A DNA stretch of 64,000 bases. Source: Saccharospirillum sp. (GTDB lineage Bacteria > Pseudomonadota > Gammaproteobacteria > Pseudomonadales > Natronospirillaceae). Below, piece after piece: positions 1 to 64,000 of this stretch. Location of the stretch: positions 1 through 64,000 of the forward strand of contig JAGYIL010000003.1 in the NCBI GenBank assembly GCA_018402545.1. The letters run 5' to 3'. How positions within the stretch are numbered: the first letter of the stretch is position 1; each line of letters opens with the position of its first letter. The notes beneath the pieces are model-generated. The model was given only the letters and a program-made list of their open reading frames with translations, did not search any database and had not been told where the DNA came from. The position numbers and the translations under genes were made by a program.

Positions 1-24
1 ACTGTTCGGTCACAGCGGAGGCGC

Positions 25-52
25 ATTATAGGGAAAATCGACACCCGGTCAA
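25..52 (-). promoter_or_regulatory. Strong sigma-70 promoter of stable-RNA type, pointing left out of the window
   Basis: On the minus strand TTGACC (bases 52-47) is followed after 16 bases by a perfect TATAAT (30-25), then a GC-rich discriminator GCGCC. A 16-base spacer with a GC-rich discriminator is the arrangement known for rRNA and tRNA promoters under stringent control. The transcript would run past base 1, so the gene is outside the window. That it is rRNA or tRNA is inference. Confidence 0.65.
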
Positions 53-99
53 GACCTTAGCCGGTCTTATTTACCGATATCGCTACCGGCATGGACAAC

Positions 100-1155
100 T
101 CAGGAATCCGCCAGCCAACAGTAATAATCCAGCAACGCCTGTGCCTCTCGCTCCACGGTATAGTTGGCCAACACTTTGGCACGACCGGCAGCTCCCATCT
201 CTGCTCTCAGCTCCGGGCTTTCCATTAGTCTCTTCAAATGTGCTGTAAGCGCGAGACTGTCAGCTACTGGTATAATGTACCCATCTCGATCTGACTCTAT
301 TATATCCGGCCAGGCTCCAGCTTCGGTTGCAACAACGGCCGCTTCTGCACTCATTGCTTCAAGTACCGTCAAGCCAAAGCCTTCGGTACGGCTTAGTGCA
401 GTGACGACTGACATGGCTTTAAAGTATTCGGGGATCTTCTCAAATGGCAGCTTACCAGTGAACACGACCTGTTCGGTCAAACCAGCGTGGTCAATTCTCC
501 GTTGCCAACCCTCAACGAAGCCATTCTGCTCAGGCGTGATCTCGCCCACAATCACTACCGTCCAGTCGGGATAGTCCGACAGCAGCCCCAAAGCCGACTC
601 CAGCAAAGTATCGATCCCCTTTTGCTGGCGAACCCGGCCAAATATGCCGATACCATAACGACCAGGAAGACCAAGATTTTGGTAGGCAGCATCCCGATCG
701 GCAGCCGGAAGGTAGACTTTTGCGTCGATACCATGAGGAATAATTTGATCGGGCGGGGTCGCTATGTACCTGGCCGCCGCTTCACAGGTAGAAAGAATGC
801 CGTCCATCCGCCCCATCAACCAGCGAGTAATCCATGACTTTCGCCGCTGGGCAGTCGATGTAAAAACGATTTTTAATGGGGCCAGAAATACATATCTAAG
901 TAGCAAAGCCTGAATCATTTCGTTATTGCGACGGGCGTGAAAAACAGTGCTCCGACCTGCCAACCGGGATTGCCTGGCCCACTCTGCTGCCTCTCGAAGA
1001 CTCACAGAACGAACATCGGCTGGGAGGTGGTGTGCTCCCAGCACAACCACCTCGGCCTTCGCTTTCTGCACCTCAAGAACTTGTAACATGGTGCTTGTTA
1101 CCCCGGAAAACCTCGAGTTCGAATTACCCAGGATAATGTTCACCGCATTATTCAT
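100..1155 (-). CDS. Glycosyltransferase family 4 (GT-B fold)
   Basis: A 351-residue GT-B glycosyltransferase that should move a sugar from a nucleotide donor onto a lipopolysaccharide-core or exopolysaccharide acceptor at the cytoplasmic face of the inner membrane. The C-terminal half has the family-4 hallmarks: a GIFGRVRQQKG strand-loop opening the donor domain and the E-x7-E motif EGFGLTVLE near residue 260. There is no signal peptide or membrane span. It starts 6 bases after the zapE stop on the same strand, so it is probably read through from zapE, an unexpected partner. Parts are visibly richer in AT than the flanks, which may mean acquisition. Donor and acceptor cannot be told from sequence. 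Confidence 0.85.
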   Translation of the reverse strand: MNNAVNIILGNSNSRFSGVTSTMLQVLEVQKAKAEVVVLGAHHLPADVRSVSLREAAEWARQSRLAGRSTVFHARRNNEMIQALLLRYVFLAPLKIVFTSTAQRRKSWITRWLMGRMDGILSTCEAAARYIATPPDQIIPHGIDAKVYLPAADRDAAYQNLGLPGRYGIGIFGRVRQQKGIDTLLESALGLLSDYPDWTVVIVGEITPEQNGFVEGWQRRIDHAGLTEQVVFTGKLPFEKIPEYFKAMSVVTALSRTEGFGLTVLEAMSAEAAVVATEAGAWPDIIESDRDGYIIPVADSLALTAHLKRLMESPELRAEMGAAGRAKVLANYTVEREAQALLDYYCWLADS

Positions 1156-1161
1156 GCTTTT

Positions 1162-2265
1162 CTAACCCCGGTGCGCTTTGGCAAGGTATTCCTCCGATTG
1201 CATTTCCTGCAATCGACTGACCGTTCGTCTGAATTCAAACCCCAGCCGCCCGTCCTGGTACAGGGCCTCTATGCCTGCCTCTGCACTCATCAGCAGTTTC
1301 ACATGCCGGTCGTAAAATTCATCGACCAGATTGATAAAGCGCCGGGCCTTGTCGTCATTTTTGCCATGAAACACGGGTACATTACTGATCAGCACAGCAT
1401 GGAAACACTGTGCGATTTCAATATAGTCGTTCTGGCTCCTGGGGCCATCACACAGGGCATCAAAATCAAACCAGACGACATCTTCACACATTCTCAACGT
1501 CTTAATACTGCGACCCAGTACATCAAGCGGCTGTTTTTCTTCTACTTCTTCCAGGTCTGGCGCCAATCTTTCAAAGCTTGAAGCGAGGGATGCCTGGGCT
1601 TCCTCATCCGCAGGCGCATGGAAAATCTTCACCTGGGTCAGGGTTCGCAAGCGGTAATCGACACCCCCATCAACGTTCATCACCCGGGTATACTTTTTAA
1701 CCAGGTCGATGGCAGGTAAAAACAGTGCCCGCTGAAGACCGTCTTTATAGAGTCCGTCCGGCGCAATGTTGGAGGTGGCAACCAGGGTCACACCACGTTT
1801 GAACAGGGCACGCAGCAAATTGGCCAGAATCATCGCATCGCCGATGTCAGATACAAAAAACTCGTCAAAACACAGCACTCGCGCTTCATGACTGATCTCC
1901 TCCGCCACACCTTCAAGCGGATTTGCCTTACCACGATGGTCTTTCAAGCCCCGGTGAACACGTCGCATGAAGTGGTGAAAGTGCATGCGCCGCTTATCAT
2001 CGAACGGTAGGGTGTCAAAGAAGGTATCCATCAGGTAAGTTTTACCACGCCCCACACCGCCCCAGAAATACAGCCCCGTTACCGGCTCATTTTGCTTGCT
2101 AAAAAGGCGGCTCAGGCGTCCTGTGATACTTGCTTCGTCGGCCCGCTGAGCTATCAATTGGTCGTAAAGTTGCTGCAATGCCTTGACGGCTTCTTCCTGA
2201 GCCGGATCATGGGAAAAGCCCTCTTTACTAAGGTCGGCCTGATATCGCGTCCAGGGTGTGCTCAT
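1162..2265 (-). CDS. zapE: Cell division protein ZapE (AFG1-like ATPase)
   Basis: A 367-residue P-loop ATPase that associates with the Z-ring and modulates FtsZ polymers in the family. Walker A is GGVGRGKT (about residues 69-76) and Walker B is VLCFDEF (about 130-136), followed by the VSDIGDAM segment typical of AFG1-type proteins. I place the start at ATG 2265 because GGAG lies 6 bases upstream and the protein then opens MSTPWTRYQ as in homologues; an upstream in-frame codon would add 26 residues with no homology. It is divergent from zapG, the usual arrangement in this class. The glycosyltransferase follows after 6 bases; the rplM-rpsI pair often found downstream is absent. Confidence 0.95.
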   Translation of the reverse strand: MSTPWTRYQADLSKEGFSHDPAQEEAVKALQQLYDQLIAQRADEASITGRLSRLFSKQNEPVTGLYFWGGVGRGKTYLMDTFFDTLPFDDKRRMHFHHFMRRVHRGLKDHRGKANPLEGVAEEISHEARVLCFDEFFVSDIGDAMILANLLRALFKRGVTLVATSNIAPDGLYKDGLQRALFLPAIDLVKKYTRVMNVDGGVDYRLRTLTQVKIFHAPADEEAQASLASSFERLAPDLEEVEEKQPLDVLGRSIKTLRMCEDVVWFDFDALCDGPRSQNDYIEIAQCFHAVLISNVPVFHGKNDDKARRFINLVDEFYDRHVKLLMSAEAGIEALYQDGRLGFEFRRTVSRLQEMQSEEYLAKAHRG

Positions 2266-2464
2266 CCGGTGCTCCGGGCTGGGGTGTGAAGGGGTCGGAA
2301 TTTTACGGGAACCATTTGCACAATCAATGACTGTCAGGCACAAATGTTTCTCACGCCACGCATTTTTAAAGGCTTTATACTGACATCACTGCCCGACGGG
2401 ACACCACAGCAGGCACATCGCTTCATCTATACTGTGTCTGGTAAAAGGCTTAATGGAGAACACA

Positions 2465-2974
2465 ATGCTGCAACTGGACTGGATCACTTTCATCATCATT
2501 ATCGTCATAGCACTGCTCGCCGGTGCAGTCTTGAGCCGCCTGTGGGGCAAGGCGCAGGGAGAAGACCCCAATGGCCTGAAGCGTCAATTGGAAGATTTGA
2601 AGCGCCAGCATCAGAACTACCAGATCAACGTCACCGAGCACTTTAGCCGCACCACAGAATTGATTGACAATCTGAACCAGAGTTATGCCAGCATCCGTGA
2701 CCACCTGAACCAGGGTGCCGACCAACTGGTCGCTCCCGAGTATCGCCTGGAATCGGCCCGTGCCGGCGGTGAAGACTTGCAAGATCTCGCCCCGCAACCC
2801 TCTGCAAGCAGCAGTGACTTTGACATGCCCAGAGACTACGCCACCAAAACCCCCAAAGACATTGGCATGCTGTCGGAATCCTTTGGTTTCACCCGGGTGG
2901 AAGAGGCTGCTGCCGAAGCGGGTGTGTCTCCTACTGGCACCAAGGCGGAAACAGCGTCTAAAAAGTCGCGATAG
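2465..2974 (+). CDS. zapG: ZapG/YhcB family inner-membrane protein (DUF1043)
   Basis: A 169-residue protein with one N-terminal transmembrane helix (about residues 7-25, very rich in isoleucine), then a charged coiled coil (about 33-85) and a disordered C-terminal tail. This is the YhcB/ZapG layout; family members link cell division, envelope synthesis and cell shape. ATG 2465 is preferred over ATG 2453 because GGAG at 2455-2458 lies 6 bases before it and overlaps the upstream ATG. It is divergent from zapE, with about 200 bases of shared upstream region. Confidence 0.88.
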
Positions 2975-3063
2975 ACCTATTCCCAAACGTTCTTAAAAGC
3001 CTAACAACAATAACAAAAAGCTTTGATATAGTTCGCCCAGATCACTTCTGTACTGGACGAACT

Positions 3064-3972
3064 ATGTCACACGACGTATTTACCCATCTCAAACAGCTTG
3101 AAGCAGAGAGCATTCACATCATCCGTGAAGTGGCCGCCGAGTTTGATAACCCGGTCATGCTCTATTCCATCGGCAAAGACTCCGCCGTCATGCTGCACCT
3201 GGCTCGCAAGGCCTTTTACCCCGGGCACCTGCCGTTCAAGCTGATGCATGTCGATACCGGCTGGAAATTCAAGGAAATGTACGAGTTCCGGGATCGACTG
3301 GTGGAGGAGTATGAGCTCGACCTGATCGTCCATCGCAATGAGGACGGCATTCGCCAGGGCATTAACCCGTTTGACCATGGCAGCGCCAAGCACACTGACA
3401 TCATGAAAACCCAGGCGCTCAAACAGGCTCTGGACCTGCATCGATTTGATGCGGCATTTGGCGGTGCGCGGCGCGATGAAGAGAAGTCCCGCGCCAAAGA
3501 ACGTGTCTACTCCTTCCGCGACCGGAACCACCGGTGGGACCCGAAGAATCAGCGTCCGGAGCTGTGGAACATCTACAACGGCAAGATCAACCGTGGGGAA
3601 AGCATACGGGTGTTCCCGCTGTCCAACTGGACCGAGCTGGATATCTGGCAGTACATCCACCTTGAGTCCATCCCCATTGTTCCGCTGTATTTCTCCGCCA
3701 AACGCCCCGTTATCGAGCGTGATGGCATGTTGCTGAACGTCAACGACGACCGCATGAAGCTGCGCCCGGGCGAGGAAGTTCAGCACAAATCGGTGCGGTT
3801 CAGAACACTTGGCTGTTATCCGCTGACCGGCGCGGTTGAATCAACGGCGACCACCCTGCCCGAGATCATTCAGGAAATGCTGCTGACCACCACCAGTGAA
3901 CGTCAAGGCCGCGCCATCGACCACGATTCATCAGGTTCCATGGAAAAGAAAAAGCAGGAAGGCTATTTCTGA
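3064..3972 (+). CDS. cysD: Sulfate adenylyltransferase subunit 2
   Basis: The 302-residue catalytic subunit of ATP sulfurylase, which makes adenosine 5'-phosphosulfate from ATP and sulfate in cytoplasmic assimilatory sulfate reduction. It belongs to the PP-loop ATP pyrophosphatase superfamily: SIGKDS (about residues 35-40) is the pyrophosphate-binding loop, and [15 protein letters not shown] is the conserved substrate-side motif. The length matches the family (about 302). It is followed by cysN after 68 bases, the standard heterodimer operon. I see no cysC in the window. Confidence 0.97.
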
Positions 3973-4040
3973 TTCAACCGACCGATTTTGTTTGAGCGCC
4001 AACTGGCTCCAGCGGCGCAATGCATGAGGAACACAGACCC

Positions 4041-5660
4041 ATGGCACACCAGTCCGATTTGATTGCTCAGGACATCGATGAGTACCTGAAGCAACATGAA
4101 CAGAAAGAACTGCTGCGGTTTTTAACCTGCGGCAGCGTCGATGATGGCAAGTCCACCCTGATCGGGCGACTGCTGCACGACTCGAAAATGATTTATGAAG
4201 ATCAGTTGGCGGCAATCGAAAAAGACAGCCGCAAGTCCGGCACCACCGGTGAAAAGATCGATCTGGCCCTGCTGGTCGATGGCCTGCAGGCCGAGCGCGA
4301 GCAAGGCATCACCATTGATGTGGCTTACCGCTATTTCTCGACCAACAAGCGCAAGTTCATCATTGCCGATACACCGGGGCATGAACAGTACACCCGCAAC
4401 ATGGCGACCGGTGCCTCCACCAGCGATCTTGCGATCATCCTGATCGATGCGCGCTACGGTGTGCAGACCCAAACCCGGCGGCACAGCTACATTGCCAGCC
4501 TGTTGGGCCTGAAGCATGTGATCGTGGCGGTTAACAAGATGGATCTGGTGGACTTCAGTCAGTCACGCTTCGAAGAGATTCAGGCCGATTACCTGGCTTT
4601 TACAGAGCAATTGACGCTGCCGGACATCCGTTTTGTGCCCATTTCCGCACTCGACGGTGACAACGTGGTCACGCTCAGTGAACGCTCGCCCTGGTACCCG
4701 GGCCCAACGCTGATCGAGTTGCTGGAAACGCTGGAGATCAACCGCGACAGCGACCAGAGCCAGTTCCGCCTGCCGGTTCAGTACGTCAACCGGCCCGACC
4801 TCAACTTCCGGGGCTTTGCCGGTACAGTGGCCTCTGGCGAGATCAAACCGGGCGATAGAATCAGCGTGTTGCCTAGCGGTTTGGCTTCCACCGTAGAGCG
4901 CATTGTTACCTTTGATGGCGATTTGGACCGGGCGCATGCAGGCCAGGCCATTACGTTGACGCTGACCGATGAGATCGACATCAGCCGTGGTGATATGCTG
5001 GTCGGCGTCAATCAGTCACCCCTGGTTGCCCAGGCGTTTCAGGCCAAGCTGGTGTGGATGCACGACGATGCCATGGTGCCGGGTCGACAGTACGATTTTA
5101 AAGTGGGTACCCAGACGGCCACCGGCCAGTTCACTCGCCTGGATCGCCAGATCGATGTGAACAGCCTGAACACCATTGATACCGAAACCTTGCCCCTGAA
5201 TGGCATTGGCGACGTTCGTCTGCAACTGAACAAGACTATTGTTGCGGACCCCTATCGCAGTCACCGCGCAACGGGTGCCTTCATTGTGGTGGACCGGCTG
5301 AGCAACATCACCGTTGGTGCCGGCATGATCGAAAGTGCCGCCGACGTATCAGACAGCCACCCGGTCAGCGAAAACGAACGTCGGGCCCGGTACCGTCAGC
5401 AGCCGGCATCACTGGTGCTGGCCGTGGACAATGCTGCCGAGCAGGCGGTGAAAATCGAAAGGGCCCTGTTCGATCTGGGTCATGTCAGCGCCATTATCCG
5501 GCCTGAAGATGCGCTGGCCGTCGCCCCTTACCTGGAAGCGGCCGGTCTGATCGCCATCATCGCCGGTGAATCGGACGCGCCGTTTGGCATTAAGATCAAG
5601 GATGCCAACCCCAGGGCAGTGATTGCGCTGCTGCGCGATGAAGGGGTTATCGAAGACTGA
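4041..5660 (+). CDS. cysN: Sulfate adenylyltransferase subunit 1 with an extra C-terminal domain
   Basis: The GTPase subunit of ATP sulfurylase, coupling GTP hydrolysis to APS formation by CysD. G1 is GSVDDGKST (about residues 31-39), followed by DTPGHEQY and NKMDLV. ATG 4041 is chosen because GAGGA stands 9 bases upstream and family members begin at this point. At 539 residues it is about 65 longer than the E. coli type. The extra tail (about residues 442-539, bases 5364-5657) has the spacing of an APS kinase domain as found in CysNC fusions, including the phrases RALFDLGH and EAAGLIAII, but residues [10 protein letters not shown] (about 462-471) stand where the GxxGxGKS P-loop belongs. APS kinase activity from this tail is therefore unlikely. 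Confidence 0.95.
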
Positions 5661-5668
5661 CAGGCCAG

Positions 5669-5702
5669 CGACAGGGTGCCGGCATACGCGGGCACCCTGT
5701 CG
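5669..5702. terminator. GC-rich stem-loop between convergent cysN and nif3-like genes
   Basis: A perfect 12-base inverted repeat (5669-5680 with 5691-5702, arm CGACAGGGTGCC) with a 10-base loop lies just after the cysN stop and before the stop of the facing gene. No T-run follows on either strand, so it is either a factor-dependent terminator or simply a barrier hairpin shared by both genes. Confidence 0.5.
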
Positions 5703-5713
5703 GGTACCGGTTC

Positions 5714-6463
5714 CTACACCGGAATGGGCAGATCGATAAACTCCACCGATAAGCCAAACCGTTGCGCCAGGTGCAAGCCCAGCGCGGCCGGCCCTCCCCG
5801 CTCTGTGGCATGATGCCCGGCGGCGAAGTAATGCACACCACTTTCACGGGCCAGATGTACCGTCGGCTCACTGATCTCCCCGGACACAAACGCATCGACA
5901 CCAGCATCGATGGCCTGCTGTAAAAAACCCTGGGCCGCTCCAGTGCACCAGGCGATGGTCTCGATCGGGTCTTCTGACTCCCCAATGTGCAACACCTCAA
6001 ACTCCAACGCCTCAGACAATTGCTGGCGCAGGCTTGCGCCAGTGTGCTCGCTGTCAACGTCTCCCAGCATGACCAGGCTGTCGTCTATTTGACCGGTAAC
6101 GTTCCACCCCATAAGACGTGCGAGCTGAGCATTGTTGCCAACCTCGGGATGAGCATCCAGCGGCAAGTGATAGGCGTAAAGATTGATGTTGTTCGCCAGC
6201 AAAGCCGCTAGCCGGTTGCGTTTGATGCCCGTCAGCGGCGCGGCCTCACCTTTCCAGAAATAGCCATGATGGACCAGAATGGCATCGGCCTGCCGGTCAA
6301 TGGCCTCGTCTATCAGGCGCTGACTAGCGGTAACCCCGGTGACCAGTCGCCGGATGTCGGCCTTCCCTTCAACTTGCAGGCCATTGGGGCAATAGTCGCT
6401 GAACCGGGAAACCGCCAGATAGTCGTTCAGGTAGTCAGTCAGTTCGTCACGGTGCAAGGTCAT
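5714..6463 (-). CDS. Nif3-like dinuclear metal centre protein (YbgI family)
   Basis: A 249-residue Nif3/YbgI family protein. Members form hexameric toroids with a two-metal site inside; their reaction is not settled (a GTP cyclohydrolase type 1-like label is often inherited by homology). Metal-ligand motifs are visible: LVHHGYFW, HLPLDAHPEVGN and, near the C-terminus, AAGHHATERGG. ATG 6463 is preferred over an in-frame TTG three codons upstream, though neither has a strong Shine-Dalgarno. In related genomes this gene lies between cysDN and algW-hisC; here the next gene upstream on the strand is a glycosidase. Confidence 0.9.
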   Translation of the reverse strand: MTLHRDELTDYLNDYLAVSRFSDYCPNGLQVEGKADIRRLVTGVTASQRLIDEAIDRQADAILVHHGYFWKGEAAPLTGIKRNRLAALLANNINLYAYHLPLDAHPEVGNNAQLARLMGWNVTGQIDDSLVMLGDVDSEHTGASLRQQLSEALEFEVLHIGESEDPIETIAWCTGAAQGFLQQAIDAGVDAFVSGEISEPTVHLARESGVHYFAAGHHATERGGPAALGLHLAQRFGLSVEFIDLPIPV

Positions 6464-6515
6464 GTTGATCAACTCTGCTCGAAAGAAAACGGAGTCTCAG
6501 TGTACACCAATTCGA

Positions 6516-8327
6516 TCACCGCGCTGACCGTGTCCAGAGCACGATCGATTCAGCCGCCAGCGATAACACCCAACCCCGGTTAGCGGGCTTCAAACCGCCC
6601 TCACCGGCCTGATGTTGCCAGTCTTCCGCGAGCGGTAGCAGAGCATCAATCACCTCGATGTCACAGCCACTCCCCCGGTTTAGTGCAACCAGGCACTGTG
6701 AATCGGCCAGAACGCGGGCAAACACCATAACGTCGCCCACCGCATAAAGCGGCACCAGGGTGCCGCCTTGCAGGGCCGGCAGCTGTTTGCGCAGTTGAAT
6801 CCAGCTTTGGGTAAACGCCAGGGTTTCAGAGTGCCATTCGGATTCGTCCCAGGGGAAGCAACGGCGACAATCCGGGTCATCGCCGCCCGGCAGGCTGATT
6901 TCATCGCCATAATACAGACAGGGCGTGCCGATGTAGGTTAGCAAGAACCCCAGTGCCATCCGGTATTTCGGCTGATGACCATTTAACAGCGTAATAAACC
7001 GACGCGTGTCATGGCTATCGAGCTGGTTTAGCTGGGCCAGTTGCTGGGCAAAGGGAATTCGGCTGCGAGCCTGCGCCAGCCAGTTCGCAAGGCCGGCAGC
7101 GTCCAGTTGCAGCGGATCGTAGCGATTGTCGCACCCGGCCAGAAAAGCGCGTATGGGGTGAGTGAAGCCGTAATAGTTCATCGCTCCGTCTTCCTGGTCA
7201 CCCTGCAACCAGGACGTCGCCTCGAAAAAATGCTCGCCGAGCAGGTAGGCATCGGGATTTTCAGACTTGATCGCCTGACGAATGGTGCGCACGGTGTCAG
7301 CATTGTTGGCGGCACCGGAGCCATGGCCCATCATATGTACCACATCCATACGCCAGCCATCGATGGCATAGGGCTGCCTTAGCCAGTGCTTGATAACGGC
7401 CGAATCACCGGTCAGCAGATCATGCAGATTGCCTGGGTGGGCCATGTCCAGCACAGGCAAGCTGGCATGCCCTTTCCAGCTGACATAATCCGACGGCTGA
7501 GCTCCGGTGAAGACATAGCGGGCTCGCGCTTCGGGGTCGTTCCGTTGTGCCGCAGTAAACCAGGGGTGATACACACTGGTGTGATTGAATACGGCATCCA
7601 GAACCAACCGCATGCCTCGCCGATGAAGTTGTACCGACAAATCAGCAAGTGCTGCCTCGCCCCCCAGGTGCACATCGACCTCGAGGTAATCTTCAGCATC
7701 GTATTTGTGGTTGCTGCGTGAACTAAAGATAGGGTTCAGATACAAGGCCGTCACGCCCAGTGTCTGCTGCAGGTAATCCAGTTTTTGCACAATGCCTGGT
7801 AGATCACCACCAAAGAACTCGTTTCCGCCCTGTTCCGAATTTGGCCGCTCGCCCCAACGCCGGCGAATGGTCGGCGGCCCGCCCAGGTCGTCATGCTGTT
7901 GGCTTTCGGGGGTTAACCGGGGGTCGCCAGGGTGAAACCGATCCGGAAAAACCTGATAAAACACCTGAGCCGAAACCCACTCGGGTACGGTGTGATATCT
8001 GGAAATACGATAGACATCGGTCAGCGGAGGCATCGCTGTGCTGAGCCCGGAGGCACTGACCCAGCAGGAACGCTCCGGCCAGACCAGCTTGAACGCATAG
8101 AGCGTAAGGTCAGTATGGGGCGCCCAAGCAGTCTCGGCCTGATACCAGACCCAGCCGCTCTCTGACCGCACGGGTTTCATCGCACAGAGGAATTCCTCGT
8201 TGTCTGGTTCAGTTCGCAGATAGACGCTATCGGGCTGGTCTCCCCCCAAGGCCAGTGTCAGGATCAGGTGGGTATCAGAACGGTCCAGATACCCTCTAAT
8301 GGCCTGGTGAAATGCGAAAACAGTCAT
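6516..8327 (-). CDS. malZ: GH13 alpha-glucosidase, maltodextrin glucosidase (MalZ-like)
   Basis: A 603-residue cytoplasmic GH13 enzyme, almost exactly MalZ length (about 605), expected to release glucose from the reducing end of maltodextrins. An N-terminal carbohydrate-module-like region (1-115) precedes the (beta/alpha)8 barrel. The catalytic triad is visible: nucleophile D328 in GWRMD, acid/base E365 in LLGEH and D440 in LDSHD, plus DAVFNH as conserved region I. There is no signal peptide. No maltose transporter, malP/malQ or MalT-like regulator lies nearby, and the gene sits between the nif3-like gene and hisC. A related neopullulanase or cyclomaltodextrinase activity cannot be excluded. 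Confidence 0.82.
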   Translation of the reverse strand: MTVFAFHQAIRGYLDRSDTHLILTLALGGDQPDSVYLRTEPDNEEFLCAMKPVRSESGWVWYQAETAWAPHTDLTLYAFKLVWPERSCWVSASGLSTAMPPLTDVYRISRYHTVPEWVSAQVFYQVFPDRFHPGDPRLTPESQQHDDLGGPPTIRRRWGERPNSEQGGNEFFGGDLPGIVQKLDYLQQTLGVTALYLNPIFSSRSNHKYDAEDYLEVDVHLGGEAALADLSVQLHRRGMRLVLDAVFNHTSVYHPWFTAAQRNDPEARARYVFTGAQPSDYVSWKGHASLPVLDMAHPGNLHDLLTGDSAVIKHWLRQPYAIDGWRMDVVHMMGHGSGAANNADTVRTIRQAIKSENPDAYLLGEHFFEATSWLQGDQEDGAMNYYGFTHPIRAFLAGCDNRYDPLQLDAAGLANWLAQARSRIPFAQQLAQLNQLDSHDTRRFITLLNGHQPKYRMALGFLLTYIGTPCLYYGDEISLPGGDDPDCRRCFPWDESEWHSETLAFTQSWIQLRKQLPALQGGTLVPLYAVGDVMVFARVLADSQCLVALNRGSGCDIEVIDALLPLAEDWQHQAGEGGLKPANRGWVLSLAAESIVLWTRSAR

Positions 8328-8415
8328 TCGATGAAGATCCTCTGCCCTGGGTTGACCCTATTAGAGCAGAGCGTGGCAATAATTCGCAGAAGGAAAAGAC
8401 AGGAGGGAGGAAATG

Positions 8416-8438
8416 GCGCCGGGTTCGACCCCCGGCAC
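8416..8438 (-). other. Stem-loop downstream of hisC that looks like a tRNA T-arm
   Basis: On the plus strand CCGGG-TTCGACC-CCCGG (8419-8435) is a textbook T-stem and T-loop. On the minus strand it extends to an 8-base stem, one pair a wobble, just past the hisC stop. No acceptor, D or anticodon arm can be built around it, so I call it a hisC-malZ intergenic stem-loop and not a tRNA gene. Confidence 0.35.
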
Positions 8439-8450
8439 AACGGATACGAA

Positions 8451-9554
8451 TCAGGCGCCGTGTAAATGCCGTTCTAGTGCGCGTAACAGTTGCTGATTTT
8501 CTGACTCGAACGACACCGTGATGCGCACACAATCGGCCAGCAACGGATGGCTGCCATCGAGTTTCTTGATCAGTATACCGGCGTCTTTCAGGGCGGCATG
8601 CAAGGCGGCCGCCCGGCCGGGGCCGGTGCGCACCAGTAAAAAATTGGCCTCGCTGTCATAGACAGTCAGTCCGGGAAGTGCTGCCAATTGCTGTTGCATC
8701 ACATTGCGCTGGCGCGTCAACTCAGCGGTTTGCTGTTCGAAGACGTCAAAGTGCTCCAAGGCAAACTGCGCCGACAGTTGCGTCAGATTATTGATGTTGT
8801 ATGGCAACCTCAGCTTGTTGATCTGCTCAAGCCAGGCCGGATCTCCAATCAGAATGCCCAGACGCAAGCCCGCCAAACCAACCTTTGACAGGGTGCGCAT
8901 GATCAGCAGATTAGGGTAGTCGTCCAGCCAGTTCAGATAATCGGCGTTGGTGAAGGCGGTGTAGGCTTCATCCATCACCACCAGGCCCGGCGACGCTTCA
9001 ATGATGCGACGCAGCTTCTCATCACCCCAGAGGTTGCCGGTTGGGTTATTGGGCTGCGCCAGAAACACAACCGCTGGCTGTTCCCGCTCAATACGGCTGA
9101 GCGTGAGTTCAAGGTCCAGCTCAAACTCGGCCGTCAGTGGCACACCGACATAATCCATGCCCAGAAAGCGGGCGATCATCCGGTACATAACAAAACTGGG
9201 TTCCGGCGCCAGTATTGTGCGGTCGGCTCCGGATACAGCCATGGCGACTAACTGAATCAATTCATCGGAGCCGTTGCCAAGCAGAATTTCCCAGCGCGGA
9301 TCAATGTTCATGACGGTTCGCAGAGCAGCCTTTACCCCCGGCGCTTCCGGATGGGGGTATCGGTTCACCTGGGCATCCGCCAGCACGGCCTGCCATTGTG
9401 CAGTCAGGGCGTCCGGCCAGCCATAGGGATTTTCCATGGCATCCAGCTTCAACAGGCCGGCGGAATCCGGTACCGGATAGGCCGCCAGGCCAGTGATGTC
9501 GGGCCGTACCCAGCGGTGAACCCGGGTATCAATCTGATCGCGCAGCTCAGTCAT
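8451..9554 (-). CDS. hisC: Histidinol-phosphate aminotransferase
   Basis: A fold-type I PLP aminotransferase (367 residues) converting imidazole-acetol phosphate to histidinol phosphate with glutamate. Characteristic motifs are NPYGWPDAL near the N-terminus, [28 protein letters not shown] and the PLP lysine in [15 protein letters not shown] 9554 is chosen because it overlaps the end of hisD by 8 bases and the protein then opens as in homologues. It is the third gene of the hisG-hisD-hisC run, so histidine steps 1, 8 and 9-10 are made together; the remaining his genes must be elsewhere. Confidence 0.96.
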
Positions 9555-10854
9555 CCAGACGCTTCTCCGCACTGCGAGCGTGAGCCGTCAGCAACTCGCC
9601 ACGCGCCAGTACTGACGCCACTGCGCCCAGGGTTTTAGCACCTTGGGCTGACACGCCAATGATGGAGCTGCGTTTTTGAAAATCGTAAACCCCCAGCGGC
9701 GAAAAGAAGCGCGCGGTGCCACTGGTCGGCAAGACATGATTGGGCCCTGCACAATAATCGCCCAGTGCTTCCGGAGTGTGACGCCCGAGAAAAATGGCGC
9801 CAGCGTGTCGAATACGGGGCAGCCAGGCATGCGGGTCTTCGATTGACAATTCGAGGTGCTCGGGGGCGATGCGATTGATCAGTTCTACGGCGTCGCCCAG
9901 CGCATCCACCTTGATGAAGGCACCGCGCGCGTTCAGCGAGTCGCGAATGATATCGGCGCGCTCCAGCGTCGGCAGTAAGCGTTGAATGGCGGCTTCAACC
10001 GAGTTCAGATAATCGGCGTCGTGGCTGATCAGAATGGCCTGGGCGTCCGGGTCGTGTTCAGCCTGAGAGAACAGATCGAGGGCGATCCAGTCCGGGTCGG
10101 TTTTGCCATCGCACACCACCAGAATTTCACTGGGGCCAGCGATCATGTCGATCCCGACTTTGCCGAACACCTGCTTTTTGGCCGTGGCCACGAAGATGTT
10201 GCCCGGACCGACAATTTTATCAACCGCCGGTACGGTTTCGGTTCCGAAGGCCAGCGCAGCGATTGCCTGGGCACCGCCCATCAGAAAAACCCGGTCGATA
10301 CGCGCCACATGGGCGGCACCGAGAACAAAGTCGTTCACCTTGCCATCTGGCGCGGGCGTGGCCATCACCACTTGGCGCACGCCGGCCACTTTGGCGGGCA
10401 TGGCGTTCATGATCACCGAAGAGGCCAGCGGCGCGGTACCGCCCGGCACGTAAATACCCACCCGGTCCATCGCCGTCACCTGCTGGCCTAATACAGTGCC
10501 GTCGGCTTCGGTGTAGCTCCAGCTCTCGCTTAGCTGGCGCTGGTGATAGGACTCAACCCGCTCGGCAGCGACGCCGAGCGCTTGCTGTTGTTCGGCCGGC
10601 AAGCGATGGTAGCCCGCTTCAATGGCGGCTTTGTCGAGCACCAGCAATGACGCGGTGGCGACATCGAACCGGTCGAACTGCCGTGAATATTCCAGCAAGG
10701 CTTCATCACCCCGATGTCGGATGTTATCGATCACGGTCGCGACGGTTTGTTGTACGTCGGCGTCTGAAACAGACTCCCACGCCAGCAACGCATCCAGTTG
10801 CTGGTTAAAGTCACCGGCTGACGCTTGCAGGCGCCGTATCGTGATCTCGGACAT
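9547..10854 (-). CDS. hisD: Histidinol dehydrogenase
   Basis: A 435-residue zinc enzyme that oxidises histidinol to histidine in two NAD-dependent steps. Seen in sequence: [15 protein letters not shown], the [16 protein letters not shown] nucleotide-binding stretch, [20 protein letters not shown] and APEHLELS, with the conserved His pair near [14 protein letters not shown] 10854 has GAGG 10 bases upstream; an in-frame TTG three codons earlier is less likely. The stop overlaps the hisC start by 8 bases, indicating translational coupling. Confidence 0.97.
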
Positions 10855-10919
10855 TCGGTTCAAGCCTCTTGATTAGTACTAACTATGAGTGAGCGAGATT
10901 ATGCGATCGTCTCTTTCAA

Positions 10920-11594
10920 TCAGGCCCTGACGGCAGACGACTGTACGGCCGCCGCCAGCGTCTCGATAATGGGGTTGATGCGGTCGTCTTTCAATTTGAG
11001 CGCCAGACGACTGGCCACCAGACGGCTGCTGATGTCGGCAATATGTTCTTCAACCACCAGACCGTTGGCCTTCAGCGTGTTGCCGGTATCGACAATATCG
11101 ACAATACAATCGGCCAATTTCATGATCGGGGCCAGTTCCATACCGCCGTATAGCTTGATCAGATCAACCTGGCGACCCTGCTCTGAGAAATATTGCTTGG
11201 CAACCCGCACAAATTTGGTCGCGACTTTCATTCTGCCGGCGACTTCAGGGGCATCTTTAAGGCGAGCAGTCATCAGCCGGCAGCGCGCGATTTGCAGATC
11301 AAGCACCTCATACATTTCTTCCGCGCCGTGCTCCATCAGCACATCCTTGCCCGCCACACCGAGATCCGCCACACCATACTCTACATAGGTTGGCACATCG
11401 GTGGCCCGAATAACGATGAACTGAACATCAGACCGGGTGGTCTCGAAGATCAACTTGCGGGAAGTATGAATGTCTTCAAGCGGCTCGATACCGGCCGCTG
11501 CAAACAGCGGCAGGGTTTCCTTGAGAATCCGCCCCTTGGACAGGGCGATGGTAATTTTATCCGGCGAAGTTGATGTCGCTTGAGGATTTTGCAC
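10920..11594 (-). CDS. hisG: ATP phosphoribosyltransferase, short form
   Basis: The first enzyme of histidine synthesis (ATP plus PRPP). From GTG 11594, which has AGGA 7 bases upstream, the protein is 224 residues, the short-form length. Motifs: [10 protein letters not shown] at the N-terminus, [13 protein letters not shown], and the PRPP-binding stretch [16 protein letters not shown]. The long form carries a C-terminal ACT-like regulatory domain that is missing here. Short HisG proteins need the regulatory partner HisZ, which I do not find in the window. The gene lies 86 bases after murA on the same strand. Confidence 0.95.
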
Positions 11595-11680
11595 TGCGTT
11601 GTCCTGTGTTGGATCCCGATTCCGGCGTCGGGCCTGGCAGCAAAGGGGTTCGCTGCCAGCCCTGATGGGACTCGGGCGGC

Positions 11681-12946
<1,266 letters not shown>

Positions 12947-13189
12947 TCACTTCTCCTGACCGGACCATTCTTCCGGGGTGAACAGCGCCATAGACACTGC
13001 ATGAATGTCACCCGAAGTGATTTTTTCATTCAGCACCCCGTAGACCTGCTGCTGACGCTGAACCGGGCGTTTGCCGGCAAAGGCATCATCGATGATCCGG
13101 ACCGTAAATTTGGCGCCACCCCCATCGACTTCAATGGTTGCGCCGGGAAAGGCGGCGGCGAGCATGGCCTTAATTTCGTCTGCGGACAT
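12947..13189 (-). CDS. ibaG: BolA-family protein IbaG (YrbA)
   Basis: An 80-residue BolA/IbaA-type protein with the class II KH-like fold. The family works with monothiol glutaredoxins in iron-sulfur cluster handling and acid stress. The signature FTVRIIDDAFAGKRPVQRQQQVYGVL is visible in outline, with H63-region DIHAVSMALFTP at the C-terminus. The start ATG 13189 has AGGAAG closely upstream. It sits between mlaC and murA, its standard place. Confidence 0.93.
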   Translation of the reverse strand: MSADEIKAMLAAAFPGATIEVDGGGAKFTVRIIDDAFAGKRPVQRQQQVYGVLNEKITSGDIHAVSMALFTPEEWSGQEK

Positions 13190-13304
13190 GGTACTTCCTG
13201 CTTGGGTATGAATGTAAAGGGGCGGGGATTATACGGAAAAACCAGCCAGATCGAAATGATCTGTGCCTCAAAACCAGGGCCGGCCTGAATGGCCGGCCAG
13301 CCCG

Positions 13305-13967
13305 TTACTGAAATTGCTCTTCATCGAACGTTTCAGCCGTCGTACGCTCCCATTCATCGATGGTGGCGTCCAGGTCTCCACCTGTATCCCGGTAGATCTG
13401 ATCAAACTGGGATTTGAAGGTCACGCCCAGGTTAACGCCGTTCACGATCACATTCTGCATTCGCCAGTCATCCGCTTCGCGACTGTAGTAAACACTCTGC
13501 ACCATGGGGTATTCCTGGCCATCCGGAGACACCACATTCAGGTTCACGCGGGTATTGCGTACGGTATTCTCACTGTCGTTTTCACTGGGCAGCAATTCGA
13601 CCTCAAATGACCCAAAATTATAGAGGCCACCCGCATAGGTATTGATCATGCTTCGCTTGAATACTTCAAGAAAGCGTAATTTCTGTTCCTGCGTAGACGA
13701 TTCCAGCAGCTCAGGACCCATGATACGACTGACGATAACGGTAAAACCAATTAAGGGGTCCAGTACCTCGCCCACTTCCTCCAGATAGGCCTGCCGATCT
13801 CCTTCACTGCCTTGTTCGCTGTATTTCTTAACCACCTCCAGCACGGCGTTGACACCGTCCATAACACTCTGCCCGGCAGACTTACTGGGTGTAAATGCCT
13901 GTGCCTGGCTGGCCACCAGCAAGATGCCAGCCAGCATGAGTGCGCGTACCGCTCCAATGTATTTCAT
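13305..13967 (-). CDS. mlaC: Periplasmic phospholipid shuttle MlaC (Ttg2D)
   Basis: From ATG 13967 (GGAG upstream) a 220-residue precursor with a clear Sec signal peptide, hydrophobic core ALMLAGILLVASQ and likely cleavage after AQA near residue 24. The mature part is the MlaC/Ttg2D fold; VNGVNLGVTFKSQFDQ near the C-terminus is the family signature. MlaC carries phospholipid between the outer-membrane MlaA complex and the inner-membrane MlaFEDB transporter. The transporter genes normally lie directly upstream and mlaB downstream; here neither is present, and the next gene upstream is divergent kdsD 221 bases away. Confidence 0.9.
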   Translation of the reverse strand: MKYIGAVRALMLAGILLVASQAQAFTPSKSAGQSVMDGVNAVLEVVKKYSEQGSEGDRQAYLEEVGEVLDPLIGFTVIVSRIMGPELLESSTQEQKLRFLEVFKRSMINTYAGGLYNFGSFEVELLPSENDSENTVRNTRVNLNVVSPDGQEYPMVQSVYYSREADDWRMQNVIVNGVNLGVTFKSQFDQIYRDTGGDLDATIDEWERTTAETFDEEQFQ

Positions 13968-14188
13968 AATAAAGGCTCCCGATGTCCCTTTTTTGTCCAG
14001 CCTACAGCTTAGGCCTGAATCCGGCCTGAATCGACCCCCCATCAGTCATAACCCTGCGTAAATAAAGAAAAAATTTGCAAGGAACTGCCGCTGAGCAACC
14101 CCTTCAGACCGGGAAGCATTGTGGTATTCTACCTACCCTATAACACAGGACCTAACAGCGTCCGACCGGACCAGGCAGCCTTAATACG

Positions 14189-15160
14189 ATGAAACCAAAC
14201 CTGAATTACCTGACGTCAGCCCGGCGCACACTTGATCTGGAAATCAAAGCACTGCAGGGGCTGACCACGCACCTCGACAGCGCCTTTGAACAAGCCTGTG
14301 AGCGGGTACTCGCCTGCAAGGGGCGTGTCGTGGTGACTGGAATGGGCAAGTCCGGCCACATCGGCAACAAACTGGCGGCGACGCTGGCCAGCACCGGCAC
14401 GCCGGCATTCTTTGTACATCCGGGTGAAGCCAGCCATGGCGATATGGGCATGATCACCGAGGAGGATGTCGTCATCGCCCTGTCAAACTCAGGGGAAGTG
14501 GCCGAAGTCGTCACCCTGATCCCGCTGATCAAACGGCTCGGTGCCGGTTTGATCGGCATGACCGGCAACCCCGACAGCACGCTGGGGCGCTCGGCCGATG
14601 CCCATATTTATTGCGGCGTCGAGCAGGAAGCCTGCCCGCTGAATCTGGCGCCCACCTCCTCGACGACGGCCGCGCTGGTGATGGGCGATGCATTGGCCAT
14701 TGCCCTGCTGGAAGCCCGGGGTTTCACCGCCGATGATTTCGCCTTTTCCCACCCGGGAGGCAGCCTGGGTCGCAAATTACTGCTGAAAATTGGCGACATT
14801 ATGCATACCGGCCTGGAAATCCCGGTGGTGGAACCCGACACCCTGCTGCGCGATGCCCTGCTGGAAATGACCCGAAAAGGGCTGGGTATGACCACCATCA
14901 TCAGCGCCGAAGGCGATTTACTGGGGGTTTTCACCGACGGTGACCTGCGCCGCACCCTGGATCAGGGCATCGATATTCTGACTACGCCCATCCGTTCCGT
15001 TATGCACAGCGGCGCCTACACCATGCACCCCGACCAACTGGCCGCTCAGGCGCTGTATGAAATGGAAGAACGCAAGATCACCTCACTGGTGATCGTAGAC
15101 GCGGGCCAGACCGCGGGTGTGATTCACCTGCACGACATCCTTCGCGCCGGGGTTGCCTGA
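14189..15160 (+). CDS. kdsD: D-arabinose 5-phosphate isomerase
   Basis: Interconverts ribulose 5-phosphate and arabinose 5-phosphate, the first step toward KDO for lipopolysaccharide. The 323 residues hold an N-terminal SIS sugar-isomerase domain (about 40-180; GMGKSGHIGNKLAAT and ALSNSGEV are the phosphosugar motifs) and two C-terminal CBS domains (about 205-323; VFTDGDLRR). The stop TGA shares a base with the lptC ATG. The usual next gene, kdsC for KDO 8-phosphate phosphatase, is missing, so lptC follows directly. Confidence 0.96.
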   Translation: MKPNLNYLTSARRTLDLEIKALQGLTTHLDSAFEQACERVLACKGRVVVTGMGKSGHIGNKLAATLASTGTPAFFVHPGEASHGDMGMITEEDVVIALSNSGEVAEVVTLIPLIKRLGAGLIGMTGNPDSTLGRSADAHIYCGVEQEACPLNLAPTSSTTAALVMGDALAIALLEARGFTADDFAFSHPGGSLGRKLLLKIGDIMHTGLEIPVVEPDTLLRDALLEMTRKGLGMTTIISAEGDLLGVFTDGDLRRTLDQGIDILTTPIRSVMHSGAYTMHPDQLAAQALYEMEERKITSLVIVDAGQTAGVIHLHDILRAGVA

Positions 15161-15726
15161 TGGCCAACCGGCGCCGCACCCTGATTGTCGCCACCAGCCT
15201 GGGGCTGGTCGCACTCGCCATCTGGTGGCAAACCGGACAGGATGAAACCGCCGGACGGGCCCGGCTGGAATTGCCCGAAAACGCGCCCGATCTTTACATC
15301 GAACAACCGGATCAAACCCGTTTTGATGCGGCAGGCCAACCCGAACTGCGGGCACAGGCCGAGTCTCTGGCCTATTATGAAAGCAATGGCGAAAGCCTGA
15401 TGACATTGCCGGTTATGACCGTGTTGTCCAGCCCTGACCAGCCGTGGCGAATCACATCTGACCAGGCAGTCCTGTTCAACGACGGCAGTATGAATTTTGA
15501 ACAAAACGTTGAGGTTATCGAACAGCAAACACCGGACGGCATGCAGCTCTATACCGACTGGCTGCGGGTCGAGCAGAATGGTCGCTTCGTCACAACGCCC
15601 AGGCCTGTTAGACTGCTGCAACCCGGACAGGAGGCCCACGGCACCGGAATGGACGCCATACTGACCGGTGAGGATTCCGACATAACGCTCAAATCAGAGG
15701 TATCGATTCGCTATGACGCGAACTGA
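15160..15726 (+). CDS. lptC: LPS transport protein LptC
   Basis: A 188-residue bitopic protein linking the LptB2FG transporter to the LptA bridge. One N-terminal transmembrane helix (about residues 7-24) is followed by a periplasmic beta-jellyroll with the LptC-type pattern DLYIEQPDQTRFDAAGQPEL. Its start overlaps the kdsD stop by one base and its end overlaps lptA by 14 bases, so the three are translationally coupled. Sequence conservation in this family is low; the call rests on layout plus context. Confidence 0.9.
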   Translation: MANRRRTLIVATSLGLVALAIWWQTGQDETAGRARLELPENAPDLYIEQPDQTRFDAAGQPELRAQAESLAYYESNGESLMTLPVMTVLSSPDQPWRITSDQAVLFNDGSMNFEQNVEVIEQQTPDGMQLYTDWLRVEQNGRFVTTPRPVRLLQPGQEAHGTGMDAILTGEDSDITLKSEVSIRYDAN

Positions 15727-16264
15727 GGCAACCCGCCTACACCACCACCGCATCTCCCTGATGATGCTACTTGCACTGTCCTGCCTGGTTGTCCTGCCTG
15801 CCTGGGCGTTGCCGGGTGATCGTGATCAGCCAATGACGATCACCGCTGATGAAGGCAATTTCAAGAGCAGCCGGGGTGAAGCCACCTTCACCGGAAACGT
15901 TTATCTGAAACAGGGCACCCTGGAAGTCTGGGCGGATACTCTCGATGTGCGCCGCGACCCGGAAACCGGTGACATTACCTTCCTCGAAGCCAAAGGCGAA
16001 CCCGCACGCTACCAGGAACTGCCCAGTGAAGAAGATGGCCTGATCGAAGTAAGAGGCTCGCGCATTGAGTACCGGCCCGAGGAAGACCTGATCATCACTG
16101 AAGGCAACGGCCACCTGACCCAGGCCGGCAGCGACATTGAAGCCGACTACATCCGCTACAATCTGTTGGATGAATCACTGGATGTGCGGTCCCGGCGCAG
16201 CACCGATAACAACGGCGATGCACCCCAGGCTACCTGGACCCTGCAACCCGGAGCGATGGACTGA
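15713..16264 (+). CDS. lptA: LPS transport periplasmic protein LptA
   Basis: A 183-residue precursor with a signal peptide (core LMMLLALSCLVVLPAW, cleavage probably after AWA near residue 32). The mature OstA/LptA beta-jellyroll opens with QPMTITADEGNF and continues with ATFTGNVYLKQGTLEVWAD, the family's recognisable start. LptA subunits stack to bridge lipopolysaccharide across the periplasm from LptC to LptD. Its ATG lies within the last codons of lptC, and its TGA is immediately followed by the lptB ATG. Confidence 0.94.
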   Translation: MTRTEATRLHHHRISLMMLLALSCLVVLPAWALPGDRDQPMTITADEGNFKSSRGEATFTGNVYLKQGTLEVWADTLDVRRDPETGDITFLEAKGEPARYQELPSEEDGLIEVRGSRIEYRPEEDLIITEGNGHLTQAGSDIEADYIRYNLLDESLDVRSRRSTDNNGDAPQATWTLQPGAMD

Positions 16265-16990
16265 ATGGCGCTGCTGGAAGCAAAGAACCTGGCAAAGAGC
16301 TACAAGAAGCGGCCCGTTGTACGCGATGTCAGCCTCAGCGTTGAAAAAGGCCAGATCGTTGGCCTCCTAGGACCTAACGGTGCCGGTAAAACCACCTGCT
16401 TCTACATGATTGTTGGCCTGGTACCGGCCGATAACGGCGAGGTTCTGATTGGTGACAAAAGCGTCACCCGCCTGCCCATGCATGCCCGGGCCCGGCAGGG
16501 CATCGGCTATTTGCCGCAGGAAGCGTCCATCTTTCGCAAACTGACGGTACAGGATAATATTCTGGGCGTTCTGCAAACCCGCAAAGACCTGTCGCGCAGT
16601 GCGCAGAAACAGCAGTTGGAGTCTTTGCTGGGTGAATTTAACATTACCCATATTCGTGACAGCCTGGGTATGGCATTGTCTGGGGGTGAACGGCGCCGTG
16701 TCGAAATCGCCCGGGCGCTGGCGATGGAACCGGCTGTCATTCTGCTGGATGAACCCTTTGCCGGGGTCGACCCCATTTCCGTCGGCGATATTAAAGCTAT
16801 AATCCATCACTTGAGAGATCGCGGCATTGGCGTTCTGATCACCGACCACAACGTCCGGGAGACCCTCGACATCTGCGAAAAAGCCTACATCGTGGGTAAC
16901 GGCCACATCATTGCAGAAGGGACAGCGGAGGACGTTTTGAACAACGCCACCGTTCGTGAAGTGTATTTAGGCGACCAATTCCGCTTATAA
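16265..16990 (+). CDS. lptB: LPS export ABC transporter ATPase LptB
   Basis: The 241-residue ATPase that powers extraction of lipopolysaccharide from the inner membrane by LptFG. It has Walker [10 protein letters not shown] (about residues 37-45), signature LSGGERRR, Walker [13 protein letters not shown] and the switch histidine in ITDHNVRE. Length and the [15 protein letters not shown]-loop region are typical for LptB rather than other ABC proteins. It is directly coupled to lptA and followed 28 bases later by rpoN, the conserved order. Confidence 0.97.
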
Positions 16991-17018
16991 CCATGGCCAA
17001 AGGCACATATAACGCTCT

Positions 17019-18527
17019 ATGAAGACCTCCTTACAACTGAAAATGAGCCAGCAGCTGACCATGACGCCTCAGCTGCAACAAGCCATTCGCCTGCTGCAAC
17101 TGTCGACTCTGGATCTGCAACAGGAGATACAGGAGGCACTCGAAAGCAACCCCATGCTCGAGGTTCGCGAAGACGTGGACGATTCGGGCGCCGCCGACTC
17201 GAAAAACAGCCAGTCGGTTGATCAGAAAGCCACCAGCGATGCAGAAAACACCGCCAATTCCAACGACGGTGACCAACGCGAGTTGGAGATTGCCGAACAC
17301 ATACCGGACGACCTGGCTGTCGACAGCTCCTGGGACGACATTTACACCCACGCCCCAACCAGCCATGGCCTGCCCTCCGGTGACGACGACTTCAACTTCG
17401 AGAACGTCTACGGCACCACCGATTCACTCTGGGATCACCTGAACTGGCAACTGAACCTCACCACCATGACGGATCGCGACCGGCAAATCGCCGAGAGCCT
17501 GATCGAAAGTGTCAATGACGAGGGGTACTTGTCGTCAAGCCTGGACGATATTTTCGAAGGCCTGACCGCGCACATGGCCAATGAAGACGACCCGCTGGAA
17601 ATGGACGAAGTCGAAGCCGTGTTGCACCGTGTTCAGCAATTCGACCCACCCGGCGTCTGCGCCCGGGACCTGGCCGATTGCCTGACCATACAACTGAAGC
17701 AAATGAGCGAAGAGACGCCCTGGCGCGACGCCGCCCTGACGGTGGTCAACAACTACCTCGACCTGCTTGCCTCGCGCGATTACAGTCAGTTGATGCGCAA
17801 ATCGAAACTCAAGGAACCGGAACTGCGCGATGTAATTGCGCTGATTCAGAGCCTCAACCCCCGCCCAGGCAACCAGATTGAAAGCGGTAAAGATGAATAC
17901 GTGGTACCCGACGTTATCGTTCGCAAAGACACCAAGAACAATCGCTGGCTGGTAGAACTGAATCCGGAAATTGCACCGAAGCTGCGGGTCAATGCCTCTT
18001 ATGCGTCCATGGTCAAACGAGCCGACTCCAGCAGCGACAACACCTATTTGAAAGACCATCTCCAAGAGGCTCGCTGGTTCATCAAGAGCCTGATGAGCCG
18101 CAACGAAACGCTGCTGAAAGTAGCCACCAATATTGTCGAGCATCAACGTGGCTTCCTGGAATATGGCGAAGAAGCCATGAAACCTCTGGTCTTGCACGAC
18201 GTTGCCGAAGCGGTCGAAATGCATGAGTCGACTATTTCCCGGGTAACCACCCAAAAATACATGCACACCCCGCGCGGCATTTTTGAACTCAAGTATTTTT
18301 TCAGCAGCCACGTCAGTACCGACAGTGGTGGCGAAGCCTCCAGTACCGCCATTCGCGCCATCATTAAAAAGCTGGTCGCCGCTGAAAACCCGCGCAAGCC
18401 ACTGAGTGATTCGAAGATCGCCACCTTGCTGGGCGACAAGGGTATTCAGGTAGCCCGGCGTACCATTGCCAAATACCGGGAAGCCATGATGATTCCTCCG
18501 TCAAATGAACGTAAACGGCTGATCTAA
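17019..18527 (+). CDS. rpoN: RNA polymerase sigma-54 factor
   Basis: A 502-residue sigma-54. Region I is glutamine-rich ([23 protein letters not shown]), region II is the acidic stretch around residues 50-110, then the core-binding domain and the C-terminal DNA-binding part with [13 protein letters not shown], whose RpoN box [10 protein letters not shown] occupies about residues 479-488 and reads the -24 element. It needs AAA+ activators, none of which lie in the window. It sits between lptB and hpf as in most gammaproteobacteria. Confidence 0.97.
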
Positions 18528-18539
18528 ATCAATGGAGTG

Positions 18540-18568
18540 GGCCGACCAATGCTTGAAAGCGGTCGGTC
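18540..18568 (+). other. Stem-loop after rpoN
   Basis: GGCCGACC (18540-18547) can pair with GGTCGGTC (18561-18568), one G-U pair included, with a 13-base loop. No T-run follows, so it may attenuate or protect the rpoN transcript end rather than terminate. It lies 13 bases after the rpoN stop and within the 162-base rpoN-hpf gap; the rest of that gap shows nothing I can name. Confidence 0.35.
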
Positions 18569-18689
18569 CAGGCGCCAAATTCTGTAATAGGAGCTAGACT
18601 GAAACAGGCAAAGGGAAATCGGATAACATTGCCCTGCGGACATCGCCTTATCGGGTACCGCAGATCCATCACTGCAAGAGGAGCGGACT

Positions 18690-18995
18690 ATGCAAGTCAA
18701 CATCAGTGGTCACCATGTAGAAGTTACTGAAGCGCTGAACGACTATGTCGGTCAGAAACTGGACCGGCTGGAGCGACACTTCGACCAGATTGGCAATGTA
18801 CAAATCACCCTCAGTGTTGAAAAACAGCGGCAAAAAGCCGAAGCTTCACTCAACATCAAGGGCGCCCAGATTCATGCGGACTCTGAACACGATGACTTGT
18901 ATGCCGCCATTGATATGATGGCGGATAAACTGGACCGTCAACTGCTCAAACACAAAGAGAAGACAGTTGATCGAATGCACGGGAATTCACGTTAA
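18690..18995 (+). CDS. hpf: Ribosome hibernation promoting factor, short form
   Basis: A 101-residue protein of the short HPF/YfiA family that binds the 30S subunit near the decoding centre and promotes 100S ribosome dimers in stationary phase. It opens MQVNISGHHVEVTEAL and has the single beta-alpha-beta-beta-beta-alpha domain without the long-form dimerisation tail. A strong ribosome site AGAGGAG precedes ATG 18690. ptsN starts 2 bases after the stop. Confidence 0.95.
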   Translation: MQVNISGHHVEVTEALNDYVGQKLDRLERHFDQIGNVQITLSVEKQRQKAEASLNIKGAQIHADSEHDDLYAAIDMMADKLDRQLLKHKEKTVDRMHGNSR

Positions 18996-18997
18996 TC

Positions 18998-19453
18998 ATG
19001 ATACCACTGGACCAAGTCCTGACCGTTGAACGCGTCTTTGTTGGCGCGTTCGGCGCCAGTAAAAAACGCGTACTGCAAACTCTGGCGGAACGTCTTGCCA
19101 GCGCAGTACCAGGCGTCACCGAACTCGATCTGTTCGATCAGCTGATTGCCCGGGAGCGACTTGGGTCCACCGGACTGGGACAGGGCATTGCCCTGCCCCA
19201 TTGCCGCCTTGCCAACATCGACCGGCCCGTCGCCGCTCTGGTGAAACTTGATGAAGCCGTCGACTTTGAATCACCGGACCGCCAACCCGTCGACCTGATG
19301 TTCGCCCTGGTGGTTCCCGAAGCCGCCACCGATGAACATCTGCAATTACTGGCCGCCGTTGTAGAACGATTTAACGACTCCGAGACGGTTGCCGCCCTGC
19401 GCGATACCCGTGATCCCGATGAACTGTACCGGCTCTTCTTCAAGGGATTCTGA
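18998..19453 (+). CDS. ptsN: Nitrogen-PTS EIIA component
   Basis: A 151-residue mannitol/fructose-type EIIA protein of the regulatory nitrogen phosphotransferase system. The phosphorylated histidine is H68 in GQGIALPHCR. In the family the unphosphorylated form controls potassium transport, nitrogen and envelope responses rather than sugar uptake. It lies 2 bases after hpf and 5 bases before rapZ. Its phosphodonor NPr is encoded two genes on; the EINtr gene ptsP is not in the window. Confidence 0.96.
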   Translation: MIPLDQVLTVERVFVGAFGASKKRVLQTLAERLASAVPGVTELDLFDQLIARERLGSTGLGQGIALPHCRLANIDRPVAALVKLDEAVDFESPDRQPVDLMFALVVPEAATDEHLQLLAAVVERFNDSETVAALRDTRDPDELYRLFFKGF

Positions 19454-19458
19454 TCACC

Positions 19459-20337
19459 ATGGCGACGCAGGCCAAACCACACCGGCTCATACTCATCAGC
19501 GGTCGATCAGGGTCGGGCAAGAGTACAGTCTTGAACGCCCTGGAAGACGCAGGCTTTAATTGCATCGACAATTTGCCGCCCTCACTGCTCCCCGAGCTGG
19601 TGCGCTGGATGTCGGCCAGTACCGATCAGCCCAACACCGCCGTGTGTATTGATGCACGCATGTCGCCTCAGGGCATTGCCCATTTACCCGAGATTCTGGC
19701 CTCCCTGAAAACCGACCTGATCCCAGAGATTCTCTTTCTGGATGCCGATGAAACCATTCTACTACAACGGTTTTCCGCCACTCGCCGCAAGCACCCCCTG
19801 ACCGATCAGCATCGTTCATTGGCCGAGGCCATCGCTCACGAAGCACAGCTACTGGCCCCGGTTGCGGCGCTGGCACAACTAAAGATAGACACCAGCAGTC
19901 TGTCGCTGCAGGAATTGCGCGACCAGATTCGCTCGCGCGTTATACGCAAGCCCCGCGGCATCGCCCTTCAGTTCCTGTCGTTCGGGTTCAAGCACGGCCT
20001 GCCCCGGGATGCCGACCTTGTGTTTGATGTTCGGTGCTTGCCCAACCCCTACTGGGACAAAGCGTTACGGGTCTATACCGGCCGGGATGAGCCCATTCAG
20101 GCGTTCCTGCAGCGTGAACCCGCCGTTACCGAAATGTTTGAAGACATACGTCGCTTTGTCGACCGCTGGTTGCGTCAGTATGAAGCGAATCAACGCGCCT
20201 ACCTCACCGTTGCCATTGGCTGCACCGGGGGGCAGCACCGCAGTGTTTACATTTGTGAACAACTCTATGGTACCTTCTCTGCCAAGTATCCAAGCGTTCA
20301 GATCAGACACCGGGACATGGGGCACGACGAAGCGTGA
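19459..20337 (+). CDS. rapZ: RNase adapter protein RapZ
   Basis: A 292-residue RapZ/YvcJ protein. The N-terminal kinase-like domain has Walker A GRSGSGKST (residues 15-23); the C-terminal domain has VAIGCTGGQHRSVYI and FGFKHGLP. In enterobacteria RapZ guides the small RNA GlmZ to RNase E to tune glucosamine-6-phosphate synthase; GlmZ-type RNAs are not established in this lineage, so the partner here is unknown. It is embedded between ptsN and ptsO, its usual place, and its TGA overlaps the ptsO GTG. Confidence 0.95.
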   Translation: MATQAKPHRLILISGRSGSGKSTVLNALEDAGFNCIDNLPPSLLPELVRWMSASTDQPNTAVCIDARMSPQGIAHLPEILASLKTDLIPEILFLDADETILLQRFSATRRKHPLTDQHRSLAEAIAHEAQLLAPVAALAQLKIDTSSLSLQELRDQIRSRVIRKPRGIALQFLSFGFKHGLPRDADLVFDVRCLPNPYWDKALRVYTGRDEPIQAFLQREPAVTEMFEDIRRFVDRWLRQYEANQRAYLTVAIGCTGGQHRSVYICEQLYGTFSAKYPSVQIRHRDMGHDEA

Positions 20338-20603
20338 TTCAGGAACAACTGACCATCATCAACAAGCTAGGGCTGCATGCCCGGGCGGCGGCCAAGCTGG
20401 TCGGCGTCGCCGGTCAGTTTGAGAGCCGGATCGTACTGGTTAAAGATGGCCGCGAAGCCGACGCGAAAAGCATCATGTCCGTCATGATGCTGGCGGCGAG
20501 TCAGGGCACCGAACTGAACGTACGCATAGAAGGAGACGATGCCTCCGAAGCCTGGGGGGCACTGCTGTCCCTGGTTCAAAACCGCTTCGACGAACCGGAA
20601 TAG
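20334..20603 (+). CDS. ptsO: Phosphocarrier protein NPr (HPr-like)
   Basis: An 89-residue HPr-fold phosphocarrier that passes phosphate from EINtr to PtsN. The phosphohistidine is H15 in KLGLHARAAAKL. The start is GTG 20334, sharing four bases with the rapZ stop (GTGA), so translation is coupled. The following 240 bases to darP hold no gene I can support. Confidence 0.94.
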   Translation: MIQEQLTIINKLGLHARAAAKLVGVAGQFESRIVLVKDGREADAKSIMSVMMLAASQGTELNVRIEGDDASEAWGALLSLVQNRFDEPE

Positions 20604-20843
20604 CCGGTAATTGCAGGATTTCCGCGCGGTTATTGCCCTTTCCAACACGAACATCCCGATAGTTGCGGTTGCCGCTGGTGCCACCCTGCCCTTTCTTTTA
20701 AAATCACCACCATCGACCCGGCGCTGTCAGTCCAAGCTGCACCAGTCAGAAGCATCACATCGACTGGGTAGCTGGCCGTCCTCAGCCTGGCCACATTCTT
20801 TCTGCTTTGAACCCGATCGGGCAGTCACCACTGTAGAGCGCTC

Positions 20844-21368
20844 ATGAGCCACCCTGAAGACGACAACATCGAATACGAACTGGTCAGCAAATCCGAAATG
20901 AAACGGGAAATGCACCGCTGGCAAGCCCTGGGTGAGCGCTTGCTTACGTTGCGTGCAGACCAGCTGGCCACCATTCCCATGACCGAGCGGCTGATTCAGG
21001 CGCTGGATGAGAGCAAGCGAGTCACCCAGCGCGAAGCCCGCCGCCGGCATCTGCAACTGATCGGCAAGCTGATGCGCGACAACGATGTCGATGCCATTCG
21101 CGAGGCCGTCGACCGTCTCGACCCCAGCAGTGAGGTGTATAAACGGGATCTGCAACAGGCAGAAGTCTGGCGTGAACGCCTGATTCGCGACGACAGCGCT
21201 GAAAACAACTGGTTCGAAACCTACCCGAACACCGACCGCCAGCCCTTCCGCTCACTGGTGCGGGCGGCACGCAAGGAGCAACCGGACGACCCGGAAGCCC
21301 CAATACGCGGCGGTAAGAACAGTAAGCGGTTGTTGCGCTGGATTAAAGAGACGCTGGCAGAAAAATAA
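20844..21368 (+). CDS. darP: Ribosome-associated protein DarP (YjgA, DUF615)
   Basis: A 174-residue all-helical, highly charged protein of the DUF615/YjgA family, which binds late 50S ribosome precursors and helps assembly. It shows the family's opening SKSEMKREMHRWQALGERL and the helix RREARRRHLQLIGKLMR in variant form. It is preceded by a weak AGAG ribosome site. It usually neighbours pmbA, which I do not see here. Plain membership of the family is clear; the exact role in this organism is inferred. Confidence 0.9.
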   Translation: MSHPEDDNIEYELVSKSEMKREMHRWQALGERLLTLRADQLATIPMTERLIQALDESKRVTQREARRRHLQLIGKLMRDNDVDAIREAVDRLDPSSEVYKRDLQQAEVWRERLIRDDSAENNWFETYPNTDRQPFRSLVRAARKEQPDDPEAPIRGGKNSKRLLRWIKETLAEK

Positions 21369-21378
21369 TCATCCAGCG

Positions 21379-21408
21379 TGATCCGGATACTGAGCGCTGA
21401 CGTATCTT
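21379..21408 (+). promoter_or_regulatory. Candidate ECF self-promoter upstream of the sigma/ChrR pair
   Basis: TGATCC (21379-21384) is separated by 18 bases from TATCTT (21403-21408), and the sigma gene starts 30 bases downstream. TGATCC at -35 is the element recognised by RpoE in the RpoE-ChrR singlet-oxygen system of Rhodobacter; the -10 match is only partial. Positive autoregulation of the pair is the family norm. Confidence 0.55.
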
Positions 21409-21437
21409 AGCCTGAGACTCCATCAACAGGTTTAAAA

Positions 21438-22067
21438 ATGTCAGCGGCCAATGTAATCTCGATTCTTTCATCGAAAAAAGCACGCACTATGACACAGACG
21501 AGCCAAACAGCCGACGAGTGGGCGGATCTGCTCGAGGCCGTGGCCCGACGGCAGGACACCAAAGCCTTTGAGGCTCTGTTCAAGCATTTTGCCCCCCTGA
21601 TTAAAGCCTTCGCGCTGTCTTCCGGCTTGCACAGCCAGGGCGATCACCTGCCTGAAGAGCTGGTTCAGGATGTCATGCTTGCCATCTGGCGCAAGTCGGC
21701 ATCCTACGACAGACGCAAGGCGGCACCGTCAACCTGGATCTTTACCATTGCCCGTAACCAGCGTATCGACATGCTGCGTCGCCTGAACAAATACCGGGCC
21801 GACGTCTCTGCCGATGCGATCTGGGACCTGGAGTCCGATACCGAACTGTTTGGTGAAATCCGACAGTCGCGCATTCAGGACAAGGTAAAAGCGGGTCTCT
21901 ATGAGCTTCCGGTCGACCAGCGCCAGGTCATGGCCAAGGTCTTTCTGGAAGACAAAAGCCACCAGGAGGTTGCCGACGAAATGAAGCTGCCCCTGGGTAC
22001 CGTCAAGAGCCGGGTTCGCCTGGCAATGAAAAAGATGAAACTTTCGTTAGAGGCACTCGATCTATGA
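21438..22067 (+). CDS. rpoE: ECF RNA polymerase sigma factor, RpoE/ChrR-partnered type
   Basis: A 209-residue group IV sigma factor with sigma-2 (about residues 45-115: EELVQDVMLAIWRK for core and -10 recognition, STWIFTIARNQRIDMLRR) and sigma-4 (about 145-205: LPVDQRQVMAKVFLEDKSHQEVADEMKLPLGTVKSR in outline, the -35 helix-turn-helix). ATG 21438 has AGG 7 bases upstream; ATG 21489 is an alternative without a clear ribosome site. Its stop overlaps the next start as ATGA, and that gene is a ChrR anti-sigma factor, placing it in the group that responds to singlet oxygen in photosynthetic relatives. This is not the RseA-controlled envelope-stress sigma factor. Confidence 0.87.
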   Translation: MSAANVISILSSKKARTMTQTSQTADEWADLLEAVARRQDTKAFEALFKHFAPLIKAFALSSGLHSQGDHLPEELVQDVMLAIWRKSASYDRRKAAPSTWIFTIARNQRIDMLRRLNKYRADVSADAIWDLESDTELFGEIRQSRIQDKVKAGLYELPVDQRQVMAKVFLEDKSHQEVADEMKLPLGTVKSRVRLAMKKMKLSLEALDL

Positions 22068-22708
22068 GTCAGTGGCACCCGCAACCCGATCAACTTGTGG
22101 AATTTGCAGCCGGTACCTGCCACACCGGCATGAGTGTGGCGATCTCTGTACACCTGCATTACTGCCCCCAGTGTCGTGCTGCTCTGAGTGAGTTAGAGAG
22201 CACCTCTGCAGTTCTGTTTGAACAGCAGGCGGCCGTACCGGTAAAAGATTCCGCTTTCGACCAACTGATGCAACGCATACAGCAGGAGCCTGCGACTAAA
22301 CCGGAACCTACGCCCGTGTTGAGCAACCGCTTTCCCAAAGCGCTGGCCACACTGCTGCCTGCCTCGCTGGATGAGCTGGACTGGCGCCAGCCGATGAAAA
22401 ACCTGCGCGTCAGTCACCTGATGACCGACGAAAGCGGCATGATCATTGGTCTGCACCACATGAAAGCCGGTGGCCGTGTACCGAACCATTACCACCGGGG
22501 TGAAGAAATCAGTGTCGTACTGGAAGGCGGTTTCTCAGACCAGCTCGGCTCCTACGGTGCCGGCGACTTTATCATGCGTACTCCGAGTGACACCCACTCG
22601 CCTCGGGCCGATGCCCACGAAGACTGCCTGATGCTCTCGGTCGTCGCCGCTCCGGTCAAGTTAACCGGCGCACTGGGCTGGCTTTTGAATCCTTTCCTGA
22701 AGCCCTGA
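22064..22708 (+). CDS. chrR: ChrR-family zinc anti-sigma factor with cupin domain
   Basis: A 214-residue cytoplasmic anti-sigma factor. The N-terminal zinc anti-sigma domain has H5, H30, C34 and C37, that is HxxxCxxC in HLHYCPQC plus the distal histidine, as in ChrR. The C-terminal cupin (about residues 105-205) has HYHRGEE and a late DTHSPRA, likely a second metal site. In the family the anti-sigma domain holds the ECF factor inactive and the cupin senses singlet oxygen or organic peroxides. Coupled by ATGA overlap to the sigma gene and followed by a strong terminator, so this is a two-gene operon. Confidence 0.88.
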   Translation: MSQWHPQPDQLVEFAAGTCHTGMSVAISVHLHYCPQCRAALSELESTSAVLFEQQAAVPVKDSAFDQLMQRIQQEPATKPEPTPVLSNRFPKALATLLPASLDELDWRQPMKNLRVSHLMTDESGMIIGLHHMKAGGRVPNHYHRGEEISVVLEGGFSDQLGSYGAGDFIMRTPSDTHSPRADAHEDCLMLSVVAAPVKLTGALGWLLNPFLKP

Positions 22709-22736
22709 TCTGGCATCATCTGGCACCCAAAGAAAA

Positions 22737-22759
22737 CCCCGGCTTTGCCGGGGTTTTTT
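22737..22759. terminator. Bidirectional intrinsic terminator between chrR and dld
   Basis: A 7-base perfect stem (CCCCGGC, 22737-22743, with GCCGGGG, 22747-22753) and TTT loop is followed by six T and preceded by four A, so it can stop transcription arriving from either side. It lies between the convergent stops of chrR and dld. Confidence 0.9.
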
Positions 22760-22761
22760 GT

Positions 22762-25575
22762 TTAACCGGCCCGGTCAGATTGCCGGTCAAGCACTTCGAA
22801 CAGCGAAAAATAGGTCAGCCCACTGTGCTGACTGAGCCCGATTTCACAAGTCCGGCTGGTGGAAATACCATAAAGGCAATCGCTGACCGACTCAGCCAGA
22901 TGACGCAAGGAAGACGCATTCAGTTCCGGTTGCGAGAACCCCTTGTCACCGGCAAACCCGCAACAGGCCATGCCCTCTGGCTGCACCCAGTGCGGCGCCA
23001 CCGCGTTCAACACCCGCTGAAAACTGGCTTCTATACCCTGTTTCTGCACGCTGCAGGTTGTATGAACCGCTACGCGACCAGTCTCGGGTTGAATAACCAA
23101 CCGGTCCAGCAGGAACCGGTCAATAAAATCGACGCTGTCATAAAACTGAATGCCGCGTGCCTGTGCATCGGCCCGCACCCGCAAACTGCAAGGGCTGGTG
23201 TCGGCCAGCACCGGAAAGCGACCACCACTGGAGACTTCCCAGAGTTCGTCGACCAACTCCCGGCGCTGCTGCTCGGCCACGTCGACATGCCCCTTGGAAT
23301 GAAACGGCTGGCCACAGCACAGGCCCCGGGTCGGCTGTGGCACCACCACTGCCAGCCCGGCCTTGCGCAGAACGCTCAGCGCAGCGGCGGGCACTGGCTG
23401 ACGCCCGTCGCCCAATGCCGGGCCCATGACCTGGGTGACGCAGGCCGCCCAGTAAACGACTGTATCCATATCGGTGGGACGCGTCTGGCGTATGGGTGCA
23501 TACACTGGGCGAGCAGCCCCTGGTGTTGTCGATGGCCAGAGCGGCGTTCGCCCGCTACTGAGTCGCCGCATTGACGCCGAATATCGCTCGAGCCGCTGCG
23601 CCCCGGCCAGGCGCTGTAACCCCTGGGCAGCCCACAAACTGCCGCGCGTGAGCGTGGCCAGGGTAGCAAAGTGACGCCCCATAAAGCGCGCCAGCCGGCC
23701 ATAACGGTGATTGTTGCGCTGGCGCAGACTCAGTACCAGCTCCCCGGTGTTAATACCCACCGGACAGCGCAGTTCGCACAACCCCGTCGCTGCACAGGTG
23801 TCGATACCCTGATAATTGAAGGCTTTTTGCCACTGCGGATCAATGCCCTCGTCACGACTTTGCCGCTGTAACTCCCGGTACAGGGTGATGCGCTGACGTG
23901 GCGTCAGCGTCAGATCCCGTGACGGACACACCGGCTCGCAGAAACCGCACTCGATGCAGGTATCGACGATCGGATCGGCCGCAGGCAGGGCTTTCAGATG
24001 TTGGATATGGGCTTTGGGGTCATCATTCAGAATCACCCCGGGGTTGAGAATGCCAGCAGGATCAAATACCTGCTTGATGCGTTTCATCAGCCCGTAGGCA
24101 TCTTCACCCCACTCTTTTACGACAAAAGGGGCCATATTGCGCCCGGTACCATGCTCGGCCTTCAACGAGCCTTGCAACGAGCCAGTCACCACTTCGGTGA
24201 TGTCCTGCATAAAGGCATCGTAACGGGCAACTTCACCGGGCGCTTCAAACCCCTGGGTAAACACAAAATGCAGGTTGCCTTCCAATGCGTGGCCAAAAAT
24301 GATCGCTTCGGTATAGCCATGACGATCAAACAGAGCCTGTAGTGCGGCCACCCCTTCCGCCAGGCGTTCGACAGGAAAAGCGACATCTTCAATAATCACG
24401 GTGGTACCCGTCGCGCGCATGGCACCCACGGCAGGAAAGGTACCTTTGCGCAGATTCCAGTACTGGGCGATGCGCAGGCTATCGCGGGTAAAACCGGTAC
24501 TGCGCCAGCCTGACGGGAAGTGATCCAGCGCCGCCATCACCTGGTCACATTGACCAGTCAGTGCGTCGGCCATCTCAGCGCGAACATCCACCAGCAGCAA
24601 GCCGCCTGCTGGCGGTAACTGTCGCGCAAACTCAGGCAGGCCGGGCATGTGCGCCACCGATTCGATGGCACGCCGGTCGAGCAGTTCCACGGCATCTACA
24701 GGACAGGACCGCAAGGCGGTAACCGCCCGGGCACACAGATCCAGATCGTCAAACCCGATCATGATTGAGGCCCGATGGGGCCAGTCTGGTACGGTATTCA
24801 GGCTGACTTCGCTGATGAACCCCAGGGTGCCCTCAGAGCCCACCATCAGATGCGTCAGCATGTCGATAGGGTCATCAAAATCGAGCAGTGCATTCAGGCC
24901 GTAGCCAGTGGTGTTCTTTAACCGATATTTGTGTCGAACGCGCTCGGCCAGGGTGGTGTTGGCCTTCAGATCAGCCGACAGTTCGCCCAGTTTATCCAGA
25001 AAACAGCCGTGGCTGGAGCGAAACTCGGCAACGCTGCCTGGGTCCCGGCTATCAATGATACTGCCATCGGCCAGCACGACGCGCATCCCGGCCAGGGTGT
25101 GGTAGCTGTTATGGCGTGTACCGCAGCACATGCCGCTGGCATTGTTGGCGACAATACCGCCCATTTTGCAACTGTTTATCGAAGCCGGGTCCGGTCCGAT
25201 CTTTCGACCATAGGGCTTGAGACGCTGATTCACGTCGGCTCCGATCAGATCGGGCTGCAGGTGCACCCGCTCTCCCAAGGGGTCGATGCGACAACCACGC
25301 CACTGATCGGTCAGAACCACCAATACCGAATCGGTCACCGCCTGACCGGACAAGCTGGTACCGGCCGCACGGAACGTCACGGGGACCTGGCATAGCTGGG
25401 CCTGCACCAGCAGAAAACTCAGTTCCGCCTCCGTTTCAACGGCCACAATCAATTTGGGGGTCAGCCGATAGAAACTGGCATCAGTACCCAGGGCAAAACA
25501 GCGCATCGGGTCGGTGGTCAGACGCGACTCAGGCAAGCGGTGCTTCAGTGCGCGAATAAAGCGATCAATCGTCAT
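22762..25575 (-). CDS. dld: FAD/Fe-S D-lactate dehydrogenase (GlcD-GlcF-like fusion)
   Basis: A 937-residue fusion of an FAD-binding oxidase (about residues 20-520; FRAAGTSLSGQAV, GGIVANNASGMCCGTRHNSY, VGSEGTLGFISEV) with a ferredoxin-like and CCG-domain half. Cluster motifs CIECGFCEPVCPS and TGLCELRCPVGIN are present, then two cysteine-rich CCG segments (GLCCGQPFHSKG, MACCGFAGDKGF). This is the quinone-linked D-lactate dehydrogenase layout of Pseudomonas lld loci (about 938 residues). ATG 25575 has AGGA 6 bases upstream. It is divergent from an LldR-type regulator. Oxidation of another D-2-hydroxyacid such as glycolate is possible. The usual lldP permease and lldD are absent. Confidence 0.85.
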   Translation of the reverse strand: MTIDRFIRALKHRLPESRLTTDPMRCFALGTDASFYRLTPKLIVAVETEAELSFLLVQAQLCQVPVTFRAAGTSLSGQAVTDSVLVVLTDQWRGCRIDPLGERVHLQPDLIGADVNQRLKPYGRKIGPDPASINSCKMGGIVANNASGMCCGTRHNSYHTLAGMRVVLADGSIIDSRDPGSVAEFRSSHGCFLDKLGELSADLKANTTLAERVRHKYRLKNTTGYGLNALLDFDDPIDMLTHLMVGSEGTLGFISEVSLNTVPDWPHRASIMIGFDDLDLCARAVTALRSCPVDAVELLDRRAIESVAHMPGLPEFARQLPPAGGLLLVDVRAEMADALTGQCDQVMAALDHFPSGWRSTGFTRDSLRIAQYWNLRKGTFPAVGAMRATGTTVIIEDVAFPVERLAEGVAALQALFDRHGYTEAIIFGHALEGNLHFVFTQGFEAPGEVARYDAFMQDITEVVTGSLQGSLKAEHGTGRNMAPFVVKEWGEDAYGLMKRIKQVFDPAGILNPGVILNDDPKAHIQHLKALPAADPIVDTCIECGFCEPVCPSRDLTLTPRQRITLYRELQRQSRDEGIDPQWQKAFNYQGIDTCAATGLCELRCPVGINTGELVLSLRQRNNHRYGRLARFMGRHFATLATLTRGSLWAAQGLQRLAGAQRLERYSASMRRLSSGRTPLWPSTTPGAARPVYAPIRQTRPTDMDTVVYWAACVTQVMGPALGDGRQPVPAAALSVLRKAGLAVVVPQPTRGLCCGQPFHSKGHVDVAEQQRRELVDELWEVSSGGRFPVLADTSPCSLRVRADAQARGIQFYDSVDFIDRFLLDRLVIQPETGRVAVHTTCSVQKQGIEASFQRVLNAVAPHWVQPEGMACCGFAGDKGFSQPELNASSLRHLAESVSDCLYGISTSRTCEIGLSQHSGLTYFSLFEVLDRQSDRAG

Positions 25576-25748
25576 AACCGGTCCTGTTCTGGCGTTTGTT
25601 GTTATCAGTGAAGGGTCGTTTGGCAATTAAGGTGCCATGTCCGTCAACAAAAAACCTCTCCCTACAGGGCCCCCGTTTCTTAAAAGTGCGCCGGTGCGCC
25701 ACAAAAAGCCGTAAACTGGGGAGCATCAACAACCCGCCTTTTTAAAAG

Positions 25749-25759
25749 TGGTCAGACCA
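25749..25759. promoter_or_regulatory. Palindromic FadR/LldR-type operator
   Basis: TGGTCAGACCA is a perfect palindrome of the TGGTnnnACCA type bound by FadR-subfamily GntR regulators such as LldR. It directly abuts the A of the lldR ATG at 25760 and sits in the dld-lldR divergent gap. Binding here would repress lldR itself; effect on dld depends on the dld promoter, which I cannot place. Confidence 0.7.
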
Positions 25760-26491
25760 ATGACAATACGCAGGATAGACCGGCTCTGCCAGTTGCTGAA
25801 CCAGCAACTGCTGGACGGCGATCTGAAACCGGGAGACAAGCTGCCCTCGGAGCGCCAACTGGCGATGCGCTTTGAAACCAGCCGGCCACTGGTCCGTGAA
25901 GCGCTGCAGCAACTTAAAGGGCTGGGCATCATCGAAAGTCGCCAGGGGGGCGGCACCTATGTATGCCAGAACTACGCTGAACCGGCCGGTTCACCTCTGT
26001 CATCTCTGCTCGGCCAACGTCAGGATCCGGTGCGGCTGAATGCCGAACTACTGGAATATCGCATCACCATTGAAGCACGGTGCGCGGCGCTGGCGGCCGA
26101 ACGCGCCACCGTCGACGACCTGCAACGCCTGGATCTGGCCTACCAGCATTTGCGCAAGGCGCATCACCAGCGGGATCTCGACGCCGAAGCACAGGCCGAC
26201 GCCCGGTTTCACCTCGCCATTGCCGCCGCCAGCCACAACCGCGTTTTTCTGCAGACGTTGCAGGGCCTGTTTGGTTTGCTCAAGAACAACGTCATCACCA
26301 ACATCGGCGGGCTCAGCAGTCACCCTGATATCAGGGCGCGCCTGATGGGCCAGCATGCCCGCCTGTTTGAGGCTATCTACCAGCGCAAACCAGAAGCCGC
26401 GCAAGCGGCCATGGAAGAGCACCTCGCTTATGTCAGGGAATTCTCAGACCAGCTCAGCCGTGAACGCCAGCGCCTGAGAGGCTCTGGCTAG
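25760..26491 (+). CDS. lldR: GntR/FadR-family regulator, LldR-like
   Basis: A 243-residue transcription factor with an N-terminal winged helix (residues 1-75; KLPSERQLAMRFETSRPLVREALQQL in outline) and a C-terminal FCD ligand domain (about 90-225; ADARFHLAIAAASHN with the metal-binding Asp/His pattern). The FCD part closely follows LldR, the lactate-responsive regulator, and the gene is divergent from a D-lactate dehydrogenase. ATG 25760 gives the family N-terminus but has no Shine-Dalgarno because the operator occupies that place; GTG 25748 would add four residues. The 3' end overlaps elaA by 38 bases on the other strand. Confidence 0.82.
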   Translation: MTIRRIDRLCQLLNQQLLDGDLKPGDKLPSERQLAMRFETSRPLVREALQQLKGLGIIESRQGGGTYVCQNYAEPAGSPLSSLLGQRQDPVRLNAELLEYRITIEARCAALAAERATVDDLQRLDLAYQHLRKAHHQRDLDAEAQADARFHLAIAAASHNRVFLQTLQGLFGLLKNNVITNIGGLSSHPDIRARLMGQHARLFEAIYQRKPEAAQAAMEEHLAYVREFSDQLSRERQRLRGSG

Positions 26492-26960
26492 GCGAACGCT
26501 GCATCCACTGATGCTCGATGTCATCTTCTAGGTATCGATCCCCAACCGGCTCGAAGCCAAAGGATTGATAGAACGGAACAAGGTGCGCCTGAGCACCCAG
26601 CGCCAGGCCAGAATCGGGAAACAGTGTGGTCATGGCATTGACGGCTTCACGCATCAGCTCCCGGCCCAGCCCCTGACCGCGGGCATTGGCCCGGGTAACC
26701 ACCCGGCCAATTGCTGGCCAGTCGCCAGCGACACCGGGCGGCAGCAGCCGGGCGACTGCCACCAACTCACCTTCCCGGTAACCGAGCAGATGCCAGGCCA
26801 GGTCATCCAGACCGTCGGCGTCCTGGTACGGGCAGTTCTGTTCCACCACAAACACGGCGGCACGCAGTGCCAGCACATCGTACAGGGTGCGCGTATCGAG
26901 CTGTTCAAACGTCAGGCATTGCCAGGTGCAGCCCTGACCGGTTACCGGTTCGTGAATCAC
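26454..26960 (-). CDS. elaA: GNAT acetyltransferase, ElaA family
   Basis: A 168-residue Gcn5-related N-acetyltransferase of the ElaA type. The opening LYDVLALRAAVFVVEQNCPYQDADGLD in outline is diagnostic for this subgroup, and RVVTRANARGQGLGRELM is the acetyl-CoA loop (R/Q-x-x-G-x-G/A). Substrate unknown. GTG 26960 overlaps the ribE stop (GTGA). It converges on lldR with a 38-base overlap of coding ends. Confidence 0.87.
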   Translation of the reverse strand: MIHEPVTGQGCTWQCLTFEQLDTRTLYDVLALRAAVFVVEQNCPYQDADGLDDLAWHLLGYREGELVAVARLLPPGVAGDWPAIGRVVTRANARGQGLGRELMREAVNAMTTLFPDSGLALGAQAHLVPFYQSFGFEPVGDRYLEDDIEHQWMQRSPSQSLSGAGVHG

Positions 26961-27568
26961 AGCTGGCCCGCCGCTTTCATCCTGCCCAGGGTGTCGACAA
27001 TGGCCTGGGTATGGGCATCGAACTCCACATTGACCCGGTCGCCGACTCTGGCTTCGCCAAAGGTGGTCACCCCCAGCGTCTCGGGAATCAGAAAAACATT
27101 AAACCGGTCGTCGCGGACTTCGCCGATGGTCAGACTGCAGCCATTCAAACCCACATACCCCTTGGGGAAGAGATAGCGCCGCTGTTCAGCATCAATGCCA
27201 AACCAGAGGATGCAATTATTCTCGGGGCGTTCAATATCCAGAATCGGAACCGTGTGGTGTACATGCCCCGACATCACATGGCCACCGATGTCATCGCCGA
27301 AGCGGGCCGCCCGCTCAACATTGACCAGGTCGCCGTCGCTCAGGTCTGCCAGGTTGGTGACCCTCAGCGTTTCCATCATCACATCAAAATAAGCACGCTC
27401 ACCCTGTTGCCGGGTAACCGTCAGACAGGCACCGTTCAGAGCAATACTGGCGCCAATGGCCAGGCCCTCGGTCTGTTTGGCCGTCAGCGGCACCGACAAG
27501 GTCCATAACTGGGGCAAACGAGTCTCGATGGTGACCGGTGCCCGGTTTTGCACTATTCCTGAAAACAT
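26957..27568 (-). CDS. ribE: Riboflavin synthase alpha chain
   Basis: A 203-residue trimeric riboflavin synthase with two lumazine-binding repeats (about 1-90 and 95-190). It begins MFSGIVQ, contains the ALNGACLTVT and GLNGCSLTIG pair (one per barrel) and GHVMSGHVHHT. ATG 27568 has GAGGA 5 bases upstream; an upstream in-frame codon would add 20 unconserved residues. No FMN riboswitch structure is apparent in the 71 bases before it. It lies downstream of bax and is coupled to elaA; neither is a riboflavin gene. Confidence 0.93.
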   Translation of the reverse strand: MFSGIVQNRAPVTIETRLPQLWTLSVPLTAKQTEGLAIGASIALNGACLTVTRQQGERAYFDVMMETLRVTNLADLSDGDLVNVERAARFGDDIGGHVMSGHVHHTVPILDIERPENNCILWFGIDAEQRRYLFPKGYVGLNGCSLTIGEVRDDRFNVFLIPETLGVTTFGEARVGDRVNVEFDAHTQAIVDTLGRMKAAGQL

Positions 27569-27639
27569 GAGATTCCTCGGGGGTACGAAACAGTCGCCTG
27601 TTTTAAGGCTTTCATACCCCAAAGGCAAGGGAGACCGGG

Positions 27640-28422
27640 CTAATTAGCCGCGTAAAAGGGACGTTGGTCGTATTCGGTCAGCTCGTTGTGAGTGATCATT
27701 TCCGTCAGCTCGCGAATGTACTCTTCTCCACGAATGGAGTAGCCCTCAAGCCCCCAGACCAGCATCAGGGAGGAGGCTGGTTCACCGAGATAGCGCAGCT
27801 CAGAGCGAATATTGCGCATTTCCCGGTAAGGCGGGTGGGTATTCACGTTCTGGAAATAGGACTCTACCGATTCGGCTACGTCTTCGAACAGCTTTACCTC
27901 ATAGCGCTCACCTTCCGGTCGACCCGCTGGCACGAGGCCACAGCCTTCAGCAAAACACCACTGCCCGAACAGATTATTTCCTTCAACGGCAAACCGGCTG
28001 GTGCCCCAGGCGCTTTCATTGGCTGCCTGAGCGAGCACCAGCGAGGCCGGAATAACATCGACGCGGTTGAGCATCTGGTTGAAGTAGGCATCGCTGCCAG
28101 GAGTGTCCTCTACTTCGTAGTCACGCCCCAACTGGGCTAGATAGGATGCCTGCCAGGGCGCTGCCGTTTTGCCCTGAGCCAGATCAGTCTGCATCTGCAA
28201 CAACCAGATGCGTTCCGCCACAATGCGCTGATTGACACGCTGAATGATGGGGTTCAAAAAATCAAAAAACACCTGTTTTTTGGTCGCAACGTCATCAATA
28301 CTTGCCATGTCTGGCAAGTTTGAATCGACCGATTCCAGTTGCCCGGGCGCTTCCGCCCACACCAGAGCTACTGGCAAAACCAATAGCAGTAAAGTCGCGA
28401 CCCAAATCCCTGGATTCCACAT
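27640..28422 (-). CDS. bax: Bax-like secreted glucosaminidase-domain protein
   Basis: A 260-residue protein with an N-terminal signal sequence (hydrophobic core about residues 5-22, likely cleavage after WAEA) and a GH73-type N-acetylglucosaminidase domain like those in Bax and FlgJ. The catalytic glutamate lies in AANESAWGTSRFA; NNLFGQWC follows. Its predicted role is peptidoglycan trimming in the periplasm. A good promoter lies upstream. ribE follows 71 bases later on the same strand. Confidence 0.88.
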   Translation of the reverse strand: MWNPGIWVATLLLLVLPVALVWAEAPGQLESVDSNLPDMASIDDVATKKQVFFDFLNPIIQRVNQRIVAERIWLLQMQTDLAQGKTAAPWQASYLAQLGRDYEVEDTPGSDAYFNQMLNRVDVIPASLVLAQAANESAWGTSRFAVEGNNLFGQWCFAEGCGLVPAGRPEGERYEVKLFEDVAESVESYFQNVNTHPPYREMRNIRSELRYLGEPASSLMLVWGLEGYSIRGEEYIRELTEMITHNELTEYDQRPFYAAN

Positions 28423-28470
28423 AATTGTTTCCGTCGTTTTAATGCCGTTAATGAATTTACAAGCCGCGTG

Positions 28471-28498
28471 AGTATAGAGTGACCTGTACGATAATCAA
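28471..28498 (-). promoter_or_regulatory. Sigma-70 promoter for bax
   Basis: On the minus strand TTGATT (28498-28493), 16-base spacer, TATACT (28476-28471), 49 bases before the bax ATG. Confidence 0.6.
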
Positions 28499-28552
28499 CC
28501 AACACTCACTCAGACCACAGAGGGTTCGAGGTAGCTTGACGTATCGGATCAC

Positions 28553-28581
28553 TTGACTTTCCCCCTGCGGGAAGGTCTAAA
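28553..28581 (+). promoter_or_regulatory. Candidate sigma-70 promoter for the broken MFS gene
   Basis: TTGACT (28553-28558), 17-base spacer, TCTAAA (28576-28581), 38 bases before the ATG. The -10 is a modest match. Confidence 0.4.
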
Positions 28582-28619
28582 CACTGTCAGAAAGGCTAAT
28601 CAGGAAAGAGTAAACCACG

Positions 28620-29821
28620 ATGAACAAACCAAGCCCCGCCCTCTGGACCCTGATCGCCATGCAGGCGCTGTCAATGTGTGCGCCGCCCATGGTGATTCTG
28701 ATCGGCGGCCTGATCGGAACCCAACTCGCGCCCAATCCGCAACTGGCTACCCTGCCCCTGTCGATACTGGTCATCACCACTGCCTTCAGTACCTTCCCGA
28801 CCGCCATGATCATGCAACACCTGGGTCGGAAGAAGGGCTTTCTCATCGGTAACCTGGTGTCGCTGGCGTCTTGCGGCATTGCCATTGTGGCCATCTATGC
28901 CCAGAGCTTTGTACTGTTACTGGTAGCGACCGGCGGCCTCGGCTTCAACATAGCATTTGTAAACCAGTTTCGCTTTGCCGCCATGGAGCGAGTGGCACCT
29001 GAACACCAGGGCCAGGCTGTTTCCTGGCTGCTGCTTGGTGGCATATTCGCGGCCCTGGTTGGCCCGGAACTCGGTGCCCTGGGAGAATCTCTGCTGGGTG
29101 TTCCCTACGCCGGTGCCTTCCTGTTGCTGGCAGGCGTGTTGCTGGGGTCACCCTGTTGCTGGTGTTTGCCTACCGGGATTTGCCCTACCAGGCGCCTGTT
29201 AAACAGTCGGTCGGTCGGCCCTGGGGTTCCTTGCTGCAACAGCCGGTACTCTGGCTGGCCCTGCTGGCCGGAGCGATATCCTACAGCGTGATGACGCTGG
29301 TGATGACGGCAGCACCGCTGAGCATGCACGATATGGATCAGCACAGTCTGCAAGCCACCAACACCGCCATCCAGGCGCATATTCTTGCCATGTTCCTGCC
29401 CTCACTGGCGACCAGTTGGCTGATCCAGCGTTTTGGACCGGAGCGATTGCTGATGCTTGGGCTGTTTATTTACGCCCTGATGATCATTGCCGGTCTCAGC
29501 GGGCATGGTGTCAGTCATTACACCACCAGCCTTATCCTGCTGGGCGTGGGCTGGAATTTCCTGTTTGTCTCGGGCACGACACTGCTGCCCAGAGCTTATG
29601 AGGACCCGGAACGGTTCAGAGTTCAGGCGGTAAATGAATTTCTGGTGTTTGGTGCCCAGGCACTGGCAACCCTAGGCGCAGCCTGGTTGCTGTTCCGGTT
29701 TAGCTGGGAAATACTGCTGTATGCCACGGCGCCGGCTCTGGTGGTATTGTCAGCCACCCTCCTCTGGCACAAGCTCAGTTTAAAGGCCACACACCACAAC
29801 ACCCAGGCTGGCTCGGCTTAA
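28620..29821 (+). pseudogene. MFS transporter with a single-base frameshift
   Basis: Two overlapping reading frames together give one 12-helix major facilitator protein of about 400 residues. The first (from ATG 28620) runs through about six helices to AGAFLLLAGVLLG, then turns into non-membrane sequence ending 29291. The second frame, open from before 29156 to 29821, resumes with LLLVFAYRDLPYQAP and the second six helices. The break is at a GGGG run (29144-29147); one extra G restores GVTLLLVFAY exactly. No slippery heptamer is present, so programmed frameshifting is unlikely. It is either a recent inactivation or a sequencing error. HLGRKKGFLIG is the MFS A-like loop. Substrate unknown. Confidence 0.82.
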
Positions 29822-29881
29822 CGAGGCCCGGAAGTGCTTAAAAAAGAATCTTATAGCGCTGTATCAGAACAACACAGGCGT

Positions 29882-29908
29882 GAGGCCCGCTCCCGGGGCC
29901 TCTGTTTT
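29882..29908 (+). terminator. Intrinsic terminator after the MFS gene
   Basis: GAGGCCC (29882-29888) pairs with GGGCCTC (29896-29902), then TGTTTT. It lies 61 bases after the MFS stop and also just past the stop of the small minus-strand ORF. Confidence 0.75.
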
Positions 29909-29928
29909 CAGTGAGACAGCATCGGGCG

Positions 29929-30051
29929 TTACCGCCGGCGACGGGTCTCGTCCTCTTTCACCCGGATAGGTTCCGGCTTTACTGCCGTACCCTGGCTGTA
30001 TACCCGCCAGGCAACAGCCCCCAGCAACATCGTCAACAACAGTACGGTCAT
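29929..30051 (-). CDS. Small single-pass membrane protein, 40 residues
   Basis: ATG 30051 is preceded by GAGGG 8 bases upstream. The product begins MTVLLLTMLLGAVAWRVY, one hydrophobic helix with its N-terminus at the membrane edge, then a charged tail with KPEPIRVKEDE and four terminal arginines before TAA. Helix, good ribosome site and lack of frame-breaking codons support a real gene, but I recognise no family. It lies between a transporter terminator and a DUF1820 gene on the same strand. Confidence 0.6.
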   Translation of the reverse strand: MTVLLLTMLLGAVAWRVYSQGTAVKPEPIRVKEDETRRRR

Positions 30052-30204
30052 CGTTTAACCCTCATATCGGGTGCATTTGCCAACCCGGGTTGGCCCTATC
30101 ACCTTGGGTGATCAGCTGAAGTATAGCCTTATTGAACCCGGCGACCAGTCAAAACCCATGTCGTTGTCGTGTAAATGCCATCAGATTCACAGTAACGGCG
30201 CATT

Positions 30205-30531
30205 CTAACTGCGTTTCGACGGGCCCGATGCCGGAAACGCGATAACCGGCCCGCCCTTACTGTCGCTTATTTTAGCGACGCCTTCCTGCTCAACCTCATC
30301 AATGCGGGTAATGGAGTGCATCGGAATGAAGCTGCGCTTTACACCACTGAATTCTTTTTTCAGCCGTTCTTCACCCGGATCCACCAGCAACTGGCTGCGC
30401 TCGCCAAAAATCAGCTCCTCGATCTCGATAAAGCCATACAAGTCACTTTGATAGACCTGTTCACAATACACTTCGTACACCTTGTCCTGATTAATAAAGG
30501 ACACTCTGTAAATGGCCTTGGGTTGTTTCAT
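30205..30531 (-). CDS. DUF1820 family protein
   Basis: A 108-residue soluble protein matching the DUF1820 pattern: IYRVSFINQDKVYEVYCEQV at the N-terminus, then FIEIEELIFGE and SFIPMHSITRIDEVEQEG, a small beta-rich domain of unknown function common in gammaproteobacteria. ATG 30531 is chosen for the family N-terminus; an upstream in-frame GTG would add 12 residues. The ribosome site is weak (AGGA 12 bases away). Divergent from miaB. Confidence 0.8.
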   Translation of the reverse strand: MKQPKAIYRVSFINQDKVYEVYCEQVYQSDLYGFIEIEELIFGERSQLLVDPGEERLKKEFSGVKRSFIPMHSITRIDEVEQEGVAKISDSKGGPVIAFPASGPSKRS

Positions 30532-30687
30532 TGCCGGGTAACGTCCTGACTGATGCATAGGATTCACAACAGCGGAGCACCAGTGCCCGCTGCCTCATTC
30601 GTCCCAGCAATATGGGCTCCGCGGAGGTCTTATTCAATAGCCAGTGGCATTGTGCCTCAATCTGCCTGAATTCTGTGCACCGGATGG

Positions 30688-30716
30688 TTGGGTCGGGGGC
30701 CGGTTATGCGTATAAT
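30688..30716 (+). promoter_or_regulatory. Sigma-70 promoter for miaB
   Basis: TTGGGT (30688-30693), 17-base spacer, perfect TATAAT (30711-30716), 59 bases before the miaB ATG. The discriminator CTGCGCCCC is GC-rich, so growth-rate control is possible. Confidence 0.7.
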
Positions 30717-30775
30717 CTGCGCCCCTTTTGAGCGTCGGCTTTGCTGGTGCTTCTGATGACTAAAACTGCAGGCTC

Positions 30776-32140
30776 ATGACCAAAAAACTCTTTATCAAAA
30801 CGCACGGCTGCCAGATGAACGAATACGATTCATCGCGCATGGCCGACCTGTTGGGCGACAGCCACGGTTATACCCTGACCGACAACGCCGATGAGGCCGA
30901 CGTGCTGCTGCTGAACACCTGCTCCATTCGCGAAAAAGCGCAGGACAAGGTGTTCCATCAGCTGGGCCGCTGGAAAAAGCTGAAAGCCAAGAATCCGGAC
31001 CTTAAAATCGGGGTTGGCGGCTGCGTGGCCTCCCAGGAAGGCCAGGCGATATCCGACCGTGCGCCTTACGTTGATATGATTTTTGGTCCCCAGACCCTGC
31101 ATCGACTGCCGCAAATGCTCGATGCCTCCTCAGGCCAGGTCGCCAACGCCGCCGGCAACCGCATTGCCATGGTCGACGTAACCTTTCCGGAAATCGAGAA
31201 ATTCGACCACTTGCCCGCCCCGAAAAGCGACGGTGTAACGGCCTTTGTTTCCGTCATGGAAGGCTGTTCCAAATACTGTACCTTCTGCGTCGTGCCTTAT
31301 ACCCGGGGCGAGGAAGTCAGTCGCCCGTTCGATGACGTTATTACCGAAGTCGTCCAGCTAGCGGAACAGGGCGTGCGGGAAATCAATTTCCTGGGCCAGA
31401 ACGTGAATGCCTACCGCGGCCCGCGCCACGACGGCGGCGAAGCCGACCTGGCCGAGCTGATCACCCTCGCTGCCCGTATCGATGGTATCGATCGTATCCG
31501 CTTCACCACCAGCCACCCGGTCGAGTTCACCGACTCGCTGGTCGACGCCTACCTCGACGTACCGGAGCTGGTCAGCCACCTGCACCTGCCGGTACAAAGC
31601 GGCTCGGACACCATACTAAGCGCGATGAAGCGCGGCCACACCGCAGCGGAATACATCGAAAAGATGGAACGCATTCGCGCCAACCGCCCGGACATCAGCT
31701 TCTCGTCCGACTTCATCATCGGTTTCCCGGGCGAAACCGAGGCCGACTTCGAAGCCACGATGAACCTGATTCAGACCATCGGCTTCGACCACAGCTTCAG
31801 CTTCGTCTACAGCCCGAGGCCTGGCACACCAGCAGCCAGCCTGGAAGACACAACGCCCGAGGCCACCAAAAAACAACGTTTGGCCATTCTGCAAGACAGA
31901 ATTATCCAGCAGGCGGCTCAGATCAGCCGTCGCATGGTCGGCAGCACCCAAACCATACTGGTCAGCGAGCGCTCCAAGCGCAACCCGGCCGAACTGCAGG
32001 GCCGCACAGAGAACAACCGACCAACGTTCTTTGAACATAACGACGACGAATTGATCGGAAAGTTCGTGCAGGTCCGTATTACCGAGGCCTTCGCCAACAG
32101 CCTGCGCGGCGAGGTCATCAATACTGACCTGGCATATTGA
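30776..32140 (+). CDS. miaB: tRNA i6A37 methylthiotransferase MiaB
   Basis: A 454-residue radical SAM enzyme converting i6A37 to ms2i6A37 in tRNAs reading UNN codons. The N-terminal UPF0004 domain carries the auxiliary cluster cysteines ([29 protein letters not shown]), the radical SAM triad is CSKYCTFC, and a TRAM domain closes the C-terminus (about 385-450). It is full length. It heads the miaB-ybeZ-ybeY-corC block; here 493 bases of repeat separate it from ybeZ. Confidence 0.98.
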
Positions 32141-32200
32141 GACTCGGTGGTTGAACCGAAGGTTGAGCCTAACTCGAGACATGAGTCCGTGTCGGGCACC

Positions 32201-32289
32201 GGGTTGGCCTATCAGGGGTCGGCGTGGACCCATCCATGGGGCCTAGACCGCAGCATCCTTGCTGCGGACTTCCCCTGATAGGCCAACCC
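32201..32289. repeat. Large intergenic palindrome, copy A (core on minus strand)
   Basis: Perfect 18-base arms GGGTTGGCCTATCAGGGG (32201-32218) and its complement (32272-32289) enclose 53 bases with two further hairpins: CCCATCCATGGG around 32230-32240 and CCGCAGCA-TCCT-TGCTGCGG (32248-32267). The core is the reverse complement of the core of copies B and C (AAGTCCGCAGCAAGGATG...). A possible degenerate flank motif AACTCGAGACATGAGT lies at 32171. Together with copy B it fills the miaB-ybeZ gap. Confidence 0.85.
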
Positions 32290-32377
32290 GGCACCCAACA
32301 CTTACCCTGTGGTAATTGTCATTTTCTTCGGAATACTACGTAGAGTTGTAAGATTACGCACAGTACGAGTGGCGGTT

Positions 32378-32472
32378 GCCGGTGGTGCCTCTGCGGGGGA
32401 GTCCGCAGCAGGGATGCTGCGGCCTAGGCTCCACGGACGGATTCACGCCGACCCCGCAGAGGCACCACCGGC
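32378..32472. repeat. Large intergenic palindrome, copy B
   Basis: Perfect 21-base arms (32378-32398, GCCGGTGGTGCCTCTGCGGG plus G, and 32452-32472) enclose a core beginning AGTCCGCAGCAGGGATGCTG, which contains the hairpin CCGCAGCA-GGGA-TGCTGCGG, then CCTAGG and GATTCACGCCGA. It lies in the opposite orientation to copy A, about 90 bases away. The remaining bases to ybeZ (32473-32633) show no other feature I can name. Confidence 0.85.
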
Positions 32473-32633
32473 GGCCGACACGGATTCCGGCACAAAGGTG
32501 AAATTAACGAATACAACGGTGGCTGAGTAACAATTAGTTACCACGGTAATCGACTTTTTGACATGGCAGGGATGCGGCGTATTCTTAGCCTATTCTGCTG
32601 ATTGCAGCGCAACGTGAGAGGAACCAGAACACT

Positions 32634-33641
32634 TTGACTACCCCGTCTAATCTTGAGGCTGCGACAGCAGCGTCCGATCTGCGGCAATTTGAGCTGCAAC
32701 CCGATAATCCCCAGCGACTGGCCAGCCTGTGCGGCCTGGCCAACGACAACCTCCGGCAGATTGAAGATCGCCTGGACATTCGCGTCAATAATCGTGGCAA
32801 TCGCTTCGAACTGGCCGGTGACGGTGGCAGCGTTGCAGCGGCCGAAGACATCATCAAGCGGTTGTATCGGGAGACAAAGGGTGGCAAGGACTTACTGCCC
32901 GATACGGTGAACCTCTATTTGCAGCAGTCCGAGGTCGAAACCCTGAGTGAGCAGGAAGGGGCGCAGTTGCATGAGCACAAACTCTACGTGCTGCACACGC
33001 CCAAATCCGTAGTCAAACCGCGCGGTCCCAATCAGCGGGCCTATGTGCACAGCGTGCTGACCCACGACATTAACTTTGGCGTTGGCCCGGCCGGTACCGG
33101 CAAGACCTTTCTGGCCGTCGCCTGCGCCGTGCAGGCGCTGCAGAAAGACCAGGTCAAACGCATTATTCTGGTCCGCCCTGCGGTGGAAGCGGGTGAAAAA
33201 CTGGGCTTTCTGCCCGGGGATCTTAGCCAGAAAGTCGACCCCTACCTGCGCCCGCTTTACGACGCTCTCTATGAGATGCTCGGTCTGGAAAAAGTCGATC
33301 GCCTGATTGAACGCAACGTAATTGAAGTGGCGCCTTTGGCCTACATGCGTGGTCGAACGCTGAGCAATGCGTTCATTATTCTTGACGAAAGCCAGAACAC
33401 CACCAAGGAACAGATGAAAATGTTCCTGACCCGTATTGGCTTTGGGTCAACGGCTGTCATCAACGGTGACCCGACTCAGGTCGACCTGCCACGTGGCAAT
33501 CAGTCTGGTCTCGCCCATGCCCTTAAAGTCCTCGATGGTGTCAGCGATATCAGCGTGACCCGCTTTGGTTCCAAAGACATTGTGCGGCACCCCCTGGTGC
33601 AGCGCATTGTCGATGCCTATGACGCGCACGGAGACAGCTGA
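32634..33641 (+). CDS. ybeZ: PhoH-like ATPase YbeZ
   Basis: A 335-residue P-loop ATPase of the PhoH/YbeZ family, with an N-terminal KH-like region (about 20-90) and Walker [10 protein letters not shown] near residue 147; [23 protein letters not shown] is the Walker B/sensor stretch. It interacts with YbeY in RNA metabolism. The start appears to be TTG 32634, with AGAGGA upstream; there is no ATG before the conserved part. ybeY starts 8 bases after its stop. Confidence 0.94.
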
Positions 33642-33649
33642 CCGCCGCC

Positions 33650-34171
33650 ATGAACGCTCACCCGGCTTTAGCGGCCGTCGTCGATCTGGATCTCCAGATC
33701 GCGTCCGATGCCGCAGACCTGCCCGCTTTCGATGACCTGCTGCTCTGGGTCGCCGCGGCTCTCAATGGCGAACAAGACGCCGCCAGCCTGACCATTCGCC
33801 TGGTTGATGACCCGGAAAGCCAGCAGCTCAACCATGACTACCGGGGCAAGGATGCACCTACCAATGTACTGTCGTTCCCGTTTGAACTACCACCGGGCAT
33901 AGACGACCCTGAAGTTAAGGCCCTGCTCGGCGACCTGATCATATGCGCGCCCGTGGTGACCCGCGAGGCGGCTGAACAGGGCAAGCCTGTTGCACATCAC
34001 TGGGCGCACATGGTGGTCCATGGTACCTTGCATTTATTGGGGTACGACCACATTGACCCGGCTGAAGCAGAGATCATGGAATCACTGGAGCGCCGCATTC
34101 TGGCGACGCTCGACATCCCCGACCCTTACTGGCTTGAGAACCACTTGCCGACCGGCACCCCCCCCCTATAA
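33650..34171 (+). CDS. ybeY: Endoribonuclease YbeY
   Basis: A 173-residue zinc endoribonuclease used in 16S rRNA 3'-end maturation and ribosome quality control. The metal site [11 protein letters not shown] (H-x3-H-x5-H) lies near residue 120, and [16 protein letters not shown] is the conserved strand before it. It is the middle of the ybeZ-ybeY-corC operon. Confidence 0.97.
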
Positions 34172-34216
34172 TGGGCGGACTGATCCGGGAACCATTTGCA
34201 GAGGACACGCACTAGC

Positions 34217-35086
34217 ATGAGCGACGAACGACCCACGAGTAGCAACCCCGGTAGGAAATCCTGGCTGGAACGCCTGTCGGATGCCTTCACCGGGGAGCCC
34301 AAAGATCGCGACGATTTGCTCACTATCCTGAACAGCGCTCAGGAAAACGACATTCTGGACAACGAAGCCTTCAAAATCATCGAAGGCGCCCTTAATGTCT
34401 CGGACATGCACGTCAGGGATATCATGATCCCCCGTTCCCAGGTGGTCAGCCTGGAAACCAACGACAGCATTCAGCACTGGCTGTCGCTGATCGTTGAGTC
34501 CGGACACTCCCGTTTCCCGGTGCTCGGTGAAAACTCCGACGAAGTGGTAGGGGTGCTGTTGGCCAAAGATCTGCTTGGCCTTGGCCTGCAAACAAAGTTT
34601 GATCTGGATGACATGAAAAAGCGGTTGAACACCATCATCCGCAACGTCAACTTCGTGCCGGAAAGTAAGCGCCTCAACGTCCTGCTCAAAGACTTCCGCA
34701 GCAACCGCAACCACATGGCGGTGGTGGTTGACGAATACGGGCAGACCGCGGGCCTGGTCACCATTGAAGACGTGCTCGAAGAAATTGTCGGGGAAATTGA
34801 AGACGAACACGACGACACCGTCGATGCCAACATTCGCCCCAACGGCAATGGCGGCTTTCTGGTTCAGGCACTGACCCCGATCGAAGACTTCAATGAGCAT
34901 TTCTCGACCGAACTCAGTGACGAGGAATTCGACACCATCGGTGGCATTGTCATGCATCAGTTTGGCAAGGTGCCCCAGCGTGACGAGTCCATCACTCTGG
35001 GCGAGTTGCTGATTAGGGTCGTGAATGCTGATAACCGCAGGGTTCGTGCCTTTGAGGTGAACCGACTGCAACCCGAGACCGACTGA
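34217..35086 (+). CDS. corC: CorC/HlyC-type CBS protein
   Basis: A 289-residue cytoplasmic protein with two CBS domains (about 65-190; VRDIMIPRSQV, GHSRFPVLGE, GVLLAKDLL) and a C-terminal CorC/HlyC transporter-associated domain (about 205-285). It lacks the DUF21 membrane domain, as in CorC of E. coli, linked to magnesium and cobalt tolerance. ATG 34217 has AGAGGA upstream; a TTG at 34196 is less likely. The lnt gene that normally follows is absent and fumC comes next. Confidence 0.93.
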   Translation: MSDERPTSSNPGRKSWLERLSDAFTGEPKDRDDLLTILNSAQENDILDNEAFKIIEGALNVSDMHVRDIMIPRSQVVSLETNDSIQHWLSLIVESGHSRFPVLGENSDEVVGVLLAKDLLGLGLQTKFDLDDMKKRLNTIIRNVNFVPESKRLNVLLKDFRSNRNHMAVVVDEYGQTAGLVTIEDVLEEIVGEIEDEHDDTVDANIRPNGNGGFLVQALTPIEDFNEHFSTELSDEEFDTIGGIVMHQFGKVPQRDESITLGELLIRVVNADNRRVRAFEVNRLQPETD

Positions 35087-35091
35087 TTCCA

Positions 35092-35114
35092 GCGGGTCCG
35101 TCATCCGGACCCGC
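35092..35114 (+). terminator. Stem-loop after corC
   Basis: A perfect 9-base stem GCGGGTCCG (35092-35100) and CGGACCCGC (35106-35114) with loop TCATC, 5 bases after the corC stop. The following bases are C-rich, not T-rich, so termination would be weak. Confidence 0.5.
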
Positions 35115-35203
35115 CCTCCCATCTGATTTGCCAGCCCGCCCGATTGGACATCCCGGTTCAGAGCACTAAAGTGTGTGCAAACCTGACCAGTGGAGTTGTT
35201 GCC

Positions 35204-36580
35204 ATGCGCATCGAAAAAGACAGCTTTGGCGAAATGTCCGTTCCCGACGACGTACTGTACGGCGCCCAGACCGCCCGGGCCTTGTCCAATTTCGGACTGT
35301 CCGGCGAGGTAATGCCACCTCGCTTTATCGAGGCCTGCCTTGCCATCAAGGCCGCCGCTGCGGGGGCCAACGCAGAATTGGGGATTATCGCAGACGACAA
35401 GGCAGCCGCCATTCAGAACGCCTGCCTGGAAGCCCGCAAACACAACAATGGCCACCAGTTCCCGGTCGACGTATTCCAGACCGGCTCTGGTACCAGTACC
35501 AACATGAACGTCAACGAAGTCATCGCCCACCTGGCGGCAACAGCCAGCGGCCTCGACATCAGCCCCAACGATGACGTCAATGCCAGCCAGAGCAGCAACG
35601 ACACCATTCCTGCGGCGATTCAGATCAGCACGGCTCTCGCACTGGAAGAAAGCCTGCTACCGGCCATCACCGCGCTTAAAAACAGCCTGAGCCAGCAGGG
35701 CGATGCGCACAGAGATGTGGTCAAAACCGGCCGCACCCACCTGATGGATGCAATGCCGCTGACGCTGGAGCAGGAGTTCTCGGCATGGATTGAAGCGCTG
35801 GACAGCTGCCAGCGTCGTATCAATCAGTGTCTGCCCAGACTCAAGGCCCTGCCCCTGGGCGGAACTGCCATCGGCACCGGCATCAACGCCCCTCAGGGCT
35901 TTGCCGAGCTGGCTTGCCGGCATCTGAACCTACAGATCGCCAACGATTTTTGCCCGCACAACAACGCCTTCTACGGCATCAGCACCCAGGATGTCTCGGT
36001 TGAGGCGTCGGGTTTGCTAAAAGGGCTGGCGACCAACCTAATCAAGATCAGCAACGACCTGCGCTGGATGAACAGCGGTCCGCTGGCCGGCCTGGGGGAA
36101 GTCGTGCTGCCGGCTTTACAGCCGGGTAGCAGTATCATGCCAGGGAAGGTCAATCCGGTGATTCCGGAGGCCGTGCTGATGGCCTGCTACCAGGTTATCG
36201 GACACGACACGGCCATCACGCTGGGCGCCCAGTCCGGCAATTTTCAGTTAAACGTTAGCCTGCCGCTGATCGCCCGCAACCTGCTCTACAGCATTGCGCT
36301 GCTGAGCCAAAGCTGCGAACACCTGGCGCACAAGGTCATCGATGATCTGAAGGTGAATCATGAGGCCCTGTCCGGGCCGCTGCACCGCAACCCGATTCTG
36401 GTCACCGCATTGAATCCGGTTCTGGGTTATCTGAAAGCAGCGGAGATCGCAAAAATAGCGTATGCCGATAACCGGCCCATCCTCGAGGTCGCCCTGGAAA
36501 AAACCGACCTGAGCCGGGAGGAGCTGGAATCCCTACTCGACCCGGCCCGTCTGGCACACCCATACCGGCAAACCGACTGA
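35204..36580 (+). CDS. fumC: Class II fumarate hydratase
   Basis: A 458-residue iron-free fumarase (fumarate to malate, citric acid cycle). The superfamily signature GSSIMPGKVNP lies near residue 310, preceded by the TGRTHLMDAMPLTLEQE and SQSSNDTIP motifs with the catalytic histidine region. ATG 35204 has GGAG 8 bases upstream and gives the length of the Pseudomonas FumC1 type; the longer frame from 35144 adds 20 unconserved residues. Aspartase and argininosuccinate lyase are less likely given the motif set. Converges on the exporter gene with a 4-base gap. Confidence 0.94.
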   Translation: MRIEKDSFGEMSVPDDVLYGAQTARALSNFGLSGEVMPPRFIEACLAIKAAAAGANAELGIIADDKAAAIQNACLEARKHNNGHQFPVDVFQTGSGTSTNMNVNEVIAHLAATASGLDISPNDDVNASQSSNDTIPAAIQISTALALEESLLPAITALKNSLSQQGDAHRDVVKTGRTHLMDAMPLTLEQEFSAWIEALDSCQRRINQCLPRLKALPLGGTAIGTGINAPQGFAELACRHLNLQIANDFCPHNNAFYGISTQDVSVEASGLLKGLATNLIKISNDLRWMNSGPLAGLGEVVLPALQPGSSIMPGKVNPVIPEAVLMACYQVIGHDTAITLGAQSGNFQLNVSLPLIARNLLYSIALLSQSCEHLAHKVIDDLKVNHEALSGPLHRNPILVTALNPVLGYLKAAEIAKIAYADNRPILEVALEKTDLSREELESLLDPARLAHPYRQTD

Positions 36581-36584
36581 ACGG

Positions 36585-39185
36585 TCAGTCCTCGGTGCGG
36601 TGATGCCCTTCAATGGTCCCGAAGGGCCGTGTCAGCACAATAAGACGCGGCAGCAGGGTCAGTGAACCCAGCAGAGCCACGGCCATCGCCAGGGCGGTTA
36701 GCAGCCCAAAATACAGGGTCGGGCGGAAATTCGACATCATCAGAATGGAGAAACCCAGAATGATGGTCAGGGAGGTATAAAACATGGCCTTGCCAATGGT
36801 GTTGTGGCTGCGCGACAGCGCCCGCACATAGTCACCGTCTTTGGCGAATTCACGCTTATACCGAACCAGGTAATGGATGGTGTTATCAACAGCCATCCCG
36901 ATGGTAATGCTGGCAATGGTGATGGTCATCATATCCAGCGGTATACCAAACCAGCCCATGATGCCGAGCACAAAGGTCGCCGCCAGCAGATTGGGCGCCA
37001 TTGCCAGCAAGCTGAGCTTGAAGCTTCGGAACAGAATTAGAAACATCAGCAGAATGCCCAGAAACACCACCCCCAGTGTCAGAATCTGAGAGCCAAACAG
37101 GCTTTGCAGCATGTTGTTGTACAACACCATCATGCCGGTCAGCTGGATCTGGCCCGGCTCAAAGCCCAGCTCTTCAACGGCATCCCGTTCGATCCGCTCC
37201 AGAAAGGCGTTGCGCTTCAGGCCATCCATTGAATCCAGAATGCGAACGTTCAGCCGCGCCTGGTTATGCTCCACCGAGACATAGGGATCGATTACCAGAT
37301 CCCGAAATTCGCTGGGGATAACGGTATACAGCAACGCCAGCTGGACGTTCGTCAGCGCCTCATCGTCGTTGAAGCCTTCGGCGATTTCGATCATGGTAGC
37401 CAGCGACAGGACCTTGCCGGTTTCTGGCTGTTCATCGAGATAACGGTGCATCGCCTTGATGCGTGCCACTTTTGACTGGGTGTACCAGTATTTCTCAGGG
37501 TCATCTTCAGCCCCAAAGTCGTCGCTGAAACTGCCTACCGACGCACTGCCACTGCCAAAGCCCTCGTCGACGAATCCATCGTCTTCGGCGAAACCTTCAT
37601 TTACAAACCCTTCGTCAACAAAGCCTTCCGGTTCCTCCTCAGCTGGTTGGCTGGCAGAACCCCGCTCCGGTACGTCCTCGAAATTAATCAGCACTTCCAG
37701 GGGCGTCGTGCCACCCAGACGCTCGTCGATGACCGTCATGCCCTGGTAGATGTCTGTACTCTGATCGAAATAATCGATGAAGCTGTTTTCGACGACCAGT
37801 CGGGTAATACCGATCACGGTGAAGGCAGCCAACGCCAGGCTGGTTACCAGTACCGCATTGCCGGATTTGAGCGTAATGCGGGCCAGCAAGCGAGTGGTTT
37901 TGCCACCGGATGATTTTTCTGCGGTACGCTGATCTTTTCCCGCCAGCAGCAGCAGCGCCGGGAACAGCGAAAACGTCACCAGAAACGCACAAGCAATGCC
38001 CAGAGACATCATCCAGCCAAAATTGATCACCGGGCGAATGCCACTGAACAACAGTGACATAAAGGCTACCCCCGTGGTCAGGGCCATATAGAGGCAGGGC
38101 ACGGCGATGCGCTTGACCGCCGTCATTACCAGTTGGGCCTGGTCCCAGTCGTGATGTTTGCGCAGCAGTTCGCGGTAGCGCACGATCAGGTGAATCGACA
38201 TCGACAGGGTGAGAATCAGCAACAGGGAGATGAAGTTGCTGGAAATGACCGTCACCGGCCACCGCCCCAACCCCAAAATACCCAGCATGGTTACTACTAC
38301 GGCACCACAGCACAACAGCGGCATGATTACCCAGCGCGGTTGCCTGAATATCACCGTTAAAGTAGCGATCAGCAGGAACAGCACCCCCAGCCCGAAGGTG
38401 ATCAGGTCATTGCGCACGAAGGTGATGATGTCATCGGCGATCATGGGCACGCCGCCCAGAAACAGCTGGGCATCGTCCTGATGCGCTGCCATTACCTCAC
38501 GCACCGAAGCAATGGTTTCGTGCACCATGGTCGCACGGCGATTGCTCTGCTCCTTCAGCATGACCTCAACACGCTCAAGGTCGGCCGCAATAGACTCCGG
38601 CACCTCGCCCGTACCCGCCTGTTCGGTCAGAGATGCCTGCAAGGTCAGCAATTGCTCCCGGGTCGTATCAAGAGGGAGATTGATTTGCAGAGCAGTGGTG
38701 TTCTCTTCCAGATTGAGCAGCAGGTTAACGTAGAGGGGGCTGTTGGCGAGCTCGGTGCGCGCCATCTCGACGTCCGTCTCCGGGTCTTCCAGCGTCTTGA
38801 TGTTCGAGACCAGTTCGGTCATGGGTACCGGCGGGTTCGACAGCAGAGGCACGTCCAGCACCGTCAGGACTGAATCAACACCCCGGATGTCGCGCAGATC
38901 GTCACGCAGGGCTTCCAACCCAGCCAGAGAGGTATCGGAAAACAGGGAGGTTGGCGGGGTGTAGGTCATCACCAGGAAATCCTGAGCCCCGTAGCGCTCA
39001 GCAGTTTCCCGGAACAGGGCCAGATCCTCGTCATCTTCCAGCAGCAAAGCGTCGGCGGACGCATCCAGGCTAAAGTGCCGCGCCTGAGTCGCGAGCAAAC
39101 TGATCACCAGCACCAGGCCGATGAGTACCCAAAGGGTATACCCAGTCAAAATACGCTGATAAAGCGCCCACATACGCTGGCCCAT
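36585..39185 (-). CDS. RND/MMPL-type exporter
   Basis: An 866-residue inner-membrane protein with the duplicated layout of RND permeases: TM1 at about residues 14-34, a large periplasmic loop, five helices (about 240-400), a second loop, then six more helices at the C-terminus. Closest to the MMPL/predicted-exporter group rather than drug pumps; substrates in the family are lipids, hopanoids or hydrophobic compounds. The second periplasmic loop holds an acidic tandem stretch (encoded at about 37555-37632) in which GFVDE/GFVNE/GFAEDD units repeat five times. ATG 39185 has GGGAG upstream. No membrane-fusion or outer-membrane partner gene is adjacent. Confidence 0.85.
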   Translation of the reverse strand: MGQRMWALYQRILTGYTLWVLIGLVLVISLLATQARHFSLDASADALLLEDDEDLALFRETAERYGAQDFLVMTYTPPTSLFSDTSLAGLEALRDDLRDIRGVDSVLTVLDVPLLSNPPVPMTELVSNIKTLEDPETDVEMARTELANSPLYVNLLLNLEENTTALQINLPLDTTREQLLTLQASLTEQAGTGEVPESIAADLERVEVMLKEQSNRRATMVHETIASVREVMAAHQDDAQLFLGGVPMIADDIITFVRNDLITFGLGVLFLLIATLTVIFRQPRWVIMPLLCCGAVVVTMLGILGLGRWPVTVISSNFISLLLILTLSMSIHLIVRYRELLRKHHDWDQAQLVMTAVKRIAVPCLYMALTTGVAFMSLLFSGIRPVINFGWMMSLGIACAFLVTFSLFPALLLLAGKDQRTAEKSSGGKTTRLLARITLKSGNAVLVTSLALAAFTVIGITRLVVENSFIDYFDQSTDIYQGMTVIDERLGGTTPLEVLINFEDVPERGSASQPAEEEPEGFVDEGFVNEGFAEDDGFVDEGFGSGSASVGSFSDDFGAEDDPEKYWYTQSKVARIKAMHRYLDEQPETGKVLSLATMIEIAEGFNDDEALTNVQLALLYTVIPSEFRDLVIDPYVSVEHNQARLNVRILDSMDGLKRNAFLERIERDAVEELGFEPGQIQLTGMMVLYNNMLQSLFGSQILTLGVVFLGILLMFLILFRSFKLSLLAMAPNLLAATFVLGIMGWFGIPLDMMTITIASITIGMAVDNTIHYLVRYKREFAKDGDYVRALSRSHNTIGKAMFYTSLTIILGFSILMMSNFRPTLYFGLLTALAMAVALLGSLTLLPRLIVLTRPFGTIEGHHRTED

Positions 39186-39239
39186 GTCAGGCTCCCTGTC
39201 GGTGATCCAAGCACATGCTCGCGGAGTGTTCAGCTGGCT

Positions 39240-39692
39240 TCAGAGCCAGCGACGCACCCGTTGACAATATGCGGTGTAAGACGGTCCGTGCCGTTCGAGC
39301 AACCGCTTTTCCTCAGGCCGGATAAAGAGTCTGTGCAAGGCAAACACAAACACCGGCAAGACCACCCAGGATGACAGCGTACCTACCCAGATGGCCAGCC
39401 CTGCGGCAATCATTAGCTGACCCAGATACATGGGGTTGCGGCTCAGCCGATACACCCCACGCTCGACCAGAGGCCCCTGAACGTTGCCAAATTCAACTGA
39501 GGCGCCCGCCCGTTGCAGCTCCCGATCCGCAATCAGATTGAGAGCTGCCCCCAGAGTAATGGGGATCAGTCCGACAAAATTCCACGGATTAGGGAACAGC
39601 AGCGTCAGTGGCTTGATAAAATGCAGTGAAAAAATGGCCAGCATGACCAGCAGACCGAGCGCCGGGGGTAGAAAAGGCGGCTTGTGAGACAT
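39240..39692 (-). CDS. Isoprenylcysteine carboxyl methyltransferase-like membrane protein
   Basis: A 150-residue integral membrane protein with about four helices. The C-terminal motif GVYRLSRNPMYLGQLMIAAGLA, with RNPMY followed by a late RPEEKRLLERHG, is the SAM-binding signature of the ICMT/PEMT superfamily. In bacteria the substrates are mostly unknown; phospholipid or small-thiol methylation are possibilities. It is 54 bases upstream of the exporter on the same strand. Confidence 0.8.
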   Translation of the reverse strand: MSHKPPFLPPALGLLVMLAIFSLHFIKPLTLLFPNPWNFVGLIPITLGAALNLIADRELQRAGASVEFGNVQGPLVERGVYRLSRNPMYLGQLMIAAGLAIWVGTLSSWVVLPVFVFALHRLFIRPEEKRLLERHGPSYTAYCQRVRRWL

Positions 39693-39815
39693 GAAACACC
39701 ACTTATAACAGATTCAAAGCCCATAACAGGCACGGTTTGGCATTCGGATCAGCCTGACCAGAACGTGCCTCAGTGTAAGGGCCCCTGGCCCCGGTTACAG
39801 CCGTCGAAAGTCACC

Positions 39816-40433
39816 TTATTGGCGCAATTGGAAGGATTCCGCTTCCTCGCGGCATGCCTGATAACAATGACAGCCGGTCAGATGATCCATCACCAGGCCG
39901 GTTGCCTGCATAAAGGCGTAACAAATGGTTGGCCCGACAAAATTGAACCCACGCTGCTTCAGAGCCTTGGACATGGCACGGCTCTCGTCCGTTTCGGTGG
40001 GCACCTCGGCCAGTTCCTGCCAGGCATTGACCACCGGCCGGTCGCCGGTGAACCCCCATAAAAAGGCAGCGAAGTCTTCGCCTGCTTCGCGCATGGCGAC
40101 ATAGGCGCGGGCATTGCGTATCACCGATTGAATCTTAAGCCGATTGCGCACGATACCCGCATCGCCCATCAACCGTTCAACGTCAGCGTCGGTAAATTTT
40201 ACCAGGGCATCCGGGTCAAAATCGGCAAAAGCAGCCTCATAGCCAGCTTGCTTGCGCAGAATAGTGATCCAGCTTAGCCCGGCCTGTTGTCCGTCCAGAC
40301 ACAGCTTGGCGAACAGTGCCTGTCCATCCGCAACCGGCCGCCCCCACACCTCGTCATGATAGGCCTGATACAAGGGATCCTGTCCGCACCAGCCACAGCG
40401 GTTCAGTTCCGCCCTGTCCTGTTCATCAACCAA
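39816..40433 (-). CDS. tag: DNA-3-methyladenine glycosylase I
   Basis: A 205-residue base-excision enzyme removing 3-methyladenine from alkylated DNA. It starts with the family's CGWCGQDPLYQAYHDEVWG, with Cys and His zinc ligands, and ends with the HLTGCHCYQ ligand pair; LSWITILRKQAGYEAAFADFD is the conserved helix. The start is TTG 40433, with GGGAG 7 bases upstream and no in-frame ATG before the conserved part. It follows proB on the same strand. Confidence 0.95.
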   Translation of the reverse strand: MVDEQDRAELNRCGWCGQDPLYQAYHDEVWGRPVADGQALFAKLCLDGQQAGLSWITILRKQAGYEAAFADFDPDALVKFTDADVERLMGDAGIVRNRLKIQSVIRNARAYVAMREAGEDFAAFLWGFTGDRPVVNAWQELAEVPTETDESRAMSKALKQRGFNFVGPTICYAFMQATGLVMDHLTGCHCYQACREEAESFQLRQ

Positions 40434-40518
40434 ATATCATCTCCCTGCACCGTAAACACTTGCCCGATCGCCATGCTCTTATCAGCCCTACAGGGCGCCA
40501 CTTCAGCAGTGACGATGG

Positions 40519-41652
40519 TTACAACAGAACCAGATTGTCGCGATGCACCATTTCCGGCTCATTCACAAAGCCCAACACGGACTCAAAACTCGCCGATGGT
40601 TTGCGACACAGCCGTATCGCATCGTCGCGGTCGTAATTCACCAGGCCACGGCCTATGGCAACACCCTGTTCGGTGACCAGTGAAACACATTCACCCCGGC
40701 GAAACATCCCTTTGGCGTCGGTCACGCCCACGGCCAGCAGACTCTTGCCCTGCTCGGTCAAAGCCCGCACCGCACCGGCATCCAGCACCAGCTCACCACG
40801 CGTCTGCAATTGACCCGCCAGCCATTGCTTGCGCGCCGCCAGAGGCTCAAGATCGGGGGTCAACTGGGTGCCGAGCGCTTCGCCCTGGCGCAAACGCAAC
40901 AGCACATTCTCGTTACGGCCACCGGCAATCACCGTCACCGCACCACTGCGTGAGGCCAGGCTTGCCGCGCGCACCTTGGTGACCATGCCACCACGCCCCA
41001 GCGCGCCACCACCGGTGGCCATCTGCCGCAGGGCCGGGTCGCTGGCCGATGCCTGGCTGAGCAATCGGGCATCCGGGTTGGACCGGGGGTCAGCAGTGTA
41101 GAGGCCATCCTGATCGGTCAACAGTATCAGAGCGTCGGCCTCAACCAGATTGGCCACCAGCGCGCCCAGGGTATCGTTGTCACCAAAACGGATTTCGTCG
41201 GTTACTACCGTGTCGTTTTCATTAACGATGGGGATGACTGGCAGCGGCAGCAGAGCACGCAGCGTACTGCGCGCGTTCAGGTAACGCCGCCGGTCAGAGA
41301 GGTCTTCGTGGGTCAGCAGAATTTGGGCAGTGTGCAACTGGTGATGCTGGAACAAGTCTTCATAGGTTTGCACCAGCTTGGTCTGCCCTACCGCTGCTGC
41401 AGCCTGCAGCAACTCCATCGATTCCGGTCGCTGGCTCCAGCCCAGGCGATGCATGCCTGCGGCCACGGCACCTGACGATACCAGAATCAACTCAACGCCA
41501 CTGGCTCTCAACGTCGCCATCTGGTCAACCCACTGGCGAATGCGCACCACATCGAGGCCACGGCCGTCATTGGTCAGCAAGGCCGACCCAATCTTGACGA
41601 CCCAACGCTGCCCTGCCGTTACGGCCGGATGCCTAACCACGCCTTCAGACAC
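40519..41652 (-). CDS. proB: Glutamate 5-kinase
   Basis: The first enzyme of proline synthesis, phosphorylating glutamate. The amino-acid kinase domain (about 10-260) has [28 protein letters not shown] and [17 protein letters not shown]; a PUA domain (about 285-370) follows. GTG 41652 is chosen: AAGGA lies 7 bases upstream and the 377-residue product matches the family. A frame from 41715 would add 21 unconserved residues. The order obgE-proB is conserved. Confidence 0.95.
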
Positions 41653-41720
41653 ACTTGCTTCCTTCTTCAATCTGCCAAACACCCGACCCCGATCCGGTTG
41701 CGCCCGGGTGCCCATCCCGC

Positions 41721-42953
<1,233 letters not shown>

Positions 42954-43066
42954 TCACCTGAACCGGCCCCGAAAATTGGGTTGTTTGCTCGGCGGCTATT
43001 GCCACAGAGCGTCAATATAGCATTTGTACAGATCACGATGGCGCTTCATAACCAAGCCTGGAGCCA

Positions 43067-43178
43067 GAACTCAAGCGTCGGAGCTCGGGTGGACCGTGGG
43101 GATTTGGCCCGCGCCGGATACCGGGTGTACCCGGCACCCGCCGCTGGTCATCTCAGCAAACTCCAAAACTTGAGTTCC
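43067..43178. repeat. Flank-motif inverted pair, copy C1
   Basis: GAACTCAAGCGTCGGAGCT (from 43067) is matched by an inverted ACTCCAAAACTTGAGTTC (about 43160-43177), the motif that also surrounds copy E. Between them is a GC-rich stretch with the palindrome CCGGGT-GT-ACCCGG near 43122-43135. It lies in the obgE-rpmA gap. Confidence 0.7.
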
Positions 43179-43220
43179 AAGTCAGTGCCAGATTTCGAGG
43201 CAACCTCCATATCCAGTGCA

Positions 43221-43338
43221 GGGTAGCGGGTGGACCTATCCGGGGAAGTCCGCATCAAGGATGCTGCGGACTAGGCCCCATGGAAGGGTTCACGCCGAGC
43301 GATGTGTCGCACCACCCGTATAGGTCCACCGGCTACCC
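43221..43338. repeat. Large intergenic palindrome, copy C2
   Basis: Arms of 24 bases with two mismatches (43221-43244 and 43315-43338; GGGTAGCGGGTGGACCTATC...) enclose a core starting GAAGTCCGCATCAAGGATGC, then CTAGGCCCCATGGAAGGG and TTCACGCCGAGCGATG. The core matches copies A and B; the extra right part CGCCGAGCG...GTCGCACCACCC is shared with copy E. Lies just before the rpmA terminator. Confidence 0.83.
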
Positions 43339-43374
43339 GGAACGAGCTCATGGCAACAACCTTCGAACAGCCAT

Positions 43375-43403
43375 AAAAAAAGCCCTGCAGGGCAGGGCTT
43401 TTC
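43375..43403 (-). terminator. Intrinsic terminator after rpmA
   Basis: On the minus strand the stem AGCCCTG (43399-43393) pairs with CAGGGCT (43387-43381) and is followed by seven T. It lies about 20 bases past the rpmA stop, so obgE beyond it probably depends on read-through or a promoter of its own. Confidence 0.85.
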
Positions 43404-43423
43404 AGAGTGTGTCAAAGTGCCAA

Positions 43424-43678
43424 TCAGGCAACGATGTTCACAAACTTGCGGCTATGCTCGCCCTTGGTAACAAATTCGACCTTGCCATCTGCCTTGGCAA
43501 ACAGGGTGTGGTCTTTACCAATGCCTACATTGTTGCCAGCGTGAAAACGGGTACCGCGCTGACGGATGATGATGGAACCGGCTGTGACAGTCTGACCACC
43601 AAAGGCTTTAACGCCAAGGCGTTTGCTCTGGGAATCGCGACCGTTACGAGTACTACCACCTGCTTTCTTGTGAGCCAT
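43424..43678 (-). CDS. rpmA: 50S ribosomal protein L27
   Basis: An 84-residue L27, located at the peptidyl-transferase centre. It opens [20 protein letters not shown], the normal mature-type N-terminus without the cleaved extension of Firmicutes. GGAGAG precedes ATG 43678. It lies 12 bases after rplU. Confidence 0.98.
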
Positions 43679-43690
43679 GGTTTCTCTCCG

Positions 43691-44002
43691 TTATGCTGAA
43701 ATACCAGTGATTTTAACTTCAGTGAACCACTGACGGTGGCCCATTTGCTTCATGTGGTGCTTACGACGCTTGAACTTCAGAATCTTCACTTTTTTGTGAC
43801 GACCATGAGCAACTACTTCAGCAGTTACCTTGGCACCCGCAACAACCGGCGCGCCAATGTTCACTTTCTCACCGTTAACCACCAACAGGATTTTATCAAA
43901 ATCAATGCTAGCACCGGTCTCGGCTTCAATTTTTTCCAGCTTCAGCGTCTCGCCTTCGCTGACGCGGTACTGCTTGCCACCACTTACGATTACAGCGTAC
44001 AT
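43691..44002 (-). CDS. rplU: 50S ribosomal protein L21
   Basis: A 103-residue L21, the standard length from ATG 44002 (GGAGAG upstream). It has [14 protein letters not shown] at the N-terminus and [26 protein letters not shown], in outline, near the C-terminus. First gene of the rplU-rpmA operon, divergent from ispB. Confidence 0.98.
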
Positions 44003-44198
44003 GTTACTCTCCAAAGGATAAAAACCAACCCGACCCGCAATGATTCACTACTAACCTGTGTCTAAAGGCAACGCCTACGCTGGGAGCACCCTATAACAGG
44101 GAATGAAGCAGGTCGATCAGGGCGCGCAATAATACGGATTTCGCGGCATGGAAGCAACCCCCATTCTACGCTGTGCAACGACGCCAGGCCTGCGCTTC

Positions 44199-44227
44199 TT
44201 GACACGGCCGCAGGGGCTACCTAGCAT
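44199..44227 (+). promoter_or_regulatory. Sigma-70 promoter for ispB
   Basis: Perfect TTGACA (44199-44204), 17-base spacer, TAGCAT (44222-44227), 33 bases before the ispB ATG. Confidence 0.7.
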
Positions 44228-44260
44228 CGCCCGCTGGCGTTTATCACAAAGACCCCCCGC

Positions 44261-45229
44261 ATGGATCAAAAAGCTGTATTTGCCACCGTCAGTCAGGAAT
44301 TCGAGGCGGTCAACCAGACCATATTGTCTCAGCTCGAATCCCGCGTGCCGCTGGTTGAAAAAATCGCCGACTACATTATCAGTAGCGGTGGCAAACGTCT
44401 GCGCCCCTTGCTTACCCTGCTCGCCGCTGGCGCCAGCGGAGGCATTGATACCCGTCATTACCAACTGGCAACCGTCATTGAATTCCTGCACACCGCCACC
44501 CTGTTGCACGACGATGTGGTCGACACGTCCGATTTGCGCCGTGGCCGACCCACCGCCAATGCGCGCTGGGGCAACGCACCCAGCGTACTGGTGGGCGACT
44601 TTCTCTACGCCCGGGCGTTCGAACTGCTGGTCGATATCGGTGCCATGCCGGTGATGAACCGCCTGGCAGTGGCCACCCGCACCATCGCCGAAGGCGAAGT
44701 CATGCAACTGATGAATGTGCGCAATCCGGACGCCACCGAAGCCCAGTATATGGATGTGATCAAGGGCAAGACCGCGATTCTGTTTCAGGCATCGAGTGAA
44801 ACCGCAGCGCTGATCAATCAGCAATCGGAAGCCAACACCAGCAAACTGGCCGCCTATGGCTTGAATCTGGGGCTGGCGTTTCAGCTGATCGACGATGTAC
44901 TCGATTACGACGGCAACACGGAGACACTGGGCAAGAACGTCGGTGACGACCTCGCCGAAGGCAAGCCCACGCTGCCGTTAATCCATGCCATGCAGCATGC
45001 CAGCGCGGACGAAGCCCAACTGATCCGCCAGGCCATTCGCAAAGGCGGTTTGGACGACCTGGACGCCATCATCGACATCGTACATCGCTGCGGCTCCATC
45101 GATTATGTGCGCGACAAGGCGCTGGCGCATGCGGCCCAGGCACGGGAACAACTGGCTGGTTTCAGTGATTCAGTCTATAAAACCGCCCTGATGAGCCTGA
45201 CCGACATCGCCGTGCAGCGCGATACCTGA
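44261..45229 (+). CDS. ispB: Octaprenyl/polyprenyl diphosphate synthase
   Basis: A 322-residue trans-polyprenyl synthase making the ubiquinone side chain. First aspartate-rich motif LLHDDVVD (D84, D85, D88), followed by RRGRPT; second motif QLIDDVLDYDG near residue 212. GGKRLRPL near residue 44 binds the allylic diphosphate. Divergent from rplU, the conserved arrangement. Chain length (8 or 9 units) cannot be told by eye. Confidence 0.96.
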   Translation: MDQKAVFATVSQEFEAVNQTILSQLESRVPLVEKIADYIISSGGKRLRPLLTLLAAGASGGIDTRHYQLATVIEFLHTATLLHDDVVDTSDLRRGRPTANARWGNAPSVLVGDFLYARAFELLVDIGAMPVMNRLAVATRTIAEGEVMQLMNVRNPDATEAQYMDVIKGKTAILFQASSETAALINQQSEANTSKLAAYGLNLGLAFQLIDDVLDYDGNTETLGKNVGDDLAEGKPTLPLIHAMQHASADEAQLIRQAIRKGGLDDLDAIIDIVHRCGSIDYVRDKALAHAAQAREQLAGFSDSVYKTALMSLTDIAVQRDT

Positions 45230-45256
45230 ATCCTGGAGTCCGCGGGAGTGGTGCGG

Positions 45257-45922
45257 TTAGCGCTCCGCTCCCCGGGCGATCTGGGCATTCACAAAGGCCT
45301 GCAAAGCCAGAAAATCCATATCTGACACAAAATTAAACTCGATGCCGTAAGCCGCCATGCTGTTGCTCAGCTCGAACTTGTCGAGTTCGGCCCGAATCCG
45401 GCTTTCAATGGTAATGACCCGGGTCACATGCCCCACCGTCACCTTGCCAGTCAGCAACAGGGTATCGCCGGTTTCTCCGCAAGGTTGCAATGTCTCCAGG
45501 CGCGCACCTGTTGTCGACAGGTCCACGATGGCGCCGAATGCCCGCTCCTGCCCAGGCTGGCTCTGGTTAACGATAGAGACCTGTACATTGGCCAACACCC
45601 GTTCCGCCTTGCGAATTTCACCCGCCTCAACCCGATTTGGCCAGGCCAGGTGCAGATAGGCCGTTGGAATCGAACACAGATGCTGAACATGGGTGCGGAA
45701 TGCGCAGGCGTTTTTATTGGCAAAGAAGCGCAGAATAACCGGCTGCTCCTTGCGCACCAGTAATGGCCGGCCATCACCCACCAGTGGCGTGGTTACCAGC
45801 ACCGACCGGCCCTGAATGTGGCCGATCAGCTGACAATTGTACCGCTTCTCGTCACCGGCGATTTCCAGTTTCATGCCAAGGCCAACCGGCAGCCTCAATG
45901 ACGGATAATCAACACTGGCCAT
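45257..45922 (-). CDS. YcgR-like PilZ domain protein (cyclic di-GMP receptor)
   Basis: A 221-residue protein with a YcgR-type N-terminal PilZN domain (about 10-100) and a C-terminal PilZ domain (about 103-215). The cyclic di-GMP motifs are intact: RKAER at 104-108 (RxxxR) and DLSTTG at 134-139 (D-x-S-x-x-G). YcgR proteins slow flagellar motors or tune motility in response to cyclic di-GMP. No flagellar gene is nearby. ATG 45922 is preferred because AAGGAAG lies upstream and overlaps the other candidate ATG at 45940. Confidence 0.87.
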   Translation of the reverse strand: MASVDYPSLRLPVGLGMKLEIAGDEKRYNCQLIGHIQGRSVLVTTPLVGDGRPLLVRKEQPVILRFFANKNACAFRTHVQHLCSIPTAYLHLAWPNRVEAGEIRKAERVLANVQVSIVNQSQPGQERAFGAIVDLSTTGARLETLQPCGETGDTLLLTGKVTVGHVTRVITIESRIRAELDKFELSNSMAAYGIEFNFVSDMDFLALQAFVNAQIARGAER

Positions 45923-45990
45923 GGCCAGACTTCCTTCCATAAGAGCAGCCAGGGTTAACAGACACCCCGCACCAGCTCAGTTTGCACCAA

Positions 45991-47199
45991 TTACGGTTCA
46001 TTGAACGGCAACTGTTCACGCGTTGACTCAATCAGCTCGCGCAGTTGTCGCTCGTTCAGTGCCGCACCATTAGACAGCCAGGGCTCCCAGAATTCTCGCG
46101 CCGGCATTAAACGGTCATCGGTCGCGGGCCGAAAATCTTTACGACCCTGTGCATCAATGCGGCGTAAATACCCCAGCATTTCCAGACCGGCGACGTTGGC
46201 AACCATGTCTTCGGCACTGAAACCGGAGCTGCGTGTTTCCGCATCCGACCACTCCTTATAGGTGGCCAGCTCCAGCGCTGCATCGGGGTTCATCTGTGTG
46301 CCCAGCCACATTGCCAGGGTGTAGTGACGCGCCAGATCATAGCGCCCGTGCAGGGTCAGTCGCTGGCCGGAGAGCCGGGGCAGATCCACACCCGGCCTCA
46401 TGCCCGATACCGAGCCGAGCGTTGCATAAGACAGGGCACCAAAAACAGCACTGCCATCCTGATTAAAGTCGAGATTCGGGCGCTGGGCCAGGGCAATCAG
46501 TATGTCACGCAGCGGAATCCGCTGACGGCCATCGGCGGCAAAAAAATCGCGCACCCACTCGACCTCCTCTACCAGGCGCTCGCGTTGCCCCGATCCCGAC
46601 CAGAACGGCGCGAAATCATTCAGCCAGCCGGTCAGCTCCGGATCGGTCCATTCGGTTGAGAACGTCAGGCTGCCATTACCCATGTCCACGACCGGGTTTA
46701 AGGTTTGCCATAGCTGTTCGGCATCGCGCACAGCAGGCAGCTCAGCCAGGCGTGCGTTGATCCGGCGCAGAATCCACTCCGGAACGGCGACCCCGCTTAT
46801 CCAGAAACGGCGCAACTCAAATGGCTTGTCAGGCGACCAGGTCAGTTGCAGCGGTAAAAAACGGTCCAGCCATCGGGTTGGGTACCAGGCCTCCAGAGTC
46901 AGGATGTCTGGCGTAATGCGTGCCCGGAACTGGGTGTGGGTTAAGGCGGGCTGAGTAGAGGCCAGTAAAATGGCAAGTTTCTGGACGTCATCCTGCTGCA
47001 CCCTTAGCGAAACTGCCTGACCCGGCTCCAGTCGCGCAGGATGGTAGTCATCCAGCCACTGCCGGTATTTGCTCAGATCGGAAAAGGGAATGATCGTACG
47101 GGGCGCGCTGTCACCGGGAACCGTAATCCACCAAGCCAACAGAATCAGCGTCAGTACTGCGGTAAACACCCCCACGGCAAGGCGCCGCAACCACCTCAC
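45991..47199 (-). CDS. Unrecognised membrane-anchored protein
   Basis: A 402-residue protein I do not recognise. It has a basic N-terminus (MRWLRRLAVG) and one hydrophobic segment (about 8-27) that reads as a signal anchor, so the rest is probably periplasmic. The body is tryptophan-rich (for example YPTRWLDRFLP, WIPSG-like turns absent) with no cysteine and no catalytic motif I can name. GTG 47199 overlaps the stop of the RmlD-like gene as GTGA, so the two are coupled. The PilZ gene follows 68 bases on. A role in the envelope is inference from topology. Confidence 0.8.
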   Translation of the reverse strand: MRWLRRLAVGVFTAVLTLILLAWWITVPGDSAPRTIIPFSDLSKYRQWLDDYHPARLEPGQAVSLRVQQDDVQKLAILLASTQPALTHTQFRARITPDILTLEAWYPTRWLDRFLPLQLTWSPDKPFELRRFWISGVAVPEWILRRINARLAELPAVRDAEQLWQTLNPVVDMGNGSLTFSTEWTDPELTGWLNDFAPFWSGSGQRERLVEEVEWVRDFFAADGRQRIPLRDILIALAQRPNLDFNQDGSAVFGALSYATLGSVSGMRPGVDLPRLSGQRLTLHGRYDLARHYTLAMWLGTQMNPDAALELATYKEWSDAETRSSGFSAEDMVANVAGLEMLGYLRRIDAQGRKDFRPATDDRLMPAREFWEPWLSNGAALNERQLRELIESTREQLPFNEP

Positions 47200-48110
47200 G
47201 AAGGCACCCCGGCGCCAGACGACTCGGGCGGCGGCTCGAAACAGAGCTTCAGGGCATCCTGAACACCGCGACGCCAGGGCAATTGCTTGATACCGAAGGT
47301 AGCAAGTATCTTGCGTGTACTCAGCTCAAGGTTCTGCGGACGCTGACGCTCATCCTGGCCGGGCGGGTAGATAGCCTCGACCGACTCTACCTCGACATCA
47401 ATACAGGACTTGGCCGCCTTGACGATGGCTTCGGCAAAAATATGCCAGTGGGTCACATCACTCCCGGCATAGTGGTAGGTTCCCCACAGGGGTGGATCCA
47501 CGTCGCAGTCAACCTGTTCGAGCATGGCGATAACCACCCGCGCCAGGTCAGCCGCTGCCGTCGGGCACCCGCGTTGGGTATCCAGTACCCGGATCACATC
47601 CTGTTCCTGGGCTTGCCGTATGATGTGGGTCAGAAAATTGGGCCGGTCGGCGCCAAACACCCAGGAAGACCGCAGAATCAGGTGGCGTTCGCACTGCTCG
47701 CGCACGGCTAGCTCCGCCTGTAAAAAAGCGCGGCCAGCTACGGTAACCGGCTGTACCACATCCTGTTCGGAGTAGGCGGTGGTCTTGTTACCGTCAAACA
47801 CCTGTTCGCTCGATACTTGAAGTAGCGCAATACCGGCTTCCTGGCAGGCAGCAGCCAGTACCGCTACCCCGGTATCAATCTGGTGCGGCCAGCACGAATC
47901 CACACAGGCCTCAGGTTCCAGATCATTATGAACATAGGCATTGATGACATAGTCGGGGCGGTGCTGCCTCAGCAGCGCCGTCACGGCCTCCCGGTCATTC
48001 AGATTCAGTTCTGAATCGGGGACCAACACAGCCTCGATACTCCGGGTCGACACCAGCCGGCCCAGCGCCCGCCCCAACTGCCCTTCGGCGTCAGTAACCA
48101 GTAATTTCAC
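47196..48110 (-). CDS. RmlD-like sugar-nucleotide reductase/SDR protein
   Basis: A 304-residue extended short-chain dehydrogenase of the RmlD type. The N-terminal nucleotide loop is VTDAEGQLGRAL in place of the usual GANGQLG, DYVINAYVHNDLE replaces the NAAA(Y)T motif, and QVSSEQVFDG plus ILRSSWVFGA are family landmarks. The catalytic YxxxK is not obvious (AYSEQD at that place), so enzyme activity is uncertain. GTG 48110 lies 12 bases after the ssb stop. No rmlA/B/C genes are present. Confidence 0.78.
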   Translation of the reverse strand: MKLLVTDAEGQLGRALGRLVSTRSIEAVLVPDSELNLNDREAVTALLRQHRPDYVINAYVHNDLEPEACVDSCWPHQIDTGVAVLAAACQEAGIALLQVSSEQVFDGNKTTAYSEQDVVQPVTVAGRAFLQAELAVREQCERHLILRSSWVFGADRPNFLTHIIRQAQEQDVIRVLDTQRGCPTAAADLARVVIAMLEQVDCDVDPPLWGTYHYAGSDVTHWHIFAEAIVKAAKSCIDVEVESVEAIYPPGQDERQRPQNLELSTRKILATFGIKQLPWRRGVQDALKLCFEPPPESSGAGVPS

Positions 48111-48122
48111 CCGACAATGGCC

Positions 48123-48680
48123 TTAAAACGGGATGTCGTCGTCGAAATCGTCGAAATTATTGGCTGGCTGGTGACCAGTCTGGCTCGGCGCCGGTGCCTG
48201 AGATGGCTTACCGCCAAAACCACCCTGCGGCTGGCCGCCGCCAAAGCCACCGGTGTTCTGTGGTGCATTGCCCTGATAACCCGCGTTCTGACCGCCCTGG
48301 CTTGCGAAACCGCCGCCCTGCGAGGCACCCGGGTTGTCACCGCGTCCGCCAATAAATTGCATTTCGTTGGCGACGATTTCGGTGCTGTATTTCTCCACAC
48401 CGTTCTGGTCCTGCCATTTGCGGGTTTGCAGCCGGCCTTCAATGTAGACCTGTGAGCCCTTGCGCAAATAAGTCGCCGCGTTTTCAGCCATGCGCCCAAA
48501 AATCACGATACGGTGCCATTCAGTGCTATCGGACCGGTTGCCCTGCTCGTCGCGCGGGCCCAGTTCGTTGGTGGCTACGTTCAGATTGACCACCTGAGTG
48601 CCCGAGGCGGTCGCCCGCACGTCCGGGTCCTGCCCAAGGCGCCCCAGGATAATGACTTTGTTAACTGTTCCGCGTGCCAT
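48123..48680 (-). CDS. ssb: Single-stranded DNA-binding protein
   Basis: A 185-residue SSB with an N-terminal OB fold (MARGTVNKVIILGRLGQDPD), a glycine/glutamine-rich linker (about 115-170) and the acidic partner-binding tip DDDIPF. It recruits repair proteins to single-stranded DNA. No LexA box lies directly upstream; the gap before it holds tandem hairpins. The order uvrA, MFS, ssb is conserved. Confidence 0.98.
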   Translation of the reverse strand: MARGTVNKVIILGRLGQDPDVRATASGTQVVNLNVATNELGPRDEQGNRSDSTEWHRIVIFGRMAENAATYLRKGSQVYIEGRLQTRKWQDQNGVEKYSTEIVANEMQFIGGRGDNPGASQGGGFASQGGQNAGYQGNAPQNTGGFGGGQPQGGFGGKPSQAPAPSQTGHQPANNFDDFDDDIPF

Positions 48681-48737
48681 AAAGTTGCATCCTATTCTGT
48701 AAAAGTCGTCTCAGGGTATACCACCGTGCACCTGCAC

Positions 48738-48974
48738 CCGGAACATGGATGTTCCGGCGAAATCCATGACGGCCACGTCATTGATTTCGGGAGGAAAGCG
48801 AAAATCACACTTTTTGCTTTCCGTGTTTTGAAAAAGGCAGGAAGCCTTTTTCAAAGCCTGCCAGTGTCCCCCGTGTCAGTCGTTTTTATCTTTGAACTCA
48901 CGTTTCGCAGTACGCCTGAGTCTGCATTGCCAGGATCCCGCACCAGATGGCAGCGAACACCGAAACTTGAGTTT
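48738..48974. repeat. Tandem hairpins with flank-motif pair, copy F
   Basis: Four stem-loops follow one another: 48738-48757 (perfect CCGGAACATGGATGTTCCGG), 48758-48789 (13-base stem, one mismatch, loop GGCCAC), 48793-48822 (12-base stem) and 48827-48855 (perfect TTTGAAAAAGGC arms, loop AGGAA). Then AACTCACGTTTCG (48895-48907) and CGAAACTTGAGTT (48961-48973) form the flank-motif pair. They occupy the 337-base ssb-MFS gap; I see nothing else there. Confidence 0.78.
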
Positions 48975-49017
48975 GAACCGGTCATACGATAAATCAAGGG
49001 GCTCCCAGCCCGCCAGG

Positions 49018-50241
49018 CTAAGAGCGTAGCGACAGATCCGGGTCATCGCCGCTTGCCTGGCGGTTGGCTGATGGGCCAGTCACACTCCGGTCAAGCACCC
49101 ATAGTAACACCATCCACACCAGCATCACTGCGATGCCGATCATAGCAATGCCAATCATTCCCCACTGCTGATACGCCCAGCCGCCACAGAGCCCGCCGAG
49201 CGCTGCGCCCAGAAACTGGCCGGTTGAAAACACGCCCATGGCAGTACCCCGTGCATGCTCGGGTGCGCGACGGCTGATCAGAGACGGCAGACTGGCCTCT
49301 ACAAAGTTAAAGCCTACGAAAAACAACCAAACCAGTCCGATACTCAGCCAGGCCACTGAACTCAGCCCCAAACCCGCCATCGCCAGGGTAATAAAGGCAC
49401 CGGCAAGGATCAAAAACACCCGGTGAGCCTTGCGGCGCTCGGCCAGAGCGATCATCGGCACCATGCCCAGGAAGGACAATACCATCACCGGAGCATAGAC
49501 CCAGCCTAGCTGATCGCCCAGGATACCCTGTTGCACCAGCACGACCGGCAACCCGACAAACATCATGGTCATGGTCAGGTGCAGTACAAACACACCGATA
49601 TTCAAGGGCACCAATTGCCGGTCACGGACCACCCGCCCCAGCTGACTACCCTGCCAGCGGCGTTCTTCATGCACTTTCGCCGGCGGCGGGGTTGGCAGCC
49701 AGTAGACAATCACCAGACCAGACAACGCCATTAGCGACGTTGCCCAGAACACGCCAGACAGGCCAAAAGCACTGGCGATGACCGGGCCGATAATCACCGC
49801 CAACACAAAGGAGCCACCAATAATGGCACCAACAATGGCCATCGCCTTGGTGCGCTCTTCCGGACGGGTATAGTCAGCCAGCAGCGCCAGAATAACACTG
49901 GCGATGGCCCCCGCCCCCTGCAGAGCACGGCCGAAAACCACACCCAACACATGCTCCGACAATGCAGCAATCACCGACCCGATAATAAAAATCAATAACC
50001 CGGCGGCAATCACCGGCTTACGGCCAAACCGATCCGACAGCATCCCCAGAGGAATCTGCAGCACCGCCTGGGTAATGCCATAGATTCCCAGTGCAATACC
50101 CAAAAGCACCGTCGTGGCACCCGTCAAGGACTGGCCATACAGGGTCAGAATAGGCAGCACCATAAACAACCCGAGCATGCGCGAGGCATACAACAGCGCC
50201 AAGCCTGTCAGCGCCTTTTTTTCCAAACTATTAAAAGCCAT
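49018..50241 (-). CDS. MFS transporter
   Basis: A 407-residue, 12-helix major facilitator. The A-motif GMLSDRFGRKPVI lies after TM2, and FGRALQGAGAIASVILALLADY is the TM4 B-like motif of drug:H+ antiporters. It belongs to the transporter type conserved between ssb and uvrA in pseudomonads; substrate unknown. ATG 50241 has a weak ribosome site. Divergent from uvrA across copy D. Confidence 0.9.
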   Translation of the reverse strand: MAFNSLEKKALTGLALLYASRMLGLFMVLPILTLYGQSLTGATTVLLGIALGIYGITQAVLQIPLGMLSDRFGRKPVIAAGLLIFIIGSVIAALSEHVLGVVFGRALQGAGAIASVILALLADYTRPEERTKAMAIVGAIIGGSFVLAVIIGPVIASAFGLSGVFWATSLMALSGLVIVYWLPTPPPAKVHEERRWQGSQLGRVVRDRQLVPLNIGVFVLHLTMTMMFVGLPVVLVQQGILGDQLGWVYAPVMVLSFLGMVPMIALAERRKAHRVFLILAGAFITLAMAGLGLSSVAWLSIGLVWLFFVGFNFVEASLPSLISRRAPEHARGTAMGVFSTGQFLGAALGGLCGGWAYQQWGMIGIAMIGIAVMLVWMVLLWVLDRSVTGPSANRQASGDDPDLSLRS

Positions 50242-50427
50242 ATAGTGGCAATGTCCGTAATGACCCAGGTTCAGTGCCCAGGCTATTCAATTGAGTCTAT
50301 TAACGAGTGTCGATACAAAGTCGCGCATGGTACCAGAAATGATTCCGGTTAGGCTTGCCACAGGCGGGTATTTTCCACGTCGGTTGCACTGTATTCGCGG
50401 GTTACTTAGTCGACACAGCCTGAATCC

Positions 50428-50541
50428 GTGCCCGACATCGGGTACGCCCCTGACGGGACGCTGCAAGTACATCCATGTAAGCTCGGCGGTCCCCATCCAT
50501 GGGGACCGACGCCCGCCAGGGGCGCACCCGATGCCAGGCAC
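50428..50541. repeat. Large intergenic palindrome, copy D (second core type)
   Basis: Imperfect 30-base arms (50428-50457 and 50512-50541) enclose a different core with two hairpins on the same octamer: TACATCCATGTA (50468-50479) and GGTCCCCATCCATGGGGACC (50488-50507). A single flank motif TGAAACTTGGGTTC lies at 50587-50600, touching the uvrA LexA box. It fills the MFS-uvrA gap together with 150 bases before it in which I see nothing. Confidence 0.85.
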
Positions 50542-50599
50542 TAACCTGAGTCGGCAACCTTAGCTATAAAGCGATTCAGGATATTCTGAAACTTGGGTT

Positions 50600-50615
50600 C
50601 TGTACGTTTATACAG
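50600..50615. promoter_or_regulatory. LexA (SOS) box upstream of uvrA
   Basis: CTGTACGTTTATACAG fits the gammaproteobacterial consensus CTG-N10-CAG with an AT-rich centre, 77 bases before the uvrA ATG. It predicts SOS induction of uvrA. Confidence 0.9.
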
Positions 50616-50692
50616 TAAACTGGACCGCTTGCGTGTCTGCCCAGGCTGGCAGCCGCAACCATCATTGCATCAGCCGGAAAAAAGAGGAAGGC

Positions 50693-53542
50693 ATGGACAA
50701 GATTTCCGTCCAGGGGGCTCGCACCCATAACCTGAAAAACATCGATGTGGACATCCCACGCGATAAACTCGTCGTTATTACCGGCCTGTCCGGGTCGGGC
50801 AAATCGTCCCTGGCTTTCGATACTCTTTATGCCGAAGGCCAGCGCCGCTACGTCGAATCATTGTCGACTTACGCCCGCCAGTTCCTGTCAATGATGGAAA
50901 AGCCCGATGTCGATCACATCGAAGGGCTGTCTCCGGCCATTTCCATTGAGCAGAAGACCACCAGCCATAACCCGCGCTCTACCGTGGGGACAACCACAGA
51001 AATCTATGATTACCTGCGCCTGCTATACGCACGCGTCGGCGAACCGCGCTGCCCCGAGCACGATGAACCCCTGGAAGCCCAGACCATCAGCCAGATGGTC
51101 GACCAGGTACTGGCGTTACCCGAAGGCAGCAAGCTGATGATGCTGGCCCCGATTATTGATGATCGCAAGGGCGAACACCTTCACGTGTTCAACGAATTGC
51201 GGTCTCAGGGGTTTGTACGGGTGCGAGTCGATGGCACCGTCATGGATCTCGATGAAGTGCCGGAGCTTGATAAAAAGCGCAAACACAGCATCGAAGCTGT
51301 GGTTGACCGCTTTAAAGTGCGGGACGACCTGAAGCTGCGCCTGGCCGAGTCCTTCGAGACCTGCCTGACGCTCTCGGGTGGTATTGTGAAAATGGTCTAC
51401 ATGGATGGCGACGGGCCAGACATGCTGTTTTCCAACCGCTTTGCCTGCCCGGTCTGCGGCTACTCAATCACCGAACTTGAACCGCGCATGTTCTCGTTCA
51501 ACAACCCGGCCGGTGCCTGTGAGCAGTGCGATGGTCTGGGTATGAAGCAGTATTTCGACGGTGGCAAGGTGGTGCGTGATGCTGCCTTGTCGCTGGCCGA
51601 AGGGGCGATTCCGGGCTGGGACCGGCGCTCGGTCTACTATTTCAGTCAGTTGCAGTCACTGGGCGAGCATTACGGTGTCGACATCGACCAGCCATTCAAA
51701 GACCTGCCGAAACGCTTTCAGCGCTATGTACTGGACGGCACCGGTAAAACCGAGATCGAATTTTCCTACGTTAACAGCCGCGGCGCCACTTACTCGCGCA
51801 GCCACGCCTTTGAAGGCGTCATGCCCAATATGGAACGCCGCTACCGGGAAACCGACAGCCAGATGGTGCGCGAGGAACTGTCGAAGTTCCTCACAGAGCA
51901 AGACTGCCCGGGTTGTCATGGCAGCCGTCTGAAACAAAGTGCGCGCCACGTGTTCGTTAAAGGCATCAACCTGCCTGAAGTCACCCACATGGCCATTGGT
52001 GACTCCCTCACCTACTTCAAAGAACTCACGCTGACCGGATCACGCGCCCAGATCGCCGACAAGATTCTGCGCGAGATTGTTCAGCGCATGACCTTTCTGG
52101 TTAATGTCGGGCTCGACTACCTGACCCTCGACCGCAGTGCCGATACGCTCTCTGGTGGTGAAACCCAGCGTATTCGCCTCGCCAGCCAGATTGGCGCCGG
52201 CCTGGTTGGCGTGATGTACATTCTGGATGAACCCTCCATCGGCCTGCACCAGCGCGACAATGACCGCCTGCTGGAAACCCTGACCAACCTGCGCGATATG
52301 GGCAACACAGTGCTGGTGGTCGAGCACGATGAAGACGCTATTCGCGCCGCCGATTTTGTACTCGACATCGGCCCCGGCGCCGGCATTCACGGCGGGCACA
52401 TTGTCGCCTCGGGCACACCGGCCGACATCATGGCCAACCCGGACTCCCTGACCGGCCAGTATCTGAGTGGCAAGCAGCGCATTGAAGTTCCGAAAAAGCT
52501 GACGCCGATGGATCCGAAGAAGCTATTGACCATCAGCGGTGCGCGCGGCAACAACCTCAACGATGTGACGCTGAACCTGCCAGTCGGGCTCTTTACCTGC
52601 GTCACCGGGGTTTCCGGTTCCGGCAAATCAACACTGATCAACCAGACCCTGCACCCGCTGGCCGCTACCGTATTGAACAAGGCCACCACTCTGACACCGG
52701 CAGCGCACGACAGCATCAGCGGCCTGGAACATTTCGACAAGGCGGTCGACATCGACCAGAGCCCTATTGGCCGCACCCCACGTTCAAACCCCGCGACTTA
52801 TACCGGCATCTTTACCGCCATCCGCGAGTTGTTTGCTGGCACCCAGGAAGCGCGTTCGCGCGGTTACCAGCCGGGCCGGTTCAGCTTTAACGTCAAGGGT
52901 GGTCGCTGCGAAGCCTGCCAGGGCGATGGCCTGATCAAGGTGGAAATGCACTTCCTGGCCGACATTTACGTGCCCTGCGATGTCTGCACCGGCAAACGCT
53001 ACAATCGGGAAACGCTCGATGTCCGCTACAAGGGCAAGAACATTCACGAGGTGCTGGAGATGACCATCGAAGAGGGCCGGGCCTTCTTCGACGCCATTCC
53101 AGCCCTGTCGCGCAAGCTGCAAACACTGATCGATGTCGGCCTGACCTACGTCAAACTGGGGCAAAGCGCGACCACACTCTCAGGCGGTGAAGCCCAGCGC
53201 GTCAAGCTGGCGCGCGAACTGTCGAAGCGCGACACCGGCAATACACTGTACATTCTCGATGAACCGACCACCGGCCTGCACTTTCACGACATCAAGCAAC
53301 TGCTCGCGGTACTGCACCGGCTGCGTGACCACGGCAACACCGTCGTGGTGATCGAACACAACCTGGATGTCATTAAAACAGCTGACTGGATCATCGACTT
53401 GGGGCCGGAGGGTGGTAGCCGGGGCGGTTACATCATCGCCGAAGGCACGCCAAAAGAAGTCGCCAACAACAAGGCGTCAGCGACCGGCAAATACCTGAAG
53501 CCGCTATTAAAAGCTGGCGCCAAAGCCCTGGAAACAGCCTAG
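50693..53542 (+). CDS. uvrA: Excinuclease ABC subunit A
   Basis: A 949-residue damage-recognition ATPase of nucleotide excision repair. Two ABC modules: Walker [10 protein letters not shown] near residue 32 and GVSGSGKST near 640, signatures [10 protein letters not shown] and [10 protein letters not shown], with zinc modules CPVCGYSI...CEQCDGLG and CEACQGDG...[12 protein letters not shown] 50693 has GAGGAAGG directly upstream; the longer frame from 50633 adds 20 unconserved residues. LexA-controlled. Confidence 0.98.
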
Positions 53543-53550
53543 AGACGGTG

Positions 53551-53580
53551 CCAAAGAGCCCCGTTAGCGGGGTTCTTTGG
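53551..53580. terminator. Hairpin shared by uvrA and mazG, containing the mazG stop codon
   Basis: A 13-base stem with one G-T pair (53551-53563 and 53568-53580) and loop TTAG. The mazG stop codon (TAA on the minus strand, 53566-53564) lies in the loop. T-rich bases are inside the arm (TTCTTT), not after it. Confidence 0.7.
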
Positions 53581-54385
53581 CCTTGGCCTGGTCCCAGAAT
53601 GCATCGAGGCTGTCGAGACTGTGCGCGGACCAGTCGCCACCGCCAGCCTGTACCTGTTGCTCAACCTGACTGAACCTGGCTTCGAATTTGCGGGCGGCTC
53701 TGCGTAACGCCTGTTCCGGGTCAACATCCAGATGGCGGGACAAATTGGCGATTACGAATAACAGATCGCCGAGCTCTTCTTCAGTATGGTCTGCATCACC
53801 CAAAGCAGCCGCTTCACGCAATTCAGCCAGTTCTTCATCAACCTTATCGAATACGCCACTAACATCGGGCCAGTCGAACCCAACCCGGGCAGCCCGCTTC
53901 TGCAGCTTGCGGGCTCGCAGCAAACCAGGCAATGAACGTGGCACATCGTCCAGCAGTGATACAGCTCGACCGCTATTTTGTTTCTCAACGTCTTTCAACT
54001 GATCCCACTGACCATTTACCGTACCGGCATCGGTTTGATGGTTGGGGTCAATCTGGCTTTCAAGCGTGCCGGCAGGAAAGACATGGGGATGGCGACTGAT
54101 CAGTTTGGCAACCAGATCGTGAATCACATCATCGAGATCAAAGCGCTGTTCTTCAGCGGCGATCTGGGCATAAAACACCACCTGAAACACCAGGTCACCC
54201 AGTTCCTCCCGAAGGTGTGCGTAGTCGCCCCGCTCGATAGTGTCGATCACCTCATACACCTCTTCCAGTGTATGGGGCACAATCGACTCGTAAGTCTGCT
54301 CCAAGTCCCACGGGCATCCTGTGCCCGGCGTGCGCAACCGCTGCATCAGCGTTTTAAGATCGTGATAATCGTATCGTTGAGTCAA
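53564..54385 (-). CDS. mazG: Nucleoside triphosphate pyrophosphohydrolase MazG
   Basis: A 273-residue all-alpha NTP pyrophosphatase with two tandem MazG domains (about 10-115 and 140-260). The E-x-x-E...E-x-x-D metal motifs are LEEVYEVIDTIERGD with EELGDLVFQVVF, and again DEELAELREA with EELGDLLFVIANL. It degrades aberrant NTPs and affects ppGpp-dependent survival. It follows relA in the conserved pair but is separated from it by the 303-base copy E. Confidence 0.96.
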   Translation of the reverse strand: MTQRYDYHDLKTLMQRLRTPGTGCPWDLEQTYESIVPHTLEEVYEVIDTIERGDYAHLREELGDLVFQVVFYAQIAAEEQRFDLDDVIHDLVAKLISRHPHVFPAGTLESQIDPNHQTDAGTVNGQWDQLKDVEKQNSGRAVSLLDDVPRSLPGLLRARKLQKRAARVGFDWPDVSGVFDKVDEELAELREAAALGDADHTEEELGDLLFVIANLSRHLDVDPEQALRRAARKFEARFSQVEQQVQAGGGDWSAHSLDSLDAFWDQAKAKEPR

Positions 54386-54438
54386 GCCTAAATGCCTTCT
54401 ATTTTCGCCATTTCATATTGCTGGTACTGGGAGTTAAA

Positions 54439-54741
54439 AACTCAAGTTTCAGAGTTCGCTCAGAAGACTAGCACCGGGTGCCGGGTATGCCCCTGTGGGG
54501 GAGTCCGCAGCAGGGACTAAAACGCCAGGAGCGTTTTAGCATGAGCGCAGCGAGCCCGAAGGGTGAATCCCATGGAGGGGATTCATATCCTGCGGCCTAG
54601 GCCCGAGACCGGTGTGCCGGACCAGACGTACCGCCATTGATGGATTAACGCCGAGCGAGTGTCGCACCACCCAAGAGGCATACCCGGTATCCGGTGCGAG
54701 CCACTAACTCTCAGGTACCCCCGAACTCTGAAACTTGAGTT
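54439..54741. repeat. Composite palindrome with nested insertion, copy E
   Basis: Outermost is a perfect 20-base inverted pair (54439-54458, AACTCAAGTTTCAGAGTTCG, and 54722-54741). Inside lie imperfect 24-base arms (54471-54494 and 54674-54697). The core GTCCGCAGCAGGGA...CTGCGGCCTAGG is interrupted by 73 bases (54517-54589) that carry two hairpins of their own: CTAAAACGC-CAGGA-GCGTTTTAG (54517-54539) and GAATCCC-ATGGAG-GGGATTC (54565-54584). A second extra segment follows CCTAGG. It fills the mazG-relA gap. Confidence 0.85.
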
Positions 54742-54762
54742 CCCGTGAGCTCCTCAAAGCCA

Positions 54763-57009
54763 CTAATGCTTCACGCGCGGCATTACCCGCCGCACATCCG
54801 CTACGTTGGCGATTTTCGACAACTGGGCCATCACCTTGCCCAATGAATCGATGTCTTCAATTTCCACCGTCAACCGCATGTCAGCCTGGCTTTCATCCTT
54901 GTTCGACAGGGTGTTAACCGAGGTCACGTTAATATTGCTGTTGGCCATGATCATCATGATGTCGCGCAGCAGGCCGGTTCGGTCATAAGCCAGAATGTTC
55001 AGCTCGACTGGATAGGTTCGACGAGTCTCACCGCCCCAGCTCACTTCAATAATACGCTCGGGTTCCCGGTCTTTCATTTGCAACAGGTTCACACAATCCT
55101 GCCGGTGAATTGAAACGCCCCGGCCCAGGGTGATGAAGCCCACCACAGGGTCGCCTGGCACCGGCTTACAGCAGTTCGCGATTTGCGTCATCATGTTGCC
55201 GACGCCGTGAATGACCAGGTCGCCACTGGGCTTCAGCTCACTGGCCGTCGACAGTTGAATTTCATCCGGACGCTGCGGGTTGACCATGGCTTCGGCCGAA
55301 TGAACCACCTGCATCAGTCGCAAATCACCGGCGCCAAGCGCTGCGTACATGTCATCGGCCATCTGAAAGTTGACCCTTCTGGCCAGCTCGTCCATATCCA
55401 GTTTGGGCAGGTTGAAGCGCTGCAGTTCGCGCATCAGCATCGCCTTGCCTTCGCGCAGGTTTTCAGTGCGGTCCAGCGACTTGAACCAGTGCCGGATTTT
55501 GGCCCGGGCACGCGAACTGTGCACGTAGCCGAGGTCCGGGTTCAACCAGTCACGGCTCGGCGCCGGGTCGCGGCCCGTCAACACCGACACCTGATCGCCA
55601 ATCTTGAGTCGATGCGTCAGCGGCACAATGCGACCGTTCACCTTGGCACCCCGGCAACGGTTGCCCACATCGGTGTGGATCTTGTAGGCAAAGTCGATGG
55701 GAGTGGCGCCCTTGACCAGGTCGATTACATGGCCCTCTGGGGTCAGTACATAGATGCGGTCGGTGGCGACATCGGCACCCCACTCTTCGACCATCTCCTG
55801 AATATCGCCGAGCTCGTCGTGCCATTCCAGCACCTGGCGCAACCAGTTAACCTTCTCCTCGTAACCGCGCGAATGTGCCTTGCCCTTGGCATCGGTTCCC
55901 TTGTACACCCAGTGCGCGCAGATACCCAGTTCGGCATCGTCGTGCATCTCGTGGGTACGAATCTGAACTTCCACCACCTTGCCTTCCGGCCCAATGACTG
56001 CAGTGTGCAGAGAGCGATAGCCGTTGGACTTGGGCGAGGCGATGTAATCATCGAATTCGCGGGGGATGTGGCGCCACAGTGAGTGCACAATGCCCAGTAC
56101 GGTGTAGCAATCGCGCACATCCGGTACCAGCACGCGAAATGCCCGTATGTCATACACCTGGCTGAAGCTGATGTTCTTGCGCTTCATTTTGCGCCAGATC
56201 GAATAAATGTGCTTGGCCCGACCCTGAATCTCGGCCTTGATGGCAGCCTTTCCGACCTCTTCCTGAAGGATGTTCTGCACATTCTCGATGTAACGCTGCC
56301 GGTCCAGACGTTTTTCATCGAGCAGCTTGGCAATTTTCTTGTAATCCAGGGGTTCGATGTAGCGGAACGAGAGGTCTTCAAGCTCCCACTTCAGATGACC
56401 AACGCCCAGACGGTGCGCCAGGGGTGCATAGATATCGAAAACTTCACGCGCCACCTTGTAGCGACGCTGGGCAGGCGCGTTTTTCACTGCCCTAATGGCG
56501 CAGGTCCGCTCGGCCAGCTTGATCAGGGCAACGCGAACGTCGTCGATCATCGCGACCAGCATTTTGCGCACCGCTTCGCCCTGGGTTTCATGCTGTCCTA
56601 GCACAGCACGGCGCGTCGACTTGTGTTTGGTGTGGATGGCGGCCATGCGCAAGACGCCTTCGATCAGCATGGCTACCTGCGGACCAAACTGGTCGCGCAC
56701 GGTATCCAGCGGCAACTCTTCTTCGCGTACGGTGCGGTAGAGGATGGCGGCGATGATGGCATCCTGATCCAGATTCAGTTCCGACAGGATCTCGGCCATT
56801 TCCAGGCCAGTGCGGTAGGCCGACTCACCTTCCCCCCAATGGTTCTTGGGGGTTTCCGCTTCTTCTTCGGCCACTCTGGCGATGCGACAGGCCCGCAACA
56901 GTTCTTCCCGGTCAAGCAAGGGGTTTTGCTGTTCGACACGGACCAGCCAGGACTCCAGGTCCACCGTTCCGTCACTGAACACGGGTTGATCTTCGCGTAC
57001 CTTAACCAT
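54763..57009 (-). CDS. relA: GTP pyrophosphokinase RelA
   Basis: A 748-residue ribosome-associated (p)ppGpp synthetase. The N-terminal hydrolase domain is degenerate: ILYRTVREE stands where SpoT-type HD residues (HDxxED) should be, so it is synthesis-only. The synthetase domain has DYIASPKSNGYRSLHTAV and EVQIRT; then TGS (YVLTPEGHVIDLVKGATPIDFAY in outline), a zinc-finger/helical region with NCCKPVPGDP and an ACT/RRM domain (about 665-745). It lies in the cysM-relA-mazG run. rlmD, which often separates cysM and relA, is missing. Confidence 0.97.
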   Translation of the reverse strand: MVKVREDQPVFSDGTVDLESWLVRVEQQNPLLDREELLRACRIARVAEEEAETPKNHWGEGESAYRTGLEMAEILSELNLDQDAIIAAILYRTVREEELPLDTVRDQFGPQVAMLIEGVLRMAAIHTKHKSTRRAVLGQHETQGEAVRKMLVAMIDDVRVALIKLAERTCAIRAVKNAPAQRRYKVAREVFDIYAPLAHRLGVGHLKWELEDLSFRYIEPLDYKKIAKLLDEKRLDRQRYIENVQNILQEEVGKAAIKAEIQGRAKHIYSIWRKMKRKNISFSQVYDIRAFRVLVPDVRDCYTVLGIVHSLWRHIPREFDDYIASPKSNGYRSLHTAVIGPEGKVVEVQIRTHEMHDDAELGICAHWVYKGTDAKGKAHSRGYEEKVNWLRQVLEWHDELGDIQEMVEEWGADVATDRIYVLTPEGHVIDLVKGATPIDFAYKIHTDVGNRCRGAKVNGRIVPLTHRLKIGDQVSVLTGRDPAPSRDWLNPDLGYVHSSRARAKIRHWFKSLDRTENLREGKAMLMRELQRFNLPKLDMDELARRVNFQMADDMYAALGAGDLRLMQVVHSAEAMVNPQRPDEIQLSTASELKPSGDLVIHGVGNMMTQIANCCKPVPGDPVVGFITLGRGVSIHRQDCVNLLQMKDREPERIIEVSWGGETRRTYPVELNILAYDRTGLLRDIMMIMANSNINVTSVNTLSNKDESQADMRLTVEIEDIDSLGKVMAQLSKIANVADVRRVMPRVKH

Positions 57010-57170
57010 CAGCTACTCATATATTGTTCAAATCGTCACATAGCCAGACTATGCACGGACGTCCTGTCGCGGAGGCACTCCCCGAAACGGGCGCACCTTA
57101 GCCACTGAACCTTCCCGGCGCAAGGGCCTTTTGACAAAGCCCCAATCGCCTCTGCCAGTTTTGGGCCAGT

Positions 57171-58070
57171 TCAATCTTTGCCAGAAAAAACGCCGGTTGA
57201 AAGATAACGGTCACCCCGGTCACAGATAATGGCTACGATAACGGCATTCTCAAGCTGGGCGCTGAGGCGCAGGGCGCCGGCAATTGAGCCACCGGACGAC
57301 ACACCAGCAAAAATGCCTTCTTCGGCTGCAAGGCGACGCATGGCCACTTCTGCCTCGTGCTGATTGATATCCAGCACCTGATCTACCCGGCTGGCTTCAT
57401 AGATTTTGGGTAGGTAGGCCTCTGGCCAACGACGGATACCAGGAATCTGGGAGCCTTCATCCGGTTGCAACCCCACAATCTGAACGCCCGGGTTCTGCTC
57501 CTTGAGATAGCGGGAAACGCCCATAATGGTGCCTGTTGTGCCCATGGATGAGACAAAATGGGTCACCTGGCCCTGAGTATCGCGCCAGATCTCAGGCCCC
57601 GTGCTTTCATAATGGGCACGGGGATTATCCGGGTTGGCAAACTGATCCAGCACCCGGCCCTTACCATCCGCTTGCATCTGCAACGCCAGATCGCGCGCGT
57701 ATTCCATGCCCTGCTCCTGGGTTACGCTGATGATCTCAGCCCCGTAGGCACGCATACTGGCACGACGCTCTTCGCTGAGGTTCGCCGGCATGATCAGTAT
57801 CATCTTGTAGCCCTTGATCGCAGCCGCCATGGCCAGGGCAATACCGGTGTTGCCACTGGTGGCTTCAATCAGCGTATCACCGGGCTTGATGTCACCGCGC
57901 TCTTCGGCATGCCGGATCATGCTGATCGCAGGCCGGTCCTTGACCGAGCCCGCCGGGTTATTGCCTTCCAGCTTGAGCAGTATGGTGTTGGTTGTCTCGC
58001 CGGCCATGCGCTGCAGACGAACCAGTGGCGTGTTGCCGACAAAATCTTCAATCGTCGGATATGAGGGCAT
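57171..58070 (-). CDS. cysM: Cysteine synthase B
   Basis: A 299-residue fold-type II PLP enzyme making cysteine from O-acetylserine and sulfide or thiosulfate. The PLP lysine is in PAGSVKDRPA, the phosphate loop in EATSGNTGIAL, and GTTGTIMGVSRYLKE follows. The RRWPEAYLP loop and shorter length favour CysM over CysK. AGGAGG lies shortly before ATG 58070. Divergent from gacS. Confidence 0.95.
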   Translation of the reverse strand: MPSYPTIEDFVGNTPLVRLQRMAGETTNTILLKLEGNNPAGSVKDRPAISMIRHAEERGDIKPGDTLIEATSGNTGIALAMAAAIKGYKMILIMPANLSEERRASMRAYGAEIISVTQEQGMEYARDLALQMQADGKGRVLDQFANPDNPRAHYESTGPEIWRDTQGQVTHFVSSMGTTGTIMGVSRYLKEQNPGVQIVGLQPDEGSQIPGIRRWPEAYLPKIYEASRVDQVLDINQHEAEVAMRRLAAEEGIFAGVSSGGSIAGALRLSAQLENAVIVAIICDRGDRYLSTGVFSGKD

Positions 58071-58224
58071 TACCTGCCTCCTAGCAAAAGAGTGCGGCTA
58101 TGATACTTCGTTCGGGCGCCGGTGCGTAATAGCGCCTGCTTTTAACCAGCAACGTCAGCGCTATATCGCGGCTATGATGACACCGTAAATTGCGCGTCAG
58201 GCGCGCTCTGGCAGGGGGTTTCAA

Positions 58225-58253
58225 TTGACCGCCTGCAATGGGCCGATTACAGT
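58225..58253 (+). promoter_or_regulatory. Candidate sigma-70 promoter for gacS
   Basis: TTGACC (58225-58230), 17-base spacer, TACAGT (58248-58253), 28 bases before the gacS ATG. Confidence 0.5.
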
Positions 58254-58280
58254 TCCTTTACTACAAAGACAGGCAGTCAC

Positions 58281-61142
58281 ATGATTTCCACGGGTCTTCA
58301 AAACCGTATCCTCTTTATCGCTCTGGCGCCGGTACTGGTCTTTGGCATCGCCTTTACCGCCTGGTTTACGAAAAACGATATGGAACAGCAAACCAACGCC
58401 TTCAATAACCGCACTGAAACAGCGGTTAACCGGCTGGCGGACGCTTTGTCGCTGCCGCTGCAGGAAGGCCGCACCGAGCTGGTTCATGCCTTGCTGCGTC
58501 GCGCCCTGAATGAGCGCGATGCCCGGGCTGTGCGTTTGTTTGACCCCTTTGGCAGCGAGTGGCTGGAATCCGGCCCGACCATGCGCGGCCCGGCTTACCC
58601 CTATTCCATTCAGGACACCAATCGCCTCACCCGTTACCGTACTCAGTCGACATTGCGCTACCTGATTCCCGTATATCCGCCGGCCGACCTGCAATTGCGC
58701 ATGAGCACCTCGGCCCCGACCGGTTGGCTGGAAATTGAGTTCGACTACGCCAACACCCAGGTTGCTCACTACCGGACCTTGCTGATCAACCTGATGATCC
58801 TGTCTCTGGGCCTGATCGCTGTGTCCGGTCTCGCCGTTTGGCTCAGCCGGGAAATCAGCCGCCCGGTACGCAACATGATTGCCACTGTAGACGCTATTCG
58901 CGAGGGCAATCTGGATGCCCGGGTCGATCTGAAAGCCAATGGCGAGCTGCATGACCTGGAAGTGGGCATTAACTCCATGGCAGAAACCCTGCGTGATGCC
59001 TACGAGGACATGCAAAACAGTGTAGAACAAGCCACCGAAGATTTGCGCGAGACCCTGGAAACCATCGAAATCCAGAACATTGAGCTGGACATGGCCCGGC
59101 GCGAAGCGCAACAGGCCAACCAGGTGAAAACCGAGTTTCTGGCCAACATGAGCCACGAAATTCGTACACCGCTCAATGGCATCATTGGCTTTGCCCGGCT
59201 GCTGGCCAAGTCCAACCTGACACGCAAGCAGGAAGACTACATCTCCACCATACTGTCGTCGTCCCAGGGGTTGCTGACCATCATCAATGACGTACTCGAT
59301 TTCTGTAAGATCGAGGCGGGCAAGCTGATGCTCGACAACCGCAGCATGAACCTGCGCGAGACGATCGAGGATGTGCTGGTGATGCTGGCGCCGGCATCCC
59401 AGGCCAAGCAACTCGAAGTGGTCAGCCTGTATTACTCCGATGTACCCGAACAGCTGATCACCGACCCGCTGCGGCTCAAGCAGGTGCTGACCAACCTGGT
59501 CAACAACGCCATCAAGTTCACGCCCAAAGGCAGCATTGTGGTGCGTACCATGATCGAACAGGCGCAGGGCAATAAACTGATGGTCCGTATCAGTGTCACC
59601 GACACCGGCATTGGTTTGTCCAAAGCCGAGCAGAAAGCCCTGTTTCATGCCTTCACTCAGGCCGATTCATCAACCGCCCGTGAGTTTGGCGGTACCGGCC
59701 TCGGCCTGGTCATTTCCAAACGGCTAGTGGAGCAGATGGGCGGAGATATCGGTCTTGAAAGCCAGAAAGATGAAGGCTCTACCTTCTGGTTCAACATCAA
59801 GGCAGAGGTGGCTCCGGCTATTCAGCAGCCGCCCAAACTGACCGATCTCAGCGGCTTTACGCTGGCCGTTGTTGAACCTCGTGAAATGTCACAGCTGGCA
59901 CTGCGCCACCAGGCGGAGCAATGGGGAATGGAATGCCTGGTCATGAACCAGCTGGACGAGTTGCATCAGCACCTCAAACAGCCGGATACGGTGCGTCCGG
60001 ACATGGCACTGGTGGATGTCAGCGGCTTTGGCAACGACGACTCCCTCTACCGGCAAATCCTGCACATTGAACGTGAGCTGCATTGTCCGACGCTGGTACT
60101 GGCTACGACGCGCGATGAAGACATCAGCTACAAGTTGCTGGAACAGGGCGCCAAGCATTATCTGTCGACGCCGGTGCGCTACAGTCAGCTTTACCAGACG
60201 CTGGTGAATATGTTGCGTCCGGAAAAAGCCGGGCAAGTCGACGAGAACTCGTCGCTGGCGCTGGGTCTGGTGCGTTCCACGGTCCGGGTATTGGCAGTGG
60301 ATGACAACCCCGCCAATCTGAAACTGATCATCACCCTGCTGGAAAGCATCGGGGTTCAGGTCGACGGCGCGCGCAATGGAGAAGATGCGGTAAAAGCCGT
60401 CCAGAGTGCCCAGTATGACCTGATCTTCATGGACATTCAGATGCCTGGCATGGACGGTAAGCAGGCCACACGCCGAATCCGCCAGATGGAACCCGCCCAG
60501 GCTCGCGTGCCAATCATCGCGCTGACAGCGCACGCCCTGGCCGAAGAGCGGCAAAGCATGCTCGACAGCGGCATGGACGACTACCTGACCAAGCCGGTTG
60601 ATGAAGACCAGTTACATCGAACTTTGTTCAAATGGACGGGTACGGCGTTGAGTTATGAAGATGCGCCGTCCGTCGCGTCACCTGCCAACACCGAAGCGCC
60701 CGCATCGCTCGATATGGAACGGCTGCAGGGTTTGCCAGTGGTCGATTTTGTCTCTGGCCTGGAAAAAGCCAGTGGCAAGCTGGGCCTGGCGCGCGATATG
60801 TTCGCCATGCTTATGGACAGCCTGGAAAAGGATCAGAGACGCATGAACGCCCTCTATCAGCAAGGCGACTACAAAGCCCTGCTGGAAGACGTTCACCGCC
60901 TGCACGGCGCCACTCACTATTGCGGTGTACCGCGCATTCAGATGACCGCCATGTACACCGAATCGCTGCTCAAACAGGGGCACTATGCCATTCTGGAAGA
61001 CGCGCTGTTTTTATTGAATGAAGAAATTAATGAACTCCAGCACTGGTCTAACGATCACGACTGGGAAAAGGTGCTGGATCAGGCGGTGAAGGTGTACGCC
61101 TATCAAATGCAGCAGAAATCGGGCAAGCGCCAGCCCAGCTGA
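58281..61142 (+). CDS. gacS: Hybrid sensor kinase GacS/BarA
   Basis: A 953-residue tripartite hybrid kinase that phosphorylates the response regulator GacA/UvrY, which drives small RNAs that titrate RsmA/CsrA. TM1 at about 10-30, periplasmic sensor 31-165, TM2 166-188, HAMP 189-242, kinase with H292 ([12 protein letters not shown]) and GTGLGL, a degenerate receiver-like segment about 522-645, a full receiver with D718 ([11 protein letters not shown]) and a C-terminal Hpt domain with H875 ([11 protein letters not shown]). All phosphorelay residues are present. Divergent from cysM as in pseudomonads; gacA is not in the window. Confidence 0.96.
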
Positions 61143-61147
61143 CACCC

Positions 61148-61516
61148 TCAGGCAATCACGGCAAAAGCCACTACGTAGTCGTGCTCATCGGCCAGGCTGA
61201 TATGAACCCGTGCTGCGCCCAATGCCTGTTGCTTCGCCAGCGCCTCCCCGTGCAACTGAGCCCGGGGAGCGCCCTGCTCATCCGGCAGTATCTCTATGCC
61301 CTGAAAGGTAACGCCCTGGGCTATGCCCGTACCCAATGCCTTGGCAATAGCCTCCTTACCGGCAAAGCGATTGGCCAGAAACTTCACTGGTGCACCCCGT
61401 CGATGGTACTCATCCTGTTCGGCGCTGGTCAGTATGCGTCGCAGAAAACGCTCGCCCTGCTGGGCAAGCACCTGTTCGATTCGCTGAATATTGACGATGT
61501 CGGTCCCGATGTTCAC
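61148..61516 (-). CDS. acpS: Holo-[acyl-carrier-protein] synthase
   Basis: A 122-residue phosphopantetheinyl transferase that activates acyl carrier protein. GTDIVNIQRIEQVL with the metal-binding aspartate opens the protein, and FAGKEAIAKALGTGI holds the second metal/base residues. GTG 61516 gives the family N-terminus VNIGTDIV; a TTG at 61546 would add 10 residues. It follows recO directly; the pdxJ gene normally between them is missing. Converges on gacS with a 5-base gap. Confidence 0.94.
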   Translation of the reverse strand: MNIGTDIVNIQRIEQVLAQQGERFLRRILTSAEQDEYHRRGAPVKFLANRFAGKEAIAKALGTGIAQGVTFQGIEILPDEQGAPRAQLHGEALAKQQALGAARVHISLADEHDYVVAFAVIA

Positions 61517-61549
61517 AACCCAAGTCTCTTTAGTGGCACGTTGCAAAGC

Positions 61550-62215
61550 TCAGCATACCCAGTTTTTACTGTGCCAGGAACGGCCTTCGAGCACATGCTG
61601 AATGCGGCTGGCATTGATCTCACGAGCTGCCGACAAGGCAGGGCCAGGTTGCCAGTTGTTGTCGGCTATGGCCTGAATCAGACTGCCCGGCAAGTCATCG
61701 TCCCGACTGCCCCGGCAAAACCCCCGAGCTGGATCGAAGCGATAGTATCCACCCGGCTCAATCCAGTCACCAGTGTCCATGGTCTGGCGATAGTCCAGCC
61801 CAAAACCTATCGCTTCGAGTAGGCGCCGCTCGAAATAGCGCAGTGCCGGCGACTGTTGCGTTGGCTCAGCCAGCAGCAGGAGCGTACTGGCATAGACACC
61901 GAAAAACGCCTCATCAACCTGAAACCGGGGCACCAGGCGCACACAGAGTTCATTGAGGTACAACCCCTGTACCAGTGCAGCACCCTGATGCACGGGTGCC
62001 GCGCCCTGATAGCGCCAATCGCTCAGTTGTTTCAATTCAGCAGTGCCGTGGGTTCGGACCAGAATGGGGCAAAACAAAGCGGGGCGCGAGCCTCGACCGA
62101 CCGCCGTAAACCGCCCCTGATTCGGGGTGAGCAGCTCCAGTAACCAGTGAGATTCGCGAAACGGACGGGCATGCAGCACGTAGGCGGGCTGATCTGGCGC
62201 ACGCCGGCCGGTCAT
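61550..62215 (-). CDS. recO: DNA repair protein RecO
   Basis: A 221-residue recombination mediator of the RecF pathway, helping RecA load on SSB-coated DNA. An N-terminal OB fold (about 8-85; [31 protein letters not shown]) precedes the helical domain. ATG 62215 overlaps the era stop as ATGA. The central zinc-finger region has only isolated cysteines, as in other gammaproteobacterial RecO. Confidence 0.93.
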
Positions 62216-63123
62216 GGTTCGTTAAAGTAGCCCAGGCTTTTCAAAGCGCGCTCGTCATCGGCCCAGCCACCCTTCACTTTAACCCAGAGATTCAACATGA
62301 CCTTGGCGTCGAACAATTGCTCCATGTCCATACGGGCATCCTGACCCACCTTCTTGATGCGACTGCCTTTGTCACCAATAACGATTTTCTTCTGTCCCTG
62401 GCGTTCCACCAGAATCAGGCCGTGAATGTGCAGCACCCGATCTTCAAACTTGAACTGTTCGATTTCAACTGCCATCGAGTAAGGCAATTCTGCACCGAGC
62501 TGACGCATCAGTTTTTCCCGAATCATCTCGGCCGCCATAAAACGCTCTGTCCGATCGGTGATCTGGTCTTCGGGAAAATAGAACAGGCTCTTGGGCAGAC
62601 GCTTCGCGATTTGCTCAACCAGGGTTTCGAGGTTGTTGCCCCTAAGCGCCGATAAAGGAACGACCTCGGCAAAATCGAACTGCTCAGCCAGTCGCTGCAT
62701 GTGAGGCAACAGGCTTTGCTTGTCTTCAAGGTGATCCACCTTGTTGATCGCCAGAATGACTGGTGCCTTGTTGGCCTTGAGCTTATCGAGTACCCACTGA
62801 TCTTCGTCGGTCCAGACTGTGCGGTCGACGACCAGTACGATTACATCGACATCGGCCAGGGCAGAATCGGCAGCCCGGTTCATATAGCGGTTGATGGCCT
62901 TTTCTTCGCCGCGGTGCATCCCCGGTGTATCGACAAAGATCATCTGCACATCGCCTTCACTGTGAATCCCCATGACCCGGTGACGGGTGGTCTGGGGCTT
63001 GCGCGAGGTAATGGACACTTTCTGGCCCAGAACATGGTTCATCAGCGTGGATTTACCAACGTTCGGACGACCCACAATGGCCACAAAGCCACAGCGGGTA
63101 TTTAATTCGTAGGGTTCGTTCAC
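62212..63123 (-). CDS. era: GTPase Era
   Basis: A 303-residue GTPase that binds the 3' end of 16S rRNA during 30S assembly. G domain motifs [20 protein letters not shown] and SALRG; the C-terminal KH domain has [17 protein letters not shown]. The start is GTG 63123 with GGAGAG 8 bases upstream, overlapping the rnc stop as GTGA. Middle of the rnc-era-recO-acpS operon. Confidence 0.97.
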
Positions 63124-63803
63124 TTGGCGTGCTCTCCGAGCGCTTTGAGGGCCGCGCGTGCGGCTTCCTGCTCTGCAATACGACGACTGTTACCGGCGCC
63201 GACGGTCGGCTGTTCCAGACCCTCGACCTCACAATCAACGGTAAAGGTCTGATCGTGTGCCTCGCCGCTCACTTCGCGCACACTGTACTGCGGCAAGGGG
63301 GCTTTTCGGGATTGCAAAAACTCCTGCAAGCGGGTTTTGGAATCCTTGATGTTGTCGCTCAGGTTCAGTTCCTGCAACCGTTGCTCGAACCACTGAACGA
63401 TGACGCTCTGTGCTGCGTCCAGTGATTCATCCAGACTGATGGCACCGATGATGGCTTCAATCGCATCGGCAAGAATACTATCGCGCCGGAAGCCGCCGCT
63501 TTTCAGCTCGCCACTGCCCAGACGCAAGCACTCACCGAGTTCAAATTCGCGGCCCAGTTCAGCCAGCGTTTCACCTTTTACCAGGTGTGCCCTTAACCGG
63601 GACAGCTGGCCTTCACGCGCTTTGGGGAAACGATCATACAACTGCTGGGCAATGGTGCAGTTGAGAATAGCATCCCCGAGAAACTCGAGTCGCTCGTTAT
63701 TCTTTCGGGAGAAGCTGCGATGCGTCAGCGCCTGTTGCAACAGCGCTACGTCCTTAAACTGATAACCCAGCCGCTGGCTGAGTCGTTCAATCATTAATGA
63801 CAC
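63120..63803 (-). CDS. rnc: Ribonuclease III
   Basis: A 227-residue double-strand RNA endonuclease for rRNA and mRNA processing. The catalytic signature [12 protein letters not shown] lies near residue 38, with [14 protein letters not shown] later, and a C-terminal double-strand RNA-binding domain (about 155-225). Either GTG 63803 or ATG 63794 may be the start; neither has a clear ribosome site and both follow the upstream stop within 12 bases. Confidence 0.96.
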
Positions 63804-63806
63804 CGG

Positions 63807-64000
63807 TTAGAGTCCGTATTCTTCATAAAACGTCAGCACGACATCAATATTGGCGAAGATGTGCACTCTTTTTTCATAGTCGAGGATGACTTTGGGGTCA
63901 TTGGAGCGCACATCAAACGATAGATCTTTGCGCAGATCGAGCTCAATATTATTAATGCCCAGGTTTTTCGACATCCGGTCTCTGAACTCGGATTCAAAAG
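63807..64000 (-). CDS. DUF4845 family protein, C-terminal part
   Basis: An open frame running in from beyond base 64000 and ending at TAA 63809-63807; about 63 residues are visible, including LDLRKDLSFDV, YEKRVHIFANIDVV and the end FYEEYGL. This matches the C-terminus of the DUF4845 membrane proteins that sit between lepB and rnc. The N-terminal membrane helix is outside the window. Confidence 0.75.
   Translation of the reverse strand, partial: FESEFRDRMSKNLGINNIELDLRKDLSFDVRSNDPKVILDYEKRVHIFANIDVVLTFYEEYGL

Follow-up and report, generated by a model that had tools for sequence, protein, structure and literature searches.

A cloverleaf-folding intergenic repeat of Saccharospirillum and other Gammaproteobacteria, with probable selection on one of its strands

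Several gaps between genes in the 64,000-nucleotide stretch of Saccharospirillum sp. analysed here (contig JAGYIL010000003.1, positions 1 to 64,000; the window) hold large palindromes, which raises the question whether these are copies of one repeat, which of the two strands matters and what the folded structure might be for.

Cloverleaf elements in the window

The initial annotation had described related elements in at least five gaps of the window. A covariance model built from 31 copies (model R1) recovered copies A, B, C2, D and E as one cloverleaf-folding family (Table 1); at E<=0.01 it had no match before 32 kb, just as that annotation had stated. For the ssb-MFS gap, also listed among the gaps with related elements, a cloverleaf was not confirmed: the model finds none there, and the gap contains only a remnant with terminal inverted repeats. 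The obgE-rpmA gap does carry a copy (C2), together with a second element without the cloverleaf core. This second element has probably lost its core, because the sister species G001 carries a 201-bp element with a core at the same place.

Table 1 Cloverleaf copies and terminal-inverted-repeat elements in the window. The strand given for cloverleaf copies is the one with GGA in the hairpin loops; bits are model R1 scores; energies and z-scores refer to this strand, with the opposite strand in brackets.
Feature	Position	Strand	Bits	Fold energy (kcal/mol)	z	Remarks
Copy A	32186..32303	-	136.9	-89.1 (-78.7)	-9.8 (-9.0)	long arms
Copy A, hairpin 1	32229-32240
Copy A, hairpin 2	32248-32267
Copy B	32367..32484	+	119.7	-89.8 (-80.1)	-9.1 (-7.4)
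109-bp terminal-inverted-repeat element	43068..43176					obgE-rpmA gap; no cloverleaf core
Copy C2	43214..43346	+	66.3		-5.8	obgE-rpmA gap; extra hairpin beside junction
79-bp terminal-inverted-repeat remnant	48895..48973					ssb-MFS gap; no cloverleaf
Copy D	50425..50543	-	78.2		-9.4
Copy E, complete 303-bp unit	54439..54741	+			-8.6	extra hairpin modules in both apical hairpins
Copy E, cloverleaf	54469-54700	+	48.4
Copy E, left terminal inverted repeat	54439..54458	+
Copy E, right terminal inverted repeat	54722..54741	-				20/20 bases complementary to left repeat

Copies A and B form an inverted doublet. When the strand with GGA in its loops (the GGA strand; its complement is the TCC strand) was folded, none of 200 shuffled sequences folded equally well for A, B, C2 or D, and none of 100 for E. 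The opposite strand of A and B folds well too, but less so. The drawn form of hairpin 1 is absent from the minimum-energy structures of B and C2. The arms pair within each copy, as described previously; within the genome, however, they are not unrelated between copies but can be aligned, and their differences are mostly compensating. A feature missing from the earlier description is the outer terminal inverted repeats of complete copies.

Two further structures were noticed in the window. At 54513-54592, the tip of hairpin 2 of copy E holds a two-hairpin module with GGA in its loops on the same strand, and similar inserts occur at loci L040, L045 and L058. Besides that, the ssb-MFS gap has at 48738-48860 several hairpins which carry GGA in the loop or close to it (GGAACATGGATGTTCC is one of them) and are partly conserved in G001; they are possibly a CsrA-binding leader or sRNA and not a copy of the repeat.

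Copy number, anatomy and distribution

The genome comprises 4.25 Mb in 11 contigs. A blastn search with copy A hit at least 43 places (40 of 242 candidates scored), and model R1 gave at least 150 matches. Applied to 41 own-genome sources (the window and stretches picked around known copies, 561 kb in total), the same model yielded 260 two-strand matches, the best 150 of which were aligned and resolved into 133 distinct copies; copy E scores below the alignment cut and is not among them. As 29 of the 133 copies lie outside the 150 matches listed for the genome, the cloverleaf repeat has at least 179 copies. The possibility that a genome-wide search would reveal no further copies, which the initial annotation had named as fatal to its claim, is thereby refuted. 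Among the 150 matches listed, only 3 of the 99 C1 copies fall in a 0.6-Mb stretch at about 1.8-2.4 Mb, compared with up to 17 per 0.2 Mb elsewhere.

Read on the GGA strand, an element consists of an arm, hairpin 2, a linker with GAG or TAG, hairpin 1, a 5-base bulge (TTYAC), GGC or GCC, and the second arm. Compensating changes were found in 26 of the 45 predicted pairs (31 copies); 28 pairs lie in the arms. The terminal inverted repeats of complete units read AACTCAAGTTTCGGAGTTCG; 93 sites match at <=2 mismatches over the first 18 bases, and a reversed control gave 0. In the fetched own-genome stretches, 15 of 24 complete units measure 187-192 bp, while losses or additional hairpin modules give the remaining ones lengths between 79 and 303 bp. 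Doublets (starts within 320 bp) have a fixed order, with the TCC strand first and then the GGA strand in 20/20, read either way. Among 54 sources taken from other genomes, 11 contain inverted neighbours arranged likewise and none has the reverse arrangement; a few tandem pairs also occur among these sources. An array of six tandem copies in one direction, about 227 bp apart, was seen in G447 (C1:94411-95646). The tag is mostly AGTC in this genome where many elements of other genera have CGTC, and the core of copy D is nearer to this other-genus form (CGTC, GAGC, GCGTC).

The repeat was present in all six genomes sampled from the genus (5 to at least 96 hits each) and, by model R1, in 17 of 38 relatives in all. 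A 28-base core pattern occurred in 54 contig stretches, all labelled gammaproteobacterial or just Proteobacteria, with carriers including Arenimonas, Alishewanella, Rheinheimera, Reinekea, Natronospirillum, Amnimonas, Oleispira, Sedimenticola and Steroidobacteraceae. A second model, R2, whose 75 rows include two reverse-strand hits of window copies, matched 41 of the 229 genomes sampled from the class, including this one, and 14 of 200 sampled from the phylum; all 14 belong to this class, and the 186 others may include further members of it. Copies within a lineage have further flanking sequence in common. Between genera, the arms show no recognisable similarity, yet pair with themselves, so that plain sequence searches find the repeat poorly.

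No match was obtained in phages and plasmids (blastn, window 32160-32500) or in viral contigs (one exact pattern). Searching the window against the 4227 Rfam families gave 0 matches at gathering score; a relaxed search of 32150-32520 returned 10 weak hits, none credible (best E 0.033). A literature search that included the hairpin letters, and was limited largely to the main texts of non-subscription papers, retrieved no description of this repeat, and a paper on REPs (PMC12306157) contained none of the terms looked for. We conclude that the repeat is genuine and widespread and, judged by Rfam and the literature search, undescribed as such.

Regarding placement, a codon-usage gene caller trained on own-genome stretches put 126 of the 133 copies in intergenic regions: 34 convergent, 13 divergent, 36 sense and 43 antisense. 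For comparison, all 225 gaps >=100 bp (element gaps included) comprise 39 convergent, 55 divergent and 131 tandem ones. The 93 single copies divide into 22 sense, 28 antisense, 26 convergent and 11 divergent, with 6 overlapping a called gene; of the 76 that face a stop codon, 73 are at most 100 bp away from it. The repeat follows genes and is indifferent to their direction. A cruder orientation count for 44 elements of other genomes, noisy in GC-rich DNA, showed no bias either way.

Wobble pairs and the folding strand

A G·U pair on one strand of a palindrome corresponds to an A·C mismatch on the other, so the two counts should balance if neither strand mattered. In the arms of the 133 own copies (3707 pair cells), the GGA strand has 147 G·U pairs and only 16 A·C mismatches, along with 107 other mismatches. 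The same direction was found in 26 organisms among the other genomes (73 G·U vs 17 A·C, 59 other mismatches), a count that excludes loci L140, L152 and L160 of the 54 as well as elements too near a locus end. Taken per organism, 18 of 26 favour G·U and one A·C, with 7 ties (one-sided sign test, p 3.8e-5), and a version with wider arms gave 78 vs 17 over 53 elements. Another 16 genomes, in which the best copies are almost free of mismatches, gave 10 G·U vs 3 A·C (6 for, 2 against, 8 ties; 6 of 22 loci skipped as truncated), which is not significant alone. The fold energies of the two strands of A and B point in the same direction (Table 1). These comparative counts indicate that evolution very probably keeps one strand, the GGA strand, foldable, and a double-stranded cruciform alone does not explain such a bias. 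Counting wobble pairs strand by strand may in this way reveal the working strand of a palindromic repeat, an approach also applicable to REPs.

In the apical hairpins, the bias is reversed. Hairpin 1 of the own copies has 59 G·U pairs on the TCC strand vs 1 A·C, of which 55 lie at the apical pair, the edge of the ANGGAN loop, which need not pair; hairpin 2 is reversed as well (6 vs 4).

Strand-biased mutation as a source of the bias is unsupported in the arms, where private changes are even (C>T 66, G>A 64); in unpaired columns they number 8 and 28, respectively, uncorrected for composition. Read-through from neighbouring genes was ruled out: sense and antisense copies are equally biased (52:5 and 46:5, G·U:A·C), and a transcript from the upstream gene can therefore not be the selected RNA. 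This leaves two possibilities: the element is the source of its own RNA, or folding of the strand is important during copying. Among own copies, mismatches common to at least one of eight near neighbours comprise 92 G·U, 0 A·C and 32 others, compared with 36, 12 and 47 for private single changes, as if selection were strongest while copies spread.

The sister species G001, with alignments about 82-86% identical and 63 copies compared, provided sites for following individual elements. Matching returned 28 candidate shared sites, 27 of them verified by both flanks. Over their 752 pair cells, 567 are unchanged and 101 changed on both sides and are still Watson-Crick, against about 10 compensated pairs expected by chance according to our own arithmetic. 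Single changes led to G·U in 39 cells, to A·C in 5 and to other mismatches in 26, the rest being mixed. The partner at the same site was among the three nearest of the 133 copies by arm sequence in 12 of 27 cases and not in the other 15, so that replacement, refilling or conversion between copies is possible. At the 12 near-neighbour sites alone, 24 pairs were compensated, with 18 changes to G·U, 3 to A·C and 9 to other mismatches. The earlier proposal that structure is maintained is thus borne out by compensating changes at shared sites, and sharpened by the strong bias towards one strand.

Within the window, comparison of gaps with G001 gave a mixed picture. The site of the ssb-MFS remnant is empty there, the one clear empty site, and copy E is missing, with one end-like remnant retained in a 39-bp gap. 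The sites of C2 and D are occupied in G001: C2 is present with altered arms, and D has kept its arms around a degenerate core.

Possible roles of the GGA strand and relation to mobile elements

Both loops read C-A-N-GGA-N-G on the GGA strand, with both N variable and the loop closed mostly by C-G. Of the 133 own elements, 115 have exactly two loop GGA, 9 a single one and 9 three or four; among the 70 diverse elements, 56 have two, 3 one and 11 three, and many of these 70 were found by a pattern fixing hairpin 1 so that only hairpin 2 was free. Exactly two such words are present in 98 of the 203 elements examined, and 87 of these 98 have their two GGA 20 or 21 nt apart. A single csrA is present in the genome; its product retains L4 and R44, residues that we take to be functionally relevant. 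The loop word with its context corresponds to the published CsrA/Rsm site, CANGGANG in a hairpin loop (PMC6849547), and is hence a predicted site. According to the parts of the literature covered, CANGGANG hexaloops are high-affinity targets of CsrA/RsmE with an 18-nt optimum (PMC4894983), and CsrA dimers bridge sites 10-63 nt apart with an optimum >18 nt (PMC7652899). GGA in hairpin loops is likewise a feature of CsrB/RsmZ-type sRNAs and of the flaA leader of Campylobacter jejuni, the latter described with two hexaloops 21 nt apart (PMC4894983, as far as covered), compared with about 20 nt in the cloverleaf repeat. Those are, however, single genes or leaders, whereas the present predicted sites sit in a dispersed repeat with a long basal stem.

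One possible explanation, which we put forward tentatively and regard as plausible though short of probable, is a MITE-like structured element whose GGA strand would act as a two-site CsrA-docking RNA. Its working form would be the folded GGA strand, with a long basal stem, a junction and two hairpins showing ANGGAN, made as RNA from copies in either direction; this RNA would dock one CsrA/Rsm dimer across both loops. Copies might jointly serve as a sink for CsrA or individually as local anchors for it, and in this genus they may spread, or may once have spread, as units with terminal inverted repeats, presumably the sites of a transposase. If CsrA docks, the repeat load would be a direct input to Csr regulation. 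That such dispersed, mobile-like RNAs exist class-wide, offering more than 100 two-site targets per genome and helping to set the free CsrA level, is a more doubtful extension. Gene orientation lends the CsrA explanation no support (22 sense and 28 antisense single copies), and this indifference to direction is its main gap. Promoter-like scores upstream of the GGA strand showed no clear excess (64 vs 55 of 133 for the other strand). Co-occurrence with CsrA gave no support either (37 of 41 element genomes vs 157 of 188 others), in a comparison without power; G233, 98% complete and with 9 repeat matches, is not among the genomes listed with CsrA.

Alternatively, the GGA strand could be a single-stranded DNA substrate, cut and joined by a hairpin-reading enzyme as RAYT does with REPs, in which case the loop word would serve as a contact for this enzyme and resemble CsrA sites by coincidence. 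We consider this somewhat unlikely, but it accounts for a bias independent of gene direction, for the contrast between related and private mismatches and for the fixed order of doublets, and REPs are indeed handled as single strands in the text covered (PMC3733652). The earlier suggestion that copies spread as structured DNA could hold in this form, as G·T could be better tolerated than A·C also in a GGA strand that folds as single-stranded DNA. However, compensation is also seen at the 12 near-neighbour shared sites, and the repeats next to the sole Y1_Tnp gene above cut-off are of another kind. If correct, this explanation would point to an undescribed hairpin-handling enzyme.

The tight placement behind stop codons and the enrichment in convergent over divergent gaps would also fit a REP-like structure at mRNA 3' ends, shielding or ending the transcript of the preceding gene without CsrA, and REPs are placed alike after genes (PMC3733652, in the part covered). 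Such a function needs no conserved loop word, and since the GGA strand is not preferred in mRNA, it leaves the one-strand bias unexplained; we regard it as improbable. Least probable is an ordinary selfish MITE with neither strand functional, whose palindrome persists because template switching or gene conversion acts between its arms or between copies. The terminal inverted repeats, the size and the absence of coding capacity would fit, and the nearest-copy ranks at shared sites allow conversion, but nothing in such processes would favour one strand over the other, and the even private changes in the arms contain no such preference; the strand bias thus already disfavours it.

As in MITEs, the units are non-coding, measure 70-300 bp between terminal inverted repeats and are in some copies absent from the sister genome; unlike in MITEs, no transposase was found here. 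This combination of ends and size occurs in G000, G001 and G004 only, and G002, G003 and G005 have no terminal end at <=1 mismatch. As G003 nevertheless holds 93 cloverleaf matches, the cloverleaf is not tied to the terminal-repeat unit. No target-site duplication was consistent across the units examined. An autonomous element with the same ends was not seen among the 93 ends at <=2 mismatches, a search that would miss more divergent ends. Only two convergent end pairs lie 420-5000 bp apart, each being two separate units; the pair at 2.9 kb encloses an arginyl-tRNA-synthetase-like gene (product assigned by eye).

GTAG REPs with their RAYT (REPtrons) share several traits with the cloverleaf repeat: they are intergenic, palindromic, arranged in inverted doublets after stop codons, and G·T pairs in their stems have been noted. 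They are, however, units of 20-40 bp with a GTAG tag, whereas the present repeat has about 118 bp, two hairpins and no such tag. A GTAG-type REP was therefore ruled out, since the repeat has no GTAG tag, is not a single short hairpin and does not flank the RAYT of this genome. A REP-associated transposase, which the initial annotation had proposed to look for, does exist as the one Y1_Tnp hit, but the 3.2 kb around it hold their own GTAG-type repeats. This RAYT-like gene at L031 (C1:1869862-1873080), among several copies of the different repeat, looks like an ordinary REPtron.

The statement that no named family resembles these elements stands for Rfam and the literature searched, with one reservation, which concerns the gammaproteobacterial host Halothiobacillus neapolitanus. 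Nearest in print, within the text covered, is one sentence of a 2013 paper on CGTC-1 REP dimers inside 41-bp palindromes of H. neapolitanus (PMC3733652). Compared by description, both have two hairpins in a longer palindrome, and the CGTC before the first hairpin and ttcacg after the second also occur in many cloverleaf elements; these palindromes may be of the same design. The CGTC-1 dimers are described from one species and have 8-bp stems beginning with AT, unmatched by hairpins 1 and 2, and the text covered reports no loop word or CsrA link (PMC3733652). In elements of other genera, CGTC precedes hairpin 2 in many, not all, cases, and the stems do not begin with AT.

As a last observation, the flanks outside the terminal repeats are complementary over positions 1-8 in 168 of 400 cases, compared with about 123 after shuffling (50 units), as if the units sat in the middle of short palindromes.
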